DNA of 64,000 bases from Seonamhaeicola aphaedonensis. Lineage in GTDB: Bacteria > Bacteroidota > Bacteroidia > Flavobacteriales > Flavobacteriaceae. The notes beneath the pieces were generated by a model. That model searched no databases. It was given only the letters and a program-made list of their open reading frames with translations, and was not told the DNA's origin. Location of the stretch: NCBI RefSeq assembly GCF_003386195.1, contig NZ_QRDX01000006.1:186001-250000 (forward strand). The letters run 5' to 3'. This document shows, piece after piece, positions 1-64,000 of the stretch (the first letter of the stretch is position 1; every line of letters begins with the position of its first letter). The position numbers and the translations under genes were made by a program.

Positions 1-1
1 C

Positions 2-877
2 AATCTAGAAACTAAGAAGTTATTGCCAGAAAGTTTTGTTGAAAACTCCATAGACAACCATGCTATGCCAGATGCGATAATAAGTACATGGGGCCATGTT
101 ATTAAACAATCTATTAATAAAATTGGTATTAATCGTGTTAGCGGTATTGGTTTTGCCATGCCTGGCCCTTTTGATTATGCCAACGGAATTTCACTCTTCA
201 GTGGGCAAAACGGCAAGTACGAGCATACTTATGGTATAGATGTAAAAAACATGTTAACTGATTTTTTAAATTTAAAAGAACCACTAAAAATAAGATTTAT
301 TAATGATGCTAGCGCTTTTGCGCTTGGCGAAGCCAAATTTGGAAGTGCTAAAACCAATAATTCTATTTTATCCATAACATTGGGCACTGGATTTGGTTCT
401 GCTTTTATAAAAAATGGAGTGCCCGTTGTTAATGGCAATGAAGTACCAAAAGGTGGATGCCTATGGCATTTACCTTTTGAAAATGCCACAGCAGACGATT
501 ACTTTTCTACACGCGGTTTAATTGAGAGATTCGAACAAAAAACAGGACATAAATGTAAGGGCGTAAAAGACATCGTAGACCTATGTGGAACTAATAGTGA
601 TGCAAAACAGCTACTTGAGGACTTTGGCGAAAAAATGGCCAGCTTTCTTCATCCATGGGTAAGAAAATCGAAGGTAGAAACTGTCGTATTTGGAGGTAAT
701 ATTTCCAGAGCTTATCAATTTTTTGGAAAATCACTTAAAAGCTATTTAAATAGTGTAGATCTCCCGGTAAACATTATCGTATCTCAGCTAAAAGAAAAAT
801 CGGCATTTATGGGAAGCGCTGTCTTAATTGATGATAAACTTTATGAAAGCATTTTTCCTGTTTTACAGAAAATGTAA
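2..877 (+). CDS. ROK family sugar kinase (5' end outside window)
   Basis: Probable cytoplasmic ATP-dependent hexose kinase, by context a manno-, gluco- or N-acetylhexosamine kinase. The reading frame is open to the window edge, so the true N-terminus, including the first phosphate-binding DIGGT motif, lies upstream. A TTG at 23 is only an internal codon of this frame. Visible ROK features are GIGFAMPGPFD, NDASAFALGEAKFG (the catalytic Asp of ROK kinases sits in ND-A) and the phosphate loop LGTGFGSAFIKNG. The zinc motif CxCGxxGC of classical ROK kinases is absent, and a DYFSTRGL stretch stands in its place. A glycosidase-like lipoprotein and a mannose-6-phosphate isomerase fusion follow on the same strand, which favours phosphorylation of mannose released from glycans. 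The family call is firm; the substrate is inferred. Confidence 0.85.
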   Translation, partial: NLETKKLLPESFVENSIDNHAMPDAIISTWGHVIKQSINKIGINRVSGIGFAMPGPFDYANGISLFSGQNGKYEHTYGIDVKNMLTDFLNLKEPLKIRFINDASAFALGEAKFGSAKTNNSILSITLGTGFGSAFIKNGVPVVNGNEVPKGGCLWHLPFENATADDYFSTRGLIERFEQKTGHKCKGVKDIVDLCGTNSDAKQLLEDFGEKMASFLHPWVRKSKVETVVFGGNISRAYQFFGKSLKSYLNSVDLPVNIIVSQLKEKSAFMGSAVLIDDKLYESIFPVLQKM

Positions 878-923
878 TTATTAAATATGGCATTAACCCC
901 TAGTAATATAAATTCAATAACAT

Positions 924-2216
924 ATGAGATATTTAAAATTAATTGCATTATGCCTTTTGGTTGGATGTAAATCGGGTAAAGAAAACACCATTTTAAAGGA
1001 ACACATAATATCTAACGAGTACTTTACTTTTACTAAACAAAAAGCTCTAGAAGTCGTGAAAACTGGTTTTAATGCTGGAGATGGTTATGGCGAGGTATGG
1101 ATACGTGATTATAATACATTTATTGAACTTTCTGCTGAAGTATATCCAAAGGAAACTTTAAAGGAAAACCTACGCGTGTTTTTCCGATTGCAAGGAGATG
1201 ATGGAAATATTTTAGATGGCTTTATACCAAAAGAAAAAGCAGTACATACCGAGGGTGGTTATACTTATTATGAAACCGATTTAGAGCCCACATATACAGG
1301 TCATAAAAATACAGTAGAAACAGACCATGAGTCGTCACTGGTACAGTCGGTTTATAAATATGTTACTAAAACAGGAGATAGCGGTTTTCTAAACGAAAAA
1401 GTAGGAGACAAAACCATTGCTGAACGTATGGAATGGTCTATGGAGTTTCTTTTAAATCATCGTTGGAGTAAAGAGCACGGATTAATTTGGGGAGCTACTA
1501 CAGCAGATTGGGGTGATGTGCAACACTGCCACAATTGGGGAGTGTATCTTACGGAATGCACCAAATATTCTGTGGATATTTATGACAATGCGATGATGTT
1601 AATTGCCCTAGACAACATGATAGAACTTGTACCAGAAACCAAATTAAAATGGAAACCCATTCGTAACGATATCGCGAAAAACACCATGAAATACCTCTGG
1701 GATGAAGAAAATAAAAAGTTTATTCCACATGTTTATCTCAATGGATCACCATTTCCTGATGATTTTAACGAAAATGAAATTTTCTACCATGGAGGCACTG
1801 CCGTTGCCATAGAAGCTGGGTTATTATCCAAAAGACAGATTAAGGTTTCATTAGAGAAGATGATTGAAAACGTTAAAGCATCTGGAGCAGGATCTATTGG
1901 TTTAACCATGTATCCTCCATATCCTAAAGGTATGTTTGAAAGTCCAGGTATGGTACCTTACGGTTATCAAAATGGTGGCGACTGGACTTGGTTTGGTGGA
2001 CGTATGATACAGCAGTTAATTAAACACGGATTTATTGAAGAAGCCTACGAACACATACAACCCATGGTAAAACGTGTTAAAGACAACAACGGTTTTTACG
2101 AGTGGTATACCGTAGAGAATAAGCCCACAGGTTCTGGAACTTTTCGTGGTTCGGCTGGTGTTCTATACAAAGCCATACAGCTATTAGAAAATTATGCAAA
2201 CACTAAAAATGAATAA
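924..2216 (+). CDS. six-hairpin glycosidase-like lipoprotein
   Basis: The N-terminus ([15 protein letters not shown]) is a lipoprotein signal with lipobox LVGC, so the protein is expected in the periplasm or outer membrane. The remainder resembles (alpha/alpha)6-toroid glycosidases. Motifs include [11 protein letters not shown] near residue 56, ETDHESS near residue 133, [11 protein letters not shown] near residue 190, and a C-terminal [12 protein letters not shown]. Asp and Glu residues at the barrel mouth (WIRD, ADWGD, GDW) could be catalytic. I cannot assign a GH family. It resembles amylo-alpha-1,6-glucosidase or GH63/GH125-type catalytic domains more than any mannosidase in this locus. 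It overlaps the start of the next gene by a few bases, so the two are probably cotranscribed. A role in trimming a glycan side chain is inferred from context only. Confidence 0.6.
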
Positions 2217-3993
2217 AAGCGCTATGAGCCATTCAACACTAAGAAAATCAGACCAATACTTACTACCTCAGAAAAAGGAAGAATCGCCTGTTGGGATGTA
2301 CGACTTATATCCTTCAATAAGCTTAGAGTCGGGGAAAATTGCATCAGGTATAAACACTTTGGTAGATGAGCTGGACAACCAAAAAACAATTATCATTGAT
2401 GGTTATATTGGTGTGTTTTACGATAAGATTAAAACGCAAATAACTGAAGCATTTAAAAGCAAAGGAAAAGATGTGGCTTGGTTTAATACCGATACTGCCC
2501 TAAAGTCCGAAACCGAAATTGATAGCTTAATAAAACCTTTTCTTGGAGGAGACGACCCAATTTTTGGTAAACGTACAACACTACAGCTAGAAGACTTTTT
2601 TATTAAGGAAAAACTAGCCCAATTTAAACCCAATACCAATGCCGATGTAAACATCATTATAGGTGTAGGAGCCCGTTTAGCGGGATGGGAAGGTACCTTG
2701 GTATATATAGATTTACCAAAAAACGAGCTTCAATTTAGAGCGCGGGCTAAAAGTATATTAAACCTTGGAGCTTCTAAACCAGATGCGATTAAACCCATGT
2801 ATAAGCGCTACTATTTTGTAGATTGGATAGTACTAAACCAACACAAAAAAGAGCTATTACCCCAAATAGATTATTTTGTAGATGAACAACGTATAGACCA
2901 CATTACTTGGATGAAAGGAAGCGATGTTAGGGATGGATTAAAAACGATGTCTCAAAACATGTTTAGAGTGCGTCCTTGGTTTGAACCAGGAGCATGGGGA
3001 GGGCAATGGATTATCGACAAAATTGATGGCTTAAACAAAGAGGTTATTAATTACGCTTGGTCTTTTGAATTAATAGTTCCTGAAAACGGGTTGTTGTTTG
3101 AAAGCGATGGCCATTTGCTCGAACTATCGTTCGACTGCTTGATGTTTCAAGAACGCGATGCCGTCATGGGGAAACACGCCGAGCAGTATGGTTATGAATT
3201 TCCTATTCGCTTCGATTTTCTCGATACCTTTGATGGTGGCAACTTGTCCATTCAATGTCATCCGCATTTAGATTATATGAAGACGCATTTTGGAGAACCC
3301 ATTACCCAAGAAGAGACCTATTATATTCTAGATGCTGGGAAAGACGCAAAATGCTATCTTGGTTTTCAGGATGATATAAACCCTGAAGCTTTTGAAGCTG
3401 ATTTAAAGTATAGCTTTGAAAACAAAAAGGAGATAGATATCACCAAACATGTTCAAGTTCATGATTCTAAAAAGCATGATTTATTTTTAATTCCACCGGG
3501 TACGATTCACGGTTCTGGCATTGATAACCTTGTGCTGGAAATTAGTGCAACCCCTTATATATTTACATTTAAAATGTACGATTGGTTGCGTGTAGATTTA
3601 GATGGAAAACCACGACCTATTAATATAGAACGCGGTATGGAAAACTTATCCTTTGAACGTAAAGGAGATTACGTAAAAGAGAAATTAATTTCGCATCCGT
3701 ATGTATTAGAACAAGGAGACGATTGGATATTGTACCACTTACCAACCCACGAACAACATTCGTACGATGTGCATCGTTTTCATTTAAAAACAAATATAGA
3801 GGTTAAAACTAATAACCTTTGCCATGTATTATCTTTAGTAGAAGGCAAAAGCATTATAGTTGAAACTGAAAATGGTATGCGCCAACGTTTTAATTACGCT
3901 GAAACCTTTGTAATTCCGGCAAATGCAGGTTCGTACAAGATTATTAATGAATTAGATACTGAAATTATGGTTGTAAAAGCTTTTATGAAATAA
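2209..3993 (+). CDS. kinase-like domain fused to class I mannose-6-phosphate isomerase
   Basis: Predicted to interconvert mannose-6-phosphate and fructose-6-phosphate in the cytoplasm. About 594 residues, roughly 1.8 times a stand-alone ManA. Residues ~40-240 look like a nucleoside-kinase-type P-loop fold, but the loop reads [14 protein letters not shown] and lacks the GxxGxGK[ST] Lys and Thr, so ATP hydrolysis by this part is doubtful. The C-terminal ~320 residues are a cupin-type isomerase with QCHPH (Gln349, His351) and PPGTIHGSG, both known metal-ligand regions of type I phosphomannose isomerases. I chose the ATG at 2209, which overlaps the upstream stop. ATGs at 2194 and 2224 are alternatives. 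A normal-length ManA lies at 25554-26528, so the locus holds two isomerase domains. Confidence 0.8.
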
Positions 3994-4064
3994 TAAACGA
4001 ATTATCTTTAAAAAAAATTAACAATCATCCTTAACTAAGGATACGTTTAAAATTTTTCATTAGA

Positions 4065-4964
4065 ATGACTAAAAAAGTATTAAGAACTAAATTAACTCTA
4101 CTAGTTTTAGCACTACAAACTGCAACAAGCCTTGTGTACGGACAAGAAATTGAAAGACAACATATGGCTAAATTATCTTTCTTAATTGGAAATTGGACTG
4201 GAAACTCATATTCGTTTGCAAAAAATGACACCACAAAAGTTAAAGTAAGTGAAAGTGCAAATTATATTTTAGACGGCAATGCTATTACTTTGGATGTTAA
4301 TTCTTCAAGTGTGCAACTTCATACGGTAATAACCTATAGCGTGAATGATAGTTGTTATTATTACCAGCCTACAAGTAAAACTGAAAGTTATAAAAAATCA
4401 AAAGGATATTTTATAGATGGTAAATTTCTAGTTTACTTTAATCCTAAAAATCGACTTAATTTTGAAAAGACTAAATCTGGTGAATTCCACGAATATGGAG
4501 AGACATTAAAAAATGGAATTTGGGAAAAATACTTTGAAGATATTTTAGAACCGGCACCCTCAAACTATTCATTTGCTCCAAAAAAAGAAAAAATTACTAA
4601 AGAGTACATAGATCCCATTAAAGCATTGACCAATGTTGTATCTGTAGAACATGAAAACTTCAAAAACATATATATAGCAGGTCAAGTAGGTACAGGAAAG
4701 ACGAAAGAAGAACAACTTGAAACAGCCTATAAAGCTATTGAAAAAAGGTTATCACAGGCTGGAGCCTCCTTTTCAGACTTAGTGGAAATGAAAATTTATA
4801 TAGTCGATTATGACCCAGAGAAAGACCTAGATATGTTTTTTAGGGTTAGAGAAAAACTCTATGGTGAAAGAAAGATGCCTCCAAATGTGTTTATTGGGAT
4901 TTCATCACTTTATAGTAAAGAAAAATTAATTGAGTTATCAGGAACAGCGGTACTTATTAAATAA
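4065..4964 (+). CDS. exported lipocalin-like plus RidA-domain protein
   Basis: Residues 1-26 form a signal peptide ending VYGQ. Residues ~30-160 contain LSFLIGNWTG and a series of beta-strand-like stretches, resembling heme-nitrobindin/DUF1579-like barrels that begin with a 'G.W.G' strand. Residues ~180-299 are a YjgF/YER057c/UK114 (RidA) domain, with IAGQVGTG, the helix EEQLETAYKAIEKRL, FFRVREKLYG (position of the RidA substrate-binding Arg) and LIELSGTAV. Cytoplasmic RidA proteins deaminate reactive enamines and imines; an exported version has no established role. The adjacent gene encodes a second exported RidA domain. I cannot say what the substrate is or whether either protein belongs functionally to the glycan locus. 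Confidence 0.65.
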   Translation: MTKKVLRTKLTLLVLALQTATSLVYGQEIERQHMAKLSFLIGNWTGNSYSFAKNDTTKVKVSESANYILDGNAITLDVNSSSVQLHTVITYSVNDSCYYYQPTSKTESYKKSKGYFIDGKFLVYFNPKNRLNFEKTKSGEFHEYGETLKNGIWEKYFEDILEPAPSNYSFAPKKEKITKEYIDPIKALTNVVSVEHENFKNIYIAGQVGTGKTKEEQLETAYKAIEKRLSQAGASFSDLVEMKIYIVDYDPEKDLDMFFRVREKLYGERKMPPNVFIGISSLYSKEKLIELSGTAVLIK

Positions 4965-4979
4965 TATTAACTTATTTCT

Positions 4980-5462
4980 ATGACACTAAAACTGAAAAAT
5001 AAAAAAATAGGGATTAAGGAGTTTATTCATTTAATTGTTAGCATTCTATCTCTGAACCTTGCTTTTGGTCAAAATCCCGAAGAAAGTAAATTTAAAAAAC
5101 AGAACATAGGCGGTGGCGCAGAATGGAATTATTCGGAAGCGGTTAAGATATCAGACTTCTCTGAATTATTATTTATTAGCGGTCAAGTTCCTATAACCAA
5201 TCAGGGAAAAGTTCCAAGTAATATTAAAGATCAATGCACCGTTGCATGGTCTAACGTTGAAGCCCAATTAAAAGAGGCTGACATGACCTTGGATAATCTC
5301 GTTAAAGTCACTTTTTTTGTTTCTGACAGGAAATATTTGCGCGAAGTTGGTCAACTTAGAGAACAGAACCTTTTAAATATAAAACCAGCGTTAACCATTG
5401 TGATTACAGGTATATACAATGAAAACTGGCTACTAGAAATTGAAGCTATAGCTGCTAAATAA
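4980..5462 (+). CDS. exported RidA family protein
   Basis: A 160-residue protein with a long N-terminal hydrophobic signal (FIHLIVSILSLNLAFGQ), so probably periplasmic. The rest is one RidA/YjgF domain: ELLFISGQVP, the helix DQCTVAWSNVEAQLKEADM, LDNLVKVTFFVSD, LREVGQLREQ and a final LLEIEAIAAK. The Arg in QLREQ and the Glu in LEIEAIA match the positions that contact substrate carboxylate and water in active RidA deaminases. It starts 15 bases after the preceding RidA-domain gene, suggesting cotranscription and perhaps a hetero-oligomer, since RidA proteins are trimers. A strong hairpin terminator follows. The function is inferred at family level only. Confidence 0.75.
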   Translation: MTLKLKNKKIGIKEFIHLIVSILSLNLAFGQNPEESKFKKQNIGGGAEWNYSEAVKISDFSELLFISGQVPITNQGKVPSNIKDQCTVAWSNVEAQLKEADMTLDNLVKVTFFVSDRKYLREVGQLREQNLLNIKPALTIVITGIYNENWLLEIEAIAAK

Positions 5463-5490
5463 ATAGTAAAATCATTTACTATCCTAACAT

Positions 5491-5525
5491 AAAAACCCAT
5501 AATGCTAATTCATTATGGGTTTTTT
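5491..5525. terminator. bidirectional intrinsic terminator
   Basis: A perfect 14-bp stem (5491-5504 with 5511-5524) encloses a 6-nt loop CTAATT. One end is a run of A and the other a run of T, so it can work in both directions. It sits between the convergent RidA gene and the PNGase F gene. Confidence 0.9.
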
Positions 5526-5593
5526 GAATGATTTTAAAAATATTATGAAATGCTCTAGTCTTTAGTAAATTAAAAAGTACTAATTGTCAACTT

Positions 5594-6679
5594 TTAGTTT
5601 GTAATTATCGGGGGATCTATAGGTGTTTTACTTTTTACCACCACATAAGTAGAGATAGCATAAAAAGCACCTGTCTGACCTGAAAGTGTTCCTCCATCAG
5701 AAGTCCAGTCCTCAAAATCATATTCAAAATTGAATGTTACGTTAGAATTTGACCTATCAAACTTATCAATTCTAACGGGAACTGCCATTCCTGGGCACCA
5801 CCCTGCCCTATCTGGGGCCCAATTACCACGTTGCGGATTTATTTTATTACTACCACAACCTATCGGCTTCAATTCGTGGGTAAATTTGGGGTCATTATCA
5901 ATTTTAATTTGATGGGTTCTAAAGCACCATTCTGCACACCCCCTACCATCATTATCGGCCGGCGTTGCATGGCCCCAACCACTAATTAAAGTTCGTAAAT
6001 GCGTACTAAAGGCATTACTGGGTATGGCTATGGTTTTCGTTAAATCAAAACCAGCGGTACTACTTCCATAAGGCACTCCAGCCAATGACAAACCATTGTA
6101 GGCTATAACCTCTGAGACCGCATAATATGGGTAATCTGGCACACCTTCTTCAAAATCGAAATCAACAGACAAATTCCAACCGTCATCACCCCATGTTTCG
6201 ATGAAGGCACGTAATTCTATTTGACCTTGCAACATCGTCTTAAAATCGGTAACATCTATTTCAATTCCACGTGTTAGTTGAGATGTATCAACACCATAGG
6301 GTGTAATGTATCTACCCAACTCAAACCATTTTTTTGTTTTTTTGTCCTTAACGCTAATATTAGCATACACATCCCAAATATTACATCCAACACTGGGGCA
6401 ATCCAACTGTATAAACATTTTTACAGACTTAACGTTGGTATTATCCTCATTTAACGTAAAGGTTGCAATTTTACTTTGGCTAAGGCCTGCACCAAATGCT
6501 ATTCTAGTTTGACTAAAGGTTTTGTAGTTTAATGTTTTAAAATTCTGAGGTGGATTATTCTCTTCGGAATCATTACTCTCATTTCCTGAATCAGTACCAC
6601 TACTGCAATAACTAAAGCCCAAAAAAAACATAAGGCAAAATGATAACCTTATTACTGTTATTGAAAATATCTTCTTCAT
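5594..6679 (-). CDS. peptide-N(4)-(N-acetyl-beta-glucosaminyl)asparagine amidase F (PNGase F)
   Basis: Hydrolyses the bond between Asn and the first GlcNAc of N-linked glycans, releasing the whole glycan from protein. At 361 residues it is close to the PNGase F precursor of Elizabethkingia. After an N-terminal signal and a low-complexity Ser/Asn/Glu linker (~26-45), two eight-stranded jelly-roll domains follow. Signatures match PNGase F well: AFGAGLSQS, CNIWDVYAN, RGIEIDVTDFK, IETWGDDG, SGWGHATP, GCAEWCFRTH, NWAPDRAGWCPGMAVP. The catalytic Asp60, Glu118 and Glu206 correspond to Asp103, Glu161 and Glu250, with spacing preserved (58 and 89 versus 58 and 88). It is the last gene of the - strand cluster, behind the permease gene. 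A Cys lies at the end of the signal region (FSYCSS), but the lipobox is poor, so lipoprotein status is uncertain. Confidence 0.96.
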   Translation of the reverse strand: MKKIFSITVIRLSFCLMFFLGFSYCSSGTDSGNESNDSEENNPPQNFKTLNYKTFSQTRIAFGAGLSQSKIATFTLNEDNTNVKSVKMFIQLDCPSVGCNIWDVYANISVKDKKTKKWFELGRYITPYGVDTSQLTRGIEIDVTDFKTMLQGQIELRAFIETWGDDGWNLSVDFDFEEGVPDYPYYAVSEVIAYNGLSLAGVPYGSSTAGFDLTKTIAIPSNAFSTHLRTLISGWGHATPADNDGRGCAEWCFRTHQIKIDNDPKFTHELKPIGCGSNKINPQRGNWAPDRAGWCPGMAVPVRIDKFDRSNSNVTFNFEYDFEDWTSDGGTLSGQTGAFYAISTYVVVKSKTPIDPPIITN

Positions 6680-6695
6680 AATTTATTTTTATAAT

Positions 6696-8009
6696 CTATT
6701 TATACTCATTGTCATAACTCGAAAACACCTTTCTACCGTACCAAGCAATATAAGTAAAGCACAACAACGGTAATATAAAGGAGATATTTACTTCTGGCAC
6801 CGATAGAATGCTTACATCAGCAACACCATTTCCTCCTATATCAATAATTTCACCCTGTAACTTTGGCATTAAAGCACCGCCTACAATAGCCATGACCAAA
6901 CCTGCAGACCCCACTTTGGATTGTTCTTCGGTTAAATCACGTAAGGCTATACCATAAATTGTTGGAAACATTAAAGACATACAAAATGATACTCCTACCA
7001 AACTATATAAACCAAACACACCTTTAATAAAAATAGTTCCAATTACAAATAACATAGCCAATAGTGCGAAGTACATTAACAATTTACCTGAACTCACAAA
7101 CTTTAAAAGGTAAGTACCAACAGCTCTACCTATTGTAAAAATTATAAATGCCCCCATTTGGTAATAGCCAGCCGTTACGCTATCCATATGGATAGCTTCG
7201 GCATATTGATAAATGTAAGTCCAGCACATAATTTGCGCACCAACATATAGCACTTGAGCCAAAACACCGAGTGTATATTTTCTATTTTTAAAAAGTACCG
7301 CAAAGGTTTCGGAGATATTTGGCATCCCGCCTTCTTCTTTTGATTGTGGCATTTTGTTTACCAAAAACAAGACAAAAACACCCAGAATTACCAAACCAAG
7401 AATAACATAAGGGTCTCTTATAACTAATAAATCAGAGGTTTTTATTAAGGTTTTAGAAACTTCATCTAAGGCGCTAAAATCTGAGACATCATCAGATTGT
7501 AAATTTTTTAAAACAAACTGTTGAGCCACAAATAAACCAGCAATAAGTCCAACAGGGTTAAACGCCTGCGCTAAATTTAAACGTTGTGTCGCTGTTTCTT
7601 TTGAACCCATCGCCAAGGCATAGGGGTTTGCTGCTGTTTCTAAAAAGGCCAAACCAAAGGTTAAAATGTAAAGTCCCAAGCAGAAAAACCAAAACTGCTC
7701 TGTTACTGCTGCAGGGTAGAATAAAAGTGCCCCCGCTGCATAAAGCCCTAGTCCAATCAAAATACCTATTTTATAGGAGTACTTTCTCATAAACATAGCA
7801 GCAGGTAAAGCCATACAAAAATAACCTCCATAGAATGCCATCTGTACCCAAGCTGCTTGTGAGTTTGATAATTCCAACACCTTTTTAAAGGCCTGAACCA
7901 TGGGATCTGTTACGGCATTGGCGAACCCCCATAGAGCAAACAAGGAGGTTACCAAAATAAAAGGAATCAACATTTCCTTTGAAACTATTACATTTTGTTT
8001 CTTTTGCAT
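6696..8009 (-). CDS. FucP/GlcP-type MFS sugar permease
   Basis: Inner-membrane proton-coupled sugar symporter of the fucose/glucose-galactose permease branch. About 437 residues with 12 hydrophobic segments. The first segment carries the FALWGFANAVTDPMVQAFK signature typical of this branch, and a loop has ETAANPYALAMG. It probably imports mannose, GlcNAc or short oligosaccharides from the periplasm. It starts just after a terminator that closes the SusCD-lipoprotein unit, and 16 bases separate it from the downstream PNGase F gene, so the two may form a subunit with their own promoter or read-through. The family assignment is firm; the transported sugar is inferred from context. Confidence 0.88.
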   Translation of the reverse strand: MQKKQNVIVSKEMLIPFILVTSLFALWGFANAVTDPMVQAFKKVLELSNSQAAWVQMAFYGGYFCMALPAAMFMRKYSYKIGILIGLGLYAAGALLFYPAAVTEQFWFFCLGLYILTFGLAFLETAANPYALAMGSKETATQRLNLAQAFNPVGLIAGLFVAQQFVLKNLQSDDVSDFSALDEVSKTLIKTSDLLVIRDPYVILGLVILGVFVLFLVNKMPQSKEEGGMPNISETFAVLFKNRKYTLGVLAQVLYVGAQIMCWTYIYQYAEAIHMDSVTAGYYQMGAFIIFTIGRAVGTYLLKFVSSGKLLMYFALLAMLFVIGTIFIKGVFGLYSLVGVSFCMSLMFPTIYGIALRDLTEEQSKVGSAGLVMAIVGGALMPKLQGEIIDIGGNGVADVSILSVPEVNISFILPLLCFTYIAWYGRKVFSSYDNEYK

Positions 8010-8030
8010 ATCTATAATTAATTACTAATT

Positions 8031-8060
8031 TAAAAAAAGAAGAACCCTTAAGGGTTCTTC
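8031..8060 (-). terminator. intrinsic terminator after the SusCD-LamG genes
   Basis: A 22-bp perfect palindrome at 8039-8060 (arms GAAGAACCC and GGGTTCTTC around TTAA) is followed on the - strand by a run of T (AAAAAAA at 8032-8038 on the + strand). It lies between the LamG lipoprotein stop and the permease start. Confidence 0.88.
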
Positions 8061-8093
8061 TCTCTCTAAAACTAAACTAACTCAAAATAATTA

Positions 8094-9944
8094 TTAATTA
8101 TTCCAAACTATACCGCGCATTTCACCACTGTAGTCTCCGGTTTCATCACTGAATTGAAGTCCTTTAACTCTATCTAATGGGAAATATATTTGTAGATTTG
8201 GTTCCGAACCAGTAATATCAGCATTCAATTGCCCAACAGATCGTGCCTCGTCCCAAATTCTAAAATCTTTAATGGAGCCATTCATTTTTGCTCCCCAAGA
8301 ATTACCTAGCCAGGTTTCACCCCATCCAGAAACATCTGGAACACCTATATCTGTTGATTGACCAACCATTTCTCCATCTACATATATTGAAGTTGTTCTG
8401 GCAGTATCATCATGAACAATAGCTACGTGTTGCCATACTTGTGATCTTACTGATAATGCAGGAGCCTCTGGACCGATCCAACCACTTATGTGCGTAAAAT
8501 TCCACAATCCACCTGATGCGAGTATTTCTTCCTCTGTAGGGTTTGTGTAACCAAATACTCTCAATCCGTAACTTCCGTTACCAAAAATCTCACCAGAACC
8601 ACCCATTTGTAATGTTTTTAGTTTCAAATCAAACTCTACAGTATAATCACCTTGAGGTGTGTAATTTGGAGTTATTCTAAATCCTATAGAGCTAGGATTA
8701 TCTCTATCAACATATACTCCATCTGCAGGCCCTACTAAGTTTGCATTTATTAAATCTATAGCATCTCCTATCGCATCGGCAGTATCATCTAAGGCAGTTT
8801 GTCTTGTTTCATTTTGTAAAACATCATTCGCATTGGCAAGCAAACTATCAATATAATCTAGGGTACCAACAGGATAATCACCATCCATATCGCCTTCAGT
8901 TACTGTAGCTCTAAAATCTGTTAATTCTTGAACAGCTACATTTAAATTTGTATAGTCTAAAACGATAATTGGAGGTTCTGCAACCCATTCAAACGTGCCT
9001 TTTAAAGTTGCTGTAGAATTCCCAACCACATCAGAAAAACTATTCCCTAAATTTGAACTTAATGGGAAATAAACTACTAATCCAGACTCAGTTCCATCTA
9101 TTGTTGCTCCAATATTAGATTGAATGGTACTCTGATCGAACACCGAATTCCAAACCTTAAACTCTCTAAACAATACGTTACAAGAACGGTCTGTGAAGGT
9201 TGGGCTATTACCTAACAACCAAGGTACGTCGGTCATTTCTGGAACACCTGCTAAAGTAGCCACTAACTGGCCATTAATATATAACTTTTGTTCAGAACCA
9301 GAATTGGTAAAAGCGACGTTCATCCACTCGCCTGACTTTAGAGTTCCTGCAGGAGATCTTGGAGACGTTGGCCAACCATCAGTGGTACCAGCTACTAACT
9401 CAATTTCTCCTGTACCAAAATAACGCGCCGCCATACCTCTTGAAGGCTCATCTTCTGTACTTAACAAGTTATTTGAAAAACCTGCCTGATTTAAATCAAC
9501 GATGTAAATCTCCATTTCTAAAGTTGAAGGTTGATATATGGCCTGTTTGACATTTTCTGAAAGTTCTATTGAAGAACCATTACCATGTTGAATCCAAGGG
9601 AATGCCTCTGATACCACACTAACTAAAAACTTATCAATGGCCGCATTTAATTTAATAACGGCATCATCGATGTCTGCTTGAGATTTTGAACTTTCAATAC
9701 GTTTATAAATCCAGTTTACAACATCTTGAAGTGCATCTTTGGATCCAGGTTGATAATCACCTGCATTTATACCTTCAACACCCGTAGCTATTAAGTTCTC
9801 AGCCTCCGTTATCCTAGACTGCAACTGGGCTATATCAAAAGACTGTGTAGGCGCATCGTCATCGCCACATGATATGGTAAAAAACACCATAACCAAGGGA
9901 ATTAAAACCCCTATTTTCTTTAAATTATTAATTATCTTCATCAT
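8094..9944 (-). CDS. surface glycan-binding lipoprotein with two LamG domains
   Basis: Probably the outer-membrane surface glycan-binding lipoprotein that takes the SusE/SusF place next to this SusCD pair. It has a signal sequence with Cys after FFTIS (lipobox region TISCGDDD). Residues ~35-115 form a helical FIVAR-like segment, residues ~118-300 a LamG/concanavalin A-like domain (KSGEWMNVAFTNSGSEQKLY, REFKVWN), residues ~335-400 a second helical segment, and residues ~410-600 a second LamG domain (VWQHVAIVHDD, TSIYVDGEMVGQS, KDFRIWDEARS). The order repeats helical-LamG twice, suggesting internal duplication. The stop is followed by a strong terminator. No catalytic residues are apparent, so binding is the inferred role. 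Confidence 0.8.
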   Translation of the reverse strand: MMKIINNLKKIGVLIPLVMVFFTISCGDDDAPTQSFDIAQLQSRITEAENLIATGVEGINAGDYQPGSKDALQDVVNWIYKRIESSKSQADIDDAVIKLNAAIDKFLVSVVSEAFPWIQHGNGSSIELSENVKQAIYQPSTLEMEIYIVDLNQAGFSNNLLSTEDEPSRGMAARYFGTGEIELVAGTTDGWPTSPRSPAGTLKSGEWMNVAFTNSGSEQKLYINGQLVATLAGVPEMTDVPWLLGNSPTFTDRSCNVLFREFKVWNSVFDQSTIQSNIGATIDGTESGLVVYFPLSSNLGNSFSDVVGNSTATLKGTFEWVAEPPIIVLDYTNLNVAVQELTDFRATVTEGDMDGDYPVGTLDYIDSLLANANDVLQNETRQTALDDTADAIGDAIDLINANLVGPADGVYVDRDNPSSIGFRITPNYTPQGDYTVEFDLKLKTLQMGGSGEIFGNGSYGLRVFGYTNPTEEEILASGGLWNFTHISGWIGPEAPALSVRSQVWQHVAIVHDDTARTTSIYVDGEMVGQSTDIGVPDVSGWGETWLGNSWGAKMNGSIKDFRIWDEARSVGQLNADITGSEPNLQIYFPLDRVKGLQFSDETGDYSGEMRGIVWNN

Positions 9945-9951
9945 ACTTTTT

Positions 9952-11505
9952 TTAGAAATTACTATTCATTAAACCATTAGACTTTGTCTTAGTATCGGCT
10001 GTATCCCACCATACTCTTATATCCATTCTATCTGAATCTATAGTATTTTGACCTGCTGGCATGAATTCCTGCTCTAGTTCATGGGCATTGTTAGAATATC
10101 TAATGCGTTTTACCCAAGTTCCTGGAGCCACAGAAGCTGCACTACTTACACCATCTATTGGTAACGTGATATCAGGATAATCTGTTCTTCTAAAATCTGC
10201 CCAAGCCTCTTTTCCATTAGGGAAATTAGCAATGTATTTCTGTGTTATCAGGTGCTTTAGCTTTTCTTCATTGGAGCCTGACAATGCCGGAAGTTCATTA
10301 ATGTAAGCAGTAGCATCTGCTGGGTCTACACCCACAAACTCCATAGAGGCTCTTACACCTTCTAACATGAGTGCATCGGCATCACCAGAAGCCCACCCTC
10401 TCAAAGCAGCTTCTGCCTGTAAGAATAGCACCTCAGTATACATCATTACAGGTTGAAAGTGATTAAAAGTTACTCCATCTCCCGCAAAGCCAATATAATT
10501 TGTATCGGCATTCATAGTAGCAAAATCATTAGAACCTACGGGTAAAATATTATAACCATTGGCAACACCTTCTAAACGCTCATTATCAACTAATGGAGAA
10601 CTGCTCTTATAAGCAAACCAAATTCTGGCTCGGGGATCTTCCATAGACGTTTCTGAGTACATAAAATCTAAAAATGTTTTAGAACATCTAATGTTATCCC
10701 AAGAAATAGCCATATTCCTTAAATAATCATAAAATGCTCTATCATCATCCCATGCGGGAATATGTGCTACATCGTCATTACTTTGCATAACCCCTGCATT
10801 GATAGCTGCTGCTGCTTCTGCTTGCGCTTTTCCAGGATCTACATTAGAAATACGCATCGCCATACGTAACTTGAGGGAATTCCCAAAACGCTTCCATTTT
10901 TCTAAGTCCCAACCATAAATTATATCTGGGCTTATTATTTGACCAGGTTCTTGCTCTAGGGTGAATTGACTAGTGTCATTCACATCTATAGTATTCACCG
11001 CCGCTGTGATCCTATCAAACAAATCATAATAAATTTCTTGTTGAGAGTTATAAGGTACGCTTTCACCTAAACCTGCTCCAAAATAAGGAATATCACCGTA
11101 GTAATCTGTCATTCTCAGCCACTCAGAAGCTTCCCATATCTCTAAAACCTGCATCAAATTACTATAAACAGGATCTTCACCATATAGTCTTTGTAAGGTT
11201 CTAATATCTGCTAACCCTACCGTATACCATTCACGCCATTTATTACCAACCCAACCATCAACATACTCGTAACGTCCTGATTCAAAACCAGAAATGGTAT
11301 TGGCCCAGTACTGAGAATACAGATCGGCGTACAGATTCACGTTCCTTTGATAATTGTAAATAGGGCCTTGTGCGATAACCATAAATAACTCTCCTGGTTT
11401 TGGAGTTGTGATAGCATCTTTGCGTGTATTTAGTTCCTCAAAATCCTCGGTACAACTAACTATAGCTAGGAGTACACCTAATATTAATAAAATTGATTTT
11501 TTCAT
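9952..11505 (-). CDS. SusD/RagB family outer-membrane lipoprotein
   Basis: Glycan-capturing lid of the SusCD importer, lipidated at the cell surface. Signal and lipobox: LLAIVSCTED. About 517 residues, of the SusD-like_2 type. Features are an early ELNTRKDAIT segment, YADLYSQYWANT, the TPR-like helices WKRFGNSLKLRMAMRIS typical of SusD, and a C-terminal QKYIANFPNGKEAWADFRRTDYP motif (the EAW-D-RR signature is usual here). It lies 11 bases after susC and 7 bases before the LamG lipoprotein gene, giving a SusC-SusD-binding protein order. Confidence 0.93.
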   Translation of the reverse strand: MKKSILLILGVLLAIVSCTEDFEELNTRKDAITTPKPGELFMVIAQGPIYNYQRNVNLYADLYSQYWANTISGFESGRYEYVDGWVGNKWREWYTVGLADIRTLQRLYGEDPVYSNLMQVLEIWEASEWLRMTDYYGDIPYFGAGLGESVPYNSQQEIYYDLFDRITAAVNTIDVNDTSQFTLEQEPGQIISPDIIYGWDLEKWKRFGNSLKLRMAMRISNVDPGKAQAEAAAAINAGVMQSNDDVAHIPAWDDDRAFYDYLRNMAISWDNIRCSKTFLDFMYSETSMEDPRARIWFAYKSSSPLVDNERLEGVANGYNILPVGSNDFATMNADTNYIGFAGDGVTFNHFQPVMMYTEVLFLQAEAALRGWASGDADALMLEGVRASMEFVGVDPADATAYINELPALSGSNEEKLKHLITQKYIANFPNGKEAWADFRRTDYPDITLPIDGVSSAASVAPGTWVKRIRYSNNAHELEQEFMPAGQNTIDSDRMDIRVWWDTADTKTKSNGLMNSNF

Positions 11506-11516
11506 ATTATTCTTTT

Positions 11517-14500
11517 TTACAATTTAACGTTTAGGGCAAAACCATAAGTTCTTTCAACGGGTACTGGTGAAAAGTCAATACCTTGTGAACCAATGTCAGA
11601 ATTATAAACCGTATCTGGAACGGTTCCAGGTGTATTTCTATAAAGATAGAATAAATTTCTACCCACCGCAGAGATTTTAACCTCACTCAAAAATCCATTT
11701 CCTATGGAATTTAGTAAAGACTTAGGTAATGAATATCCAAGTGAAATCTCTCCTAGTTTCATAAAAGACGCATCGTAAATAAATTCTTCAGTAATATTTG
11801 TAACAGATTGCCAATACGCTTGAGGCGTTACAATGGTGGTATTGGTACTACCATCTGCTAACACACCATTAGGCACAAAGAAAGGCTCTCTTCCTAAACT
11901 TAACGTTTTAGGTGTGTTACCACTGCCTGTAGCTGATGATTCTGTTAACGAATAAATATCACCGCCTTGCTGCATAATTAAAAGTGCATTAAAGGAAAGT
12001 CCTTTGTAATTAGCATTTATACCTATAGAACCAGTAAAATCAGCTTGAATATTTCCAAGTTTTACATCTTGTTGGCTTGTAACTGGTAAACCATCGGCTC
12101 CTACGATGATGTTACCATTATCATCTTTCTGGTAAGCCGTTCCAAAAATATCTCCATATTTCTCACCTGGTCTACCAAGTACGGTATTGCCAAAGAAACG
12201 ATGAAAGGCCTCTGGCTGATCTGCTATATATTCTTCTATAGTACCTGTATTGGTAGCAAAATTTAGAGTTAATCCTAGATTAAAATCTTCTGTTCTCACA
12301 GGAACCACATTAGCAAACACTTCTAATCCTTTATTTCTAATTAAACCTAAATTGTCTATTCTAGAAGTGAATCCACCAGATTGACCAACTACCACAGGAA
12401 TAATTTGGTTTCTAGTATCTTCTTGATAGTAGGTTATATCAAATCCTAATCTGTTGTCGAACAATTTAAATTCAAGTCCTACTTCTGTGGTGGTAGAAAT
12501 TTCTGGCTGTAAACCTAAACTAACCGTTGAATCTGGTGTAGACGTTGCTAAAAGCAAAAAGTTATTTGGCGCTAAGGTAAATACTGGATTGGTTTGGTAA
12601 GGCTCCGTATCTTTACCAACCTCAGCCCAAGACCCTCTCACTTTTAGGTAATTTAACCAATCTGGCATTTCCCAGATTTCAGATAATAATGCACTTAAAC
12701 CAACTGACGAATAAAAATACGAGTTACTGTCTATGGGTAAAGCTGAAGACCAGTCATTTCTGGCTGTAGCGTTTAAGAATAAAAAATCTTTATAGGACGC
12801 ATCTGCAAAAGCATATAAGGAGTGTATCTCTCTATCATTGAAGGTTTCTCTAACACTAAAATTAGTAGCCGCGTTTAAAAACAAGTTATTTTCGGATGAT
12901 AATTTACCTGAGGATGCATTTAAGCCTTCAATACCTCTACGCATAAGATTACCTCCCGCACTTAAACCCAATGAAAAATCTTCATTGATTTCTTTATTAT
13001 AGGACAACAAAAACTCTGAGTTTTCCTCTTTAAAGAAAGATTCTGATGTATTAAGCGAAGGTGTATTACCAAAGACATTATCTTCATAACGCGCACCACT
13101 TAATGACTCGTATCTATAAAGGTCAAGTCCATATTTTAGTTTTAGACTCAATTCATCAGTAAACTTGAAGGTAGTTGCCAAATACCCAAACATTCTATTA
13201 CGCTCATCGCTATTGAAGCCTGATGCTCTCAAGAAATATGGATTTCTATTGTCGGCATTTGGGTTTTCTGTTAAAATGGTACTAGGCCCAAACAAATACT
13301 CCCTGGTTTGATTGTCTTCAAAAACAAAACCGGGGGCTAAATCGCGAGTTCTGATGTTTGCAGGCATACCATTCCAATAAGACACACTACTGTAAACACC
13401 AATAGTTGGCCTACCTTCTCCCTTAGTATTAATATAAGATACTTTGGCATCAACATTCATCCATGGATTAATATCGTAACTGGCTCTTAAATCAAAGTTT
13501 AATCTATCTACATTAAAGCCATCATAAATGCCTTCGGTTTTGTCTTTACCTATAGAAACCTTAAAACTTCCATCTTCTCCTCCTTTTGTAAATATTAAAT
13601 TATTTCTAGTACTAACACCTGTTCTTGTGAAATCTTCTAATAAATTGTCTTCTGCTTGATATGGCAGAGATTCACCAGTCCATGCAATACGCTCGACACC
13701 ATCAAAACGTGGCCCCCAAGATACTCTAGATTGAGGATCATAAACACCGTTAGTTCCTTGACCATATTCTCTTTGCAAATCAAGAAAGTAAGCTGCTCTA
13801 GAAAATGTTGTTGAACCTGTATAGGAAATCCCTAAACCTTTAGATTTAGCACCACTCTTAGTTGTGATTAAAACCACACCATTGGCACCACGAGATCCAT
13901 ATAATGCTGCAGCAGGACCTCCTTTAAGTACAGACATAGACTCTATATCATCAGGGTTGATATCCAGATACCCACCTCCATTAGAGGTACCTCCAAATAA
14001 GCCTTGTGCATCTGTGGCGGTATCTTCTGTTGAAAAAGGAACCCCATCAATCACCCAAAGTAATTTATCATTACCCGTTAATGAACTAGCCCCTCGAATG
14101 TCAATTCTAGGCTTACCACCAATACCTCCTGAATTAGTTACAACAACACCTGCAGATTTACCTTGTAAGGCTGATGTAACGTTGGGGTTAGCTGCAGCAG
14201 TTAAACTTTCAGAATCCACCTCTTGAACTGCATAAGACAGTGCTTTCTTTTCCTTTTTAATCCCTAAAGCTGTAACCACAACTTCATCCAATTGAGAGAC
14301 GTCTTCAATAAGGCTTACGTCTAACACAGTTTGCCCGTTTACTGGCACCTCTTTGGTTGTATAACCAATATAGGAAAACACCAATACTGCATCTGCACCT
14401 GAAATTTCAATAGAATACTTTCCATCAAAATCTGAAGTAACACCTTGATTTGTGCCTTTCACTATGATGTTTACTCCCGGCAAACTTAAGTTACTATTTG

Positions 14501-14597
14501 CGTCTACAACTGTTCCGCTTACTGTAGTCTGTGCATGCATACTGTAGCTAAGCAGTACACAAAAAACAAACAGTAATTTTAGTAAATTTTTTGTCAT
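11517..14597 (-). CDS. SusC/RagA family TonB-linked outer-membrane transporter
   Basis: Outer-membrane TonB-dependent channel that imports glycans together with SusD. At 1026 residues it has the usual family length. Order: signal peptide (1-22, ending MHAQ), carboxypeptidase-like domain (TVSGTVVDANSNLSLPGVNI), TonB-box-like stretch (DEVVVTALGIKKEKK, ~105-120), plug domain with the SusC signature GSRGANGVVLITTKSG near residue 233, then a 22-strand barrel ending NVKL. It is the first gene of a unit with susD and the LamG lipoprotein. The 291-bp upstream region holds a -7 box, a palindrome cluster and a 14-nt block shared with the region upstream of the NagB fusion gene. Confidence 0.96.
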   Translation of the reverse strand: MTKNLLKLLFVFCVLLSYSMHAQTTVSGTVVDANSNLSLPGVNIIVKGTNQGVTSDFDGKYSIEISGADAVLVFSYIGYTTKEVPVNGQTVLDVSLIEDVSQLDEVVVTALGIKKEKKALSYAVQEVDSESLTAAANPNVTSALQGKSAGVVVTNSGGIGGKPRIDIRGASSLTGNDKLLWVIDGVPFSTEDTATDAQGLFGGTSNGGGYLDINPDDIESMSVLKGGPAAALYGSRGANGVVLITTKSGAKSKGLGISYTGSTTFSRAAYFLDLQREYGQGTNGVYDPQSRVSWGPRFDGVERIAWTGESLPYQAEDNLLEDFTRTGVSTRNNLIFTKGGEDGSFKVSIGKDKTEGIYDGFNVDRLNFDLRASYDINPWMNVDAKVSYINTKGEGRPTIGVYSSVSYWNGMPANIRTRDLAPGFVFEDNQTREYLFGPSTILTENPNADNRNPYFLRASGFNSDERNRMFGYLATTFKFTDELSLKLKYGLDLYRYESLSGARYEDNVFGNTPSLNTSESFFKEENSEFLLSYNKEINEDFSLGLSAGGNLMRRGIEGLNASSGKLSSENNLFLNAATNFSVRETFNDREIHSLYAFADASYKDFLFLNATARNDWSSALPIDSNSYFYSSVGLSALLSEIWEMPDWLNYLKVRGSWAEVGKDTEPYQTNPVFTLAPNNFLLLATSTPDSTVSLGLQPEISTTTEVGLEFKLFDNRLGFDITYYQEDTRNQIIPVVVGQSGGFTSRIDNLGLIRNKGLEVFANVVPVRTEDFNLGLTLNFATNTGTIEEYIADQPEAFHRFFGNTVLGRPGEKYGDIFGTAYQKDDNGNIIVGADGLPVTSQQDVKLGNIQADFTGSIGINANYKGLSFNALLIMQQGGDIYSLTESSATGSGNTPKTLSLGREPFFVPNGVLADGSTNTTIVTPQAYWQSVTNITEEFIYDASFMKLGEISLGYSLPKSLLNSIGNGFLSEVKISAVGRNLFYLYRNTPGTVPDTVYNSDIGSQGIDFSPVPVERTYGFALNVKL

Positions 14598-14643
14598 AAT
14601 TTGATTAGTTTAAATTTTTGTTAAAAATTATTTAATTTTTTGT

Positions 14644-14651
14644 CAAAGCTA
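14644..14651 (-). promoter_or_regulatory. candidate susC promoter -7 box
   Basis: The - strand reads TAGCTTTG, a perfect match to the Bacteroidota -7 consensus TAnnTTTG, about 47 bases upstream of the susC start. The nearest TTG for a -33 element is 25 bases further upstream, slightly long, so the assignment is tentative. Confidence 0.5.
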
Positions 14652-14684
14652 AAGGAATAAAAAAAACACATAAGCACAATAGTT

Positions 14685-14698
14685 TTTCGACAAACAAC
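14685..14698 (-). promoter_or_regulatory. candidate operator shared with the NagB-PIG-L gene
   Basis: The - strand reads GTTGTTTGTCGAAA. The identical 14 bases occur at 40044-40057 upstream of the NagB-PIG-L gene, in the same orientation relative to the gene. Here it lies 33 bases upstream of the candidate -7 box, a typical activator position. Confidence 0.45.
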
Positions 14699-14732
14699 AA
14701 TTTTGAAAAGGAGTTCGGCTCTAATACAATTC

Positions 14733-14775
14733 TTATTCATTTTCTTAATAAGAAAATATTCTTTTGTATGAATAA
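14733..14775. promoter_or_regulatory. nested palindromes upstream of susC
   Basis: Inner palindrome 14739-14757 has 9-base arms (ATTTTCTTA/TAAGAAAAT) around one A. Outer arms TTATTCAT (14733-14740) and ATGAATAA (14768-14775) also pair. 22 bases (14733-14754) recur exactly, inverted, at 40448-40469. A regulator-binding site or structured leader is possible. Confidence 0.35.
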
Positions 14776-14888
14776 TGAAGTTTAGTTTATTAGCATCATT
14801 GACTTTAAAGAGATAGCCGTTAAAGAGTATATAAATACTCTATTTATAAACTATATTTATATTAACTTGCATTGCATATTAAGTATAC

Positions 14889-17800
14889 TCAACGCTTTAA
14901 AGTGAAATGACCGGAATAAACTCTACCATCTTCTAAGAATACCTTAAACCAGTAATCATCGGTGGGCATCATATTGCCATTAAATGTGCCATCCCAACCA
15001 TCTTGTAACGATGAAATCTGTTTTAGTAGTTTCCCATAGCGATCAAACACTAAAATTCTACTATTGGCTTGAAACGAAGCACTAACACCAATAATTTGCC
15101 AAAAGTCATTAAATCCGTCATTGTTTGGTGTAAAAAACTTCATATAGCCTAGTACTGAAATATTTAAAGTAACAACACCACATCCATCTTTGTCATTTAC
15201 ATAAATAGTGTAAAATCCAGGTCTTACATTAGTAAATTCTGGTTCATCTTGGTAAACTATAAAGTTAGAGTTTTCTTCAACTAAAGCATACTCATAGTTG
15301 CCCTGACCAAGGTTTGTTGTGTTTATGGTAACTGTATTGTCATTTTCTGTAAAATCAACCACCGTAATATCATCTTGATTAATTGTGGCTATTTCTGAGG
15401 CGTTTACAAAAATATCACGTGTTCTAGAGCAACTCGTACCATCTGTTTTAGTGAGAGTAACATGATAAGTACCCGGTATCGAAACTGAGATGGTTGGTGT
15501 TGTATCGGGTAATAACTGATTTACAGCACTTCCATCTAAACTAGTCCATCGCCATTCGTACGTAAAAGTTTCAATAACACTTGCCTCTACAGGGTCTAGT
15601 TCAACGGTAAAAGTTGGGTCTGAAGTACATACGATATGTTCTGAATCAATTTCAAATTCTGGTAATGGATTTACAATTAAATCTATGGTAGTATTAGCAA
15701 AACAACTTGTGTTTATTGGGTTAACAACCACTACATTTATCGTTTGATTAGCGGAATTAAGTGGGTTTGGTAAGGTAGGACTATCAGTAATAAGGTTGCC
15801 ATTTTCATCTACGTAGTCAAAATAAATTTCCATGTTGGTTTGTGAACCAAGTATAGTTGCTAAAAAGCCAGAGGTATCAAATAAGAAATAACCATCATCA
15901 TCTATATCTCCGCTGTCTCCATCACAAACTTCTTGGGGTGGCACCACATTGGCAATAATAGGTTGCTCATCTATAATGAACTCCACGTTAGTCTCGTCAT
16001 AACATGCGCCATCTGGGTCATTTGTTGAATTATTAGTAACCCTAACCGTGATGGTTTGATTTTCTGTTAGAAATGTTGGTTGAATGGGACTTATTACTGG
16101 GGTTCCATCTGCATATAACAATAGATTCCCAGTATCATCAAAATAAGTTATGGTAACACTCATAGGATCTTGACCATTCAAAATATCGGCTTCCAGATTT
16201 GAAGCATCAAAAGGATAGCTCAAAACAGTATCGTTCGTGTCATAATCGCATTGGCTGCTAAATGTAACTGGATTAGCAATAGGTAAAGCTTCAACAATTA
16301 AAAGGTCTGTTAATTCTTGAAGTCCTAAGCAATTATTTCCTAAATCACTTTTTACACGTACCCAAATACTTTGACTATTGGGTGAATTAAAATTTTGATG
16401 GTTAGAAATATCAGGTATTTCATTGGTTTCTAACTCGGCATCCACTTGACTTTCGTAAAAATGCACCGATACATTTATTGTTGAAAATACGTTTAAAGAA
16501 ATATCATCTCTAATTGAAGACAAATTAAAAGTTGCTACACCATCCCTTTCATCCAATCCGTTATCGCAGTGGTACAATGGGGTTGGATTGTAAACACTCA
16601 GAGCAGCACTAGATGGGTTTACCACTAACATTAATGGTACTATCATAAAACAACCATTAACGTTTTCAGTTCTTACCCAAACGGTTTCGGGGGTAAATCC
16701 TGGGGCGCCTTGATAGTTATTGGGTGTGGTAATGGCATTGGTTGCATTTTGAGCATCGGCCTGGGTGAGATAATATGAAAACGTTAAACCTTCAGCTAAA
16801 TAGTTAGGATTTATTTCTTCTTTAATTTGATCCAGTGTTAGATTAAAAAATGCTTGTCCATCATTAGAAGCATCATCGCATTGCATGTATGTAGTAGGAT
16901 TGTTAGCAATAGGAAGTATATTTACAGTTAAGTTGATCTCGTTTGAATACAAACCACAAGCATTTCCGTTTCTATCTAATTTAACCCTGTACCTGATATT
17001 GTTTAACAATTGAGTTACATTACTTAATACCAAATTCGGACTTGATGTGCCAGAGTATGTAAGATCATCTGAAAGTACAGACCAATTAACACCATCTATA
17101 CTTAATTCCCATTGATAGTTTTCAGTATCTGACGAAACTATGCTTATGGTGGTGTTTGAAAACTCACAAACACTGGTATCACTAGGCTGATTTATAATAG
17201 TTATGGGAGCAAATATAAGGTAATCACTATTAGGAACTGTGTAACCATCAGCAGCATTTGTTACCAATCCGTTTGCATTTGTTGTTACAGGGTTATCACC
17301 TATTAAATCATCAGCATTACCATCAGAGAACCCAGCTTCTATAACATCGCTACAGCCATCACCATCACTATCTAAATCTAAGTAAGAGAAAATAGTATCA
17401 GTGTCTAAATCGTTTGGTGTATAGCCAATTAAATTGCTGTCTGGAAAGGTTTCTGCATTGTTTGTCCATCCATTGGTTCCGTAAGGCCCATCTTCTCTAC
17501 CATCCAAATTAGCATCAAAAAATAAGATTCCTAATTGACCTGTTTCTTCAATATCGAAAATACCATCATTGTCACTATCTAAATCTAAATAGTCTGGAAT
17601 TGAATCACCATCCGTATCAATAGGCATAGTGTTGTTTTCGTATGCATCATCTAAACCATTTTGATTAATATCGCTATTGGATGGCAAAACTAATGTTCCT
17701 GTATTCTCTACAACGTCTGGAATCCCATCATTATCGCTGTCTAAATCAACACTATCAAGGATACCGTCATTATCAGAATCTGTAGTACAAGAGAAAAACT

Positions 17801-19775
17801 CAACATCATCTAATAAAACATCATTGCCATTGGCTCCAGAAGACCTAGTTCTAATCTCAAGTATGGCTGAGGTGTTTGTTCCCGAAAACCATTCTCCCGC
17901 AATTTGTGTCCAATTTGCTGTTTCAGGTATTGTTATTGGTCCGCCCACTAAAAGTCCGTTTATATATAATTCTATTATCGGGTCTGTTGCATCAAATTCC
18001 TCTCTTACAGGATTGAGTACCCAAACTGAAAATTCATACAACCTATTTTGTACAATACCCTGTGTGATAGTCTGACTGTAAAAAAACGGTAAACTAGCTG
18101 CAGAACTACCATTTATAACCATCATATTTCCAGTACCAGAGGTATGGTCACCAATATTCTTAAAATTTTGATGGCAATTAAATGGATTTCTTTGAATTAA
18201 ATATTCTCCGGCATCTGGCGTAAAACCTCCAAAATTGCAGATTCCTAAAGTATAAGAGGTATTAAAACCTATATTCCCCATTTCAAAATCTCCATTTTCA
18301 ATCAAATTTCCTGTTTCGCTGGCACACTCAATACTGTCTAAAATGCCATCATTGTCATCATCAATATCACAAATATCACTAATCCCATCTCCGTCTGAGT
18401 CTAAATTGCCAGAAAGCATAGGGTCACAAGGATGTTGTGAATTTACATTTAGTGCTGTAGTATAGGTCTCAGAAAAACATAAGTAATCTGTGTGATTGAC
18501 AACCAGATAGTAAATATTACCATCAAAAGTCTGAGGAACATTGATTAGGTTTAGCGTATTTGAAGTAACACCACTATAGTTTGGCGAAAGTTCGGATAAC
18601 GGCATACCTCCTAAATTGGGGTCTCCCAAAAACCACTGATATACAAATCCTGAGGTAGAAGGTGTACTTGAACTATAATCGGGCACGCCTGTATTGAATA
18701 TGCCCGTATCTATTTTATTAAATAAAGTGCTAATAGATGTATTATCTCCTTCTATAATAGAAATGGCATTAGGCGGTGTATTTATAACTGAGATAGTTGT
18801 TGCTGTGGTTTCATCGCCACTGTAGCTATTATAGCCTCCAGTACCCGCAACAACTTGTCCGTTTAAATCAATTCCGGATCCATCTAGTATGCCATCAATA
18901 TTAGTATCTATACCTCCAGATTCAATTACATCATTGCAACCATCATTATCACTATCTAGATCAAATTGATTTGGTATACCATCTTTATCTGTATCACAAA
19001 ATTGAGCAAGTGGACTAAAACGTAAATCATCAATCATATAATCATTACCCCCAATAGTAGCTCCCCGTCTTACCCTTAACTCTATATTAAATGTTGTATT
19101 AGCTGCTGAATTAATTATAACATTAGCTTCTTCCCAAACACCAAATAGTAACCCAGGAGTACCTTCCCATGTTGTATTCAAGACACCATTTACATAAAGT
19201 TGAATAGCACCTCGAAAGTCTGGATTTGGGTCATCACTTCTAGCCCATATCATGTGGGCAAACTCAAGAAGATAATCACTATTGGGCTCTACAGTTCTAT
19301 TAATATTAATAACAGGTAAAAAATCTGACCCTATCCCCGCTTGTATACCAATAATGGTTCCTCCTGTGGTTAAACCTGTGGTATGGTCTGTAACAACTCC
19401 CATAGCACCCATTGGGTCAAAACAGGGATGGTTGGGAGGTGCTATAGTGTAAACGGGATTAGACTGAAACCAAATACTTTGTCCACTACAATTTGTAACA
19501 TTTGTAAACGGAGAAGGGATAGAAAAAGATGTTAAATCAAACTCAAATGTCCCACACTCATTTACGTCTAAAATACCATCATTATCATCATCTAAGTCGC
19601 AGCCATCTGGATACCCATCACCATCATTATCGGCCATATCATCAAAGCCAGGGCATACATCTAAAACATCTAAAACACCATCGCCATCTGAATCCTGACT
19701 ATACATATCTAGCATGCCCGTGCCAAAAAAGACAATTGTGAATAATATTAGTATGTGTAAATTTTTCTTATTCAA
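14889..19775 (-). CDS. large TSP3-repeat protein with T9SS type B sorting domain
   Basis: Secreted or surface-anchored 1628-residue protein. Signal peptide 1-27, ending MYSQ. Clusters of calcium-binding thrombospondin type 3 repeats ([30 protein letters not shown]) occur near residues 28-72, 265-290, 460-485 and 715-810. Between them lie two jelly-roll-like segments (~80-260 and ~490-710, with NGDFEMGN), then repeated Ig-like segments (~870-1540). The C-terminus is a CHU_C/type B sorting domain: [39 protein letters not shown]. It sits between the GH92 cluster and susC. The two jelly-roll segments resemble carbohydrate-binding modules, so an adhesin or glycan-binding role is plausible but unproven. 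It could also be unrelated to glycan use. Confidence 0.82.
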
Positions 19776-19831
19776 ATTGGTTCTTACTTATAATCGCTTT
19801 TCCAACTAAAGCGAAAGCCAATGAGCAAAAT

Positions 19832-22087
19832 TTATTTTGAACTTGTAATAGCGTGATGAGTTATAAAATGGTTTTTATAAATCTCCTTATTAACTTTAAT
19901 TTTTTTACCCTCTGATGTCGATTCTTTAGATAATATTAATCTATTGTTCTTGTAGTAGATATTGTTTAAATGAATGGTAACCTTATCAAATTTTGATGGA
20001 AAAATAGCATAGCTAGGTTCAGCAGGGGAAATTGGGTAAATACCCATCATAGAAAATACCGCCCATGCGCTCATGGTGCCAGTATCGTCGTTTCCTGGCA
20101 AGCCATCTGGGGTGTTTTTAAAATAGGTGTTTAAAAGTTGTTGTACCAATGCATCTGTTTTGTGTTCTTTGCCTTTTATGTATTTAAACAAAAACGGATA
20201 CCCTATATCGGGTTCGTTAGCCATATCAAATTGATTTTTTTTAAACACATTTTCCAATTGATTGGTAAACGTATCATCTCCTCCCATAAGCTCAATCAAA
20301 CCCTCAGTATCATGAGAAACCATAAAGGTGTATTGCCACGCATTACCTTCTATAAAGCCAACGTTTTCAACAAAATTTGCTCCGTATTCTGGATTGTATG
20401 GTGTTAACCAACTGCCATCTTCATTCTTGGGTCTTAATAATTTGAATTCATCACTGTAAAGATTCCTGTAGGATATGGCTCTTTTAGAAAACAGTTCATA
20501 ATCTTCTTGTTTACCTAAAGCTTTAGCCAATTGGGCTATAGCAAAATCTGAAATATTATATTCTTGGGTTGTAGAAACAGAACCACTATGTACGGTGCTT
20601 GTTGTAAGATACCCTTTTTCAATGTAGTCTTTCAATCCTGGCCTTAAAGGATTATTCTCAATTTGTGTGGCGCTCTTTTTCATAGCCTCATAGGCCTTTT
20701 CTACATCAAAGTCCCTAATCCCCTTTAAGTATGTATCTGCAATAATAATTCCTGCAGGGTCGCCTACCATGGTAGTGGTTTCTGTAGCGTTAAGTTCCCA
20801 TTTGGGTAACCATCCAGATTCATCGTAAATCTGCAACATACTTTTCACCATATTGGATTGTTGCTCTGGATATACCAAACTCATTAACTGGTGTAAATTT
20901 CTGTAAGTATCCCAAAAAGAAAAGGTGGTGTAACGTGTGCCATCGGTTTTTAAGGTTTCACGAGTTTTCATTTTTGGGTATTCGCCATTGCTATCGTTTA
21001 AGGTATTTGGGTGGATTAACGTGTGGTATAAAGCCGTATAAAAAATAGTTTTGTCATCCTCTGTACCACCTTCAACTTCTATTCTAGATAAATGTTGGTT
21101 CCAATCTGCTTTTGTATCAACTAAAATGTCGTTAAATGTTTTGTTTGATGTTTCCTTTTCTAAGTTTTCTCTGGCATTTTCGATACTTACATAAGATACG
21201 CCAATTTTCATTTCAACCACTGTAGGTGTTTTGAAGTCATAACGCATATAGGCTCCAATACTATCGCCAACGACTTCTTTAGTATAATTTTCTTTGATGC
21301 GATACTTTCCGTTATAGCCCATCCATTTACCTTCTACACCATCATAAGTTCTTGGGGTTTTCCAAACACCAAATGTATCTGCAGGTCTAGAAAAACGTGC
21401 TACAAAATACACAGGATAAGCCTCTTCGGGTTTGTAATAGCAAAATGAACCCACAGAGCGCATGCCTTCAATTTCATTGGGTGATACCACATTTACCATA
21501 GCACCTTCTTCGTTCGTTAAACCCAAACCTAAATTTAAAAGTATATTAGCTTTTCCTTCTGGGAAATGGTATTTGCTCACGCCAACTCGTGTAGTGGCTG
21601 TGGCTTCAACTTTAATATTGTATTTATCGAGTGTGTTGGTGTAATACCCAACAGTGGCTGATTCTTTTGTATAGGTTGAACCATAATTTAAGTGATTGGT
21701 CTCCACATCTCCTGTGGTTGGCATTGCTAAAATAACTCCTAAATCAGGACATCCAACACCACTAAGATTGACATGGCTAAAACCTGTTAAAAACGTGTTT
21801 TCGTGAATATATGGCGTGGATAACCATCGGCTGTCTTTTTCTAAAGGCAAATTTTTGGGGCCAGCGACATTAAAGGGCGATACGTTTGCCATTCCTCTTA
21901 CTGCAATGGGACCAGGATTGGTGGTTCCAAAATTTGAAGTACCAATAAATGGATTGACAAATTGCGTAAAATCTTTTGATATTGTTGTAGTCTCCTGCTC
22001 TATATCTTCTTTTGGCACATCTTTACAACCTACTAGTAAAACCAATAGAAATATTAACAGATTATAAGGTAATTTAGTATGTGCCAT
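19832..22087 (-). CDS. GH92 alpha-mannosidase lipoprotein (copy A)
   Basis: Calcium-dependent exo-acting alpha-mannosidase of family GH92, 751 residues with lipobox LLVGC. Family motifs: FVNPFIGTSNFGTTNPG near residue 43, FSFWDTYRNLH near residue 385, EGNAWQYTFMVSHD near residue 590 (region of the catalytic acid Glu) and GNDDTGTMSAWAVFSMMGIYP near residue 680 (region of the catalytic base Asp). Where copies C and D have HGNEPSHH, this copy has ANEPDIGYPF, so it probably cuts a different linkage, perhaps alpha-1,3 rather than alpha-1,2. It lies 6 bases downstream of copy B. Family firm, linkage inferred. Confidence 0.93.
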   Translation of the reverse strand: MAHTKLPYNLLIFLLVLLVGCKDVPKEDIEQETTTISKDFTQFVNPFIGTSNFGTTNPGPIAVRGMANVSPFNVAGPKNLPLEKDSRWLSTPYIHENTFLTGFSHVNLSGVGCPDLGVILAMPTTGDVETNHLNYGSTYTKESATVGYYTNTLDKYNIKVEATATTRVGVSKYHFPEGKANILLNLGLGLTNEEGAMVNVVSPNEIEGMRSVGSFCYYKPEEAYPVYFVARFSRPADTFGVWKTPRTYDGVEGKWMGYNGKYRIKENYTKEVVGDSIGAYMRYDFKTPTVVEMKIGVSYVSIENARENLEKETSNKTFNDILVDTKADWNQHLSRIEVEGGTEDDKTIFYTALYHTLIHPNTLNDSNGEYPKMKTRETLKTDGTRYTTFSFWDTYRNLHQLMSLVYPEQQSNMVKSMLQIYDESGWLPKWELNATETTTMVGDPAGIIIADTYLKGIRDFDVEKAYEAMKKSATQIENNPLRPGLKDYIEKGYLTTSTVHSGSVSTTQEYNISDFAIAQLAKALGKQEDYELFSKRAISYRNLYSDEFKLLRPKNEDGSWLTPYNPEYGANFVENVGFIEGNAWQYTFMVSHDTEGLIELMGGDDTFTNQLENVFKKNQFDMANEPDIGYPFLFKYIKGKEHKTDALVQQLLNTYFKNTPDGLPGNDDTGTMSAWAVFSMMGIYPISPAEPSYAIFPSKFDKVTIHLNNIYYKNNRLILSKESTSEGKKIKVNKEIYKNHFITHHAITSSK

Positions 22088-22093
22088 AGTGTT

Positions 22094-24427
22094 CTACTTT
22101 TTTGTTAGACTCAGAGAATAAGGTACCGCCTCATTAGTACTAGCCCAAGTTTTATTTGGGGTTGCACTCATATCAAAGGTTAATGTCCCTCCTTCTTTTA
22201 GTGTTTCAAAATTCAAAAACGTTTTATTGTGAGCTTCTCCGTTTAGGGATGCTCCGTTTATGTAAACATTATCTTTTGAATTTTCTGGCGCAGAAATTAC
22301 CAAGGTGTTTCCGTTTTCAAAATTAATCGTTGCCTTTTTAAAGAGCGGACTTCCAATAACATACTGGTTTACAGCTGGTGTTACGGGGTAAAACCCTAAA
22401 GCGCTAAACACGTACCATGCTGATGTTTGTCCGTTATCCTCATCCCCGCAATAACCATCTGGTGTAGCAGAATACAATTTGGTTAATACTTCACGCACTT
22501 TTTCTTGTGCCTTGTATGATGTATTCGCATAATTATACAAATAAATCATATGTTGAATGGGTTGATTGCCATGGGCATAGTTACCCATATTCATGATTTG
22601 CATTTCCCTGATTTCGTGAATGGTAAACCCGTAGTAAGAGTCGTCAAAATCTGGAGGCATATTAAATACCTCATCCAATTTATTCTCAAAGGCTTTTTTC
22701 CCTCCCATAAGTTCCATGAGCCCGTTGATATCATGAAAAACAGACCATGTGTAGTGCAAACTATTGCCTTCTGTAAAAGCATCGCCCCATTTTAGCGGAT
22801 TAAACGGACTTTGAAATGTACCGTCTTCATTTTTACCTCGCATCCATTTGGTTTCTGGGTCGAATAAATTTTTGTAATTCAGCGAGCGCTTGTAAAACGT
22901 TTCTGCTATATCTTTTTTGCCTAATTTATCTGCCATTTGGGCTATGGTAAAATCGGCATAGGCATATTCTAAAGTTCGGGCCGCATTTTCTTTAATACCA
23001 ACATCATAAGGCACATAGCCCAATTTATTGTAATATTCAATGCCCTCACGTCCCACAGATTTAAGGGTATTACCTCCATTTGAAGCTGGCCTACCTTCTG
23101 AAGTCGTAGCGTTTTTCAGCATCGCTTCTAGCAATACACCGGCATCCGTCATATCAACACCTTTTAAGAAGGCATCTGCAATATTTGGTGCCGAATTAGA
23201 GCCCACCATACAATCCCTGTGTCCTGGACTTGCCCATTCTGGTAACCAGCCAGATTCTTTATAGGTATTGGCCAATCCTTCCATAATTTGCGCATTCAGT
23301 TCTGGATACATCAAATTGAAAAAGGGAAACACTGCCCTAAACGTATCCCAAAAGCCATTATCTGTAAACATATAACCAGGCAACACTTCACCATTATATG
23401 GGCTGTAATGAACAGTTTGATTTTGTGCATCAAATTCATGTAATTTTCTTGGAAACAGTAACACTCTATAGAGACAAGAATAAAAAGTGCGGATGTTATC
23501 AATATTATCATCTTCAATTTTAATTCTACCCAGTTGCTTTTCCCAAGCGTTTTTGGCCTTTGCTTTTGTAGTTTCAAAACTATCAGCACCAATTTCCCTA
23601 TCTAGGTTGAGTTTGGCCTGCTCTAAACTTATAAATGACGACGCTACCTTTACATGCACAGTTTCCCCACGTTTTGTTTTAAAACCGACTATGGCGCCAA
23701 CATGGTCGCCCTCACTTTCTTTACTATTTTCTGAAAGTGTCCAGTTGTCGCCCCAGGTGTGGGTAAGTTGAAAATCCTTATCGAATTCCGCTACAAAATA
23801 ATTATGAAAATTATCTGGCACACCACCGCTATTATTTCGGCAGTAACCAATAATTTTACGTTCTTCAGGTATGATTTTTACCATGGATCCTTTAAAGAAT
23901 CCATCTAATAAAATATAAGATTGGTTTTCTGGAAAGGTAAACTGAAAATGTGCAGCACGGTCTGTTGGTGTTACTTCGGCAGTAACATCATAATCTGCTA
24001 AATACACACTATAATGATGCGGTTTTACAGTCTCTGCTTTATGAGAAAACCATGATTGACGCTCGTCTTCTTGAAATTTCAAGTCGCCAGTTACAGCCAT
24101 TAATGAAAATGCGGCGTAGTCGTTTATCCACGGACTAGGTTGGTGGGTTTGTTTAATCCCTCGAATCTTGTTTTCATCGTACTTGTATGTCCAACCATCT
24201 CCCATTTTAGAAGTCATGGGTGTCCAAAAATTCATGCCCCAAGGGGTGGCAATGGCTGGATAAGTATTTCCATTAGACAATTCAAAAGAAGAATCTGTAC
24301 CCATTAACGGATTTACAAAATCAACAAGATTATTATCTGATAATACCAAACTGTATACCTCCTCTTTTTTCTCTTTAGTACTACAGGATATTAAAATAAA
24401 GATTGCTATATATAATACTTTTCTCAT
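22094..24427 (-). CDS. GH92 alpha-mannosidase lipoprotein (copy B)
   Basis: GH92 exo-alpha-mannosidase, 777 residues with a lipoprotein signal (FILISCSTKE). Motifs are FVNPLMGTDSSFELSNGNTYP split over residues ~36-57, DNGFWDTFRAVFP, EGNSLHYTWSVFHD and GDEDNGQTSAWYVFSALGFYP. It is the most divergent of the four: the first motif has an insertion, and the acceptor-site motif is HGNQPIQHMIY instead of HGNEPSHH. The Glu-to-Gln change suggests a distinct acceptor, for example alpha-1,6-linked mannose or a branched core. It is tightly spaced with the GH99 gene upstream (16 bases) and copy A downstream. Confidence 0.92.
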   Translation of the reverse strand: MRKVLYIAIFILISCSTKEKKEEVYSLVLSDNNLVDFVNPLMGTDSSFELSNGNTYPAIATPWGMNFWTPMTSKMGDGWTYKYDENKIRGIKQTHQPSPWINDYAAFSLMAVTGDLKFQEDERQSWFSHKAETVKPHHYSVYLADYDVTAEVTPTDRAAHFQFTFPENQSYILLDGFFKGSMVKIIPEERKIIGYCRNNSGGVPDNFHNYFVAEFDKDFQLTHTWGDNWTLSENSKESEGDHVGAIVGFKTKRGETVHVKVASSFISLEQAKLNLDREIGADSFETTKAKAKNAWEKQLGRIKIEDDNIDNIRTFYSCLYRVLLFPRKLHEFDAQNQTVHYSPYNGEVLPGYMFTDNGFWDTFRAVFPFFNLMYPELNAQIMEGLANTYKESGWLPEWASPGHRDCMVGSNSAPNIADAFLKGVDMTDAGVLLEAMLKNATTSEGRPASNGGNTLKSVGREGIEYYNKLGYVPYDVGIKENAARTLEYAYADFTIAQMADKLGKKDIAETFYKRSLNYKNLFDPETKWMRGKNEDGTFQSPFNPLKWGDAFTEGNSLHYTWSVFHDINGLMELMGGKKAFENKLDEVFNMPPDFDDSYYGFTIHEIREMQIMNMGNYAHGNQPIQHMIYLYNYANTSYKAQEKVREVLTKLYSATPDGYCGDEDNGQTSAWYVFSALGFYPVTPAVNQYVIGSPLFKKATINFENGNTLVISAPENSKDNVYINGASLNGEAHNKTFLNFETLKEGGTLTFDMSATPNKTWASTNEAVPYSLSLTKK

Positions 24428-24443
24428 TCTTATTTAATTGTTT

Positions 24444-25547
24444 CTATTTGGTTTTATTTTGATATTCTGAAATTAAATTCTTGGTAAGGTTGATGTAATA
24501 ATCTGGGGTTTCATCATAATCCTCATAGGTAAAATCTAAAATACGCTTGGGTATCGCAGGCTCAATTTGAGTACCTTCATGCCATTCGTTAAAAGAAGTT
24601 ATAGATATAAACTCAGTATTTTGGGCTATGGCCTTCCTAAACATGTCTTTGTAGTAGCTTCCATTATTGCGATGCTTTGTGTTTTCATCGTTCCACGGAC
24701 GAATTCTTGTATCTAGATAACCAGGTCCTACAGATGGAATAAACAACAATCTATTTGTCTTGGCAAATTTTGAAAGATAAGACCAATTTGCGGTGGTACT
24801 TCCATATACAAAACCATCACTAGCAAAGTAGGTGTAAAACCCATCAAAACCAGAATCTGTAAAGAAATCTTCTTCGTTTTCATGAACCCATAACCCTATA
24901 AAAACACCATCATTTTTTGTATTTCTTATACTTATCTTACCATTTGTTTCGAGTAGACTACTCCATGCACTCTTATCTAATTTATAGCTATCATAAACAT
25001 AAAATAAAGGCTTTCCTTGAATTCTAAAAATAGAGCTATGTTTTCCATAACTCATATTCAAATAATTTATTGCGTCTTTAAATGCTTCTATGGTTTTGTA
25101 AAATGGTTCTATATGAAATGCTATTTTAATGTTGTACTTTTCTGCTAGTTCAAGATATATTAACATTGATTTATCCTCAAAACTATCTTTACCCCACCAG
25201 GACATCACGCAAACCCCCACACCTGCTTCTTTAATAAGCTTAAAATGTTCTGAAATAACATCTTTATCATTAGAGCTATAGCATCCCAGTTGTGGATAGA
25301 AATTGGCTCCAATATCATCTCCACCCAAAAACCCTTTTATATTATTCCATGTAGAGTCTGACCAATGTGGCATTACCTCGTGTGCCCAATGCCTATATTC
25401 ACCATCTTTTTTTTGGGAACCATACCAGTTGTAATAAAAGATATGTGCATTATTAAAAACCTCACTTTCCTGAACGTCCTCTTTATTTTGCTTACATGAA
25501 GTTGCAAGAAAAATAAAGAAGACGAATAAGGGTAATGGCAATTTCAT
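24444..25547 (-). CDS. GH99 endo-alpha-1,2-mannosidase
   Basis: Cuts internal alpha-1,2-mannosidic links: in bacteria, Glc/Man-alpha-1,3-Man from glucosylated or high-mannose N-glycans or branches of yeast mannan. 367 residues, lipobox region LATSC. A TIM barrel with FYYNWYGS near residue 37, YPQLGCYSS near residue 84, VMSWWGKDS near residue 114 and FHIEPFY near residue 144. The catalytic pair of GH99 lies in SFNEWHEGTQIEPA; Glu321 and Glu324 match the two Glu residues of the characterised enzymes (EWHE spacing). It sits between manA and GH92 copy B in the operon. An endo-acting enzyme beside four exo-GH92 enzymes fits stepwise trimming of capped glycans. Confidence 0.94.
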   Translation of the reverse strand: MKLPLPLFVFFIFLATSCKQNKEDVQESEVFNNAHIFYYNWYGSQKKDGEYRHWAHEVMPHWSDSTWNNIKGFLGGDDIGANFYPQLGCYSSNDKDVISEHFKLIKEAGVGVCVMSWWGKDSFEDKSMLIYLELAEKYNIKIAFHIEPFYKTIEAFKDAINYLNMSYGKHSSIFRIQGKPLFYVYDSYKLDKSAWSSLLETNGKISIRNTKNDGVFIGLWVHENEEDFFTDSGFDGFYTYFASDGFVYGSTTANWSYLSKFAKTNRLLFIPSVGPGYLDTRIRPWNDENTKHRNNGSYYKDMFRKAIAQNTEFISITSFNEWHEGTQIEPAIPKRILDFTYEDYDETPDYYINLTKNLISEYQNKTK

Positions 25548-25553
25548 ATCTAA

Positions 25554-26528
25554 TTATTGGTAATATACTTCTAGTATTTTAGAGCCTTCAGATTGTAGTT
25601 TAAGAGTCTTTAAATTTGCTGGCACTAAAATGGTTTCTCCTGTTTTTAGGCTGTATTCAGTGCCATCACGATGAATACTCAAACTACCTTCCACGCAGAT
25701 GTAAATTACAAACGAATCTATATTGCTGTAATCCATAGTCATTTCGCCATCTGTAGCTATTATGTTGGTTTTAAAATATGGTGAATGCAGCAAGGTGTTT
25801 GAGGCATTCTTTTTTAATTTATAGTCTGATTTATAAGAATCATACACCGCATAATCAATTACATCAATTGCTAAATCATTATGAAGCTCTCGTTTAGCTC
25901 CTGTTTTGGCATCCACTCGGTCATAATCGTAAATTCTATAAGTAATATCAGACGTTTGTTGAATTTCTGCCAACATCACGCCTGCACCTATGGCATGAAC
26001 TCTTCCTGTTGGGATATAAAACGTATCGCCGGGTTTTACGTTTTCATGATGCATGACTTCTAAAATAGTGCTACTGTCTAAATGCGCTTTATATTCTTCT
26101 TGTGTGATTTCTTTATCAAAACCAACAATTAATTCTGCGTCATCATCAGCTTCCATAACATACCACATTTCGTTTTTTCCAAAGGAATTGTGCCGTTCTT
26201 TGGCTATGTCGTTACTTGGATGTACTTGAATGGATAGTGGCGTTTTGGCATCAATAAATTTGATAAGTAATGGAAAGGTATCTCCAAATTTTTGGTATAC
26301 AGTATTCCCAACAATATCACCTTTAAACGCGCTAATAAGTTGCTGAAGAGTTTTGCCTTTTAAGCCACCATCAGCCACCAAGGTTTCATCGTTTTCAACG
26401 CCTGAAATCTCCCAGGACTCCCCAATATTGGTTTCATTATAATCTTTGTTTAGTACTGTTTTAAGTTTTTCGCCACCCCATATTCTATACTTAAAAAGTG
26501 GCGTGAATTTTAGTGGATATAAATCCAT
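25554..26528 (-). CDS. manA: mannose-6-phosphate isomerase, class I
   Basis: Cytoplasmic zinc enzyme converting mannose-6-phosphate to fructose-6-phosphate. 324 residues, the short bacterial type. Motifs: LKFTPLFKYRIWGGEKL at the N-terminus, LSIQVHPSND (QxHP metal ligands) near residue 98, NEMWYVMEADDDAEL (Glu ligand), and FYIPTGRVHAIGAGVMLAEIQQTSD with the last metal-binding His and Glu. There is an 83-base gap before it, the longest inside this - strand gene series except that before susC, so a promoter there is possible. The locus also has an isomerase domain in the fusion at 2209-3993. Confidence 0.95.
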   Translation of the reverse strand: MDLYPLKFTPLFKYRIWGGEKLKTVLNKDYNETNIGESWEISGVENDETLVADGGLKGKTLQQLISAFKGDIVGNTVYQKFGDTFPLLIKFIDAKTPLSIQVHPSNDIAKERHNSFGKNEMWYVMEADDDAELIVGFDKEITQEEYKAHLDSSTILEVMHHENVKPGDTFYIPTGRVHAIGAGVMLAEIQQTSDITYRIYDYDRVDAKTGAKRELHNDLAIDVIDYAVYDSYKSDYKLKKNASNTLLHSPYFKTNIIATDGEMTMDYSNIDSFVIYICVEGSLSIHRDGTEYSLKTGETILVPANLKTLKLQSEGSKILEVYYQ

Positions 26529-26611
26529 AAATATAAATGTATTAGTTAAACGTTTTGCTTAGTAAAAATAATTATAATGTACTAGACTACACATGGATCT
26601 TTAATGCATTA

Positions 26612-28891
26612 TTATGGAAAACTACCATAAACCTTAGTCGAATTTAACTTTTCAACTACTTTGTTTAAGTTAGGAGTATTACTCATTTCAAATTTAAGAG
26701 TACCGCCTACCATAATCTCTTTGTGGGTGATGTAATTCCTATTAAGGATTTCTCCATCAAGCCAAACCGATTTCACATAAATATTATCTTTTGAATTATT
26801 TTCTGCTACAATCTTGAACTGGTTATTATCGGGTAGCTCAATGGTTGCCGAATCAAAAAGTGGCGACCCCAAGGCATAAGCATTTTGACCTGGATTAACA
26901 GGATAAAATCCTAAAGCGTTGAAGATATACCAAGCCGACATTTGTCCGCAATCTTCATTACCACAATGTCCATTTGGTTCATTTTTGTATTGCGTTTCTA
27001 AAATTTGACGAATATATTTTTGCGCTTTGGATGGTTTATCTATAAAACTATACAAATGGGCCACATGATGACTGGGTTCATTACCATGTGCATATTGACC
27101 TATCATTCCAGTACTAAATAAAGGTAATTTATCGGTAGGTTCGGGATGGTAAGTGAACATAGAATCTAGCTTTAGCTCAAAGCGTTCTGTACCGCCTGTT
27201 TTTTTGATTAAAGATTCAACATCATGAGGCACAAACCAATAATAATGCCATGCGTTGCTTTCGCAGAAATAGGGGCTATATGCCTTGGGAATAAACGGCG
27301 TTATAAAATTGCCTTTACCGTCTTTGGGTTGCATCCAAGAATTGGCTTCGTTATGTAAGTTTTGCCAGCTTTTAGAACGCTTAATAAAGTAGTTAAAATC
27401 TTCGATTTTACCCAATGACTTTGCAAACATGGCAATACACCAATCATCGTAAGCGTATTCCATGGTTTTTGAAACGGACCAATTTTCGTGATGCTCATCA
27501 ACTGGAATATAGCCTTTTTCGCTGTAAATATCAATCTGTCTATCCCTAACCATGGCGCTTTCTTTACAGGCTTGGTAAGCCAGTTGTGCATCAAAATCAA
27601 ACTCTTTAAAATACGCATCCACAATTACAGGAACCGCATGGTAACCAATCATCATATCGGTTTCACTACCTTGCATAGACCACACGGGTAATTCCCCTGT
27701 TTCATTATAATGTGCCAGTAACGATTTAATGAAATAAGGAACGAGGTTAGGTTGTAATATAGTATGTAAGGGATGGGCTGCCCTAAATGTATCCCACAAA
27801 GAAAAAGTATCGTATCTATTAAAACCTTCAGCTCTAGAAATTGGATTTTTTCCCTGTTTCAATTGGCCGTTTTCATCATTAGCTGTTTTATAAGTGCCTC
27901 CATAATCGCTAAACAAATTAGGCGTAAGCATGTTTTGGTACATCATGGTATAAAAGATGCTTTTTTTATTCTCATCGGGGGTTTCAATTTTTATCTTTTG
28001 AAGTTGATTTTCCCATACCAATGTGGTTTTCTCCTGTTGATAGTCAAAATCAAAACCAACCGTTTCCATTTTTATGGCATGGGCTGCGGCCTCACAACTT
28101 GTGGATGACAATCCTGTTTTAATAATGATTTGCTCGTCATCAAGGGTTTGGTATTTTATCACTATTTTGGTATTACCCTTCATTGGATAGATTTTCAGGG
28201 TATCATTTTTATAGTAATTATGCGTGTCAAAAGGTTTTGAAAACTGCATTTGAAAATACACCTTTTGATTTCGTGCCCAACCTGTAGACATACGATACCC
28301 TTGAATAATGGTATCGTTCACTTTTTCAATGTATGTTTCGGTTGGTTTATCCCAATTAATAGCATACCCCAAATCGATGTGTATTTGGCTATCGCCATCT
28401 TTTGGAAAGGTGTATCGATGTATACCTACTCGTTTTGTGGCTGTTAGTTCTGCTTTTATGCCATAATCCAACAAATCGACCGAGTAATAGCCCGGAAATG
28501 CCTTTTCCTTTTGATGGCTGAAGGTTGAATAGGGCTTGAAATTATTAGCCTCTATGCGCTTGTTAAATCTGCTATTAGTTGGCATGACCAAGATATCATA
28601 CAAATCACCTGCACCAGTGCCCGATAAATGTGTGTGCGAAAACCCAGTAATAATGGAATCTTGGTAAAAGTAGCCCGCAATTCTATCCCAACCCGGAATA
28701 CCAATATCCGGACTTAACTGCACCATGCCAAAGGGTTCGCTCGCACCTGGGTACGTATTTCCGGGACCATCGGTTCCTATAAACGGATTCACATAGTCCA
28801 CCAGAGGTTTGGTGTTTTCTTTTTCGTCGGCTTTAGATTGACAAGAAAACGTGATAATCAATAGTAATATGTAAATACAAATCTTATTCAT
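26612..28891 (-). CDS. GH92 alpha-mannosidase lipoprotein (copy C)
   Basis: GH92 exo-alpha-mannosidase, 759 residues, lipobox TFSCQS. Motifs: VNPFIGTDGPGNTYPGAS near residue 34, FSLWDTFRAAHP near residue 370, ESNAWHYYWFVPHD near residue 555 and GNEDCGQMSAWYIFNALGFYP near residue 650. The acceptor-site motif YAHGNEPSHH is shared with copy D; this form is common among alpha-1,2-type GH92 enzymes, so alpha-1,2 specificity is my inference. Nine bases separate it from the GHL10-type gene upstream. Copies C and D are clearly closer to each other than to A or B. Confidence 0.93.
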   Translation of the reverse strand: MNKICIYILLLIITFSCQSKADEKENTKPLVDYVNPFIGTDGPGNTYPGASEPFGMVQLSPDIGIPGWDRIAGYFYQDSIITGFSHTHLSGTGAGDLYDILVMPTNSRFNKRIEANNFKPYSTFSHQKEKAFPGYYSVDLLDYGIKAELTATKRVGIHRYTFPKDGDSQIHIDLGYAINWDKPTETYIEKVNDTIIQGYRMSTGWARNQKVYFQMQFSKPFDTHNYYKNDTLKIYPMKGNTKIVIKYQTLDDEQIIIKTGLSSTSCEAAAHAIKMETVGFDFDYQQEKTTLVWENQLQKIKIETPDENKKSIFYTMMYQNMLTPNLFSDYGGTYKTANDENGQLKQGKNPISRAEGFNRYDTFSLWDTFRAAHPLHTILQPNLVPYFIKSLLAHYNETGELPVWSMQGSETDMMIGYHAVPVIVDAYFKEFDFDAQLAYQACKESAMVRDRQIDIYSEKGYIPVDEHHENWSVSKTMEYAYDDWCIAMFAKSLGKIEDFNYFIKRSKSWQNLHNEANSWMQPKDGKGNFITPFIPKAYSPYFCESNAWHYYWFVPHDVESLIKKTGGTERFELKLDSMFTYHPEPTDKLPLFSTGMIGQYAHGNEPSHHVAHLYSFIDKPSKAQKYIRQILETQYKNEPNGHCGNEDCGQMSAWYIFNALGFYPVNPGQNAYALGSPLFDSATIELPDNNQFKIVAENNSKDNIYVKSVWLDGEILNRNYITHKEIMVGGTLKFEMSNTPNLNKVVEKLNSTKVYGSFP

Positions 28892-28900
28892 AAATAAGTA

Positions 28901-29986
28901 TTATTGAGATGCTTTGATAACTTCAAAATGGGAGTCTTGAATAGCAAAAAAAGCCACTCCTGAGGCTCCTGATTGTTTGACAATATTAATGGCCCTTACC
29001 AATTCATCATCCGTCATTTCAGGTAAATACAAGCCCGTGTGCAATTGTGTTTGTTTTGCTTTTAAATCAGAAAGTCCCTGCTTAGAGGCGAATTCAATCC
29101 AATCTAAACCTTCATTATAAAAATTATTGTAAATCATAGGCAGCACTGCATCAATATTCCATTTGTCCCAACGCTGGCGTACCATGTGGTCTGCCATTTC
29201 AGGATAGGGAAATACCGCGGCGGTTAGGTCTTTACCGTATTTGTGGGCTATATCGTAGGCGCCATCTACAACCGCTTTAATTTCGTTGAGTCTGAATTGT
29301 TTCCACTCGATATCTATGGCAGGCACTTCGGCCTTCGTGATATCTTTACCGAATAATTTCTGAAACTTTTCAACAGAAGCTTTGGAATAGTCAAAATCAA
29401 AATCTGGTAATTCTTCATTCTGTACTAAATTATATTTTGGCAATAAGCCCACGGGAAGGAACACATCAGGATACCTAATATAATCTAGATGAACACTTTT
29501 AATCCCTTCAACCTTCGCCAAACCTTCGACCAAACTCCAAATGTGTGCTCGCGCTTCGGGATGACTTGGAGACAGCCATTGATAGTAATCTACATAAGGC
29601 CGATCGTCAAAACACGATTTTCCGCTTCGGCTAACCATATACCAATCGGGATGTTTTAAAGCGGTTGTATCTCCGGGTCTGTTCATAGTAAACATCCAAG
29701 CATGTACTTCCAAACCTTCCTTAATGGCTAGTGGTGCAATTTTAGATAAATAATCGGCATCTGCCCTAGTATCAATAAGTACGGCATCAATACCGGAACT
29801 AGCATATTTTTTAAATTGATTGCTGTGAATACTATCTGCAACATTGGAACCCGCACCATACCAAGCCCAATATTTAAAAAGCGAGCTAGGATTTTCCTCT
29901 ATGGCAGTTTTGATTTCTTTTTTTTCTTGTGAACAAGATATGGTTACTAGAAAAACAATAATAAGTAATTGATTGAACTGTTTCAT
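28901..29986 (-). CDS. GHL10-type putative glycosidase lipoprotein
   Basis: 361-residue lipoprotein (lipobox TISCSQ) resembling the glycosyl-hydrolase-like 10 (GHL10/DUF187) TIM-barrel group. Motifs typical of that group: AVLIDTRADADYL near residue 70, VHAWMFTMNRPGD near residue 95, DWYMVSRSGKSCFDDRPY, WLSPSHPEAR, the signature SVHLDYIRYPD near residue 163, and AVFPYPEMADHMVRQRWDKW. The DYIRYPD Asp and Glu residues near strand ends are candidate catalytic groups. The substrate is not known. Tight linkage with GH92, CBM9-like and GH130 genes makes a glycan-core activity plausible, for example on the GlcNAc-beta-1,4-GlcNAc unit. Confidence 0.72.
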   Translation of the reverse strand: MKQFNQLLIIVFLVTISCSQEKKEIKTAIEENPSSLFKYWAWYGAGSNVADSIHSNQFKKYASSGIDAVLIDTRADADYLSKIAPLAIKEGLEVHAWMFTMNRPGDTTALKHPDWYMVSRSGKSCFDDRPYVDYYQWLSPSHPEARAHIWSLVEGLAKVEGIKSVHLDYIRYPDVFLPVGLLPKYNLVQNEELPDFDFDYSKASVEKFQKLFGKDITKAEVPAIDIEWKQFRLNEIKAVVDGAYDIAHKYGKDLTAAVFPYPEMADHMVRQRWDKWNIDAVLPMIYNNFYNEGLDWIEFASKQGLSDLKAKQTQLHTGLYLPEMTDDELVRAINIVKQSGASGVAFFAIQDSHFEVIKASQ

Positions 29987-29993
29987 ATTTAAA

Positions 29994-31064
29994 CTATTTT
30001 ACCATGATTTTACCATGCTGGTTGATAATGATTGTTTTTTTTGTAAAAGGACTTTCAACCCAAATGTTATAACCTGTCTTATGGCTATCAAATTGCGGAG
30101 TTATTGTTTTATTCAAAATTTCCTTTTGCCTACCAACCTTTTCGATATCGATAATTTTGTTTTTTAAAGCATTGTGCAATTCAAATAGATACCACTTTAT
30201 ATGCTCATCTTCGGGAATGGAAAAACTTTGGTCTTCCATTTCCTCTGTAAAATACACATAGCCCCAAGTTTCTGGTTGGTGCATGGCTACAACACCCTGT
30301 GGTGACCAAACCCAATTATATTCTGGCAAATGTTCTCCTTTTTCATTCGTTCTTCTTTGGTAAGTTCCATTGTCCAGTTGAAAATCCCAATTAACCCTAG
30401 AAAAATTGATTCTCCAAAAGGTATCTGATAAATTGATGTTTTCAAAATAGGAGGTTTTAAAAGCACTTAGAGGCATTGCTATTTCAATACTCCAACCTTT
30501 GTCGACATCGCTAGGATCATTTAAAGTGCCGCTAACATGAACCGCCGATTTTATATTAGTGGCATTATAATCATTAATGGTGATGGCACCGTCTCGGTAA
30601 GGTCTGGTTATGAATAAATCCCATAATGTATTTAATGTATTGAACTCAAATTCGTAATAATTATGGGCATCGCCATCGGGGTCGATAAAAATTTCAAAAT
30701 CGTTATTATGAAAAATGATGGTATCCCTTTTTTTTAATGTTCCCCATACATGAGGTTCTTCCAATTGAGCAAAAATGTAGATATAATCTTTGTCCCAAAG
30801 CATTTTCATTTGCGTTTTAAACTTTGGTTGTTTTAAACCTTCAATGTCTATGAAGTAATCTGAAAAAGCTACACTTTCCCACGATGCCTCATTGGCTATA
30901 CCATCTATGGTTGGAACTACATCGGTATATTTAGCTATGTAAGTTCTAGGTGCTTTATATGAAAATTGAGCTGACATATTATAAGGGTGTGTGAGAAGAA
31001 AAAGGCTCATATAACATAAGCCTTTCATCTTAAACGTATCCAATAACACATAAAATAACTTCAT
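29994..31064 (-). CDS. exported CBM9-like carbohydrate-binding protein
   Basis: 356 residues with an N-terminal hydrophobic signal ending NMSAQ. An internal ATG (MKGLCYMS) gives an alternative start 12 codons later. Residues ~45-265 match the family 9-like carbohydrate-binding fold used by many Bacteroidota proteins: VPTIDGIANEASWESV, FKTQMKMLWDKDYIYIFAQL, NNDFEIFIDPDGDAHNYYEFE, and GWSIEIAMPLSAF. The FDP..D..YYEFE region binds sugar or calcium in relatives. No catalytic motif is visible. It abuts the GH130 gene (no gap) and the GHL10-type gene (7 bases). Binding of released oligosaccharide in the periplasm is inferred. Confidence 0.78.
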   Translation of the reverse strand: MKLFYVLLDTFKMKGLCYMSLFLLTHPYNMSAQFSYKAPRTYIAKYTDVVPTIDGIANEASWESVAFSDYFIDIEGLKQPKFKTQMKMLWDKDYIYIFAQLEEPHVWGTLKKRDTIIFHNNDFEIFIDPDGDAHNYYEFEFNTLNTLWDLFITRPYRDGAITINDYNATNIKSAVHVSGTLNDPSDVDKGWSIEIAMPLSAFKTSYFENINLSDTFWRINFSRVNWDFQLDNGTYQRRTNEKGEHLPEYNWVWSPQGVVAMHQPETWGYVYFTEEMEDQSFSIPEDEHIKWYLFELHNALKNKIIDIEKVGRQKEILNKTITPQFDSHKTGYNIWVESPFTKKTIIINQHGKIMVK

Positions 31065-32042
31065 TTAAATGATACTATTATTTTTAGTAAAGTTGAGTAT
31101 TTCGCTAATGTACCCAAAGGCTATTGCTACAACAGTATCGGCAGCGCCATAAAAAATAGTAACCTTATCGTTTTCTAAATCTTGCAACGAAGCACAGGGA
31201 AATATTACATTAGACACATCTCCAACTTGCTCATAAATTTCAGAAGGAGTTAGTAAATAAGGTTGTGTTCTGTACTTTACGATATGTGGTTGGTCTGTAT
31301 CTAAAATTGTGGAGCCCATGGCGTACCTAAAGCCATTACAGGTATTTATCACCCCATGATAAAACATCAGCCAGCCTTCATCTGTTAAAAAAGGAACGGA
31401 GCCTGCGCCTATTTTTGTACACTGCCACGCACTATCTTTAAAAGATGTAGGCGACATCATGTGCCTGTGTTCTCCCCAGTATTTCATGTCGGGGCTGTAA
31501 CTCATGTAGATATCTCCAAAAGGCGTGTGGCCATTATCGCTTGGGCGACTCATCATGGCATATTTCCCATCTATTTTTTGAGGTAACAATACCCCATTTC
31601 TATTGAAAGGTAAAAAGGCACTTTCGCATTGAAAGAATTCCTTAAAATCGAAGGTGTAGCCAATACCGATAGTGGGACCATTATGACCTTCGCACCAAGT
31701 AATCCAGTAGCGGTCTTCTAAAAAAACTACTCTTGGGTCGTATTTATAATCTCCAAGTACTTGACCTTTATCGTGTGCTTTAAAATTTATGGGATTATCA
31801 TTAATTTTCCAGTTGATACCATCATCACTAAAACCTGCAAAAATATTCATTTGCACAGCCTTATTGTCGCACCTAAAAACTCCTGCGAAACCATCTTTAA
31901 ATGGTACTACAGCACTATTAAAAACGCTGTTAGATGTTGGAATGGCGTCACGATTAATAATAGGGTTTTGGCTATAACGCCATACTACATCTTTTGACCC
32001 TTTAGGTCTTTCTTCCCAAGGAATTCGATCCATCTTTTTCAA
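31065..32042 (-). CDS. GH130 beta-1,4-mannoside phosphorylase
   Basis: Cytoplasmic inverting phosphorylase, 325 residues, no signal peptide. GH130 motifs: [21 protein letters not shown] at ~28-48 in two parts, [41 protein letters not shown] (the DPR Asp is the proton donor region), [29 protein letters not shown] and [11 protein letters not shown]. The size and context fit the GH130_2 group that phosphorolyses Man-beta-1,4-GlcNAc from the N-glycan core to mannose-1-phosphate and GlcNAc, as the UhgbMP and BT1033 enzymes do. Its cytoplasmic location and the adjacent symporter gene indicate uptake of the disaccharide. The subgroup is inferred. Confidence 0.9.
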
Positions 32043-33920
32043 TTAATTTTTATACTTCCTTACTTTATCTAACCAAGTAAACTTCAAAATCACAGAAGTT
32101 ACTACAAACAGTGCCAAAACGCAAAACATATTTGTATAATCTCTAACCATAAAATAAATAGGCAACAATATCATACTGGATTGCCAAGCAATACCAATGA
32201 TACAGTTAAACATATCTATTGGAAAATCTTTATTTTTCTTAAAAACTGGATTGGTTTTCTCAATTGTTTTAAAAACTGGGTTCCACCAACCCCAAGGTCT
32301 AACATTTGTATAGAAACTTTTTAGGGTGTTCATATCTGTTGGTGCTGTTAAAAAAGTACCTAAAAACGCTCCTAATAGTGATATCAAAAGTATAATAGGA
32401 AAAGCATAAATAGCTGGTAATGTTGCTGCATCATGCATAACAGACCCAACTTGGAAGTTATTCTGATTTTGCTCTAAAACAAATTGAAGGGTTGCAACCA
32501 AAAGTCCGGCAGCCATTCCCCAAAAATAGCCCCATCCATTGAAACGCCACCAAATCCACTTTAATAGATTAGCCGCCACGTATCCACCATATAACGCACT
32601 GGTTATCCATAGTGTAATGGAATTTATTGAATCTGCAAAAAAGCCCATAATGACACCTAAAATAACAATACCAAAAGACGCTAGGTGGCTTGCTCTAATA
32701 TAATGTTTTGGTGAGGCCTCTGGCTTGAAATATTTTTTATAAATATCATTTACAATATAAGCAGGCCCTGAATTTACAAAAGCGGAAAATGTTGACATAA
32801 AAGCTGCCAAAAGACCAGCTAAGAGTACACCTTTAATACCAACTGGCACATGATAGTTGATAACCTTAGGAAGAATTATTTCTAAATCATTTGTAGATAA
32901 AGAATTTGATATAGACATTTCTGGCGCAATAAAAACCAGACCTAAAATAACAATCCCTGCAATAAGTAAATATCTAGGAATGAACAATACTAAATTAGTA
33001 AATCCACTCATATAGGCCGCTTCTTTTACAGACCTTGTGGAAAGTATACGTTGCATATCATAACTTGGGGTTGGACCTGCGATACTTGCAAAAAAACCTT
33101 TAAACAAAGACATACCAATAAAAGCACCAAACATTTTATAGCCCTGAGTATCTATAAGGTTATTGAATGCCTCATACTTTCCATCCCAAAAACCATCAAG
33201 TTCCCAACCAAAAAACACATTACCCCATTCTTTCGAAATTATAGTTTCAAGTTGGACATCTGATATTGAAACAAAGGTGTAAGTAGCTATTAAAATACCA
33301 GCTAAAACCATAATACCATATTGTAATACCTCTGTAGCTACAACAGAGAACATTCCACCTTTTACAGTGTAAATTGTTGTTAATAAAATGATTATTAGTG
33401 CATAGCTTTGGTCTGATGATAAGAGGATTGAATTATTAAGTTCTACCGCCAAGTCCCATGGTAAAATAATGGTTAAGAATTTACCAACACCTTCAAAAAA
33501 ATAGGCAATAAAACCTACCGATGCTACAATAGCAAATATGGCAACAATAAGGTGAGATGCTCTACCTGCTTTATCATCTCCAAAACGTGTTAGAATCCAT
33601 TCAGAGCCTGTCATAATATTAGAGCGTCTTATCCATGCGGCCAGAAACACCATGACAAAAATCTGATTAAAAATAGGCCACATCCACATAAACATAAAGC
33701 TTTTTACCCCATATAGAAATAGTATTCCAACCATCCATGCGGTACCAGAAACATCAAACATTCCAGAGCCGTTGCTTAGCCCCAAATAATACCATTTTAT
33801 ACTATTTCCCCCCAAGAAGTAAGAATCTAAACCTTTAGATGCTCTTTTAGATATCCAAATCCCTACACCAAGAGTTAGCGCTATGTATATTCCAATTATT
33901 GTTACATCAACTGCATTCAT
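32043..33920 (-). CDS. sodium:solute symporter (SSS family)
   Basis: Inner-membrane Na+-coupled importer, 625 residues with 13-14 hydrophobic segments. SSS features: VTIIGIYIALTLGVGIWISK at the N-terminus, SYFLGGNSIKWYYLGLSN, the GTAWMVGILFLYG helix, the QRILSTRS motif near residue 290 (typical of sugar members) and an internal SGPAYIVNDIYKKYFKP. The stop abuts the GH130 start and 3 bases separate it from GH92 copy D, so it is in the same transcript. Uptake of mannose, GlcNAc or Man-beta-1,4-GlcNAc for the phosphorylase is inferred. It complements the FucP-type permease at 6696-8009. Confidence 0.88.
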   Translation of the reverse strand: MNAVDVTIIGIYIALTLGVGIWISKRASKGLDSYFLGGNSIKWYYLGLSNGSGMFDVSGTAWMVGILFLYGVKSFMFMWMWPIFNQIFVMVFLAAWIRRSNIMTGSEWILTRFGDDKAGRASHLIVAIFAIVASVGFIAYFFEGVGKFLTIILPWDLAVELNNSILLSSDQSYALIIILLTTIYTVKGGMFSVVATEVLQYGIMVLAGILIATYTFVSISDVQLETIISKEWGNVFFGWELDGFWDGKYEAFNNLIDTQGYKMFGAFIGMSLFKGFFASIAGPTPSYDMQRILSTRSVKEAAYMSGFTNLVLFIPRYLLIAGIVILGLVFIAPEMSISNSLSTNDLEIILPKVINYHVPVGIKGVLLAGLLAAFMSTFSAFVNSGPAYIVNDIYKKYFKPEASPKHYIRASHLASFGIVILGVIMGFFADSINSITLWITSALYGGYVAANLLKWIWWRFNGWGYFWGMAAGLLVATLQFVLEQNQNNFQVGSVMHDAATLPAIYAFPIILLISLLGAFLGTFLTAPTDMNTLKSFYTNVRPWGWWNPVFKTIEKTNPVFKKNKDFPIDMFNCIIGIAWQSSMILLPIYFMVRDYTNMFCVLALFVVTSVILKFTWLDKVRKYKN

Positions 33921-33923
33921 AAA

Positions 33924-36173
33924 TCATTTTTTTAAACCCCAACTTTTATTCGGCTTTGGCCCCATAATAAATTTTAGTGTTCCTCCATTCATAATTTGTT
34001 CATGAGAGATGATTGTTCTATTAAAATTTTTGTTATTTAAGGTAGCTGATTGTATATAGATATTTTCTTTTGAAACATTTATAGCCTCAATAACAAATGT
34101 TTTATTATTTTCTAATCGAATTGTTGTTTTTTCAAAAATAGGGCTACCAATTTCATAGGTAGCAGATGCGGGATTCATGGGGTATAACCCCATAGCGCTA
34201 AAAACATACCAAGCACTCATTTGTCCGCAGTCTTCATTACCACTTAAACCATTTGGGGTAGTGTTATACTGAGTGTTCAAAATATGGTTCACCCAAAACT
34301 GTGTGCGCCATGGTTTATTGGCCTTATTAAACATATAAGCAATATGGTGACTAGGCTCATTACCGTGTGCATACTGGCCGATAAGCCCCGAGATATCAAC
34401 AGAAACATTATCTCCCGTAATATTGGAGCTTTCTGTAAAAAGTTGTTCTAATCTGGAAGTAAAAATTTCATTGCCGCCATGCATAGCAATAAAATCTTCA
34501 ACGGCATGTGGCACAAACCAACTGTGCTGCCATGCATTACCTTCTGTATAATCGGTATGTTCTCTATGATTTGAATATTTAGGATCGAAAGGTTCATTCC
34601 ATGATTTACCATCTTGTGACTTCCCCCGCATAAACCCTGAGTCATTGTCAAATAAATATTGATATGCTTTTGAACGTTTTATAAAGAAATTATAGTCGTT
34701 ATCTTTTCCTAGTACCTTAGCCATTTGCGCTACACACCAATCATTGTAAGCATATTCTAAAGTAATTGTGACCGATTCATCCAACAATTCATAAGGAATG
34801 TAACCAAACCTCTTATAATGCTCTAAGCCTCTTTCATCTTGCATCATGGTTGTTTTCATTGCCTCGAAAGCGCTTTCAGCATCAAAACCACGAATGCCTT
34901 TCAAATAGGCTTCTACAATAACAGGTATGGAATGATATCCAGTCATAGTGTTGGTTTCATTACCATACAATGTCCATACAGGCAAAATGTTACGAGTTTC
35001 ATAATAAGCCAACATGGAATTGATAAAATCAGCTACCTTATCTCTACCTATTAAAGTAAGGAGTGGGTGCTCTGCTCTAAACGTATCCCAAAGTGATAAT
35101 GTAGAATAAGCAGTATAATTTTGGGCAATGGCTACACTATCATTCTCTATTCTAAATGCTCCATTGGCATCACTAAAAGTAACTGGTGCTAACTGACTAT
35201 GATACAATGCTGTGTAGAATATGGTTTTTAATGAATCTATAGGTGTTTCAACTTGTATTTTTTGTAGTGACGTTTCCCAAGTATGTTCTGCACTTTGCTT
35301 GGTTGCTTTGAAATCAAAATCACCTGATTCTAAATTATTTTTAGCATTTTCTATGCTTACTGAAGATAGTGCTACTTTAACAAAAAGCTCATTAGTGTTT
35401 TGATTATTAAAAACCAACTGCGTTGCTGTTTTTTGTCCTTCAGCTAAATTATTTTCTATTAAACTTCCATCAACATATAAGTTATAATTTTTGATAGGTT
35501 TTGAAAATTTAGCCACAAAAAACACTTTTTGGTTTTTGGCCCATCCCGTACTGAATCTATAACCTGTTACAGTGTTGTTATCTTCAATATTAATTGCTGT
35601 TTCTGTTGGCTTATCCCAATTAATGGAAAATCCCAAATCTACTACAACCGATTGTAAATCTCCTTCTTTAAAGGTATATTTATGATAGGCTGTTCTCTGA
35701 GAGGTTGTTAATTCTACATCAATGTTATGGTCTTCGAGATAGACTTGGTAATACCCTGGAGAAGCATTCTCATTTTTATGGCTGTATTTTGATTTATAGT
35801 TTAGACTATCTCTATCTTTTGGTGTAGGCAACAGATCAACCTCTTTATTTACAGGCATTAGCAATAAATCGGCCAAATCCCCAATACCTGTTCCGCTTAG
35901 TGCTAAGTGACTAAACCCAATAGCTAAGGAATCTGTGTAGTGATAGCCCGAACACCAATCCCAAGCAGTAATACCGTTTACGGGGGTTACTTGTAACATA
36001 CCAAATGGTATTGTAGCTCCTGGGTATGTATGCCCATGACCTCCAGTACCAATAAAAGGGTCTACTATGCTAATTAACTCTGGTGTGTGATTGTTTTTAG
36101 AATAATCTTTACTTTTATTCTCGCAAGAAAAAATTAAAAATACTAAAAACAAACATGGTATTTTATATTTCAT
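33924..36173 (-). CDS. GH92 alpha-mannosidase lipoprotein (copy D)
   Basis: GH92 exo-alpha-mannosidase, 749 residues, lipobox LIFSCEN. Motifs: VDPFIGTGGHGHTYPGAT near residue 37, LSLWDTFRAEHP near residue 364, EGNAWQHSWFVPHA near residue 553 and GNEDCGQMSAWYVFSAMGLYP near residue 652. The acceptor motif YAHGNEPSHH is as in copy C. The ending VPHA replaces VPHD or VSHD of the other copies after the catalytic Glu region. It is the first gene of the - strand series and starts 104 bases from the divergent LytS-type kinase, so the operon promoter should lie in that gap. No clear -7 box was found there. Confidence 0.93.
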   Translation of the reverse strand: MKYKIPCLFLVFLIFSCENKSKDYSKNNHTPELISIVDPFIGTGGHGHTYPGATIPFGMLQVTPVNGITAWDWCSGYHYTDSLAIGFSHLALSGTGIGDLADLLLMPVNKEVDLLPTPKDRDSLNYKSKYSHKNENASPGYYQVYLEDHNIDVELTTSQRTAYHKYTFKEGDLQSVVVDLGFSINWDKPTETAINIEDNNTVTGYRFSTGWAKNQKVFFVAKFSKPIKNYNLYVDGSLIENNLAEGQKTATQLVFNNQNTNELFVKVALSSVSIENAKNNLESGDFDFKATKQSAEHTWETSLQKIQVETPIDSLKTIFYTALYHSQLAPVTFSDANGAFRIENDSVAIAQNYTAYSTLSLWDTFRAEHPLLTLIGRDKVADFINSMLAYYETRNILPVWTLYGNETNTMTGYHSIPVIVEAYLKGIRGFDAESAFEAMKTTMMQDERGLEHYKRFGYIPYELLDESVTITLEYAYNDWCVAQMAKVLGKDNDYNFFIKRSKAYQYLFDNDSGFMRGKSQDGKSWNEPFDPKYSNHREHTDYTEGNAWQHSWFVPHAVEDFIAMHGGNEIFTSRLEQLFTESSNITGDNVSVDISGLIGQYAHGNEPSHHIAYMFNKANKPWRTQFWVNHILNTQYNTTPNGLSGNEDCGQMSAWYVFSAMGLYPMNPASATYEIGSPIFEKTTIRLENNKTFVIEAINVSKENIYIQSATLNNKNFNRTIISHEQIMNGGTLKFIMGPKPNKSWGLKK

Positions 36174-36277
36174 AAATAAATGGATTAATGTAAAAATTCA
36201 TAATTTTATCATTCTCCCAAATAAATTTAGACGGATAACATATAATCTAAGCTAAACACCAAAAAAAATCAATCCAC

Positions 36278-37354
36278 ATGAAATCATTAAAAAAAATAAC
36301 TTTTAATTCAAACCACAGATATAAAATATCTCTTTTACATCATGTTCTTTTTTGGACAGCTTATTTCTCATTAAATACTTGGAGATGGGGAACATACTTT
36401 AATGACTTTACCTATTCTCTAAAAACTAACATAATTGGGTTCCCGCTACATATGATAACCTGCTATCTAACTATTTATGTGTTGATTCCAAATTTAATTT
36501 TCAAAAAAAAATATTTTTTTTTCATAATAGCACTACTTACAACTATATTTTTAACGGTAATAGTAAAGTTTAATCTTACTTATTATTTGGTAAGTTCAAA
36601 TGTATGGCCAGAAGGACCAGCTGCAACAAGTAATTTTACTTTAAGTTACGCTATAGATATGATGATTGGTGAATTATACGTTGTCACTTTTGTTGCTGCT
36701 ATAAAAATAACATTTGACTTCCTGGAAGAACACAAAAGAGTTACCGACCTTGAAAAAGCCAACCTAGAAACAGAATTGCTTTTTCTAAAAACTCAAATAT
36801 CTCCTCATTTCTTTTTTAACACGCTTAATAATATTCATTCTTTAGCATTAGAAAAATCTAATAAAACCTCAAAAATCATACTGAAATTATCTGAGCTCAT
36901 GCGCTATCTTTTGTATGAAACCAAACAAAAAAGGCAAACTTTAGAAAACGAAATTTTATGTATCCAGAATTATTTAGATTTAGAAAAAGTACGTCATGAT
37001 GATTCTCTTGAAGTTAACATGTCTATTTCAGGTGACATCCAAGATAAAAAAATTGCTCCCATTTTACTATTATCATTCATTGAAAACGCCTTTAAACATG
37101 GAGTTAACAAAAATATAGGCAATACTAAAGTAGACATAACTTTCGAAATTAAAGAAAACTTTCTTTACTTTACGGTTTCGAATCCAATGCCTTCAATAAT
37201 TAATCAGGAAAATCATGTTAGTTACTCTGGAGGTATTGGTTTAAAAAATGTTAGAAAAAGACTTGCCCTAGGTTATAAGAAAAATGATTATAGCCTAAAG
37301 CTAGAAGAGTTAAACAATACATTTTACGCAAAACTTAAAATTAGAGTATCATGA
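36278..37354 (+). CDS. LytS/YehU-type sensor histidine kinase
   Basis: Membrane sensor kinase, 358 residues. Four or five hydrophobic segments span residues ~20-150, with no large periplasmic domain. The kinase core begins after a coiled segment (EEHKRVTDLEKANLETELLFLK). The phospho-acceptor region is QISPHFFFNTLNNIHSLA (His_kinase family), and the ATP lid shows SFIENAFKHGVN and GGIGLKNVRKRL. It overlaps the response regulator gene by 4 bases (ATGA). It is divergent from GH92 copy D, so it probably regulates the glycan locus, perhaps by sensing membrane or imported sugar signals. No hybrid two-component or SARP-type regulator is present in the window. Confidence 0.9.
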   Translation: MKSLKKITFNSNHRYKISLLHHVLFWTAYFSLNTWRWGTYFNDFTYSLKTNIIGFPLHMITCYLTIYVLIPNLIFKKKYFFFIIALLTTIFLTVIVKFNLTYYLVSSNVWPEGPAATSNFTLSYAIDMMIGELYVVTFVAAIKITFDFLEEHKRVTDLEKANLETELLFLKTQISPHFFFNTLNNIHSLALEKSNKTSKIILKLSELMRYLLYETKQKRQTLENEILCIQNYLDLEKVRHDDSLEVNMSISGDIQDKKIAPILLLSFIENAFKHGVNKNIGNTKVDITFEIKENFLYFTVSNPMPSIINQENHVSYSGGIGLKNVRKRLALGYKKNDYSLKLEELNNTFYAKLKIRVS

Positions 37355-38061
37355 ACATTAAGTGTTTAATCATAGATGACGAGCCGTTAGCAATAAATGT
37401 TATAAAAAACTATTTAGAACAAATTGAAGGAATTGAATTATGTAACACTTTTAATAATGCGGTAGATGGATTAAACTTCTTGAAAAGCAACACTGTTGAT
37501 CTTATTTTCTTGGATATAAACATGCCTGTTTTAGACGGTCTTAGCTTTATTAAAAGCTTAGAAAAACCACCTTTACTCATTGTCACTACAGCTTATGACG
37601 AATTTGCTATTCAATCTTATGAACTTGATGTCCTTGACTACCTTGTAAAACCTATTGAGTTCCCTAGATTTATGAAGGCATTAAATAAGGTTAACAGAAG
37701 ACTAGATGTTAGAACGCAGCAAACTGCTCAAAACTCTCGTTCTCATCTTTTTATAAAAATTGATAAAAAGAAAATGAAGAAAGTTTATTTGGATGAAATT
37801 CTTGTTATAGAGTGTTTAAAAGATTACTTAAAAATAAACACTTCAACCGGCAAACATATCATTCACAGTACTTTAGCTGATTTCACAAATTTACTGCCCG
37901 ATAGTGATTTTATTAGAATTCATAGATCATATACCGTTGCAATAGACAAGATTGATGTTATTGAAGGTAATAGTATTGAAATTGAAGGCGTTCGTTACAC
38001 CATAGGTAGGTCATACCTCGAAAAGGTAAAAGAAAAAATACTCACTCACAAGGCTAATTAA
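37351..38061 (+). CDS. LytTR-type response regulator
   Basis: Cytoplasmic DNA-binding response regulator, 236 residues. The receiver domain has the acidic pair in LIIDDEP, the phospho-acceptor Asp55 in LIFLDINMPVLDG and a Lys in YLVKPIEF. The LytTR DNA-binding domain (~125-232) carries VYLDEILVIECLKDYLKI, FIRIHRSYTVAI and YTIGRSYLEKVKE. It follows the sensor kinase with a 4-base overlap and ends only 3 bases from the convergent NagB-PIG-L stop. LytTR regulators bind short direct repeats; whether they bind the 14-nt block shared by the susC and NagB-fusion upstream regions is untested. Confidence 0.93.
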   Translation: MNIKCLIIDDEPLAINVIKNYLEQIEGIELCNTFNNAVDGLNFLKSNTVDLIFLDINMPVLDGLSFIKSLEKPPLLIVTTAYDEFAIQSYELDVLDYLVKPIEFPRFMKALNKVNRRLDVRTQQTAQNSRSHLFIKIDKKKMKKVYLDEILVIECLKDYLKINTSTGKHIIHSTLADFTNLLPDSDFIRIHRSYTVAIDKIDVIEGNSIEIEGVRYTIGRSYLEKVKEKILTHKAN

Positions 38062-38064
38062 CTT

Positions 38065-39978
38065 TTAAAAATAATATCTTTTAAAAGCTTCAATAGCTGC
38101 ATAATCAGCCAATCCTAAATCGTTATATTTTTTTGCTGTTAGCCGGTTTCTATCTTCGGCTCTAACCCAGAATTCTCTTGAATCATCTCCTTGAAACATA
38201 ACACCATCTTTTTGTGATTGATGGTAAAAAATGGCATGTCGCTTTTTAAGCACCTGATCTGGACTCATTGGAACTGCCATTTCTATTTGATAGGATTCCC
38301 ATTCATGCCACGCTCCTCGGTAAAGCCATACCCAACAATCATTCATGTAATTGTTGTGTTTTAATGCTTCTATAGACAAAAATAAAGCATCTAGACATAC
38401 TTTATGAGTACCATGAGGGTCTGCTAAATCACCAGCAGCATAAATTTGATGTGGTTTTATTTTATCTATTAAATCTTTCATAATAGCTACATCCTCAGAG
38501 CCAATATTATTCTTTTTTATAGTACCTGTTTCATAAAAAGGTAAATCTAAAAAATGTACATTTTTATCATTTAAACCTAAATACCTCGTCGCTGCTAACG
38601 ATTCATTTCTTCTAATCAAGCCTTTAAGTTTTCTTACTTTTTCAGAATCAATATCGTTATCGGTTTTTATTCTAAAGAAATTGATGATGCTTTGAGTTTC
38701 ATCACAGTTTGGGCAAAGTGACTGAGTGATTTCAGCAAATTTTAAAGCTTCCTCATCAGAAACAGCAATATTTCCTGAAGTTTGATACGCTACATGCACA
38801 TCATGTCCTTGTTCTACTAATCTATCAAAAGTCCCTCCCATAGAAATGACATCATCATCTGGATGAGGGCTAAATATAATGATACGCTTACGTTCGGGTA
38901 CTGCTCGTTCGGGTCTGTTTGAATCATCAGCATTAGGTTTTCCACCAGGCCAACCTGTAATTGTATGTTGTAATCTATTAAACATTTTTATATTCAAATC
39001 ATAAGCTGTTCCCTCTTCTGTAAGTAAACCAGACATCCCATTGTTGTTATAATCTGAATCTGTGAGTTTTAAAATTGATTTATTTAGCAATTCAGAAAGC
39101 CAAACAACAGCTTTTAGTTTAAGCGACTCATCCCAATTACAGGAGGTTACCAACCAAGGTGTTTTTACCCGAGTTAACTCTGTTGCAGCCCCTTCGTCTA
39201 ATATAAAAGTGGTATTCTTATGATTTTGCAAATAAGTTGCTGGCACTTCAGAAGTGATATCACCCTCGATTGTCTTTTGTACAATTTCTGCTTTATTATT
39301 ACCCCAAGAAAGTAATACTATGCGTTTAGCACCCATGACTGTTCCAATACCCATAGTAATGGCTTTTCTGGGAACATTGTCAATACCAAGAAAAGCTGGG
39401 GCTGCATCAACTCTGGTAATATGATCTAGAGTAATACTTCTAGTGCCCGAATTAAAATGTGACCCCGGTTCATTAAATCCAATATGCCCCGTTCTGCCAA
39501 TTCCTAAAAGTTGGAAGTCTAGTCCGCCAACTGATTTTATCTTCATCTCATAATCTATGCAATATTGGTATAAATCATCAGCACTTACTTTACCATCTGG
39601 TATATTAATATTTTGGGGTAATATGTCCACATGGTTAAATAAATGCTCATGCATGAAATAGAAATAACTTTGAATATTACTTTTATCCATGGGATAGTAT
39701 TCGTCAAGATTAAAAGTAATTACATTTGCAAAACTAAGCCCTTCTTCTTTGTGCAAACGCACTAATTCTTCGTAGACTTTTATTGGAGAGGATCCAGTAG
39801 CTAAACCCAGAACACATGGTTTACGCTTAGCTTCTTTTTCTTTGATTAAATTTGCAATTTCATGAGCAATTAGAACAGAAGGTTCTGTGGAATCTTTGAA
39901 AATAACATTATGAATTTTTTCAAAACGTGTTTCTTCAAAAGTTCCTGGTTTTTTATAACGGATATTTTCTAAATTCAT
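38065..39978 (-). CDS. nagB: glucosamine-6-phosphate deaminase fused to PIG-L deacetylase domain
   Basis: 637 residues, two parts. Residues ~20-270 are a NagB-type sugar isomerase domain (ATGSSPIKVYEEL, TFNLDEYYPM with Asp92, GIGRTGHIGFNEPGS). His165 and Glu170 match the E. coli triad members His143 and Glu148, but the Asp141 position is Thr163. Residues ~360-630 are a PIG-L/LmbE zinc deacetylase domain (SPHPDDDVISMGG, DPHGTHK). Together they could de-N-acetylate and deaminate amino sugars, feeding GlcNAc from glycan cores into fructose-6-phosphate. No separate NagA is present in the window. The upstream region has a 14-nt block in common with susC. Such fusions occur in Bacteroidota; the role of the PIG-L part is inferred. 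Confidence 0.87.
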   Translation of the reverse strand: MNLENIRYKKPGTFEETRFEKIHNVIFKDSTEPSVLIAHEIANLIKEKEAKRKPCVLGLATGSSPIKVYEELVRLHKEEGLSFANVITFNLDEYYPMDKSNIQSYFYFMHEHLFNHVDILPQNINIPDGKVSADDLYQYCIDYEMKIKSVGGLDFQLLGIGRTGHIGFNEPGSHFNSGTRSITLDHITRVDAAPAFLGIDNVPRKAITMGIGTVMGAKRIVLLSWGNNKAEIVQKTIEGDITSEVPATYLQNHKNTTFILDEGAATELTRVKTPWLVTSCNWDESLKLKAVVWLSELLNKSILKLTDSDYNNNGMSGLLTEEGTAYDLNIKMFNRLQHTITGWPGGKPNADDSNRPERAVPERKRIIIFSPHPDDDVISMGGTFDRLVEQGHDVHVAYQTSGNIAVSDEEALKFAEITQSLCPNCDETQSIINFFRIKTDNDIDSEKVRKLKGLIRRNESLAATRYLGLNDKNVHFLDLPFYETGTIKKNNIGSEDVAIMKDLIDKIKPHQIYAAGDLADPHGTHKVCLDALFLSIEALKHNNYMNDCWVWLYRGAWHEWESYQIEMAVPMSPDQVLKKRHAIFYHQSQKDGVMFQGDDSREFWVRAEDRNRLTAKKYNDLGLADYAAIEAFKRYYF

Positions 39979-40043
39979 CTAGATATAAGTTAAAGTAAAT
40001 CTCATGGTAAAATTAACCCATATAGGTTATGGAGTAGTTATTA

Positions 40044-40057
40044 TTTCGACAAACAAC
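40044..40057 (-). promoter_or_regulatory. candidate operator shared with susC
   Basis: The - strand reads GTTGTTTGTCGAAA, identical to 14698-14685, and lies 66-79 bases upstream of the NagB-PIG-L start. A poor -7-like TACCATGA occurs at nearly the same distance downstream as the -7 box does at susC. Confidence 0.45.
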
Positions 40058-40246
40058 TTCTACAAATAGTTAAAAAATGCTTTAACAGTATTCATCAGGA
40101 AATAATAATATAAATACCAATTAAGTAGATTTCATTTTTAATGAGTATTTTTTTTGTAAACCAGCATTTGAATTTAATGCATCTCTAGAGATACACTAAC
40201 AATAACTTATCAAATAAAGTATAAAATTATAAACTTTTAGAAGTAA

Positions 40247-40283
40247 ATAATCCATCTTGTTAGTTTAGTCATAGATGGATTAT
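40247..40283. repeat. inverted repeat in the gene-free region
   Basis: Perfect 11-base arms (ATAATCCATCT at 40247-40257 and AGATGGATTAT at 40273-40283) with a 15-nt loop. A T-rich stretch follows on the + strand. It could be a weak terminator or part of a small RNA. Confidence 0.35.
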
Positions 40284-40447
40284 AATTATTAAGAGTTTTT
40301 ACCCGACCATAAGTTACTTATTACAAACACATGGTAAGAGGTATTTCCTAAAACATCAAATCTTACTATAGATTCCTTTTATAATGGACAATACAATCTT
40401 CACTCACTATCATAATCAACTAACAAAACACGGTGAAGTGACATAAA

Positions 40448-40469
40448 TTCTTATTAAGAAAATGAATAA
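40448..40469. repeat. 22-nt sequence repeated (inverted) from the susC upstream region
   Basis: Exact reverse complement of 14733-14754. It begins TTCTTATTAAG and contains an imperfect palindrome. It lies next to the tRNA terminator, so its link to the NagB fusion gene is uncertain. Confidence 0.4.
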
Positions 40470-40470
40470 T

Positions 40471-40513
40471 TTAAAAAACATAAAACCTCGTAAATCTTAT
40501 GATTTACGAGGTT
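40471..40513 (-). terminator. intrinsic terminator of tRNA-Pro
   Basis: Perfect 13-bp stem (40484-40496 with 40501-40513, loop TTAT), followed on the - strand by a T-rich tail complementary to 40471-40483. It lies 26 bases downstream of the tRNA end. Confidence 0.85.
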
Positions 40514-40538
40514 ATTAATTTCTAATTGACATATTCTG

Positions 40539-40613
40539 TCGGGGTGGCAGGATTCGAACCTGCGACCTCCTGCTCCCAAAGCAGGCGCGATGACCGGGCT
40601 ACGCTACACCCCG
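40539..40613 (-). tRNA. tRNA-Pro (anticodon UGG)
   Basis: On the - strand the sequence folds into a full cloverleaf. The acceptor arms are CGGGGTG and CACCCCG with discriminator A. The anticodon stem CCTGC/GCAGG encloses loop TTTGGGA, giving anticodon TGG. The T arm is GCAGG-TTCGAAT-CCTGC. The 3' CCA is not encoded. A -7 box lies upstream and a hairpin terminator downstream. Confidence 0.97.
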
Positions 40614-40629
40614 AAATTGTAATGGGATG

Positions 40630-40637
40630 CAAATATA
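40630..40637 (-). promoter_or_regulatory. candidate tRNA-Pro promoter -7 box
   Basis: The - strand reads TATATTTG, matching TAnnTTTG, 17 bases upstream of the mature tRNA 5' end. No well-spaced TTG -33 element was found. Confidence 0.5.
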
Positions 40638-40735
40638 CTTTTTTTAAACAATACTCCGTATTATTATCAAATAATTTCTTCTGAATTTATCAGTAAAATA
40701 TCTATTTTAGAACTTTACTTTTATTAGAACTGTTT

Positions 40736-43039
40736 GTGCACATTATTAAAAAGGGATTTCTTGTTTTTTTCTTAGTTAGCTTTTCAAATCTTTTTGGACA
40801 GTCCAAATTTTTAGTAAAAATTGTCGATGCGGATAATAACATTCCTTTAAATAATGTTTCTATAACAAACTACAGCACTCAAAAAACTTCAATATCTAAT
40901 TCAGACGGAACTTTTCAACTTAACAAAACTGGTACTTATCTTTTTAAAAAAGAGGGGTATCATGAACAGTTAGTTACTTTAGAAGATAAGCAATACTACC
41001 TAATCCAATTAAGAATAAATCCTTCTCAACTAAACGAGGTTTTCATCAATAGTAATCATATCCCAAAAAAACTAAAATACGCAACCACCTCTATTGATAT
41101 AATTTCATCTAAAGATATTCAATTAGCCAATAATACAGATATAGCTTTTGTTTTAAATAGAACCCCTGGTGTTTTCATGCAAAATGGCGCTTTAAACACA
41201 AATCGCATTACCATAAGAGGCATAGGCTCTAGAAACCTATTTGGCACCTCAAAGATTAGAGCATACTTTAAGGATATACCACTTACCAATGGTAGCGGAG
41301 AAACTAATATTGATGATTTTGAGTTAGGAGCCATATCCCGATTAGAAATCATCAAGGGAGCCATTTCAAGTATTTATGGTGCTGGTTTGGGAGGTACCAT
41401 TCATTTAATTCCCAAACAAGGAACTTTCAGTAAACAAGCCATAAATAATGAATTCACTATGGGTTCATTTGGCTTAATTAAGAATTTAACAGACTTAAAC
41501 TTGAGTTCTAAAAAAAGTAGTTTTAAGGCAATTTATAGCAATACACATAGTGATGGTTATAGAGATAATAATGATTATAACAGAGAGACATTCACTCTAA
41601 GCTCTAATCATTATATAAAAGACAAGAATGAACTTTCCTTTCTTGCCAGTTTTGTTGACTTAAAAGCATTTATACCCAGTTCTTTGAACGAAAATGATTT
41701 TTTAAACAATCCTACCACCGCGGCTTTTACATGGGATAGAGCTAAAGGTTTTGAAGATACCCAAAGAGGAATTTTTGGGTTATCATGGAAACACCAACAT
41801 ACTTCTAGCTTGGAACAAGCAACAAGTGTGTTTCTTTCATTTAAAAATGGTTATGAACCCAGACCTTTTAATATTCTCTCTGAAAAAGAAGTTGCCCTAG
41901 GTTTAAGGAGTCGGATTATTGGCAACTCAAAATTTCTTGAAAGACCATTAGAATGGACCATTGGGGGTGAAATATTTAGAGATAACAGAACTCATAAAAC
42001 TTTTGAAAATTTATATCAAAACTTTCCTCCAGATGTAGGTAGCGTAAAGGGAAATAAGCTATCCGATTTTAAGGAAAATAGAAGGTATTACAATCTGTTT
42101 TTTGAAAGCAACTACAACGTTTCAAAAAAAACTACCCTTTCCTTTGGAATGAATCTGAACAAGACATGGTATGATTTAAAGGATAGGTTTGAGGTATCAG
42201 AAAATAACCCGGACCAATCTGGAAGTTTCAAGTACAAAAGTATTTTATCTCCTAAGTTTGGGGTTTTGCAAGAGTTAACAAAAAACAATAGCGCTTTTAT
42301 TAGTTTAAGTCATGGCTTCTCCCCTATTTCTTTGGAAGAAACCCTATTACCAAACGGACAGATTAATACCAATTTAAAGCCTGAAACAGGATGGAACTTT
42401 GAGATAGGCACAAGAGGTTCTTTACTTAATAATCGTTTACAATACAACGTTTCAATATATCGATTAAACATCAAAAACCTCCTCGTGGCCAGAAGAACTT
42501 CTGAAGATCAGTTTATAGGCATCAATGCTGGTGAGACACAACATGATGGCTTAGAAGCTAGTTTAAACTTCAGCTTAGTTTCAAAAGCCTCTTTTCAAAT
42601 TAATGCCTCAACAAATTTCACCGTGAACAATTACAAGTTCAAAACATTTATAGATGACAATAACAATTACTCCGGCAATGATTTAACGGGGGTACCTTCG
42701 GAGGTTTTTAATGCGATCCTAGATTTTGATTCAAAATTAGGTATTTATGGTAACCTTAATTTTCAACACGTAGGTCAAATCCCTATTACAGATAGTAATA
42801 GCTTGTATTCAGAAAGTTATAATTTGACTAATTGTAAAATTGGCTTCAAAAAAAATCTTAATAAAAACCTAAAAGGAAACTTTTTTATAGGTTTAAATAA
42901 TATCTTTGATAGCCATTATGCCTCTCAAATTCTGATTAACGCATCAAGTTTTGGCAATACTCCCCCTAGATATTATTATCCAGGTAATCCGGTTAATTAC
43001 TATGCGGGAATTAATTTAAATTACACTTTTAAACTATGA
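40736..43039 (+). CDS. TonB-dependent receptor
   Basis: Outer-membrane TonB-dependent importer, 767 residues, starting at GTG 40736 (no in-frame ATG would keep the signal peptide, which ends NLFGQ). Residues ~23-95 form a carboxypeptidase-like domain (VKIVDADNNIPLNNVSI). The plug spans ~105-225 (LNRTPGVFMQNG, ITIRGIGSRN, ISRLEIIKGAISSIYGAGLGG). A 22-strand barrel ends NLNYTFKL with a terminal hydrophobic signature. It is not of the SusC class and has no SusD partner. The stop overlaps the start of the PQQ-type sugar dehydrogenase gene (ATGA), and a cytochrome c gene follows. The cargo is therefore plausibly PQQ or another small cofactor or metal chelate, not a glycan. Confidence 0.9.
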   Translation: MHIIKKGFLVFFLVSFSNLFGQSKFLVKIVDADNNIPLNNVSITNYSTQKTSISNSDGTFQLNKTGTYLFKKEGYHEQLVTLEDKQYYLIQLRINPSQLNEVFINSNHIPKKLKYATTSIDIISSKDIQLANNTDIAFVLNRTPGVFMQNGALNTNRITIRGIGSRNLFGTSKIRAYFKDIPLTNGSGETNIDDFELGAISRLEIIKGAISSIYGAGLGGTIHLIPKQGTFSKQAINNEFTMGSFGLIKNLTDLNLSSKKSSFKAIYSNTHSDGYRDNNDYNRETFTLSSNHYIKDKNELSFLASFVDLKAFIPSSLNENDFLNNPTTAAFTWDRAKGFEDTQRGIFGLSWKHQHTSSLEQATSVFLSFKNGYEPRPFNILSEKEVALGLRSRIIGNSKFLERPLEWTIGGEIFRDNRTHKTFENLYQNFPPDVGSVKGNKLSDFKENRRYYNLFFESNYNVSKKTTLSFGMNLNKTWYDLKDRFEVSENNPDQSGSFKYKSILSPKFGVLQELTKNNSAFISLSHGFSPISLEETLLPNGQINTNLKPETGWNFEIGTRGSLLNNRLQYNVSIYRLNIKNLLVARRTSEDQFIGINAGETQHDGLEASLNFSLVSKASFQINASTNFTVNNYKFKTFIDDNNNYSGNDLTGVPSEVFNAILDFDSKLGIYGNLNFQHVGQIPITDSNSLYSESYNLTNCKIGFKKNLNKNLKGNFFIGLNNIFDSHYASQILINASSFGNTPPRYYYPGNPVNYYAGINLNYTFKL

Positions 43040-44163
43040 AAAAGTTTTACATTCTGTTCGCTATCGTTTTTACCACTTGTTTTGCCTGTGCACAACAAAA
43101 TGAATCTGAAGTAAAAGCCGAAGATCCATTAAATATCAATTATACAACTCAATTGGTAGTTCCTGATTTAAACATTCCTTGGGGTATGACTTTCTTACCT
43201 GACGGAAGTATGTTGATTACTGAAAAAGCAGGAAAGCTCATTCATTTTAAAGATGGTGAAAAAATAAATATTGAAGGTCCTCCTGAAGTTTATGTAAGGG
43301 GTCAGGGTGGTTTTATGGATATAAAATTACACCCAGATTACAACAATAATGGTTGGGTTTATATGACTTTTGCATCATCTGAAGGTGAAAATGATGGAGG
43401 TAATACTTGCCTAATGAGAGCTAAGCTAAGTGACAACAAGCTAATTAACAAAGAAATACTTTACAAAGCAGAACCCAATACCAAAAAAGGACAGCACTGG
43501 GGCTCAAGAATTGAGTTTGATAATGAAGGCTATCTATATTTTTCTGTTGGTGATAGAGGAAACCGAGACCTAAACCCACAAGATATTACTAGAGATTGTG
43601 GAAAAATTTACAGGTTAAATGACGACGGAAGTATTCCTCAAGACAATCCTTTTGTAGATATAGATAATGCAAAAACAGCTATTTTTAGTTATGGACACAG
43701 AAACCCTCAAGGCATGATTAAAAATCCGTTTACCGGAGCAATTTGGGTTAATGAACATGGTCCGCAAGGCGGTGACGAGATTAACATCATTGAAAAGGGT
43801 AAAAATTACGGTTGGCCTGTTATTTCTTATGGTATAAACTATAATGGCACCACCTTTACAGATATAACGGAAAAAGAGGGTATGGAACAACCTTTATTTT
43901 ACTGGGTACCATCTATAGCTCCTTGCGGAATGACCTTTGTGAATTCTAAAAATTATCCCGAATGGCAAGGTAACTTATTGGTTTGTTCGTTAAAGTTTAA
44001 ATATCTTGAGCGATTGGTAATAGAAAATAACAACGTTGTAAAACGAGAAAAACTTTTTGAGGGTATAGCCCCAGGTAAATACAGAAATGTCATTCAAAGT
44101 CCAGATGGGTATATCTATTTTTCTATTGAAGGTAAAGGCATCTATAAAATTGTAAAAGAATAA
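43036..44163 (+). CDS. PQQ-dependent sugar dehydrogenase (glucose/sorbosone type)
   Basis: Periplasmic six-bladed beta-propeller oxidoreductase that oxidises aldose sugars using pyrroloquinoline quinone. 375 residues with a signal peptide; the Cys in TTCFAC suggests possible lipidation. Family motifs: LNIPWGMTFLPDGSMLITEK near residue 45, QGGFMDIKLHPDY near residue 92, GQHWGSRIEFDNEGYLYFSVGDRG near residues 152-175 in pieces, YGHRNPQGM and WVNEHGPQGGDEIN near residue 236, where the His and Arg contact PQQ in soluble glucose dehydrogenase. It overlaps the TonB receptor gene by 4 bases and is followed after 8 bases by a cytochrome c gene, a likely electron acceptor. Confidence 0.9.
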   Translation: MKKFYILFAIVFTTCFACAQQNESEVKAEDPLNINYTTQLVVPDLNIPWGMTFLPDGSMLITEKAGKLIHFKDGEKINIEGPPEVYVRGQGGFMDIKLHPDYNNNGWVYMTFASSEGENDGGNTCLMRAKLSDNKLINKEILYKAEPNTKKGQHWGSRIEFDNEGYLYFSVGDRGNRDLNPQDITRDCGKIYRLNDDGSIPQDNPFVDIDNAKTAIFSYGHRNPQGMIKNPFTGAIWVNEHGPQGGDEINIIEKGKNYGWPVISYGINYNGTTFTDITEKEGMEQPLFYWVPSIAPCGMTFVNSKNYPEWQGNLLVCSLKFKYLERLVIENNNVVKREKLFEGIAPGKYRNVIQSPDGYIYFSIEGKGIYKIVKE

Positions 44164-44171
44164 CAAGTAAA

Positions 44172-44570
44172 ATGAATAAAATTTATCTACCTGTAATAAT
44201 AACTTTCCTTTTAGCAAATACCATTAAGGCTCAGAACAATTTAAAAGAGAGTATTGAAAGAGGACAAGAAATTTATACAGATTTTTGTGTAAATTGTCAT
44301 ATGCCCAATGGCAAAGGGGTAGAAAATGTGTATCCTCCTCTAGCAAATTCAGACTATTTAAAACAAAATAGAACGGCTAGTATTAGAGGTATTAAATTTG
44401 GTCAGGAAGGAGAAATTACAGTAAACGGATTTAAATATAATGGTGCAATGACACCTTTGGGTTTAAGCGATGACGAAGTGGCTGATGTGATGAATTATAT
44501 CACCAATTCCTGGGGCAATAAAAATGATGACATCGTTACCGAGGAAGAAGTTTCAAAGGTTAAAAAATAG
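44172..44570 (+). CDS. cytochrome c, class I-like
   Basis: 132-residue exported c-type cytochrome with signal peptide ending IKAQN. One haem site CVNCH near residue 38, with the likely axial Met in NGAMTPLGLSDDE near residue 95. The domain is of the short CytC_C/P class found near dehydrogenases. It starts 8 bases after the PQQ-type dehydrogenase gene and probably takes electrons from it to the respiratory chain. The C-terminal tail is charged (TEEEVSKVKK). Confidence 0.9.
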   Translation: MNKIYLPVIITFLLANTIKAQNNLKESIERGQEIYTDFCVNCHMPNGKGVENVYPPLANSDYLKQNRTASIRGIKFGQEGEITVNGFKYNGAMTPLGLSDDEVADVMNYITNSWGNKNDDIVTEEEVSKVKK

Positions 44571-44602
44571 TGTTTTTCTTATTAAATACTTACGGTTTTA
44601 AG

Positions 44603-44610
44603 TAACTTTG
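44603..44610 (+). promoter_or_regulatory. candidate -7 box for the uridine kinase operon
   Basis: TAACTTTG matches TAnnTTTG 27 bases upstream of the uridine kinase ATG. No clear TTG -33 element is present at the usual distance. Confidence 0.5.
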
Positions 44611-44636
44611 TAAGAAGCCTTTTAAACTTCAACTTT

Positions 44637-45242
44637 ATGCTCATCATAGGAATTGCAGGCGGTACTGGTTGTGGCAAGACCACTGTTGTGAATCAAATTT
44701 TAAACGAATTACCCGAAGGAGAAGTTGGTATTATTTCTCAAGATTCCTATTATAAAGACACATCGCATTTAACTTATGATGAACGGGCAAACATTAATTT
44801 TGACCATCCGCGTTCTATAGATTTCGAACTATTAGAGACACATCTCAAAAAACTTAAAAAAAATAAACCTATACAGCAACCTGTTTATTCATTTGTTAAC
44901 CACAATAGAACTGGAGACACCATTTTAACGCATCCAAGAAAAGTCATGATTGTTGAGGGTATTTTAATTCTTACCAATCCTGAATTAAGAACCATGTTCG
45001 ATATAAAAATTTTTGTTCATGCCGATTCTGATGAACGTTTAATTAGACGATTGAAAAGGGATATTGCTGAACGCGGCAGAGATTTAGACGAGGTTTTAAC
45101 ACGCTATCAAAACACCTTAAAACCTATGCATGATCAATTCATTGAGCCCATGAAAGAATATGCAGATATCATAATACCCAACAATAAATACAATACGGTA
45201 GCGGTAGATATTGTTAGAACCATAATTAATGAGAAGTTATAA
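44637..45242 (+). CDS. udk: uridine kinase
   Basis: Cytoplasmic pyrimidine salvage enzyme that phosphorylates uridine or cytidine with ATP or GTP. 201 residues, the normal bacterial length. Walker A is GGTGCGKTTVV at the N-terminus, followed by ISQDSYYKD, NFDHPRSIDF, PVYSFVNHNRTG and VEGILILTNPELR. RRLKRDIAERGRDLDEV is the lid region. The stop overlaps the next ATG (TAATG), so it is cotranscribed with the DivIC/FtsB gene and probably with mutA. Confidence 0.95.
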   Translation: MLIIGIAGGTGCGKTTVVNQILNELPEGEVGIISQDSYYKDTSHLTYDERANINFDHPRSIDFELLETHLKKLKKNKPIQQPVYSFVNHNRTGDTILTHPRKVMIVEGILILTNPELRTMFDIKIFVHADSDERLIRRLKRDIAERGRDLDEVLTRYQNTLKPMHDQFIEPMKEYADIIIPNNKYNTVAVDIVRTIINEKL

Positions 45243-45565
45243 TGAGCCTTTTTAAACATAAATTTTTTAAACCTTTTAGGAATATTTTTATTCTCATTTT
45301 GGTGGCATTTGTTGTGTGGATGTTATTTTTCGATGCTAATTCTTGGCTAATTCATCATGAATTAAATTCTGAAATTAACGATTTAGAAGCTGAAAAAAAA
45401 TATTATCAAAAAGAAATAGAAAAAGACAATAAAGAAATTAAAAAACTAAGTACAGAGGAAGGCTTAGAAAAGTTTGCACGTGAAGAATATTATATGAAGC
45501 GTGAAAACGAGGAAATCTTTATAATTGAATACGAAGACAGTTTAAAACTTAAAAAGAATGAGTAA
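45242..45565 (+). CDS. septum formation initiator (DivIC/FtsB family)
   Basis: 107-residue bitopic membrane protein of the divisome. A short cytoplasmic N-terminus, one membrane segment (IFILILVAFVVWMLFF, ~16-31), then a coiled coil (ELNSEINDLEAEKKYYQKEI) and a C-terminal FAREEYYMKRENEEIFII motif that matches the family. It overlaps udk at the start and mutA at the stop (8 bases). In the family this protein links FtsL and FtsQ during septum formation. Confidence 0.9.
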   Translation: MSLFKHKFFKPFRNIFILILVAFVVWMLFFDANSWLIHHELNSEINDLEAEKKYYQKEIEKDNKEIKKLSTEEGLEKFAREEYYMKRENEEIFIIEYEDSLKLKKNE

Positions 45566-46913
45566 ACGCTTGTTTAGCGAATTTGATTCAGTATCAGCAA
45601 AGCAGTGGAAACAAAAAATCCAGTTCGATTTAAAAGGGGCTGATTACAATCAAGCACTTGTTTGGAAGACAAATGATGATATTTCGGTTAAACCTTTTTA
45701 CCATTCTGATGATTTTGATGAGCCCCCAATGCCCTCAAAAACCAAAGCTAAAGAGTGGAATATCTGCGAAACTATTTTTGTAGCCAATGTCAAAAATTCC
45801 AACCTAAAAGCTCAAGAATCTCTAAGCAGAGGAGCTGAAAGTATTAAGTTTATTATTCCTTCAGAAGATATTTCAATTAAATTATTATTAGAAAATATTG
45901 ATGTATCATCCACCCCTATCTATTTCGAACTACAATTTTTATCACCAGATTTTGTAAAAAAAATAGCCTCTTTTTCAGAAAAAGGAAAAATCTATATAAA
46001 CAGCGATATTATTGGAAACATAGCTAAAAACGGTAATTGGTTTAAAAATTTAAACATAGACTTTTCAAAATTTGAAACCATAGTAAATCTAACCCAATTA
46101 TTTAGCATTGACACATGCCTTTACCAAAATGCAGGAGCTATTACTGTACAGCAATTAGCGTATGGCTTAGCACATGCTAATGAATATTTAAATAGATTGG
46201 ATAATGAGCAATCATTTAACGCAATTTTCAATGTGTCAATCGGCACTAATTATTTCTTTGAAATAGCCAAGATTAGAGCCTTACGTTTGCTTTGGCATAC
46301 ATTGGCTGCGGAATATCAAATGAATACAGAATGCCAGATTTTTGCAACACCAACAAAGCGTAATAAAACCCTTTATGACCACAACACCAATATGTTACGC
46401 ACAACAACCGAATGTATGAGTGCTATCTTAGGTGGCGCCAATACTATAAGTAATTTACCTTACGATACACTTTACCGTAAGCGCAATGAATTTGGAGATA
46501 GGATAGCAAGAAATCAGTTGTTAATACTAAAGCATGAAAGCTATTTTAACAAGGTTAACAATCCTGCAGATGGTGCCTATTATATAGAATCTATTACCCA
46601 TCAGTTAGCAGAAAAAGCATTAGAATTATTCAAAAATATTGAAACTAATGGTGGCTTTTTAAATCAGTTAAAGGATGGCACTATTCAACGAAAAATAAAG
46701 GAAAGTGCCAACAAAGAACAAGAACAGTTTAATACAGGAAAAGAAGTTCTTTTAGGCTCCAATAAATACCCCAATGAAAAGGATAAAATGAATGATCAGT
46801 TAGAATTGTATCCATTTTTAAAAACCAACAAACGAAAAACATTAATTGAACCAATATTAGAAAAACGATTATCAGAAAATTTAGAACAACAACGATTAAA
46901 AAATGAAAATTAA
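45558..46913 (+). CDS. mutA: methylmalonyl-CoA mutase small subunit
   Basis: Non-catalytic partner subunit of methylmalonyl-CoA mutase (succinyl-CoA/methylmalonyl-CoA interconversion in propionate metabolism). 451 residues, about 180 shorter than the actinobacterial small subunit: it keeps the TIM-barrel part and lacks the C-terminal cobalamin-like domain, as is usual in Flavobacteriaceae. Motifs are FDLKGADYNQALVWKT, AQQLAYGLAHANEYL-type QQLAYGLAHANEYLNRL, MLRTTTECMSAILGGANT and NPADGAYYIESITHQLAEKA. It overlaps the DivIC/FtsB gene, and the next reading frame begins within its last codons. A small lipoprotein gene separates it from mutB. Confidence 0.9.
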   Translation: MSKRLFSEFDSVSAKQWKQKIQFDLKGADYNQALVWKTNDDISVKPFYHSDDFDEPPMPSKTKAKEWNICETIFVANVKNSNLKAQESLSRGAESIKFIIPSEDISIKLLLENIDVSSTPIYFELQFLSPDFVKKIASFSEKGKIYINSDIIGNIAKNGNWFKNLNIDFSKFETIVNLTQLFSIDTCLYQNAGAITVQQLAYGLAHANEYLNRLDNEQSFNAIFNVSIGTNYFFEIAKIRALRLLWHTLAAEYQMNTECQIFATPTKRNKTLYDHNTNMLRTTTECMSAILGGANTISNLPYDTLYRKRNEFGDRIARNQLLILKHESYFNKVNNPADGAYYIESITHQLAEKALELFKNIETNGGFLNQLKDGTIQRKIKESANKEQEQFNTGKEVLLGSNKYPNEKDKMNDQLELYPFLKTNKRKTLIEPILEKRLSENLEQQRLKNEN

Positions 46914-46914
46914 A

Positions 46915-47592
46915 ATGAAATCTATTTTAAAGCTTACAACAGTCACCCTAATACTTATTTTATTCAATTGTAAAAATAAAACTGTCCAAATAGAGTATCA
47001 TTACTCTGATAAGCCTGTGGCAGTAACATGTAACGATTTAAATACTAAATTATATCATGAAGCACTTTATTCTTTTGAAAATGACATTTTAAACTTTTAT
47101 GGAAAAAACAGAGGGAACACGAATGCCACACCAAATCTTACTATGGCGTACAATCAATTTGTAAGGAATGCCATTTCAGGCAGAGTTCCTTATCAAAGTA
47201 TTGTATCTACTCATACTAAAAGAGTTTTTGAAGCATTAAAACAAGACAAAACGTTGTGGGATTCAGAAAACACTAAAAGTCATCTAAATTATAGCAGTCC
47301 ATTAATTGATTGTATTGCTAATAACATAAATGATAACAATTTAAAAACTACTTTTAATGCTCTTTTATCCATAAACGACTTAAGTCCAAAACTTTTTGGT
47401 GCACCACTTACCAGTAAATATAGAAATGCACTTAACGATAAATATCTAGCATCATACATAGCCTTTGACTTATATTATTCGAGGCTTTTTGATGTAGACC
47501 TATCGATGGTCAATTTAGAAACACTAGAAACAAACGTTGATTTTAACAATATACCTTCTCAAAATGACCCTCATGCTGGACATAATCACTAA
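46915..47592 (+). CDS. uncharacterised lipoprotein between mutA and mutB
   Basis: 225 residues from the ATG at 46915 (an ATG at 46903 would overlap mutA and add four residues). Signal and lipobox: TLILILFNCKNK. The rest is mostly helical with no domain I recognise: CNDLNTKLYHEALYSFENDIL, YNQFVRNAISGRVP, SPLIDCIANNI, and a His-rich end DPHAGHNH. Two Cys after the lipidated one (VTCND, LIDCIA) could pair. It lies between the two mutase subunit genes without gaps. It may be a periplasmic metal-related factor because of the His tail and the heavy-metal-domain gene after mutB, but this is weak inference. Confidence 0.65.
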   Translation: MKSILKLTTVTLILILFNCKNKTVQIEYHYSDKPVAVTCNDLNTKLYHEALYSFENDILNFYGKNRGNTNATPNLTMAYNQFVRNAISGRVPYQSIVSTHTKRVFEALKQDKTLWDSENTKSHLNYSSPLIDCIANNINDNNLKTTFNALLSINDLSPKLFGAPLTSKYRNALNDKYLASYIAFDLYYSRLFDVDLSMVNLETLETNVDFNNIPSQNDPHAGHNH

Positions 47593-47601
47593 TTAGCAAT
47601 C

Positions 47602-49752
47602 TTGAGAAAAAACATTCAACATATTACCATAAAAGTTTCTGAAGAGATTAAGAAAACTGAAAATTCTAGTTTTTCTACTGCTGAAGGTATTAATATAAAA
47701 TCATCATATTCTAAAGATGATATTCAAGGTTTAGAGCATTTAGATTTTGTTGCAGGAATAGCCCCTTATTTACGCGGTCCATACAGCACCATGTATGTTC
47801 GAAGACCCTGGACTATTAGGCAATATGCGGGTTTCTCAACAGCTGAAGAAAGCAATGCATTTTACAGACGTAATTTAGCTGCTGGCCAAAAGGGTCTGTC
47901 TATTGCTTTTGATTTAGCCACCCATAGAGGTTACGATAGTGACCATGAACGTGTTGTTGGTGATGTTGGAAAAGCTGGTGTAGCCATGGACTCAGTGGAG
48001 GACATGAAGGTACTTTTCAACCAAATTCCTTTAGATAAGATGTCGGTCTCTATGACCATGAATGGTGCTGTACTACCTATTATGGCATTTTATATAGTAG
48101 CTGCTGAAGAACAGGGTGTTACCCCACATCAACTTTCAGGTACCATTCAAAATGATATTCTAAAGGAATTTATGGTACGTAACACCTACATTTACCCACC
48201 AACGCCTTCCATGAAAATCATATCCGATATTTTTGAATTTACAAGTAAACATATGCCTAAATTCAATAGTATTAGTATTTCTGGATATCACATGCAAGAA
48301 GCTGGTGCCTCCTGTGATATTGAATTAGCTTATACATTGGCAGACGGATTGGAATATATCAGAAAAGGATTAGCTATTGGAATGGATATTGACACTTTTG
48401 CACCGCGTCTTTCCTTCTTTTGGGCTATTGGTATGAACCATTTTATGGAAATTGCCAAAATGCGAGCTGCTAGAATGCTTTGGGCTAAATTGGTAAAACA
48501 ATTTAACCCTAAAAACCCAAAATCTTTGGCGTTAAGAACACATTGCCAAACCTCTGGCTGGAGTTTAACAGAACAAGACCCCTTTAACAATGTAGCCAGA
48601 ACCACCATTGAAGCTGCTGCCGCGGCATTTGGTGGCACACAAAGTTTGCATACCAATGCTTTAGACGAAGCCATTGCTCTACCAACCGATTTTTCAGCTA
48701 GAATTGCTAGAAACACGCAAATATATCTTCAAGAGGAAACAAAAATTACTAAAACCGTAGACCCTTGGGCAGGAAGCTATTATGTAGAAAAACTAACTCA
48801 TGATATTGCGCAAAAAGCCTGGTTACTGATTGAAGAAATTGAAGCTCACGGTGGCATGACCAAAGCCATTGAAGCAGGAATCCCAAAAATGCGTATTGAA
48901 GAAACCGCTGCAAGGAAACAGGCTAGGATTGATTCAGGCAAAGATATAATAATAGGTGTAAACAAATACGGGCTAGAAGAAGAAGCTCCTATTTCGACGT
49001 TAGAAATTGATAACCAAACTGTAAGAAATCAACAAATTGAGAGTCTTCAGCAAATAAAAGCAAAAAGAAATTCTGAAAAAGTAAAAGCAACACTTTTAAA
49101 ATTAACAGAAGCTGCTAAAGAATGGCGAGATTCTAAAGATTCCCTTTTGCAAGGAAACAAGAATTTATTAGCTTTAGCTATTGAAGCTGCTAGAGAGCGA
49201 GCTACCTTAGGAGAAATTAGTGATGCGCTTGAGGAAGTTTTTGGGCGTTACAAGGCTCAAATCAAATCGTTTTCGGGTGTTTATAGCAAAGAAGTGAAAG
49301 AAGACAAATCATTCAAAAGAGCACAGGAATTAGCTGATATATTTACAGAACAGGATGGAAGACGTCCGCGTATCATGATTGCTAAAATGGGTCAAGATGG
49401 TCATGATCGTGGAGCCAAAGTGGTTGCCACTGGTTACGCCGATGTTGGCTTTGATGTAGATATCGGACCATTATTTCAAACACCACAAGAAGCCGCTAAA
49501 CAAGCCGTGGAAAATGATGTTCACATTTTGGGCGTATCCTCTTTGGCCGCAGGTCATAAAACACTGGTTCCTCAGGTTATCGAAGAGCTAAAAAAATACG
49601 GTCGGGATGATATTATGGTTATAGTTGGTGGCGTCATCCCAAAACAAGATTATCAATTTTTATTTGATGCTGGAGCTATTGCAGTTTTTGGTCCTGGAAC
49701 TAAAATAAGTGAAGCCGCCATAAAAATTTTAGAGATCTTAATTGATAATTAA
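47602..49752 (+). CDS. mutB: methylmalonyl-CoA mutase large subunit
   Basis: Catalytic cobalamin-dependent mutase, 716 residues, full length. Start is TTG at 47602, since the first in-frame ATG lies well inside the barrel. Barrel motifs: [20 protein letters not shown] split at residues ~52-71, [42 protein letters not shown]. The C-terminal B12 domain has DGHDRGAKV (the His that ligates cobalt), IGPLFQTP and [11 protein letters not shown]. The gene follows the unknown lipoprotein gene by 9 bases and precedes the heavy-metal-domain gene by 12 bases. Confidence 0.96.
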
Positions 49753-49764
49753 ACCTTACATCTT

Positions 49765-50094
49765 TTGAGAAAAAAGAAAACCATCTTAATTATTCTTATT
49801 GTAATTATTCTTATTGCAATTATTATGATGCTTATCCCTATGTTTCATTCTGTTAGAAGTGGCTCACCAGATTTTATGCCAAAAAGTACTGATGAAGCCA
49901 TAGAACTTGAACCTCAATATAGCTGCCCCATGGATTGTGAACCGGGTAAAACATATTCAAGAAATGGTATTTGTGATGTTTGTGAAATGCCCTTAAGAAT
50001 AGTACAAACAAAAGATGTTTTTGACAATGTTCTCAAGGAGGAAAACTCTATACAAGAACACAAAGAAAAACCATCGAGTTCTAGCCAGAAATAA
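49765..50094 (+). CDS. membrane-anchored heavy-metal-binding-domain protein
   Basis: 109 residues from TTG at 49765; the start bases TTGAGAAAAAA are the same as those of mutB. One N-terminal membrane segment (ILIILIVIILIAIIMMLI) is followed by an exported part with YSCPMDCEPGKTYSRNGICD and VCEMPL, a CxxxC...CxxC pattern of the heavy-metal-binding domain found at the end of copper and efflux proteins. A polar Ser/Lys tail follows. Metal sensing or trafficking is inferred. It could serve cobalamin or metal supply for the mutase, but linkage alone is weak evidence. Confidence 0.72.
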   Translation: MRKKKTILIILIVIILIAIIMMLIPMFHSVRSGSPDFMPKSTDEAIELEPQYSCPMDCEPGKTYSRNGICDVCEMPLRIVQTKDVFDNVLKEENSIQEHKEKPSSSSQK

Positions 50095-50219
50095 AACATT
50101 TCTTTTAAAAATTGTCGATTGAATATAAGTATCATAATTTTTGTAACACTGTTAACAAGTTACGTTTTTATTACTCATAAATAATCGTATTTTTACCACT
50201 TAATAAACCAAATCATTTA

Positions 50220-50984
50220 ATGGGTAAAATCATAGCAATTGCTAATCAAAAAGGTGGCGTAGGAAAGACAACAACATCTATCAATTTAGCAGCATCCCTA
50301 GGTGTTTTAGAGAAAAAAGTATTATTAATTGATGCTGACCCGCAAGCCAATGCTACTTCTGGAATAGGTGTTGATGTTGAGACTGTAGAAGTAGGAACAT
50401 ATCAGCTTTTAGAACACTCTAATTCTGCCAAAGAAGCTATTGTAAAAACCGAAACTCCAAATCTTGATATTATTCCTGCTCATATAGACTTGGTTGCTAT
50501 TGAAATTGAACTGGTTGATAAAGAGTCTCGTGAGTATATGCTAAAAACAGCTATTGAACCAATCAAAGATGAATATGATTATATTTTAATAGATTGTGCA
50601 CCATCATTAGGTTTATTAACCCTTAATGCCTTAACAGCTGCTGATGCAGTTATCATTCCAATACAATGTGAATATTTTGCTTTGGAAGGTTTAGGGAAAT
50701 TACTCAACACTATCAAAAGTGTTCAAAAAATACACAATCAAGATTTAGATATAGAAGGTTTATTATTAACTATGTATGATTCGCGTCTGCGTTTGTCTAA
50801 CCAAGTGGTTGAAGAAGTTCAAAAACATTTTAATAATATGGTTTTTCAAACCATTATTCAAAGAAATGTACGTTTAAGTGAAGCCCCCAGCTATGGTGAA
50901 AGCATAATTAATTATGATGCCAGTAGCAAAGGTGCTAACAATTACTTAAGTTTGGCAAACGAAATTATCAATAAAAACGCTTAA
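50220..50984 (+). CDS. parA: chromosome partitioning ATPase ParA/Soj
   Basis: Cytoplasmic, 254 residues, deviant Walker A KGGVGKTTTSIN near residue 11, with IDADPQANATSG and IDCAPSLGLLTLNA as the A' and B motifs. It binds the nucleoid and moves ParB-parS complexes during chromosome segregation. The parB gene follows after 2 bases. I saw no parS-like palindrome in the 125 bases upstream. Confidence 0.96.
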   Translation: MGKIIAIANQKGGVGKTTTSINLAASLGVLEKKVLLIDADPQANATSGIGVDVETVEVGTYQLLEHSNSAKEAIVKTETPNLDIIPAHIDLVAIEIELVDKESREYMLKTAIEPIKDEYDYILIDCAPSLGLLTLNALTAADAVIIPIQCEYFALEGLGKLLNTIKSVQKIHNQDLDIEGLLLTMYDSRLRLSNQVVEEVQKHFNNMVFQTIIQRNVRLSEAPSYGESIINYDASSKGANNYLSLANEIINKNA

Positions 50985-50986
50985 AA

Positions 50987-51895
50987 ATGGCCAAAGCAAC
51001 CAAGAAACAAGCTTTAGGTAGAGGCTTATCAGCACTTTTGAAAGATCCAGATAACGATATACAATCGGTTCAGGATAAAGATGCCGATAAAGTTATTGGT
51101 AATATTATTGAACTCGATTTAGATTTTATAGAGGTTAATCCGTTTCAACCTAGAACCAATTTTAGTGAGGAATCCTTGCAAGAACTGGCAACCAGCATTA
51201 AAGAATTGGGTATCATTCAACCTATCACAGTAAGGAAATTAGGTTTCAACAAGTACCAATTGGTTTCTGGAGAGCGTCGTTTTAGAGCCTCAAAACTGAT
51301 TGGTTTAGAAACTATTCCTGCTTATGTAAGAATAGCAAACGACCAGGAGTCTCTTGAAATGGCCTTAGTTGAAAATATTCAACGTCAGGACTTAGACCCC
51401 ATTGAAATTGCATTATCCTATCAGCGATTAATTGATGAAATACAACTAACACAGGAACAATTAAGTGAGCGTGTAGGTAAAAAGCGTTCAACAATTACAA
51501 ACTACCTCAGACTTTTAAAATTGGACCCTATCATTCAAACTGGTATGCGTGATGGTTTTATTTCTATGGGTCATGGTAGAGCACTCATTGCAATTGAGGA
51601 CCAAGCTTCTCAACTTGATATTTACGAAAAAGTGTTAGAAAATGAACTTTCTGTTAGAGCTACCGAAAACTTAATTAGAAACTTCAATACCTCTAAAGAG
51701 GTTCAAGTTCCTTCAAAAGAAAGTACTGTAGAGACTCCTAAATATATTAAAAAAGGGGTTAGTGTATTTTCAGAATACTTTGGGCACAAAATTGACGTTA
51801 AAGTCTCTAAAAATGGAAAAGGAAAAATAACCATTCCCTTTCATTCAGAAGAAGACTTTAATCGTATTAAAAAATTAATTCAGGGTGCTAAATAA
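50987..51895 (+). CDS. parB: chromosome partitioning protein ParB
   Basis: Cytoplasmic CTPase and DNA-binding protein, 302 residues. N-terminal GRGLSALLKD (ParA-stimulating Arg region), then NPFQPRTNFSEESLQELA, the CTP-binding SGERRFRASKLIG, ENIQRQDLDPIE, an HTH in LTQEQLSERVGKKRSTITNY and a C-terminal dimerisation region. The stop lies inside the DUF5683 gene start. Confidence 0.96.
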   Translation: MAKATKKQALGRGLSALLKDPDNDIQSVQDKDADKVIGNIIELDLDFIEVNPFQPRTNFSEESLQELATSIKELGIIQPITVRKLGFNKYQLVSGERRFRASKLIGLETIPAYVRIANDQESLEMALVENIQRQDLDPIEIALSYQRLIDEIQLTQEQLSERVGKKRSTITNYLRLLKLDPIIQTGMRDGFISMGHGRALIAIEDQASQLDIYEKVLENELSVRATENLIRNFNTSKEVQVPSKESTVETPKYIKKGVSVFSEYFGHKIDVKVSKNGKGKITIPFHSEEDFNRIKKLIQGAK

Positions 51896-52502
51896 ATCGC
51901 TAATATTAAGTGTATTTGCCTTATTATTTTGTTTTTCGGTAGTCGCTCAAGAAAAAGAGAAAAAAACAAAACGCAAAAAACTTCCAAAAGAAATAGTAAT
52001 AGATACCGTGCTCACTAGAGAGCCCATTAACCCTCTATCACCTGCAAAAGCTGCTTTTTATTCGGCTATTTTACCAGGTTTAGGTCAAGCTTACAACAAA
52101 AAATACTGGAAAATCCCCCTTGTTTATGGAGCTTTAGGTACTGGTATTTACTTTTACAGCACCAATAATAAAGAATACAACCGTTACCGAGATGCCTACA
52201 AAAGACGATTAGCTGGTTTTACTGATGATGAGTTTTATTTTGATTCTAACGGTAACCAACTATCATCTCCCAGAGTAACCACCCAAGGATTGGAGCGTGG
52301 ACAGAAATTTTACCGAAGGAATAAAGAAATATCGCTCTTAGTTACGCTTGGTTTATATGCTTTAAATATTATTGACGCCAATGTTGATGCTCATTTATTG
52401 CAATATAATGTAGATGAAAACTTATCTTTGGCACCGCATTACAGGTTCAATGAGTTTGATGCAAAAAGTAATGTTGGACTAACCTTAAATTTAAAATTCT
52501 AG
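51885..52502 (+). CDS. DUF5683 domain membrane protein
   Basis: 205 residues from GTG at 51885, overlapping parB by 11 bases. Signal peptide ending VVAQ, a Lys-rich linker (EKEKKTKRKKLPKE), then the DUF5683 core: SPAKAAFYSAILPGLGQAYN, two hydrophobic segments, and YNRYRDAYKRRLAG. The C-terminus has amphipathic strands (LAPHYRFNEFD, VGLTLNLKF), suggesting contact with the outer membrane. Function unknown. The position parB-this-dapB-lepB is typical in Flavobacteriaceae. Confidence 0.85.
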   Translation: MLNKSLILSVFALLFCFSVVAQEKEKKTKRKKLPKEIVIDTVLTREPINPLSPAKAAFYSAILPGLGQAYNKKYWKIPLVYGALGTGIYFYSTNNKEYNRYRDAYKRRLAGFTDDEFYFDSNGNQLSSPRVTTQGLERGQKFYRRNKEISLLVTLGLYALNIIDANVDAHLLQYNVDENLSLAPHYRFNEFDAKSNVGLTLNLKF

Positions 52503-52539
52503 TCCATAATGGACATCTAACAATATAAAATAGTACAAA

Positions 52540-53244
52540 ATGAAAATTGCTTTATTAGGATACGGACGCATGGGGCAAACCATAGAGAAAATAGCAATTA
52601 GCCGAGGGCATGATGTTGTTCTTAAAATTGATAAAGACGACAAAGACTATGATATAACAAAGGCTGATGTTGCCATAGATTTTAGTTTACCCTCTGCAGC
52701 ATTTGGCAATATTACCAATTGCCTCAACAATGGAGTACCTGTGGTTTCTGGGACTACAGGATGGTTAGAAAATTATGATAAAGCTTTAGCACTTTGCAAA
52801 GAAAAAAAGGGTGCTTTTATTTATGCCTCTAACTTTAGTTTAGGAGTTAACATTTTTTTTGAGCTAAATAAAACACTAGCAAAAATGATGCGTAATTTAA
52901 AAGAGTACCAAGTGACCATGGAGGAAATTCATCATACCAAAAAATTAGATGCACCTAGTGGAACAGCTATTACATTGGCAGAGGGTGTCATTGAAAACAA
53001 CAACAACTATAATGCTTGGGAATTAGATACTACAAATAAAAAAAGTACTATTCCTATTGCTGCCAAACGCATTGAAGATGTTCCAGGAACACATTCTGTA
53101 AATTACGCCAGCGAAGTTGACACTATTAATATTGAACATATAGCCCATAACAGGCAGGGGTTTGCGCTGGGGGCTGTTGTAGCCGCCGAATGGCTTGTTG
53201 GAAAAACAGGGGTTTTTTCAATGAAAGATGTGTTAGGGCTGTAA
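52540..53244 (+). CDS. dapB: 4-hydroxy-tetrahydrodipicolinate reductase
   Basis: Lysine and diaminopimelate biosynthesis enzyme (NAD(P)H-dependent), 234 residues, short form common in Bacteroidota. Motifs: LGYGRMGQTIEKIA (nucleotide site), DFSLPSA, GTTGW and the catalytic segment EIHHTKKLDAPSGTA near residue 131. It lies between the DUF5683 gene and lepB, with a 143-base gap before lepB. Confidence 0.95.
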   Translation: MKIALLGYGRMGQTIEKIAISRGHDVVLKIDKDDKDYDITKADVAIDFSLPSAAFGNITNCLNNGVPVVSGTTGWLENYDKALALCKEKKGAFIYASNFSLGVNIFFELNKTLAKMMRNLKEYQVTMEEIHHTKKLDAPSGTAITLAEGVIENNNNYNAWELDTTNKKSTIPIAAKRIEDVPGTHSVNYASEVDTINIEHIAHNRQGFALGAVVAAEWLVGKTGVFSMKDVLGL

Positions 53245-53387
53245 AAACTTAGAATTGATAATTTGTAAATCTTTGTTAAATGAAGCTTCTGAACTAACCA
53301 AAATTTTTATTTCATCTAGAAAAACTGCAAATTTGAACCTTAAATATTAATCAATTGTCATCAGGCAATTATCAATAAACTAAGATT

Positions 53388-54968
53388 ATGACGTTAATGC
53401 AATGGTTTATATTCATTTTAATTATTCAAGTTGTTCATGGTTTAGGTACTTGGAAACTTTACACTAAAGCAGGAAGACAAGCTTGGGAAGCTTTTGCTCC
53501 CATTTATAATGGTATTGTGTTGATGAAAATAATAAACCGTCCATGGTGGTGGATTATCTTATTATTTCTTCCCATTGTAAACCTAATCATGCTCATGATT
53601 GTTTGGGTAGAAACCGCCAGAAGCTTTGGCAAAAATAAAATAGCAGATACCTTTTTAGCCATTGTTTCTTTAGGGTTTTACAACTATTATTTAAACTATG
53701 TTGCTGATGTAAACTATGTTGAAAACCGTGATTTAAATCCTAAATCATCATCGGGTGAATGGACCAGCTCTATTTTATTTGCTATTGTTGCTGCTACCAT
53801 TGTGCACACCTATTTTATGCAACCGTTTACCATTCCGTCATCATCATTAGAAAAATCGTTGTTGGTGGGCGACTTTCTGTTTGTAAGTAAATTTCATTAT
53901 GGCGCCAGAGTACCTATGACAACCGTTGCAGCCCCCATGGTACATGATACCATACCTAAATTAGGCACAAAATCTTATTTGTTTGACGACCATAAAGGCA
54001 GTAATTCTTGGATAAACAAATTGCAACTACCCTATTTAAGAATTCCAGGGTTTGAAAAGATTGAACGTAACGATATTGTTGTTTTTAACCAACCTGCGGA
54101 TACTCTATTAGATATGAATAATTTCCATCCAGACAGAAATTATTACAAGCCTATTGATAAGAAAACAAACTTAGTAAAACGTTGTGTTGGTATTCCTGGT
54201 GATTCCTTGGAAGTTAGAGATGGTTTTGTGTACATCAATGGTGAGCAAAATGTATTACCAGACAGAGCACATCTTCAATTCAGTTATCTTGTGCAACCCA
54301 AAACGCATCAATTTAATCCTGAAATCATGAAGAAACGCTATGATATTACAGATGGTTTTGGTATTATTAATAGTAATAACACATATCTTTTTTCTGCAAT
54401 TTCTGACGAAGCCCTATCTAAATTTAAAAACCACCCTAACGTTGGCGGTATAACCCCAAATAAGCAACCCAAAGGCGAAAGAGATTCAGACATTTTTCCT
54501 CACGACCCAAATTATTCTTGGAATAGGGATTTCTTTGGTCCACTGTATATTCCTGAAAAAGGAAAAACTATAGACCTAAATTTAGATGTTTTACCGCTTT
54601 ACAAACGAGTGATTTCAGAATACGAACGTAACGAATTACAAGTAAAAGGAAATCAAATTTTAATTAATGGTGAAGTGGCTAACACTTACACTTTTAAACA
54701 AGATTATTATTGGATGATGGGAGATAACCGTCATAACTCCATTGATGCTCGTGCTTGGGGATTTGTGCCTTTTGACCATGTTGTTGGAAAACCCGTTTTC
54801 ATTTGGATGAGTTGGGATGGTATAAAAAATCCGCGTTGGGAGCGTTTCTTTACAACTGTTGGTGGAAAAGGTAAAGCTACTTCTTATTTTATTCCTTTTC
54901 TGGCTATTTTGATTGCCTCTATTGGATTTAATAAATGGAGAAAACGTAATAAAAAGTCTAAAAGTTAA
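53388..54968 (+). CDS. lepB: signal peptidase I
   Basis: Inner-membrane protease that removes signal peptides, 526 residues, longer than the ~325 of E. coli because of an N-terminal multi-spanning segment (~1-105, DUF5684-like) and insertions between the catalytic boxes, usual in Bacteroidota. The catalytic Ser153 lies in PFTIPSSSLEKSL (Leu replaces the common Met after Ser), the general-base Lys264 in NLVKRCVGIPGDSL, and box E is GDNRHNSIDARAWGFVP. A final transmembrane segment ends in RKRNKKSKS. A REP-like palindromic element follows the stop. Confidence 0.95.
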   Translation: MTLMQWFIFILIIQVVHGLGTWKLYTKAGRQAWEAFAPIYNGIVLMKIINRPWWWIILLFLPIVNLIMLMIVWVETARSFGKNKIADTFLAIVSLGFYNYYLNYVADVNYVENRDLNPKSSSGEWTSSILFAIVAATIVHTYFMQPFTIPSSSLEKSLLVGDFLFVSKFHYGARVPMTTVAAPMVHDTIPKLGTKSYLFDDHKGSNSWINKLQLPYLRIPGFEKIERNDIVVFNQPADTLLDMNNFHPDRNYYKPIDKKTNLVKRCVGIPGDSLEVRDGFVYINGEQNVLPDRAHLQFSYLVQPKTHQFNPEIMKKRYDITDGFGIINSNNTYLFSAISDEALSKFKNHPNVGGITPNKQPKGERDSDIFPHDPNYSWNRDFFGPLYIPEKGKTIDLNLDVLPLYKRVISEYERNELQVKGNQILINGEVANTYTFKQDYYWMMGDNRHNSIDARAWGFVPFDHVVGKPVFIWMSWDGIKNPRWERFFTTVGGKGKATSYFIPFLAILIASIGFNKWRKRNKKSKS

Positions 54969-54975
54969 TAATATC

Positions 54976-55055
54976 TGTCATTCCTGCGGATGCAGGAATC
55001 CACTTTAATAGATTTCTACTAAATTTATGAGATTCCCACCTTCGTGGGAATGACA
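54976..55055. repeat. REP-like palindromic element 1
   Basis: 80-bp unit with inverted termini TGTCATTCC and GGGAATGACA, containing two hairpins (ATTCCTGC/GCAGGAAT and TTCCCAC/GTGGGAA). It fills the gap between lepB and the WbqC-family gene. Confidence 0.75.
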
Positions 55056-55062
55056 AAACGTA

Positions 55063-55686
55063 ATGAACATCATCATCCACCCCACATATTTCTCAAGCAT
55101 TGCTCATTTTGTAGTAATGCTACAGGCAGATAACGTTGTATTTGAAGTGCATGATAATTTTTTGAAACAGACTTATAGAAACCGCACCTATATCTATGGA
55201 GCCAATGGTAGGCAAACCCTTAATATTCCTGTAGTTCATTCTCAAAAAAACAGGCAAAAGTATAAAGATGTAAAAATTTTTAATGAAGAACCGTGGCAAG
55301 CAAATCATTGGAAATCGTTGCTTTCAGCATACAGAACTTCTCCTTTTTTTGAATTTTACGAAGACGACATTCAGCCTTTATTCCATCAAAAAACCGATTA
55401 TATTTTAGATTTTAACCTAAAATGTTTTGAGGTTATTTGTGATTGTTTGCAATTAGATTTAAACGTATCAGAATCTCAATCTTTTGAAAAAATTGTTGAA
55501 GATAAAACAGATTACAGATATTTGGTAAACGCTAAAAAGGAACAATCGCAACCATTTGATTCTTACACTCAAGTTTTTAGCAACAAACATGGTTTTATCA
55601 GTAACTTAAGTATCTTGGATTTATTATTTAATGAAGGTCCTAATACCTTAAATTATTTGGAATCTCAAACCATAAACCCTTTGTAA
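55063..55686 (+). CDS. WbqC family protein
   Basis: 207 residues, cytoplasmic. WbqC features: HPTYFSSIAHFVVMLQADNV, the segment FLKQTYRNRTYIYGANG, LNIPVVH, and WQANHWKSLLSAYRTSPFFEFY. WbqC proteins occur in sugar and O-antigen gene clusters, but biochemical proof is scarce; in Flavobacteriaceae this gene sits beside lepB. The stop overlaps the next start. Confidence 0.85.
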   Translation: MNIIIHPTYFSSIAHFVVMLQADNVVFEVHDNFLKQTYRNRTYIYGANGRQTLNIPVVHSQKNRQKYKDVKIFNEEPWQANHWKSLLSAYRTSPFFEFYEDDIQPLFHQKTDYILDFNLKCFEVICDCLQLDLNVSESQSFEKIVEDKTDYRYLVNAKKEQSQPFDSYTQVFSNKHGFISNLSILDLLFNEGPNTLNYLESQTINPL

Positions 55687-55994
55687 TGCTACAGCCGATT
55701 GCTCATTACGGTTGTCATTTTTTAATGCCGCTAGTTGTGGCTCTAATTTGGTATAAACCCAAATGGATGATGGCTTACTTTATTATGATTTTGGGTATGT
55801 TAATAGATTTAGATCATTTAATTGCCACACCTGTTTTTGACCCTAATAGGTGTAGTATTAATTTTCATCCGTTGCACACCTACTATGCTATGGTGTTTTA
55901 CATTTTACTGTTAATCCCAAAGAAAACACGCTTGATTGGTTTAGGATTGGTAATTCACATAATTGCGGATGTGGTAGACTGTTCTTTTATGTAA
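55686..55994 (+). CDS. small DUF6122-like membrane protein
   Basis: 102 residues with three hydrophobic segments. Conserved His/Asp positions (AHYGCHFLMPL, LGMLIDLDHLIATP, FHPLHTYYAM, IHIIADVVDC) resemble membrane-bound metal-dependent hydrolases of the YdjM/LexA-binding type, here in a minimal form. Catalysis is possible but unproven. It overlaps the WbqC-family gene by one base, and its stop is one base from the stop of the convergent EEP-family gene. Confidence 0.7.
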   Translation: MLQPIAHYGCHFLMPLVVALIWYKPKWMMAYFIMILGMLIDLDHLIATPVFDPNRCSINFHPLHTYYAMVFYILLLIPKKTRLIGLGLVIHIIADVVDCSFM

Positions 55995-55995
55995 A

Positions 55996-57021
55996 CTATT
56001 CTTTCAAAGCCAGCGTTGTCATTATAGGAAAGTGATCTGAAAACTGTTCTGTGTACGACTTAAATCCGTTTATTTGGAATGCCTCATCTGCAAAAACAAA
56101 ATCAATTCTAACAGGGAAAAACTTAAAGTTGTAAGTACGTCCAAAACCACTTCCGGCTTCTTTAAAAGTATCTTGTAAATCACCTTTAATTTTCTTGTAA
56201 ACATAAGAGAACGCAGTATTATTAAAATCGCCACAGATAATCATTTTATATTTACACTGTTCTTTATGTATTAAAAACAATTCCGTTTGAAACTGTTGCA
56301 TTTTAAATGTTGAACCAATACGTTTTAATAACCTTTCAGAATCTTCATTTTTAAGACTTTCTACGTCTGCATTGATATGTAACGATTCTAAGTGAATATT
56401 ATAAACTCTCATGGTATCATTGCCTTTTACAACATCAGCAAAAATAGCATTGTTACCTGTGTTTGGAAATTCAATTGAACCTGAATTTATAATAGGGAAT
56501 TGCGAAAAAATAGCCTGACCGTATTTGGTTTTCTTTCCAGAAAGCTTTTCAAATTTGTATTTAAAAAAAGACAGGTTAATGTCTTTGTGAGGATGATACT
56601 CCTGAACACTCAAAATATCTGGTGCTTCGGTTTTTATTAAATCAACAATTTTAGTTTCAATAGCGTCTTCTTTTATCCATTCGTATAAATTAAACAACCT
56701 AACGTTATAATTCATAACCTTAAAGTTATCCTCATTTTCTATGTCTTTTGAAGATGAAAACTTGTATAACGACCCATAAGAAATATAACCAATTAATAAC
56801 ACCAAAAAAGACAATACAAACTGTCTTTTAACTCTTATTAACCAGTACAATGCCAGTAGAATATTAAGCATAATTAATAAAGAAACTCCCAAATTAAGTA
56901 CTGATAAAACGGCAAATGTTTTTGGTGGCAAATACGGAAGAACAAATGATAACAGAAGCGCCAGAGCAACAACAACATTGATGAAGTAAATAATTTTATT
57001 TAAAAAACTCAACTTTTTCAT
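55996..57021 (-). CDS. endonuclease/exonuclease/phosphatase family membrane protein
   Basis: 341 residues: three membrane segments (~10-90), then an EEP (DNase I-like) domain. Motifs: VMNYNVRLFN, LSVQEYHP (metal-binding Glu), GQAIFSQFPI, NIHLESLHI, ICGDFNNTAFS (Asp and Asn) and DFVFADEAF with SDHFPI (catalytic His). The substrate is unknown; relatives cleave phosphodiesters in nucleic acids or lipids. Confidence 0.85.
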   Translation of the reverse strand: MKKLSFLNKIIYFINVVVALALLLSFVLPYLPPKTFAVLSVLNLGVSLLIMLNILLALYWLIRVKRQFVLSFLVLLIGYISYGSLYKFSSSKDIENEDNFKVMNYNVRLFNLYEWIKEDAIETKIVDLIKTEAPDILSVQEYHPHKDINLSFFKYKFEKLSGKKTKYGQAIFSQFPIINSGSIEFPNTGNNAIFADVVKGNDTMRVYNIHLESLHINADVESLKNEDSERLLKRIGSTFKMQQFQTELFLIHKEQCKYKMIICGDFNNTAFSYVYKKIKGDLQDTFKEAGSGFGRTYNFKFFPVRIDFVFADEAFQINGFKSYTEQFSDHFPIMTTLALKE

Positions 57022-57085
57022 TCTTCAAGTACCACAATTAGAGTATTATGCTATAATGTTGTTTTTTATCATAAGATTGATTTCT

Positions 57086-57168
57086 TGTCATGCTGAATTC
57101 ATTTCAACATCTCAGAAAAATTGTATTAATATAGTGCAAATAGACCCTGAAATAAATTCAGGGTGACA
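57086..57168. repeat. REP-like palindromic element 2
   Basis: 83-bp unit with inverted termini TGTCA and TGACA and two hairpins: TGCTGAA/TTCAACA (one mismatch) and ACCCTGAA/TTCAGGGT (perfect). Architecture as in element 1, with different hairpin sequence. It lies between the EEP-family gene and a rhomboid gene. Confidence 0.7.
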
Positions 57169-57243
57169 GATGAGTTCATAACTTATGAGACATTCGTTTT
57201 TCTAATTATCATTTTATTGACTGTTCATAAGTGATAAAGGTTT

Positions 57244-58095
57244 CTATTTTCCAGCCCTAAACAGAAAATCTTTTTCTTCGTTAGTTAAACTATCATAGCC
57301 ACTTTTACTTATTTTATCTAAAATAACATCAATTTTTTTCTGGTTGTTGAACTCGTTAAATTCGGTTTTAGCATACCCACCTACTTTACTTTTCTTTTTA
57401 TGAACGGTTTTTAACTTACTCTTTTTTGAAGACTTAAACATACTTGTTAAAGTATCCATGAAACGTTCAAAGCCTTTACCAATATCTGTTCCTTTAGCCA
57501 ATTGTTTCGCATACAGATATCCTAAAAAAGCCCCACCTAAATGTGCTAGATGTCCGCCTTGGTTGACTAAACCAAATAAACCAATGATATCTAAAACCAC
57601 AATAGCGGCGCCAATGTACCAAAGCTTGAGGTTAAAAGCAATTAACCTAACTTCTTGATTGGGCATATAGGCACAAACAAAAATTAATAAGGCTCTCACC
57701 GCTGCCGAAGCTCCAACCAATTTAGCATTAGCTCCAAACAAACTAGGAAACAATTGATAGCCTAATATAAACAAGAGTCCGCCACAAATAGCCCCTAAAA
57801 AATAAATATTCAGTGCCATTTTAGGGCTAAATAGGTTTAAAATCATTCGACCGATAAAATACAACCAAAGCATATTAAAAAGAATATGCAGTACATCGCC
57901 ATGTAAAAAAGCATATGAAATAAGACTCCAAGGTTGTACAATAAAATCTAAAAAACCACTGGGTAACTTAAACCAATCTAGGGTTAGTCTGAATAATTTT
58001 TCAATAATAAAAACCACTGCATTAACCACAATGATTTTCTCTAATACATTAAGCCGTTTTAATTTGTCCTTTATATCTTGAGTAAGTGTTGTCAT
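57244..58095 (-). CDS. rhomboid family intramembrane serine protease (1)
   Basis: 283 residues, six membrane segments. Catalytic dyad candidates are Ser in VGASAAVRALL and His in GGHLAHLGGAF; the HGDVLHILFNMLWLY segment is the usual HxxxN-type oxyanion region. The cytoplasmic C-terminal tail (~205-283) is rich in Lys and contains a YDSLTNEEKDFLF motif near the end, typical of Bacteroidota rhomboids. One base separates it from the upstream rhomboid gene. Confidence 0.9.
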   Translation of the reverse strand: MTTLTQDIKDKLKRLNVLEKIIVVNAVVFIIEKLFRLTLDWFKLPSGFLDFIVQPWSLISYAFLHGDVLHILFNMLWLYFIGRMILNLFSPKMALNIYFLGAICGGLLFILGYQLFPSLFGANAKLVGASAAVRALLIFVCAYMPNQEVRLIAFNLKLWYIGAAIVVLDIIGLFGLVNQGGHLAHLGGAFLGYLYAKQLAKGTDIGKGFERFMDTLTSMFKSSKKSKLKTVHKKKSKVGGYAKTEFNEFNNQKKIDVILDKISKSGYDSLTNEEKDFLFRAGK

Positions 58096-58096
58096 T

Positions 58097-58855
58097 TTAA
58101 TACCAACGGTTTTGGTTAAACTGGTTTTTCTTCCAGTACCACATAATTAAAAAACCAGTAAGGGCACCTCCTACGTGAGCAAAATGAGCTACATTACCAT
58201 AACCAAAAATAGACTGACCACTAATACCAGAAATTAAATCTAATGCAATAAGTCCAGGGATAAAATATTTAGCCTTTATAGGTATTGGTAAGAATATGAG
58301 CATTAATTCCGCATTAGGATTCATCATGCCAAATGCTGCTAAAATCCCCATTAAACATCCTGAAGCTCCAACCATAGAGCTATTGAACACACCAACAAAA
58401 TCTCCTAATTGTTGATTAGTGAGTACTGATTTCCAACGTGTATCATACATATTGTAACCTGACTTTAATGTTTCAATAGTATCCATTTGGTTAAATCCTG
58501 CCTCTTCTAATATTGATAAACCTGAATAAAACTTAAAGTAGTAGTATAAAAGTTGTAATACCACAGCCCCTAAACCAGCAGAAAAGTATATAAACAAAAA
58601 TCTTTTAGAGCCTAACACTTGCTCTACAGGTGTCCCAAACATCCAAAGCCCGAACATATTAAAAAACAAATGAGACCAACCTCCATGCATAAACATATGG
58701 GTTAATATTTGCCATAATTGAAAACCTTCATTTTGTGGAAAACGTAACGCAAACCAATTGTAAAATAGTTCCCCGCCTCCAATCGCTAAAGTCCCTATAA
58801 ACATAATCACATTAATGATAAGTAAGTGCTTGACGGTTTCTGAAATTCGCATCAT
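58097..58855 (-). CDS. rhomboid family intramembrane serine protease (2)
   Basis: 252 residues, six membrane segments. Catalytic Ser in VGASGCLMGILAAFG, His in HFAHVGGALTGF, and HGGWSHLFFNMFGLWMFG as the HxxxN-type segment. It has an insertion between segments 2 and 3 (FNQMDTIETLKSGYNMYDTR). It precedes the other rhomboid gene and follows mutL by 3 bases. Confidence 0.92.
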   Translation of the reverse strand: MMRISETVKHLLIINVIMFIGTLAIGGGELFYNWFALRFPQNEGFQLWQILTHMFMHGGWSHLFFNMFGLWMFGTPVEQVLGSKRFLFIYFSAGLGAVVLQLLYYYFKFYSGLSILEEAGFNQMDTIETLKSGYNMYDTRWKSVLTNQQLGDFVGVFNSSMVGASGCLMGILAAFGMMNPNAELMLIFLPIPIKAKYFIPGLIALDLISGISGQSIFGYGNVAHFAHVGGALTGFLIMWYWKKNQFNQNRWY

Positions 58856-58858
58856 ATT

Positions 58859-60709
58859 CTAAATAAATTTTTTATCTAATTCATCAACACTCATAGTTAT
58901 AAATGTTATTTTATTAGTTGGTGATACATTAGGTTCTTTACAAGCAAATAACTTGTTTACCAAATGTTCTTGTTCATCTCTTTCTAAACTTTGGCCAGTT
59001 TTTATTGCTAAACTCTTTGCCATAGATTTTGCTAATAAATCGGTAGCACTAAAATGGGCATCGGGTACTTCATTTTCAACATCGCTTATTAGTTGTTCTA
59101 AAATAATAGAAACCTCACTTTCAGGCACACTAATGGGAACTCCTGTAATTTCTAACGATTCTTTTAAAACGTTAGAAAATACAAAACCGGTATGTTCTAG
59201 ATCATCTTTTAACTTATTTAAAATTTGAATTTCTTGAACCGAAAAATGCAACTGCAACGGAAACAACAACTGTTGACTTACACCTTCTTTAATGGTCATG
59301 TTTTTAAGAAAATCTTCATACAAAATACGCTGGTGCGCCCGGTGCTGATCAATAACCAACATACCCGACTTAATAGTACTTACTATGTACTTATTATGAA
59401 GCTGATAGGTGGTTTGAACCTGAGCTACCGGATTGTCACTATCAAAAATAGAAGCAGTAGATTCCTCACTTTCAAATTGTACTTCTCTAAAACTATTTGG
59501 ATCATTATTTTCATTCGATTCTAAACCAATATATAAACTTTCCCAATTGTTTACGGTTGGTTTAAAAGCTGTTGTTTGCCTTCCTGAAACTTTTATATCC
59601 TCCCTAAAAGGATTAAAACTTCTATCTATATCTATTGATGGCGTATTGGTTTCTTTTTTATTAAAATTATATGGCGTATCTAAACTAGCATCGCGTTCAA
59701 AATCTAAAACAGGGGCTATATTAAACTGCCCTAGACTGTGCTTTACAGCAGAACGTAACAAAGCATAAAGCGTATGTTCATCATCAAACTTAATCTCTGT
59801 TTTTGTTGGATGAATATTAATATCAATGGTTTGAGGGTCTACCTTTAAATTTAAAAAATAACTGGCATGTGTACCACTCCTTAATAAACCCTCAAATGCC
59901 GAAGCGATTGCATGGTTTAAATAGGCACTTTTTATAAATCTATTATTTACAAAAAAGTATTGCTCTCCCCTAGTTTTTTTTGCAAATTCAGGCTTACCTA
60001 CAAATCCCGAAATTTTAAGTACTTCGGTATCCTCTTCAACAGGAACTAATTTCTCGTTAGTCTTGTTTCCAAATATATTAACAATACGTTGCCTAAAATT
60101 ACTAATTGGTAAATTAAAGGTTTCACTACCATTATTATACATCACAAAATTTATATCACAATGTACTAAGGCGACTCTATGAAATTCATCAATAATATGA
60201 CGAAGTTCGACAGTATTCGATTTTAAAAAATTCCGTCGAGCTGGGATATTAAAAAAGAGATTTTTTACAGAAACTGATGTACCTTTTGGGGTTACCACAA
60301 CCTCCTGTGATGTGACTTCACTACCCTCAATAACAATAGTGGTTCCAACATCGTCTTGCTCTTGTTTTGTTTTTAATTCTACATGTGCAATGGCCGCAAT
60401 ACTTGCTAAAGCCTCTCCGCGAAATCCTTTGGTATTGAGTTGAAATAAATCATCGGCAGTTCTTATTTTGGAAGTCGCATGACGCTCAAAACTCAATCTA
60501 GCATCAGTGACACTCATGCCTTTGCCATCATCAATAACCTGAATAAGCGTTTTACCTGCGTCTTTTACAATAAGTTTTATGGTTTTTGCCCCTGCATCAA
60601 TAGCATTTTCCAACAACTCCTTAACCACCGAAGCAGGACGTTGTACAACTTCTCCGGCGGCAATTTGATTAGCTACGTGATCGGGTAAAAGTTGTATAAT
60701 GTCTGCCAT
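58859..60709 (-). CDS. mutL: DNA mismatch repair protein MutL
   Basis: 616 residues. GHKL ATPase domain: VVKELLENAIDAGA, DDGKGMS and TKGFRGEALASIAA. The C-terminal dimerisation domain has DQHRAHQRILYEDF at the place of the endonuclease motif DQHA(x)2E(x)4E; the Ala and first Glu are replaced by Arg and Gln. This suggests a weakened or absent nicking activity, though the rest of the motif is kept. It lies between the small membrane protein gene and the rhomboid genes. Confidence 0.95.
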   Translation of the reverse strand: MADIIQLLPDHVANQIAAGEVVQRPASVVKELLENAIDAGAKTIKLIVKDAGKTLIQVIDDGKGMSVTDARLSFERHATSKIRTADDLFQLNTKGFRGEALASIAAIAHVELKTKQEQDDVGTTIVIEGSEVTSQEVVVTPKGTSVSVKNLFFNIPARRNFLKSNTVELRHIIDEFHRVALVHCDINFVMYNNGSETFNLPISNFRQRIVNIFGNKTNEKLVPVEEDTEVLKISGFVGKPEFAKKTRGEQYFFVNNRFIKSAYLNHAIASAFEGLLRSGTHASYFLNLKVDPQTIDINIHPTKTEIKFDDEHTLYALLRSAVKHSLGQFNIAPVLDFERDASLDTPYNFNKKETNTPSIDIDRSFNPFREDIKVSGRQTTAFKPTVNNWESLYIGLESNENNDPNSFREVQFESEESTASIFDSDNPVAQVQTTYQLHNKYIVSTIKSGMLVIDQHRAHQRILYEDFLKNMTIKEGVSQQLLFPLQLHFSVQEIQILNKLKDDLEHTGFVFSNVLKESLEITGVPISVPESEVSIILEQLISDVENEVPDAHFSATDLLAKSMAKSLAIKTGQSLERDEQEHLVNKLFACKEPNVSPTNKITFITMSVDELDKKFI

Positions 60710-60712
60710 ATA

Positions 60713-60994
60713 TTATTTTGAAAAGAAAATAGATAAATCAAACCCAATAATGAACAAGAAAATTAAAACTAGAATACCAACTATAATAAGTACGCGCTTA
60801 TTTGCTTCACTATTTGGGTTATGCTTATAATCGTTTACTGCGTTATTAAATTTAGTTTTCAAACCAGAATTATTACCTATCGTAGTTCTATGTTCATCAA
60901 ACTTATGCTTAATTTCAAACGGATTACCTTCTCCCTTATAATATCGAGGAGTGTAATTAAACTTTTTGTTCTTACGCAATTTTAAAAGCCCCAT
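60713..60994 (-). CDS. small single-span membrane protein (paralog 1)
   Basis: 93 residues: a basic N-terminus (KLRKNKKFNYTPRYYKG), a soluble middle, and one C-terminal membrane segment (VLIIVGILVLIFLFIIGF). Homologs near lumazine synthase have been labelled 'riboflavin synthase subunit beta', but no lumazine or riboflavin synthase feature is present, so I do not use that name. It lies 3 bases before mutL and 19 bases after its paralog. Function unknown. Confidence 0.8.
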   Translation of the reverse strand: MGLLKLRKNKKFNYTPRYYKGEGNPFEIKHKFDEHRTTIGNNSGLKTKFNNAVNDYKHNPNSEANKRVLIIVGILVLIFLFIIGFDLSIFFSK

Positions 60995-61013
60995 AATGTC
61001 TTGATTTTTTGAG

Positions 61014-61262
61014 TTACATGTATCTTTTTTCTAATACATACATAAGAATCAATAATAGTACCAAAGCTAAAATTAAAATTCTTAAAGGCATAGCTCCTTT
61101 AACTTTTCTCTTAGCGTCTTTAGTGGCTCTCCATCTAGAAACAAATTCTTTTTCAGATTTGAAATCTATTTTATTCTCTTTAGAAAACCTGGGTTGATAG
61201 TTGAATCTTTTATTTTTTCTCTGTTTGAACAAATTTAACCATGTTAAACTCCAAAAATACAA
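61014..61262 (-). CDS. small single-span membrane protein (paralog 2)
   Basis: About 82 residues with the same layout as its downstream neighbour: basic segment KQRKNKRFNYQPRFSKE, then a C-terminal hydrophobic span (LRILILALVLLLILMYVL). The start is uncertain. There is no in-frame ATG; TTG at 61262 is the longest option, and a TTG at 61232 (just before FKQRK) would fit the paralog better. Function unknown. Confidence 0.7.
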   Translation of the reverse strand: MYFWSLTWLNLFKQRKNKRFNYQPRFSKENKIDFKSEKEFVSRWRATKDAKRKVKGAMPLRILILALVLLLILMYVLEKRYM

Positions 61263-61401
61263 ACTAAAGTTTGAAGTTAAAAGCAGAAAACATGAAGATA
61301 ACCGAAAGTTATGAAGACATGGAAAGGACTGGTGACCGATGACAGAAGACCAATGATTGACAACTGAATAATGTAAACTGAGTACTGCCTACTTAAAACA
61401 A
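61263..61401. other. intergenic stretch with degenerate short direct repeats
   Basis: 139 bases containing repeated units like GACCGATGACAGAAGACC and CCAATGATTGACAACTGA on the + strand. No gene, promoter box or terminator was recognised. Confidence 0.4.
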
Positions 61402-61887
61402 CTAGCTATTTTTACGAAGTTCGGCCATTTTAATGGCCGCTATGGCAGCTTCGGTTCCTTTATTACCGTGCTTGCCACCAGAACGTGCTTGGGCCTGTGC
61501 CAAAGTATTGTCAGTAAGAACACAAAAAATTACTGGAACGTCTCGCATGACATTAAGGTCTTTAATGCCTTGTGATACCGCTTCGCAAACAAAATCGAAA
61601 TGCTTAGTTTCACCCTGAATAACACTACCAATAGCAATGACTGCATTTACCATTTGTTCTTGCATTTTCTTACTGCCATAAATAAGCTCAAAGCTTCCAG
61701 GAACATTCCAACGAATAATATTATTGGGCAACACACCATTATCTATTAAAGCCTCATAAGCCCCTTGATAAAGTGACTCAGTGATAGAATCGTTCCATTC
61801 AGAAACAACAATCCCAAACCGAAATTTACTCGCGTTTGGGATTGTGGTTTTATCGTATTCTGATAAGTTCTTGTTTTCTGTTGCCAT
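61402..61887 (-). CDS. ribH: 6,7-dimethyl-8-ribityllumazine synthase
   Basis: Penultimate enzyme of riboflavin synthesis, 161 residues, forming icosahedral or pentameric assemblies in the family. Motifs: FGIVVSEWNDSITESL, WNVPGSFELIYG, AIGSVIQGETKHFDFVCEAV (the His is the general base), VIFCVLTDNTLAQAQ and AGGKHGNKG-like SGGKHGNKGTEAA. It follows the TPR gene by 35 bases. Confidence 0.96.
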   Translation of the reverse strand: MATENKNLSEYDKTTIPNASKFRFGIVVSEWNDSITESLYQGAYEALIDNGVLPNNIIRWNVPGSFELIYGSKKMQEQMVNAVIAIGSVIQGETKHFDFVCEAVSQGIKDLNVMRDVPVIFCVLTDNTLAQAQARSGGKHGNKGTEAAIAAIKMAELRKNS

Positions 61888-61922
61888 TTTACTCGATAAC
61901 CGAGATTAAATTATTCTGGGCT

Positions 61923-62693
61923 TTACTTATTAGCTAACACAGTAGCTTTACCTATAAATACATCTATGTTTGAAGCCTCTGAGGATTCAGAGTAATCGGC
62001 TTTAATTCTTTCAAAGTAAGATAAGGCTTTATCGGCTTTTCCTAAATCTAATGCAATATTACCAGCTTTATACAAATACATAGGTGTTGTAAACTCATTG
62101 TCACGCAATTTAATAGCTTGCTCGTAATAATCTAAAGCGTCCTCTGGCTGATTTAACTGCACAAAAGCGTCACCAATATTACCTTTAGCTAAGGGTGCTA
62201 AAATCTCGTCATCACTTTTAAAGTTACTCAAATGTTCTACTGCATTTTTATAATCCTTCAATCTTAAATACGCAGTTCCAGCATAATAACTCGCTAAATT
62301 AGCAGCGTCTGTGCCACTGTATTCATTTATAATATCAAGCATTCCAAACTTTCCTTCACCTCCGTTTAAGGCTAAGTTATAAAGTGAATCTTTTTCAACT
62401 GCCGTTTGGGCTTCATCAAAATATTTTTGCGCTTGAAACATGTCGTTCATGGCGGTTATTTGCTTAGGTTTAGCTATAAACTCTTTATAACCCATAGTTC
62501 CTAAAACCACAGCAGCCACAACCCCAATGATAATAAAAATATATTTTTGGTTTTTTTCAACAAAAGCTTCTGTTTTTGAAGCGCCTTCATCAAGGGTATT
62601 AAAAACCTCAGCTGTTGTAGATCCTTCTTCAATGTTCTGCTGCTTTTCTTCCTTGGTTTTTGGTTTATATCCTCTCTTCTTGTACGTTGCCAT
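61923..62693 (-). CDS. TPR-repeat membrane protein (YfgM-like)
   Basis: 256 residues: Lys-rich cytoplasmic N-terminus, one membrane segment (YIFIIIGVVAAVVLGTMG, ~51-68), then tetratricopeptide repeats (~85-250: LNGGEGKFGMLD, YYAGTAYLRLKDYKNAVEHL, AKGNIGDAFVQLNQPEDALDYY, YKAGNIALDLGKADKALSYF). The arrangement resembles YfgM-type periplasmic chaperone partners of the Sec machinery. It heads the - strand series ribH-mutL. Confidence 0.82.
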   Translation of the reverse strand: MATYKKRGYKPKTKEEKQQNIEEGSTTAEVFNTLDEGASKTEAFVEKNQKYIFIIIGVVAAVVLGTMGYKEFIAKPKQITAMNDMFQAQKYFDEAQTAVEKDSLYNLALNGGEGKFGMLDIINEYSGTDAANLASYYAGTAYLRLKDYKNAVEHLSNFKSDDEILAPLAKGNIGDAFVQLNQPEDALDYYEQAIKLRDNEFTTPMYLYKAGNIALDLGKADKALSYFERIKADYSESSEASNIDVFIGKATVLANK

Positions 62694-62714
62694 ATATTAT
62701 AAATTAATGCGCCG

Positions 62715-62722
62715 CAAAAATA
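62715..62722 (-). promoter_or_regulatory. candidate -7 box for the TPR-ribH genes
   Basis: The - strand reads TATTTTTG, matching TAnnTTTG, 22 bases upstream of the TPR gene start. No TTG at normal -33 distance was found. Confidence 0.4.
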
Positions 62723-62830
62723 TAATTTTTCTTAATAACTAAAAGGCTATTTATTTGATATTTTTCAATAATTTGCACTTCTTTTTACAGGTTTTTTCCC
62801 TTAAATAGACTTAAAATTGCTTTTGGCTAC

Positions 62831-63910
62831 ATGATTTTAAAATCACTTTCATTACTTAACTACAAAAATTTTGATAGCAAATCGTTTATTTTCAATGAAA
62901 AAATAAATTGTATTGTTGGTAATAATGGTATTGGAAAAACCAATGTTTTAGATGCCATCTACCATTTGTCTTTTGGGAAAAGTTATTTTAATCCGGTGGC
63001 CACTCAAAATATAAAACACGGTGAAGATTTTTTTGTAGTTAATGGTGACTATGTTAAGGATGAGAAAACCGAAAAAATAGTTGTTAGCCTTAAACGTGGA
63101 CAGAAAAAAGTCATTAAACGCAATGGTAAAGCCTACGAAAAATTCAGCGAACATATTGGTTTCTTACCTTTAGTAATTATTTCACCAGCAGATAGGGATT
63201 TGATCATTGAAGGCAGTGATACCAGACGAAAGTTCATTGATAGCGTAATCTCGCAAAGTGATAAAATGTATTTAAGCCTCCTAATTAATTACAATAAAAT
63301 ATTGGCGCAACGCAATGCCTTATTAAAATATTTTGCGCTAAACCATACATTTAATAAGGATACCCTTGAGGTTTACAATAACCAACTCACTGAATACGGT
63401 ACGCAAATTTTTGAAAAGCGAAACACGTTTTTAAAAGCCTTTATTCCCATTTTTAAAAAACGTTATCACGCCATTAGTAACGTTAATGAAGAGGTTGATT
63501 TGGTGTATCACAGCCATTTGTTTGATGATGATTTAAACGCGCTTTTAATAAACGTACTCAACAAAGACAAAGCCCTACAATACACCAGTGTAGGTATTCA
63601 TAAAGACGATTTACATTTCAATATTGAAACCCATCCTATAAAAAAGTTTGGAAGTCAAGGACAACAAAAATCGTTTTTAATTGCTTTAAAGCTGGCTCAA
63701 TTTGATTTTATAAAAGCCCAAAGTGGCGTACTGCCAATTTTATTGCTAGATGATATTTTTGATAAACTAGACGAACAACGTGTTGCTCAAATTATTAAAT
63801 TAGTAGATGATGAAAATTTTGGACAGTTATTTATAAGTGACACCCATGCAGACCGTACCGAAAAAGCTGTTAAACAAGTGCATCAATCTTATGAGATTTT
63901 TAAACTTTAA
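62831..63910 (+). CDS. recF: DNA replication and repair protein RecF
   Basis: 359 residues, SMC-like ATPase that loads RecA at gaps. Walker [19 protein letters not shown] near residue 33, [16 protein letters not shown]-type segment ([19 protein letters not shown]), signature [18 protein letters not shown] and Walker [15 protein letters not shown]. It is divergent from the TPR gene and followed after 2 bases by a DUF721/DciA-like gene. Confidence 0.96.
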
Positions 63911-63912
63911 AA

Positions 63913-64000
63913 ATGCCTAAACGCCATAATGAACATATCAGTATTAAAGATGCCCTAAAAGAGTTTGTAGAAGCTAACAATCTAGAAAAAGGCTTAGACA
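63913..64000 (+). CDS. DUF721/DciA-like protein (3' end outside window)
   Basis: Starts MPKRHNEHISIKDALKEFV and runs open to the window edge; only about 29 residues are visible. The start and the position right after recF match the DUF721/DciA-type proteins found there in Bacteroidota, which in other bacteria load the replicative helicase. The call depends mostly on position. Confidence 0.6.
   Translation, partial: MPKRHNEHISIKDALKEFVEANNLEKGLD

Follow-up and report, generated by a model that had tools for sequence, protein, structure and literature searches.

A probable N-glycoprotein-utilisation locus of Seonamhaeicola aphaedonensis with a conserved uncharacterised GHL10-CBM9 pair and a common DNA box

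Does the mannosidase-rich locus of S. aphaedonensis serve the use of N-glycoproteins, or the breakdown of a mannan? The original prediction saw in it a near-complete locus for high-mannose N-glycoproteins. The window, which is the whole stretch of 64,000 nucleotides analysed here, lies on contig NZ_QRDX01000006.1 (C6). All of the 24 genes of at least 150 aa in positions 2-39978 were scanned with Pfam, and some of those also with NCBIfam (Table 1). As expected of a Bacteroidetes polysaccharide utilisation locus (PUL), adjacent SusC and SusD genes are accompanied by CAZymes and a regulator. In our view this marine flavobacterium has a larger mannoside island, of which the window contains the part that serves N-glycoprotein use, with a probability of about 0.8 for the whole proposed pathway. 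The sequence itself shows which genes are present, how they are ordered and conserved, their active-site residues and the box; we infer the substrate, the order of steps, the role of GHL10 and the regulator of the box. The overall kind of system is already known; what is unusual here is the release enzyme, the conserved uncharacterised partner enzyme and the common DNA box.

Table 1. Features of the window, with positions counted from its first letter.
Feature	Position	Strand	Evidence
ROK sugar kinase	2..877	+	PF00480 E 2e-19; 5' end cut by window edge
Lipoprotein, GH94-superfamily-like (alpha/alpha)6-type predicted hydrolase	924..2216	+	weak 8bou match, E 4.4e-6
599-aa protein, weak C-terminal mannose-6-phosphate isomerase similarity	2194..3993	+	TIGR00218 31.4 bits, below cut-off 116.2
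PNGase F, type I (Glu at position 118)	5594..6679	-	1pnf alignment; lipoprotein signal by eye
MFS sugar importer	6696..8009	-	PF07690 E 1.8e-21
Surface glycan-binding lipoprotein (SGBP), Laminin_G_3 domains	8094..9944	-	PF13385 E 7e-31, two stretches
SusD-like	9952..11505	-	PF12741 E 6.6e-80
SusC-like	11517..14597	-	TIGR04056 632.6 bits, cut-off 368
Putative regulatory box TTTCGACAAACAAC	14685..14698	+	88 bp before SusC start
T9SS type B surface protein, 1628 aa	14889..19775	-	TIGR04131 E 8.6e-34
GH92a	19832..22087	-	nearest solved relative 7zgm
GH92b	22094..24427	-	nearest 2wvx/2wzs by far, 1067.8 bits
GH99, endo-acting alpha-mannosidase family	24444..25547	-	E 1.6e-130; SWWG and FNEWHEG motifs present
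Mannose-6-phosphate isomerase	25554..26528	-	TIGR00218 162.8 bits, cut-off 116.2
GH92c	26612..28891	-	nearest 6f8z
GHL10 lipoprotein, predicted (beta/alpha)8 fold, candidate core-cutting enzyme	28901..29986	-	PF02638 E 1.3e-9
Secreted CBM9-domain protein	29994..31064	-	PF06452 E 2.6e-9
GH130, UhgbMP-type (Man-beta-1,4-GlcNAc phosphorylase)	31065..32042	-	E 1.3e-66; no signal peptide by eye
SSF sodium/solute symporter, candidate Man-GlcNAc importer	32043..33920	-	PF00474 E 1.1e-25
GH92d	33924..36173	-	nearest 6f8z
Putative regulatory box, 32 bp, between histidine kinase and GH92d	36226..36257	+	36.0 bits
Histidine kinase	36278..37354	+	PF06580 E 4.4e-24
LytTR response regulator	37351..38061	+	PF00072, PF04397
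NagB + PIG-L de-N-acetylase fusion	38065..39978	-	NF002557 1063 bits, cut-off 384
Putative regulatory box	40044..40057	+	66 bp before nagB start

N-glycans or glycopeptides would be bound and imported by SusC, SusD and the laminin-G lipoprotein, and PNGase F would free the glycan from Asn, either on the cell surface or within the periplasm. This PNGase F aligns with the Elizabethkingia enzyme (1pnf) at E 1.2e-110 and has, as predicted, all three catalytic residues, D60, E118 and E206, which correspond to D103, E161 and E250 of the ORF when counted along the alignment. The two enzymes share the fold family and these residues, although the window enzyme, unlike that of Elizabethkingia, is a lipoprotein encoded in a SusCD operon. 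Being of type I, it is predicted to act on glycans without core alpha-1,3-fucose. The SusCD operon ends with PNGase F here, and the order SusC-SusD-SGBP and then PNGase F is found in 5/5 close homologs (Seonamhaeicola, Hyunsoonleella, two from Algibacter, and Maribacter), which supports an Asn-linked N-glycan as the substrate; contig ends truncate several of the PNGase loci, and L044 is a fragment. No evident surface-export stretch was found after the lipid Cys of PNGase F, which counts against the N-glycoprotein proposal.

Among the genomes of the family, GHL10 occurs in 5/23 PNGase-positive and 63/276 PNGase-negative ones, so that PNGase F appears to be a late addition to the core block described below. 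A general partnership of PNGase F with GHL10 or with GH130 was rejected (p 0.63 and 0.27). Neither a close glycosylasparaginase nor, at E 0.001, a GH18 was found in this genome, which fits PNGase F filling that role. Mutual exclusion of PNGase F and glycosylasparaginase was rejected, since both are found in one locus (L029) and also in the Maribacter genome, where L008 and L084 have contigs of equal length (467986) and adjoining positions. PNGase F, GHL10 and GH130 are all lacking in a sister genome from this genus, and the set is thus accessory.

The arms of the glycan, likely of the high-mannose type, would be trimmed by the lipoproteins GH92a-d and by GH99. All four of the predicted GH92 enzymes have catalytic-domain matches of E 1.2e-155 or better. 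The structures closest to GH92b, 2wvx/2wzs, are those of BT3990, the alpha-1,2-mannosidase encoded in the high-mannose PUL of B. thetaiotaomicron, and GH92b is likely the alpha-1,2 enzyme. GH99 was also correctly named. As a core part of the locus it did not hold up: in six genomes with a related PNGase, a close copy (89%) is present only in S. sediminis, one genome has a 26% match and four have none. GH99 of B. thetaiotaomicron acts on yeast mannan (PMC10154615).

The best solved relative of GH130 is UhgbMP (4udg/4udk; E 8.2e-148), with 494.9 bits to 4udg vs at most 128 bits to beta-1,2-mannoside and Man-Glc phosphorylases. The UhgbMP type presumably equals GH130_2, and the predicted cytoplasmic enzyme that splits Man-beta-1,4-GlcNAc is borne out as to type by this closeness and as to place by the lack of a signal peptide, as judged by eye. 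This enzyme would phosphorolyse Man-beta-1,4-GlcNAc imported by SSF, and MFS, ROK, mannose-6-phosphate isomerase and NagB would carry out the last steps. Both importers expected besides SusCD, the MFS and SSF proteins, were recovered by the profile scans, as were the ROK kinase and the NagB fusion; the whole ROK gene (C6:185942-186877; PF00480 E 4.6e-24) begins 58 bases before the window does. The predicted gene set was confirmed throughout, except that only one of the two mannose-6-phosphate isomerase domains is clear; the similarity in the 599-aa protein is weak, and no Pfam match was found for that protein. The description as near-complete does not stand either, because no characterised family that cuts the GlcNAc-GlcNAc core was found in the 40 kb. 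The cut that yields Man-beta-1,4-GlcNAc might be made by GHL10 with the CBM9 protein, or perhaps by GH85 or GH20 enzymes encoded elsewhere in the genome.

The block GH92-SSF-GH130-CBM9-GHL10-GH92 recurs across Flavobacteriaceae. Forty of the 68 GHL10 matches outside this genome were taken as loci (39 genomes; nearly all at 52% identity or more), and their neighbours were named by BLAST against proteins encoded by this island or by L029, so that the counts cover only CAZymes of these two sets. The 40 loci contain CBM9 in 38, GH92 in 32, GH130 and SSF in 29 each, kinase/LytTR in 27, GH20 in 25, a glycosylasparaginase-like gene in 24 and GH18 in 10. GH92, GH130 and CBM9 are present in the copy described here, and GH20 and GH18 are absent from it. 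All 24 glycosylasparaginase-like genes have the STW and CTTSG/GRVGDSP motifs, which we take to be marks of glycosylasparaginase, and the two that were scanned both match PF01112. Their frequency, together with the UhgbMP-type GH130 and the closeness of GH92b to 2wvx/2wzs, argues for an Asn-linked N-glycan.

GHL10 and the CBM9 protein, a conserved and uncharacterised pair, may target the core of the N-glycan. GHL10 matches PF02638 with 38.1 bits (cut-off 27.9), and its motif H166-L-D168-Y169-x-R171 is invariant in an alignment of 29 sequences, the Asp-Tyr (D168-Y169) ending strand 4. Its sequence had no match beyond chance among solved structures. An AlphaFold model from two sequences (pLDDT 62.8, pTM 0.68) has eight strands alternating with helices, and the top 50 Foldseek hits are mixed, including beta-amylase (rank 1), GH164 beta-mannosidase and PgaB (rank 10), so that the model gives no activity assignment. 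The idea that GHL10 plainly replaces an endo-beta-N-acetylglucosaminidase is weakened by the GH18 found in the same loci in 10/40 cases, where GHL10 does not just fill in for an absent endo-enzyme.

The same finding lends some weight to another reading, to which we give somewhat less than even odds: the pair may serve another HexNAc polymer, of the cell envelope or of algae, and the block may be common through chance of regulation. In at least 7/40 loci (L100, L103, L105, L106, L109, L115 and L117) GHL10 has no GH130 beside it and mannose genes are few or lacking, and the GHL10 literature found, in its available parts, deals only with two enzymes, Cwp19, which acts on peptidoglycan, and one that acts on starch (PMC5765458). 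Against this, GHL10 is present in 43/46 genomes with this GH130 vs 25/253 without it, and the position of the pair between GH130 and GH92c is conserved. The other rival concerns the whole island, which might degrade fungal or algal alpha-mannan or glucuronomannan, with PNGase F serving only to detach this polymer from mannoproteins of the cell wall. An island of about 155 kb on the same contig has the window at its right end, and related genes reach about 116 kb further left, so the locus does not start at position 2. The island holds 13/13 GH92 genes of the genome, and also GH38, GH125, GH85 and a weak GH76-like gene. The argument that the lack of GH76 speaks against yeast mannan is thus weak: GH76 is absent within the window, and the contig continues with these families. 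Seven GH38 genes (that at C6:155833-159414 named from likeness to its neighbour), three GH125, the GH92 genes, one GH115, GH99 and the GH76-like gene lie on one contig, and the box also precedes the GH38b and MFS-GH92 operons. Yeast mannan use in B. thetaiotaomicron involves GH99, GH38, GH125 and GH92 (PMC10154615). We counted the GH38, GH125, GH115 and weak GH76-like enzymes against the N-glycoprotein proposal. The mannan reading nevertheless seems improbable to us, as the GH76-like match is partial (33.9 bits vs a cut-off of 25.9; 167/366 profile positions) and some 110 kb away from the window, no sulfatase was found among the 24 scanned genes, and the UhgbMP-type GH130, with the glycosylasparaginase-like and GH20 genes of relatives, indicates a GlcNAc-Asn core. 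The claim of an N-glycoprotein locus is supported for the Asn-linked glycan, with its high-mannose nature likely only.

On the N-glycoprotein reading, the histidine kinase/LytTR pair would activate the genes by way of a conserved box that precedes SusC, nagB, the core operon and further operons of the island. This 14-bp box is new here. Its pattern was built from the kinase/GH92d sites of 25 relatives and the SusC, nagB and GH38b sites of this genome; the score of the 32-bp site comes from a model of 25 relatives with the window left out, shuffle maxima being at most 5.7. Six of the seven matches in the genome lie on the island (C6:138345-226044) and all six are intergenic, the intergenic share of that stretch being 4%; they precede SusC, the core operon, nagB and others, the two operons named above included. 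An 11.3-bit score at C6:61616 falls within a gene and was taken as chance. Relatives have 36 matches, of which 16 lie at the kinase promoter and are not independent of the pattern, and 18, at neither kinase nor GH92d sites, are independent; nine of the latter precede SusC, the box standing 34-110 bp before it in nine relative loci. The box is found in 5/5 close-PNGase loci vs 0/35 others, and nagB is preceded by it also in L006. Among the matches listed, 26/72 lie within 30 kb of GHL10 vs 1.05 expected, in 13/22 genomes, a count that leaves this genome out and includes the training sites. Specificity of the box by count alone was rejected, the reversed pattern giving 4 matches vs 7 in this genome, and 208/299 genomes of the family have at least one match. 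The box may belong to another regulator, being for example a sigma-factor element or the site of a LacI/AraC protein encoded on the island, a less likely alternative with some backing in loci that carry the box with no kinase pair in view (L093, L105, L116 and L119); against it, the box stands in the divergent promoter of the pair in 26/27 loci with the pair, as read by eye.

Sulfatase-free GH92-rich PULs of marine Bacteroidetes in the same family likewise have GH92, GH130, GH20, GH18, CBM9 and SusCD, although PNGase, glycosylasparaginase, GHL10 and a regulatory box are not named in the available text, which gives the substrate as 'alpha-mannose-rich' (PMC6794258). N-glycoproteins have been suggested for GH92-rich PULs generally (PMC6298971). 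If the marine PULs are N-glycan loci, abundant marine bacteria would feed directly on algal glycoprotein, and the regulon could be read from genomes with the box as its sequence mark. The group 2 PNGase loci of Bacteroides likewise place PNGase beside SusC/D, GH92 and, in some species, GH130, but their PNGases are of type II (Gly at 118) and act on plant and insect glycans, and GH99 and GHL10 are not named in the parts available (PMC9522356). PUL72 of B. thetaiotaomicron likewise combines SusCD with several GH92 lipoproteins, one of them BT3990-like, but it relies on a GH18 at the surface and on an ECF sigma factor, and the last trisaccharide is processed by other loci (PMC11180146). The window instead has PNGase F and the kinase/LytTR pair, and its GH130 gene shares the operon. 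Neither a GH18 endo-beta-N-acetylglucosaminidase nor ECF sigma control of the PUL72 type is seen here, there being no ECF sigma/anti-sigma gene among the 24 scanned and a kinase/LytTR pair instead. The Runella PNGaseRz operon joins a PNGase F superfamily gene with an alpha-mannosidase and an asparaginase and, unlike the window, with fucosidases and GH18, and most PNGases of that study are orphans (PMC12381499). That GHL10-CBM9 is an undescribed chitobiose-core pair feeding SSF/GH130, that a kinase/LytTR-box N-glycan regulon exists in many marine Flavobacteriaceae, and that PNGase F replaced glycosylasparaginase in this lineage is, taken jointly, unlikely. As a conserved pair next to GH130, GHL10-CBM9 makes a concrete candidate for a new N-glycan-core activity and, if the proposal for it is true, would represent a new glycoside hydrolase activity.

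The histidine kinase/LytTR pair, GHL10, the CBM9 protein, the T9SS protein and the GH94-superfamily-like protein were absent from the gene list of the original prediction, as were two RidA-like proteins of the window. No Pfam or NCBIfam match was found for the GH94-superfamily-like protein, and its AlphaFold model (pLDDT 50.6) was too poor for use; its paralogs adjoin two GH125 genes upstream, and one of them, MGHc, matches PF17167 (E 5.6e-10). The T9SS protein occurs, among the mapped loci outside this genome, only in S. sediminis, as a partial copy at the edge of L005.

The first 40 kb of the window contains 24 genes of at least 150 aa in two groups that face each other, the minus-strand row comprising about 15–16 of them (see the table). 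The gene list of the original prediction is right throughout, except that the second mannose-6-phosphate isomerase domain is weak. GH130 is nearest to UhgbMP (494.9 bits), with β-1,2-mannoside and Man-Glc phosphorylases at 128 bits or less. GH92b scores highest with 2wvx/2wzs, at 1067.8 bits as against 812 for the next family, and we take 2wvx to be BT3990; the nearest solved structure is 6f8z for GH92c and GH92d and 7zgm for GH92a, and all four enzymes have the acid motif and the DxG–SAW motif. GH99 matches BtGH99 (4acy) and keeps SWWG, the second W of which is a mark of mannose, not glucose, at the -2 site. PNGase F can be aligned with 1pnf over residues 48–361, and D60, E118 and E206 are kept. 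With Glu at position 118 the enzyme is of type I, a state in which core α-1,3-fucose is blocked (PMC9522356). Lipoprotein signals are recognised by eye in GH92a–d, GH99, GHL10, SusD, the laminin-G protein and PNGase F. An acidic stretch after the lipid Cys serves as a surface-export signal in Flavobacteria; SusD has it as CTEDFEE and the laminin-G protein as CGDDD, and by eye it is absent from PNGase F (CSSGTDSG), which may therefore act at the surface or in the periplasm.

Positions of features in the window and on contig 6 (C6); L002 is a locus left of the window
Feature	Position	Content or remark
Plus-strand group	start outside window	end: ROK, GH94-superfamily-like lipoprotein, weak mannose-6-phosphate-isomerase-like protein, two RidA-like proteins
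Minus-strand row, first unit	from 36173	GH92d, SSF, GH130, CBM9 protein, GHL10, GH92c, PMI, GH99, GH92b, GH92a
Minus-strand row, second unit	down to 5594	1628-aa T9SS protein, SusC (291-bp gap between these two), SusD, laminin-G lipoprotein, MFS, PNGase F
Histidine kinase and LytTR regulator	36278-38061	divergent from GH92d; then NagB fusion
T9SS type B protein	14889-19775	aspartate-rich repeats; before SusC
RidA-like pair	4065-5462	N-termini signal-peptide-like; convergent with PNGase F
GH94-like paralogs	924-2216; L002:295-1620; L002:3114-4454	lipoproteins
Mannoside gene island	C6:70311-186000
GH85 and weak GH76-like gene	C6:72.5-75.9 kb	PF03644 E 8.4e-80; 33.9 bits, 167/366 positions
Three GH92	C6:129-141 kb
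GH92 remnant	C6:138568-139201	two pieces, stops inside; adjoins intact GH92
All GH92 matches	C6:105-221 kb	16 genome-wide: 13 genes and the remnant
Six box sites	C6:138345-226044	before MFS-GH92 operon, LacI, DUF1080/GH38b, SusC (88 bp), GH92d/kinase, nagB (66 bp)

The core block around GHL10 is old and widespread. GHL10 is matched in 68 of 299 family genomes (E 1e-30), namely in 43/46 GH130-positive versus 25/253 GH130-negative genomes (Fisher p 1.5e-30, relatedness ignored). The recurring order in 40 fetched GHL10 loci is GH92d–SSF–GH130–CBM9–(GH18)–GHL10–GH92c–glycosylasparaginase–GH20–GH92b–GH92a, with CBM9 in 38, GH92 in 32, GH130 and SSF in 29 each, kinase/LytTR in 27, GH20 in 25 and a glycosylasparaginase-like gene in 24. 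Since glycosylasparaginase makes sense for GlcNAc-Asn only, its place in the core block argues independently for an N-glycan substrate; a glycosylasparaginase-type enzyme of L. casei acts on GlcNAc-Asn (PMC6960285). A Maribacter genome has the core block, the glycosylasparaginase-like gene and PNGase F side by side (L084 and L008). In the window copy, glycosylasparaginase and GH20 are missing, and PNGase F and GH99 are present; elsewhere in this 3.5-Mb genome, a single GH20 lies on a contig other than contig 6, and neither GH18 nor, at E 1e-60, a relative of glycosylasparaginase is found.

The weakest step of the proposed mechanism is the core cut. The candidate enzyme, the lipoprotein GHL10, has a predicted (β/α)8 fold, and H166, D168, Y169, R171, E227, E263 and D279 are invariant among 29 sequences. 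The matching Asp-Tyr of Cwp19 sits in the active site, and the HexNAc-polymer hydrolase PgaB is a structural neighbour (PMC5765458). GH18 also stands beside CBM9 and GHL10 in ten of the 40 loci (L095, L096, L097, L112–L114, L119–L122), and several GHL10 loci are without mannose genes, so GHL10 is a candidate for the core-cutting role that may act on another substrate. The GH18 of L095 (PF00704 E 4.5e-87) has a weak EndoS-type match.

A scan of named genomes gave 40 PNGase F loci, whose neighbours within flanks of up to 10 kb were named by BLAST against the island, and PNGase F occurs in two settings. The five close homologues (78–93%), from Seonamhaeicola sediminis, Hyunsoonleella ulvae, two Algibacter and one Maribacter, all stand in the row SusC–SusD–SGBP–PNGase. 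Among the 35 others (52–63%, one a fragment), only that of a Polaribacter MAG (L029) has recognisable genes of the window locus nearby by the same BLAST (GH130, CBM9, GHL10, glycosylasparaginase-like, GH20, GH92a and PNGase). PNGase F by itself shows no link with the core block: GHL10 is present in 5/23 PNGase-positive genomes versus 63/276 of the others. By homology search, one genome of the same genus (G213) is without PNGase F, GHL10, GH130 and glycosylasparaginase. The 52–63% PNGases (L009–L043) are stand-alone genes of marine Flavobacteriia with housekeeping-like neighbours, and most have a longer N-terminal part with CSDD-like stretches after the lipid Cys. Among the mapped PNGase loci only S. 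sediminis has a T9SS protein like that of the window; the RidA-like pair is kept in S. sediminis and absent from that place in H. ulvae.

A shared box and putative LytTR site, TTTAGACNNAYNAC-N10-AGCTAAAC or a near variant, stands in the gap that separates the kinase from its divergent neighbour in 26/27 loci. With a model built from 25 loci, the left-out window site scores 36.0 bits and shuffles up to 5.7. In this genome the half pattern TTTMGACVRAYRAC is matched seven times and the reversed pattern four times; none of the six matches on contig 6 falls within a gene, the intergenic share of the stretch that they span (C6:138345–226044) being only 4%. The seventh, in simple-repeat DNA upstream of an RNase G-like gene on contig 1, is probably due to chance. 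The relatives have 36 matches, none within genes, nine of them 34–110 bp ahead of SusC and a single one ahead of nagB, and the reversed pattern has one match in GHL10 loci. All five close PNGase loci carry the box versus 0/35 others. On the coding strand it reads GTTRTYBGTCKAAA, and a weaker second half lies some 21 bp upstream of it.

Related systems have been described, as far as the accessible texts go: sulfatase-free PULs with GH92/GH130/GH20/GH18/CBM9 in marine Bacteroidetes, for which no N-glycan is named there (PMC6794258), N-glycoproteins as a suggested substrate of GH92-rich PULs (PMC6298971), and PNGase together with SusC/D, GH92 and GH130 in Bacteroides (PMC9522356). Neither GHL10 in N-glycan loci nor the box was found in a literature search covering non-subscription journals, so that the locus is taken as a variant of a known system.

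The original prediction had excluded yeast mannan for want of GH76. This is not derivable from the window, because the island is larger and the genome has two GH76 matches above the cut-off, both weak. The window spans positions 186001–250000 of contig 6, which continues to the left with two GH125, two GH94-like paralogs, GH38, two GH92 and LacI, then with four more GH38 and UxuA, and still farther with a second SusCD, GH115 and a third GH125. In all, GH38 counts seven on the contig (one unscanned) and GH125 three (one by BLAST only). The island also encodes a hybrid sensor-like protein and, by eye, the glucuronate-type UxaC and UxuA. Two of the three GH94-like paralogs stand directly before GH125 genes, and the three may represent an unassigned hydrolase family.
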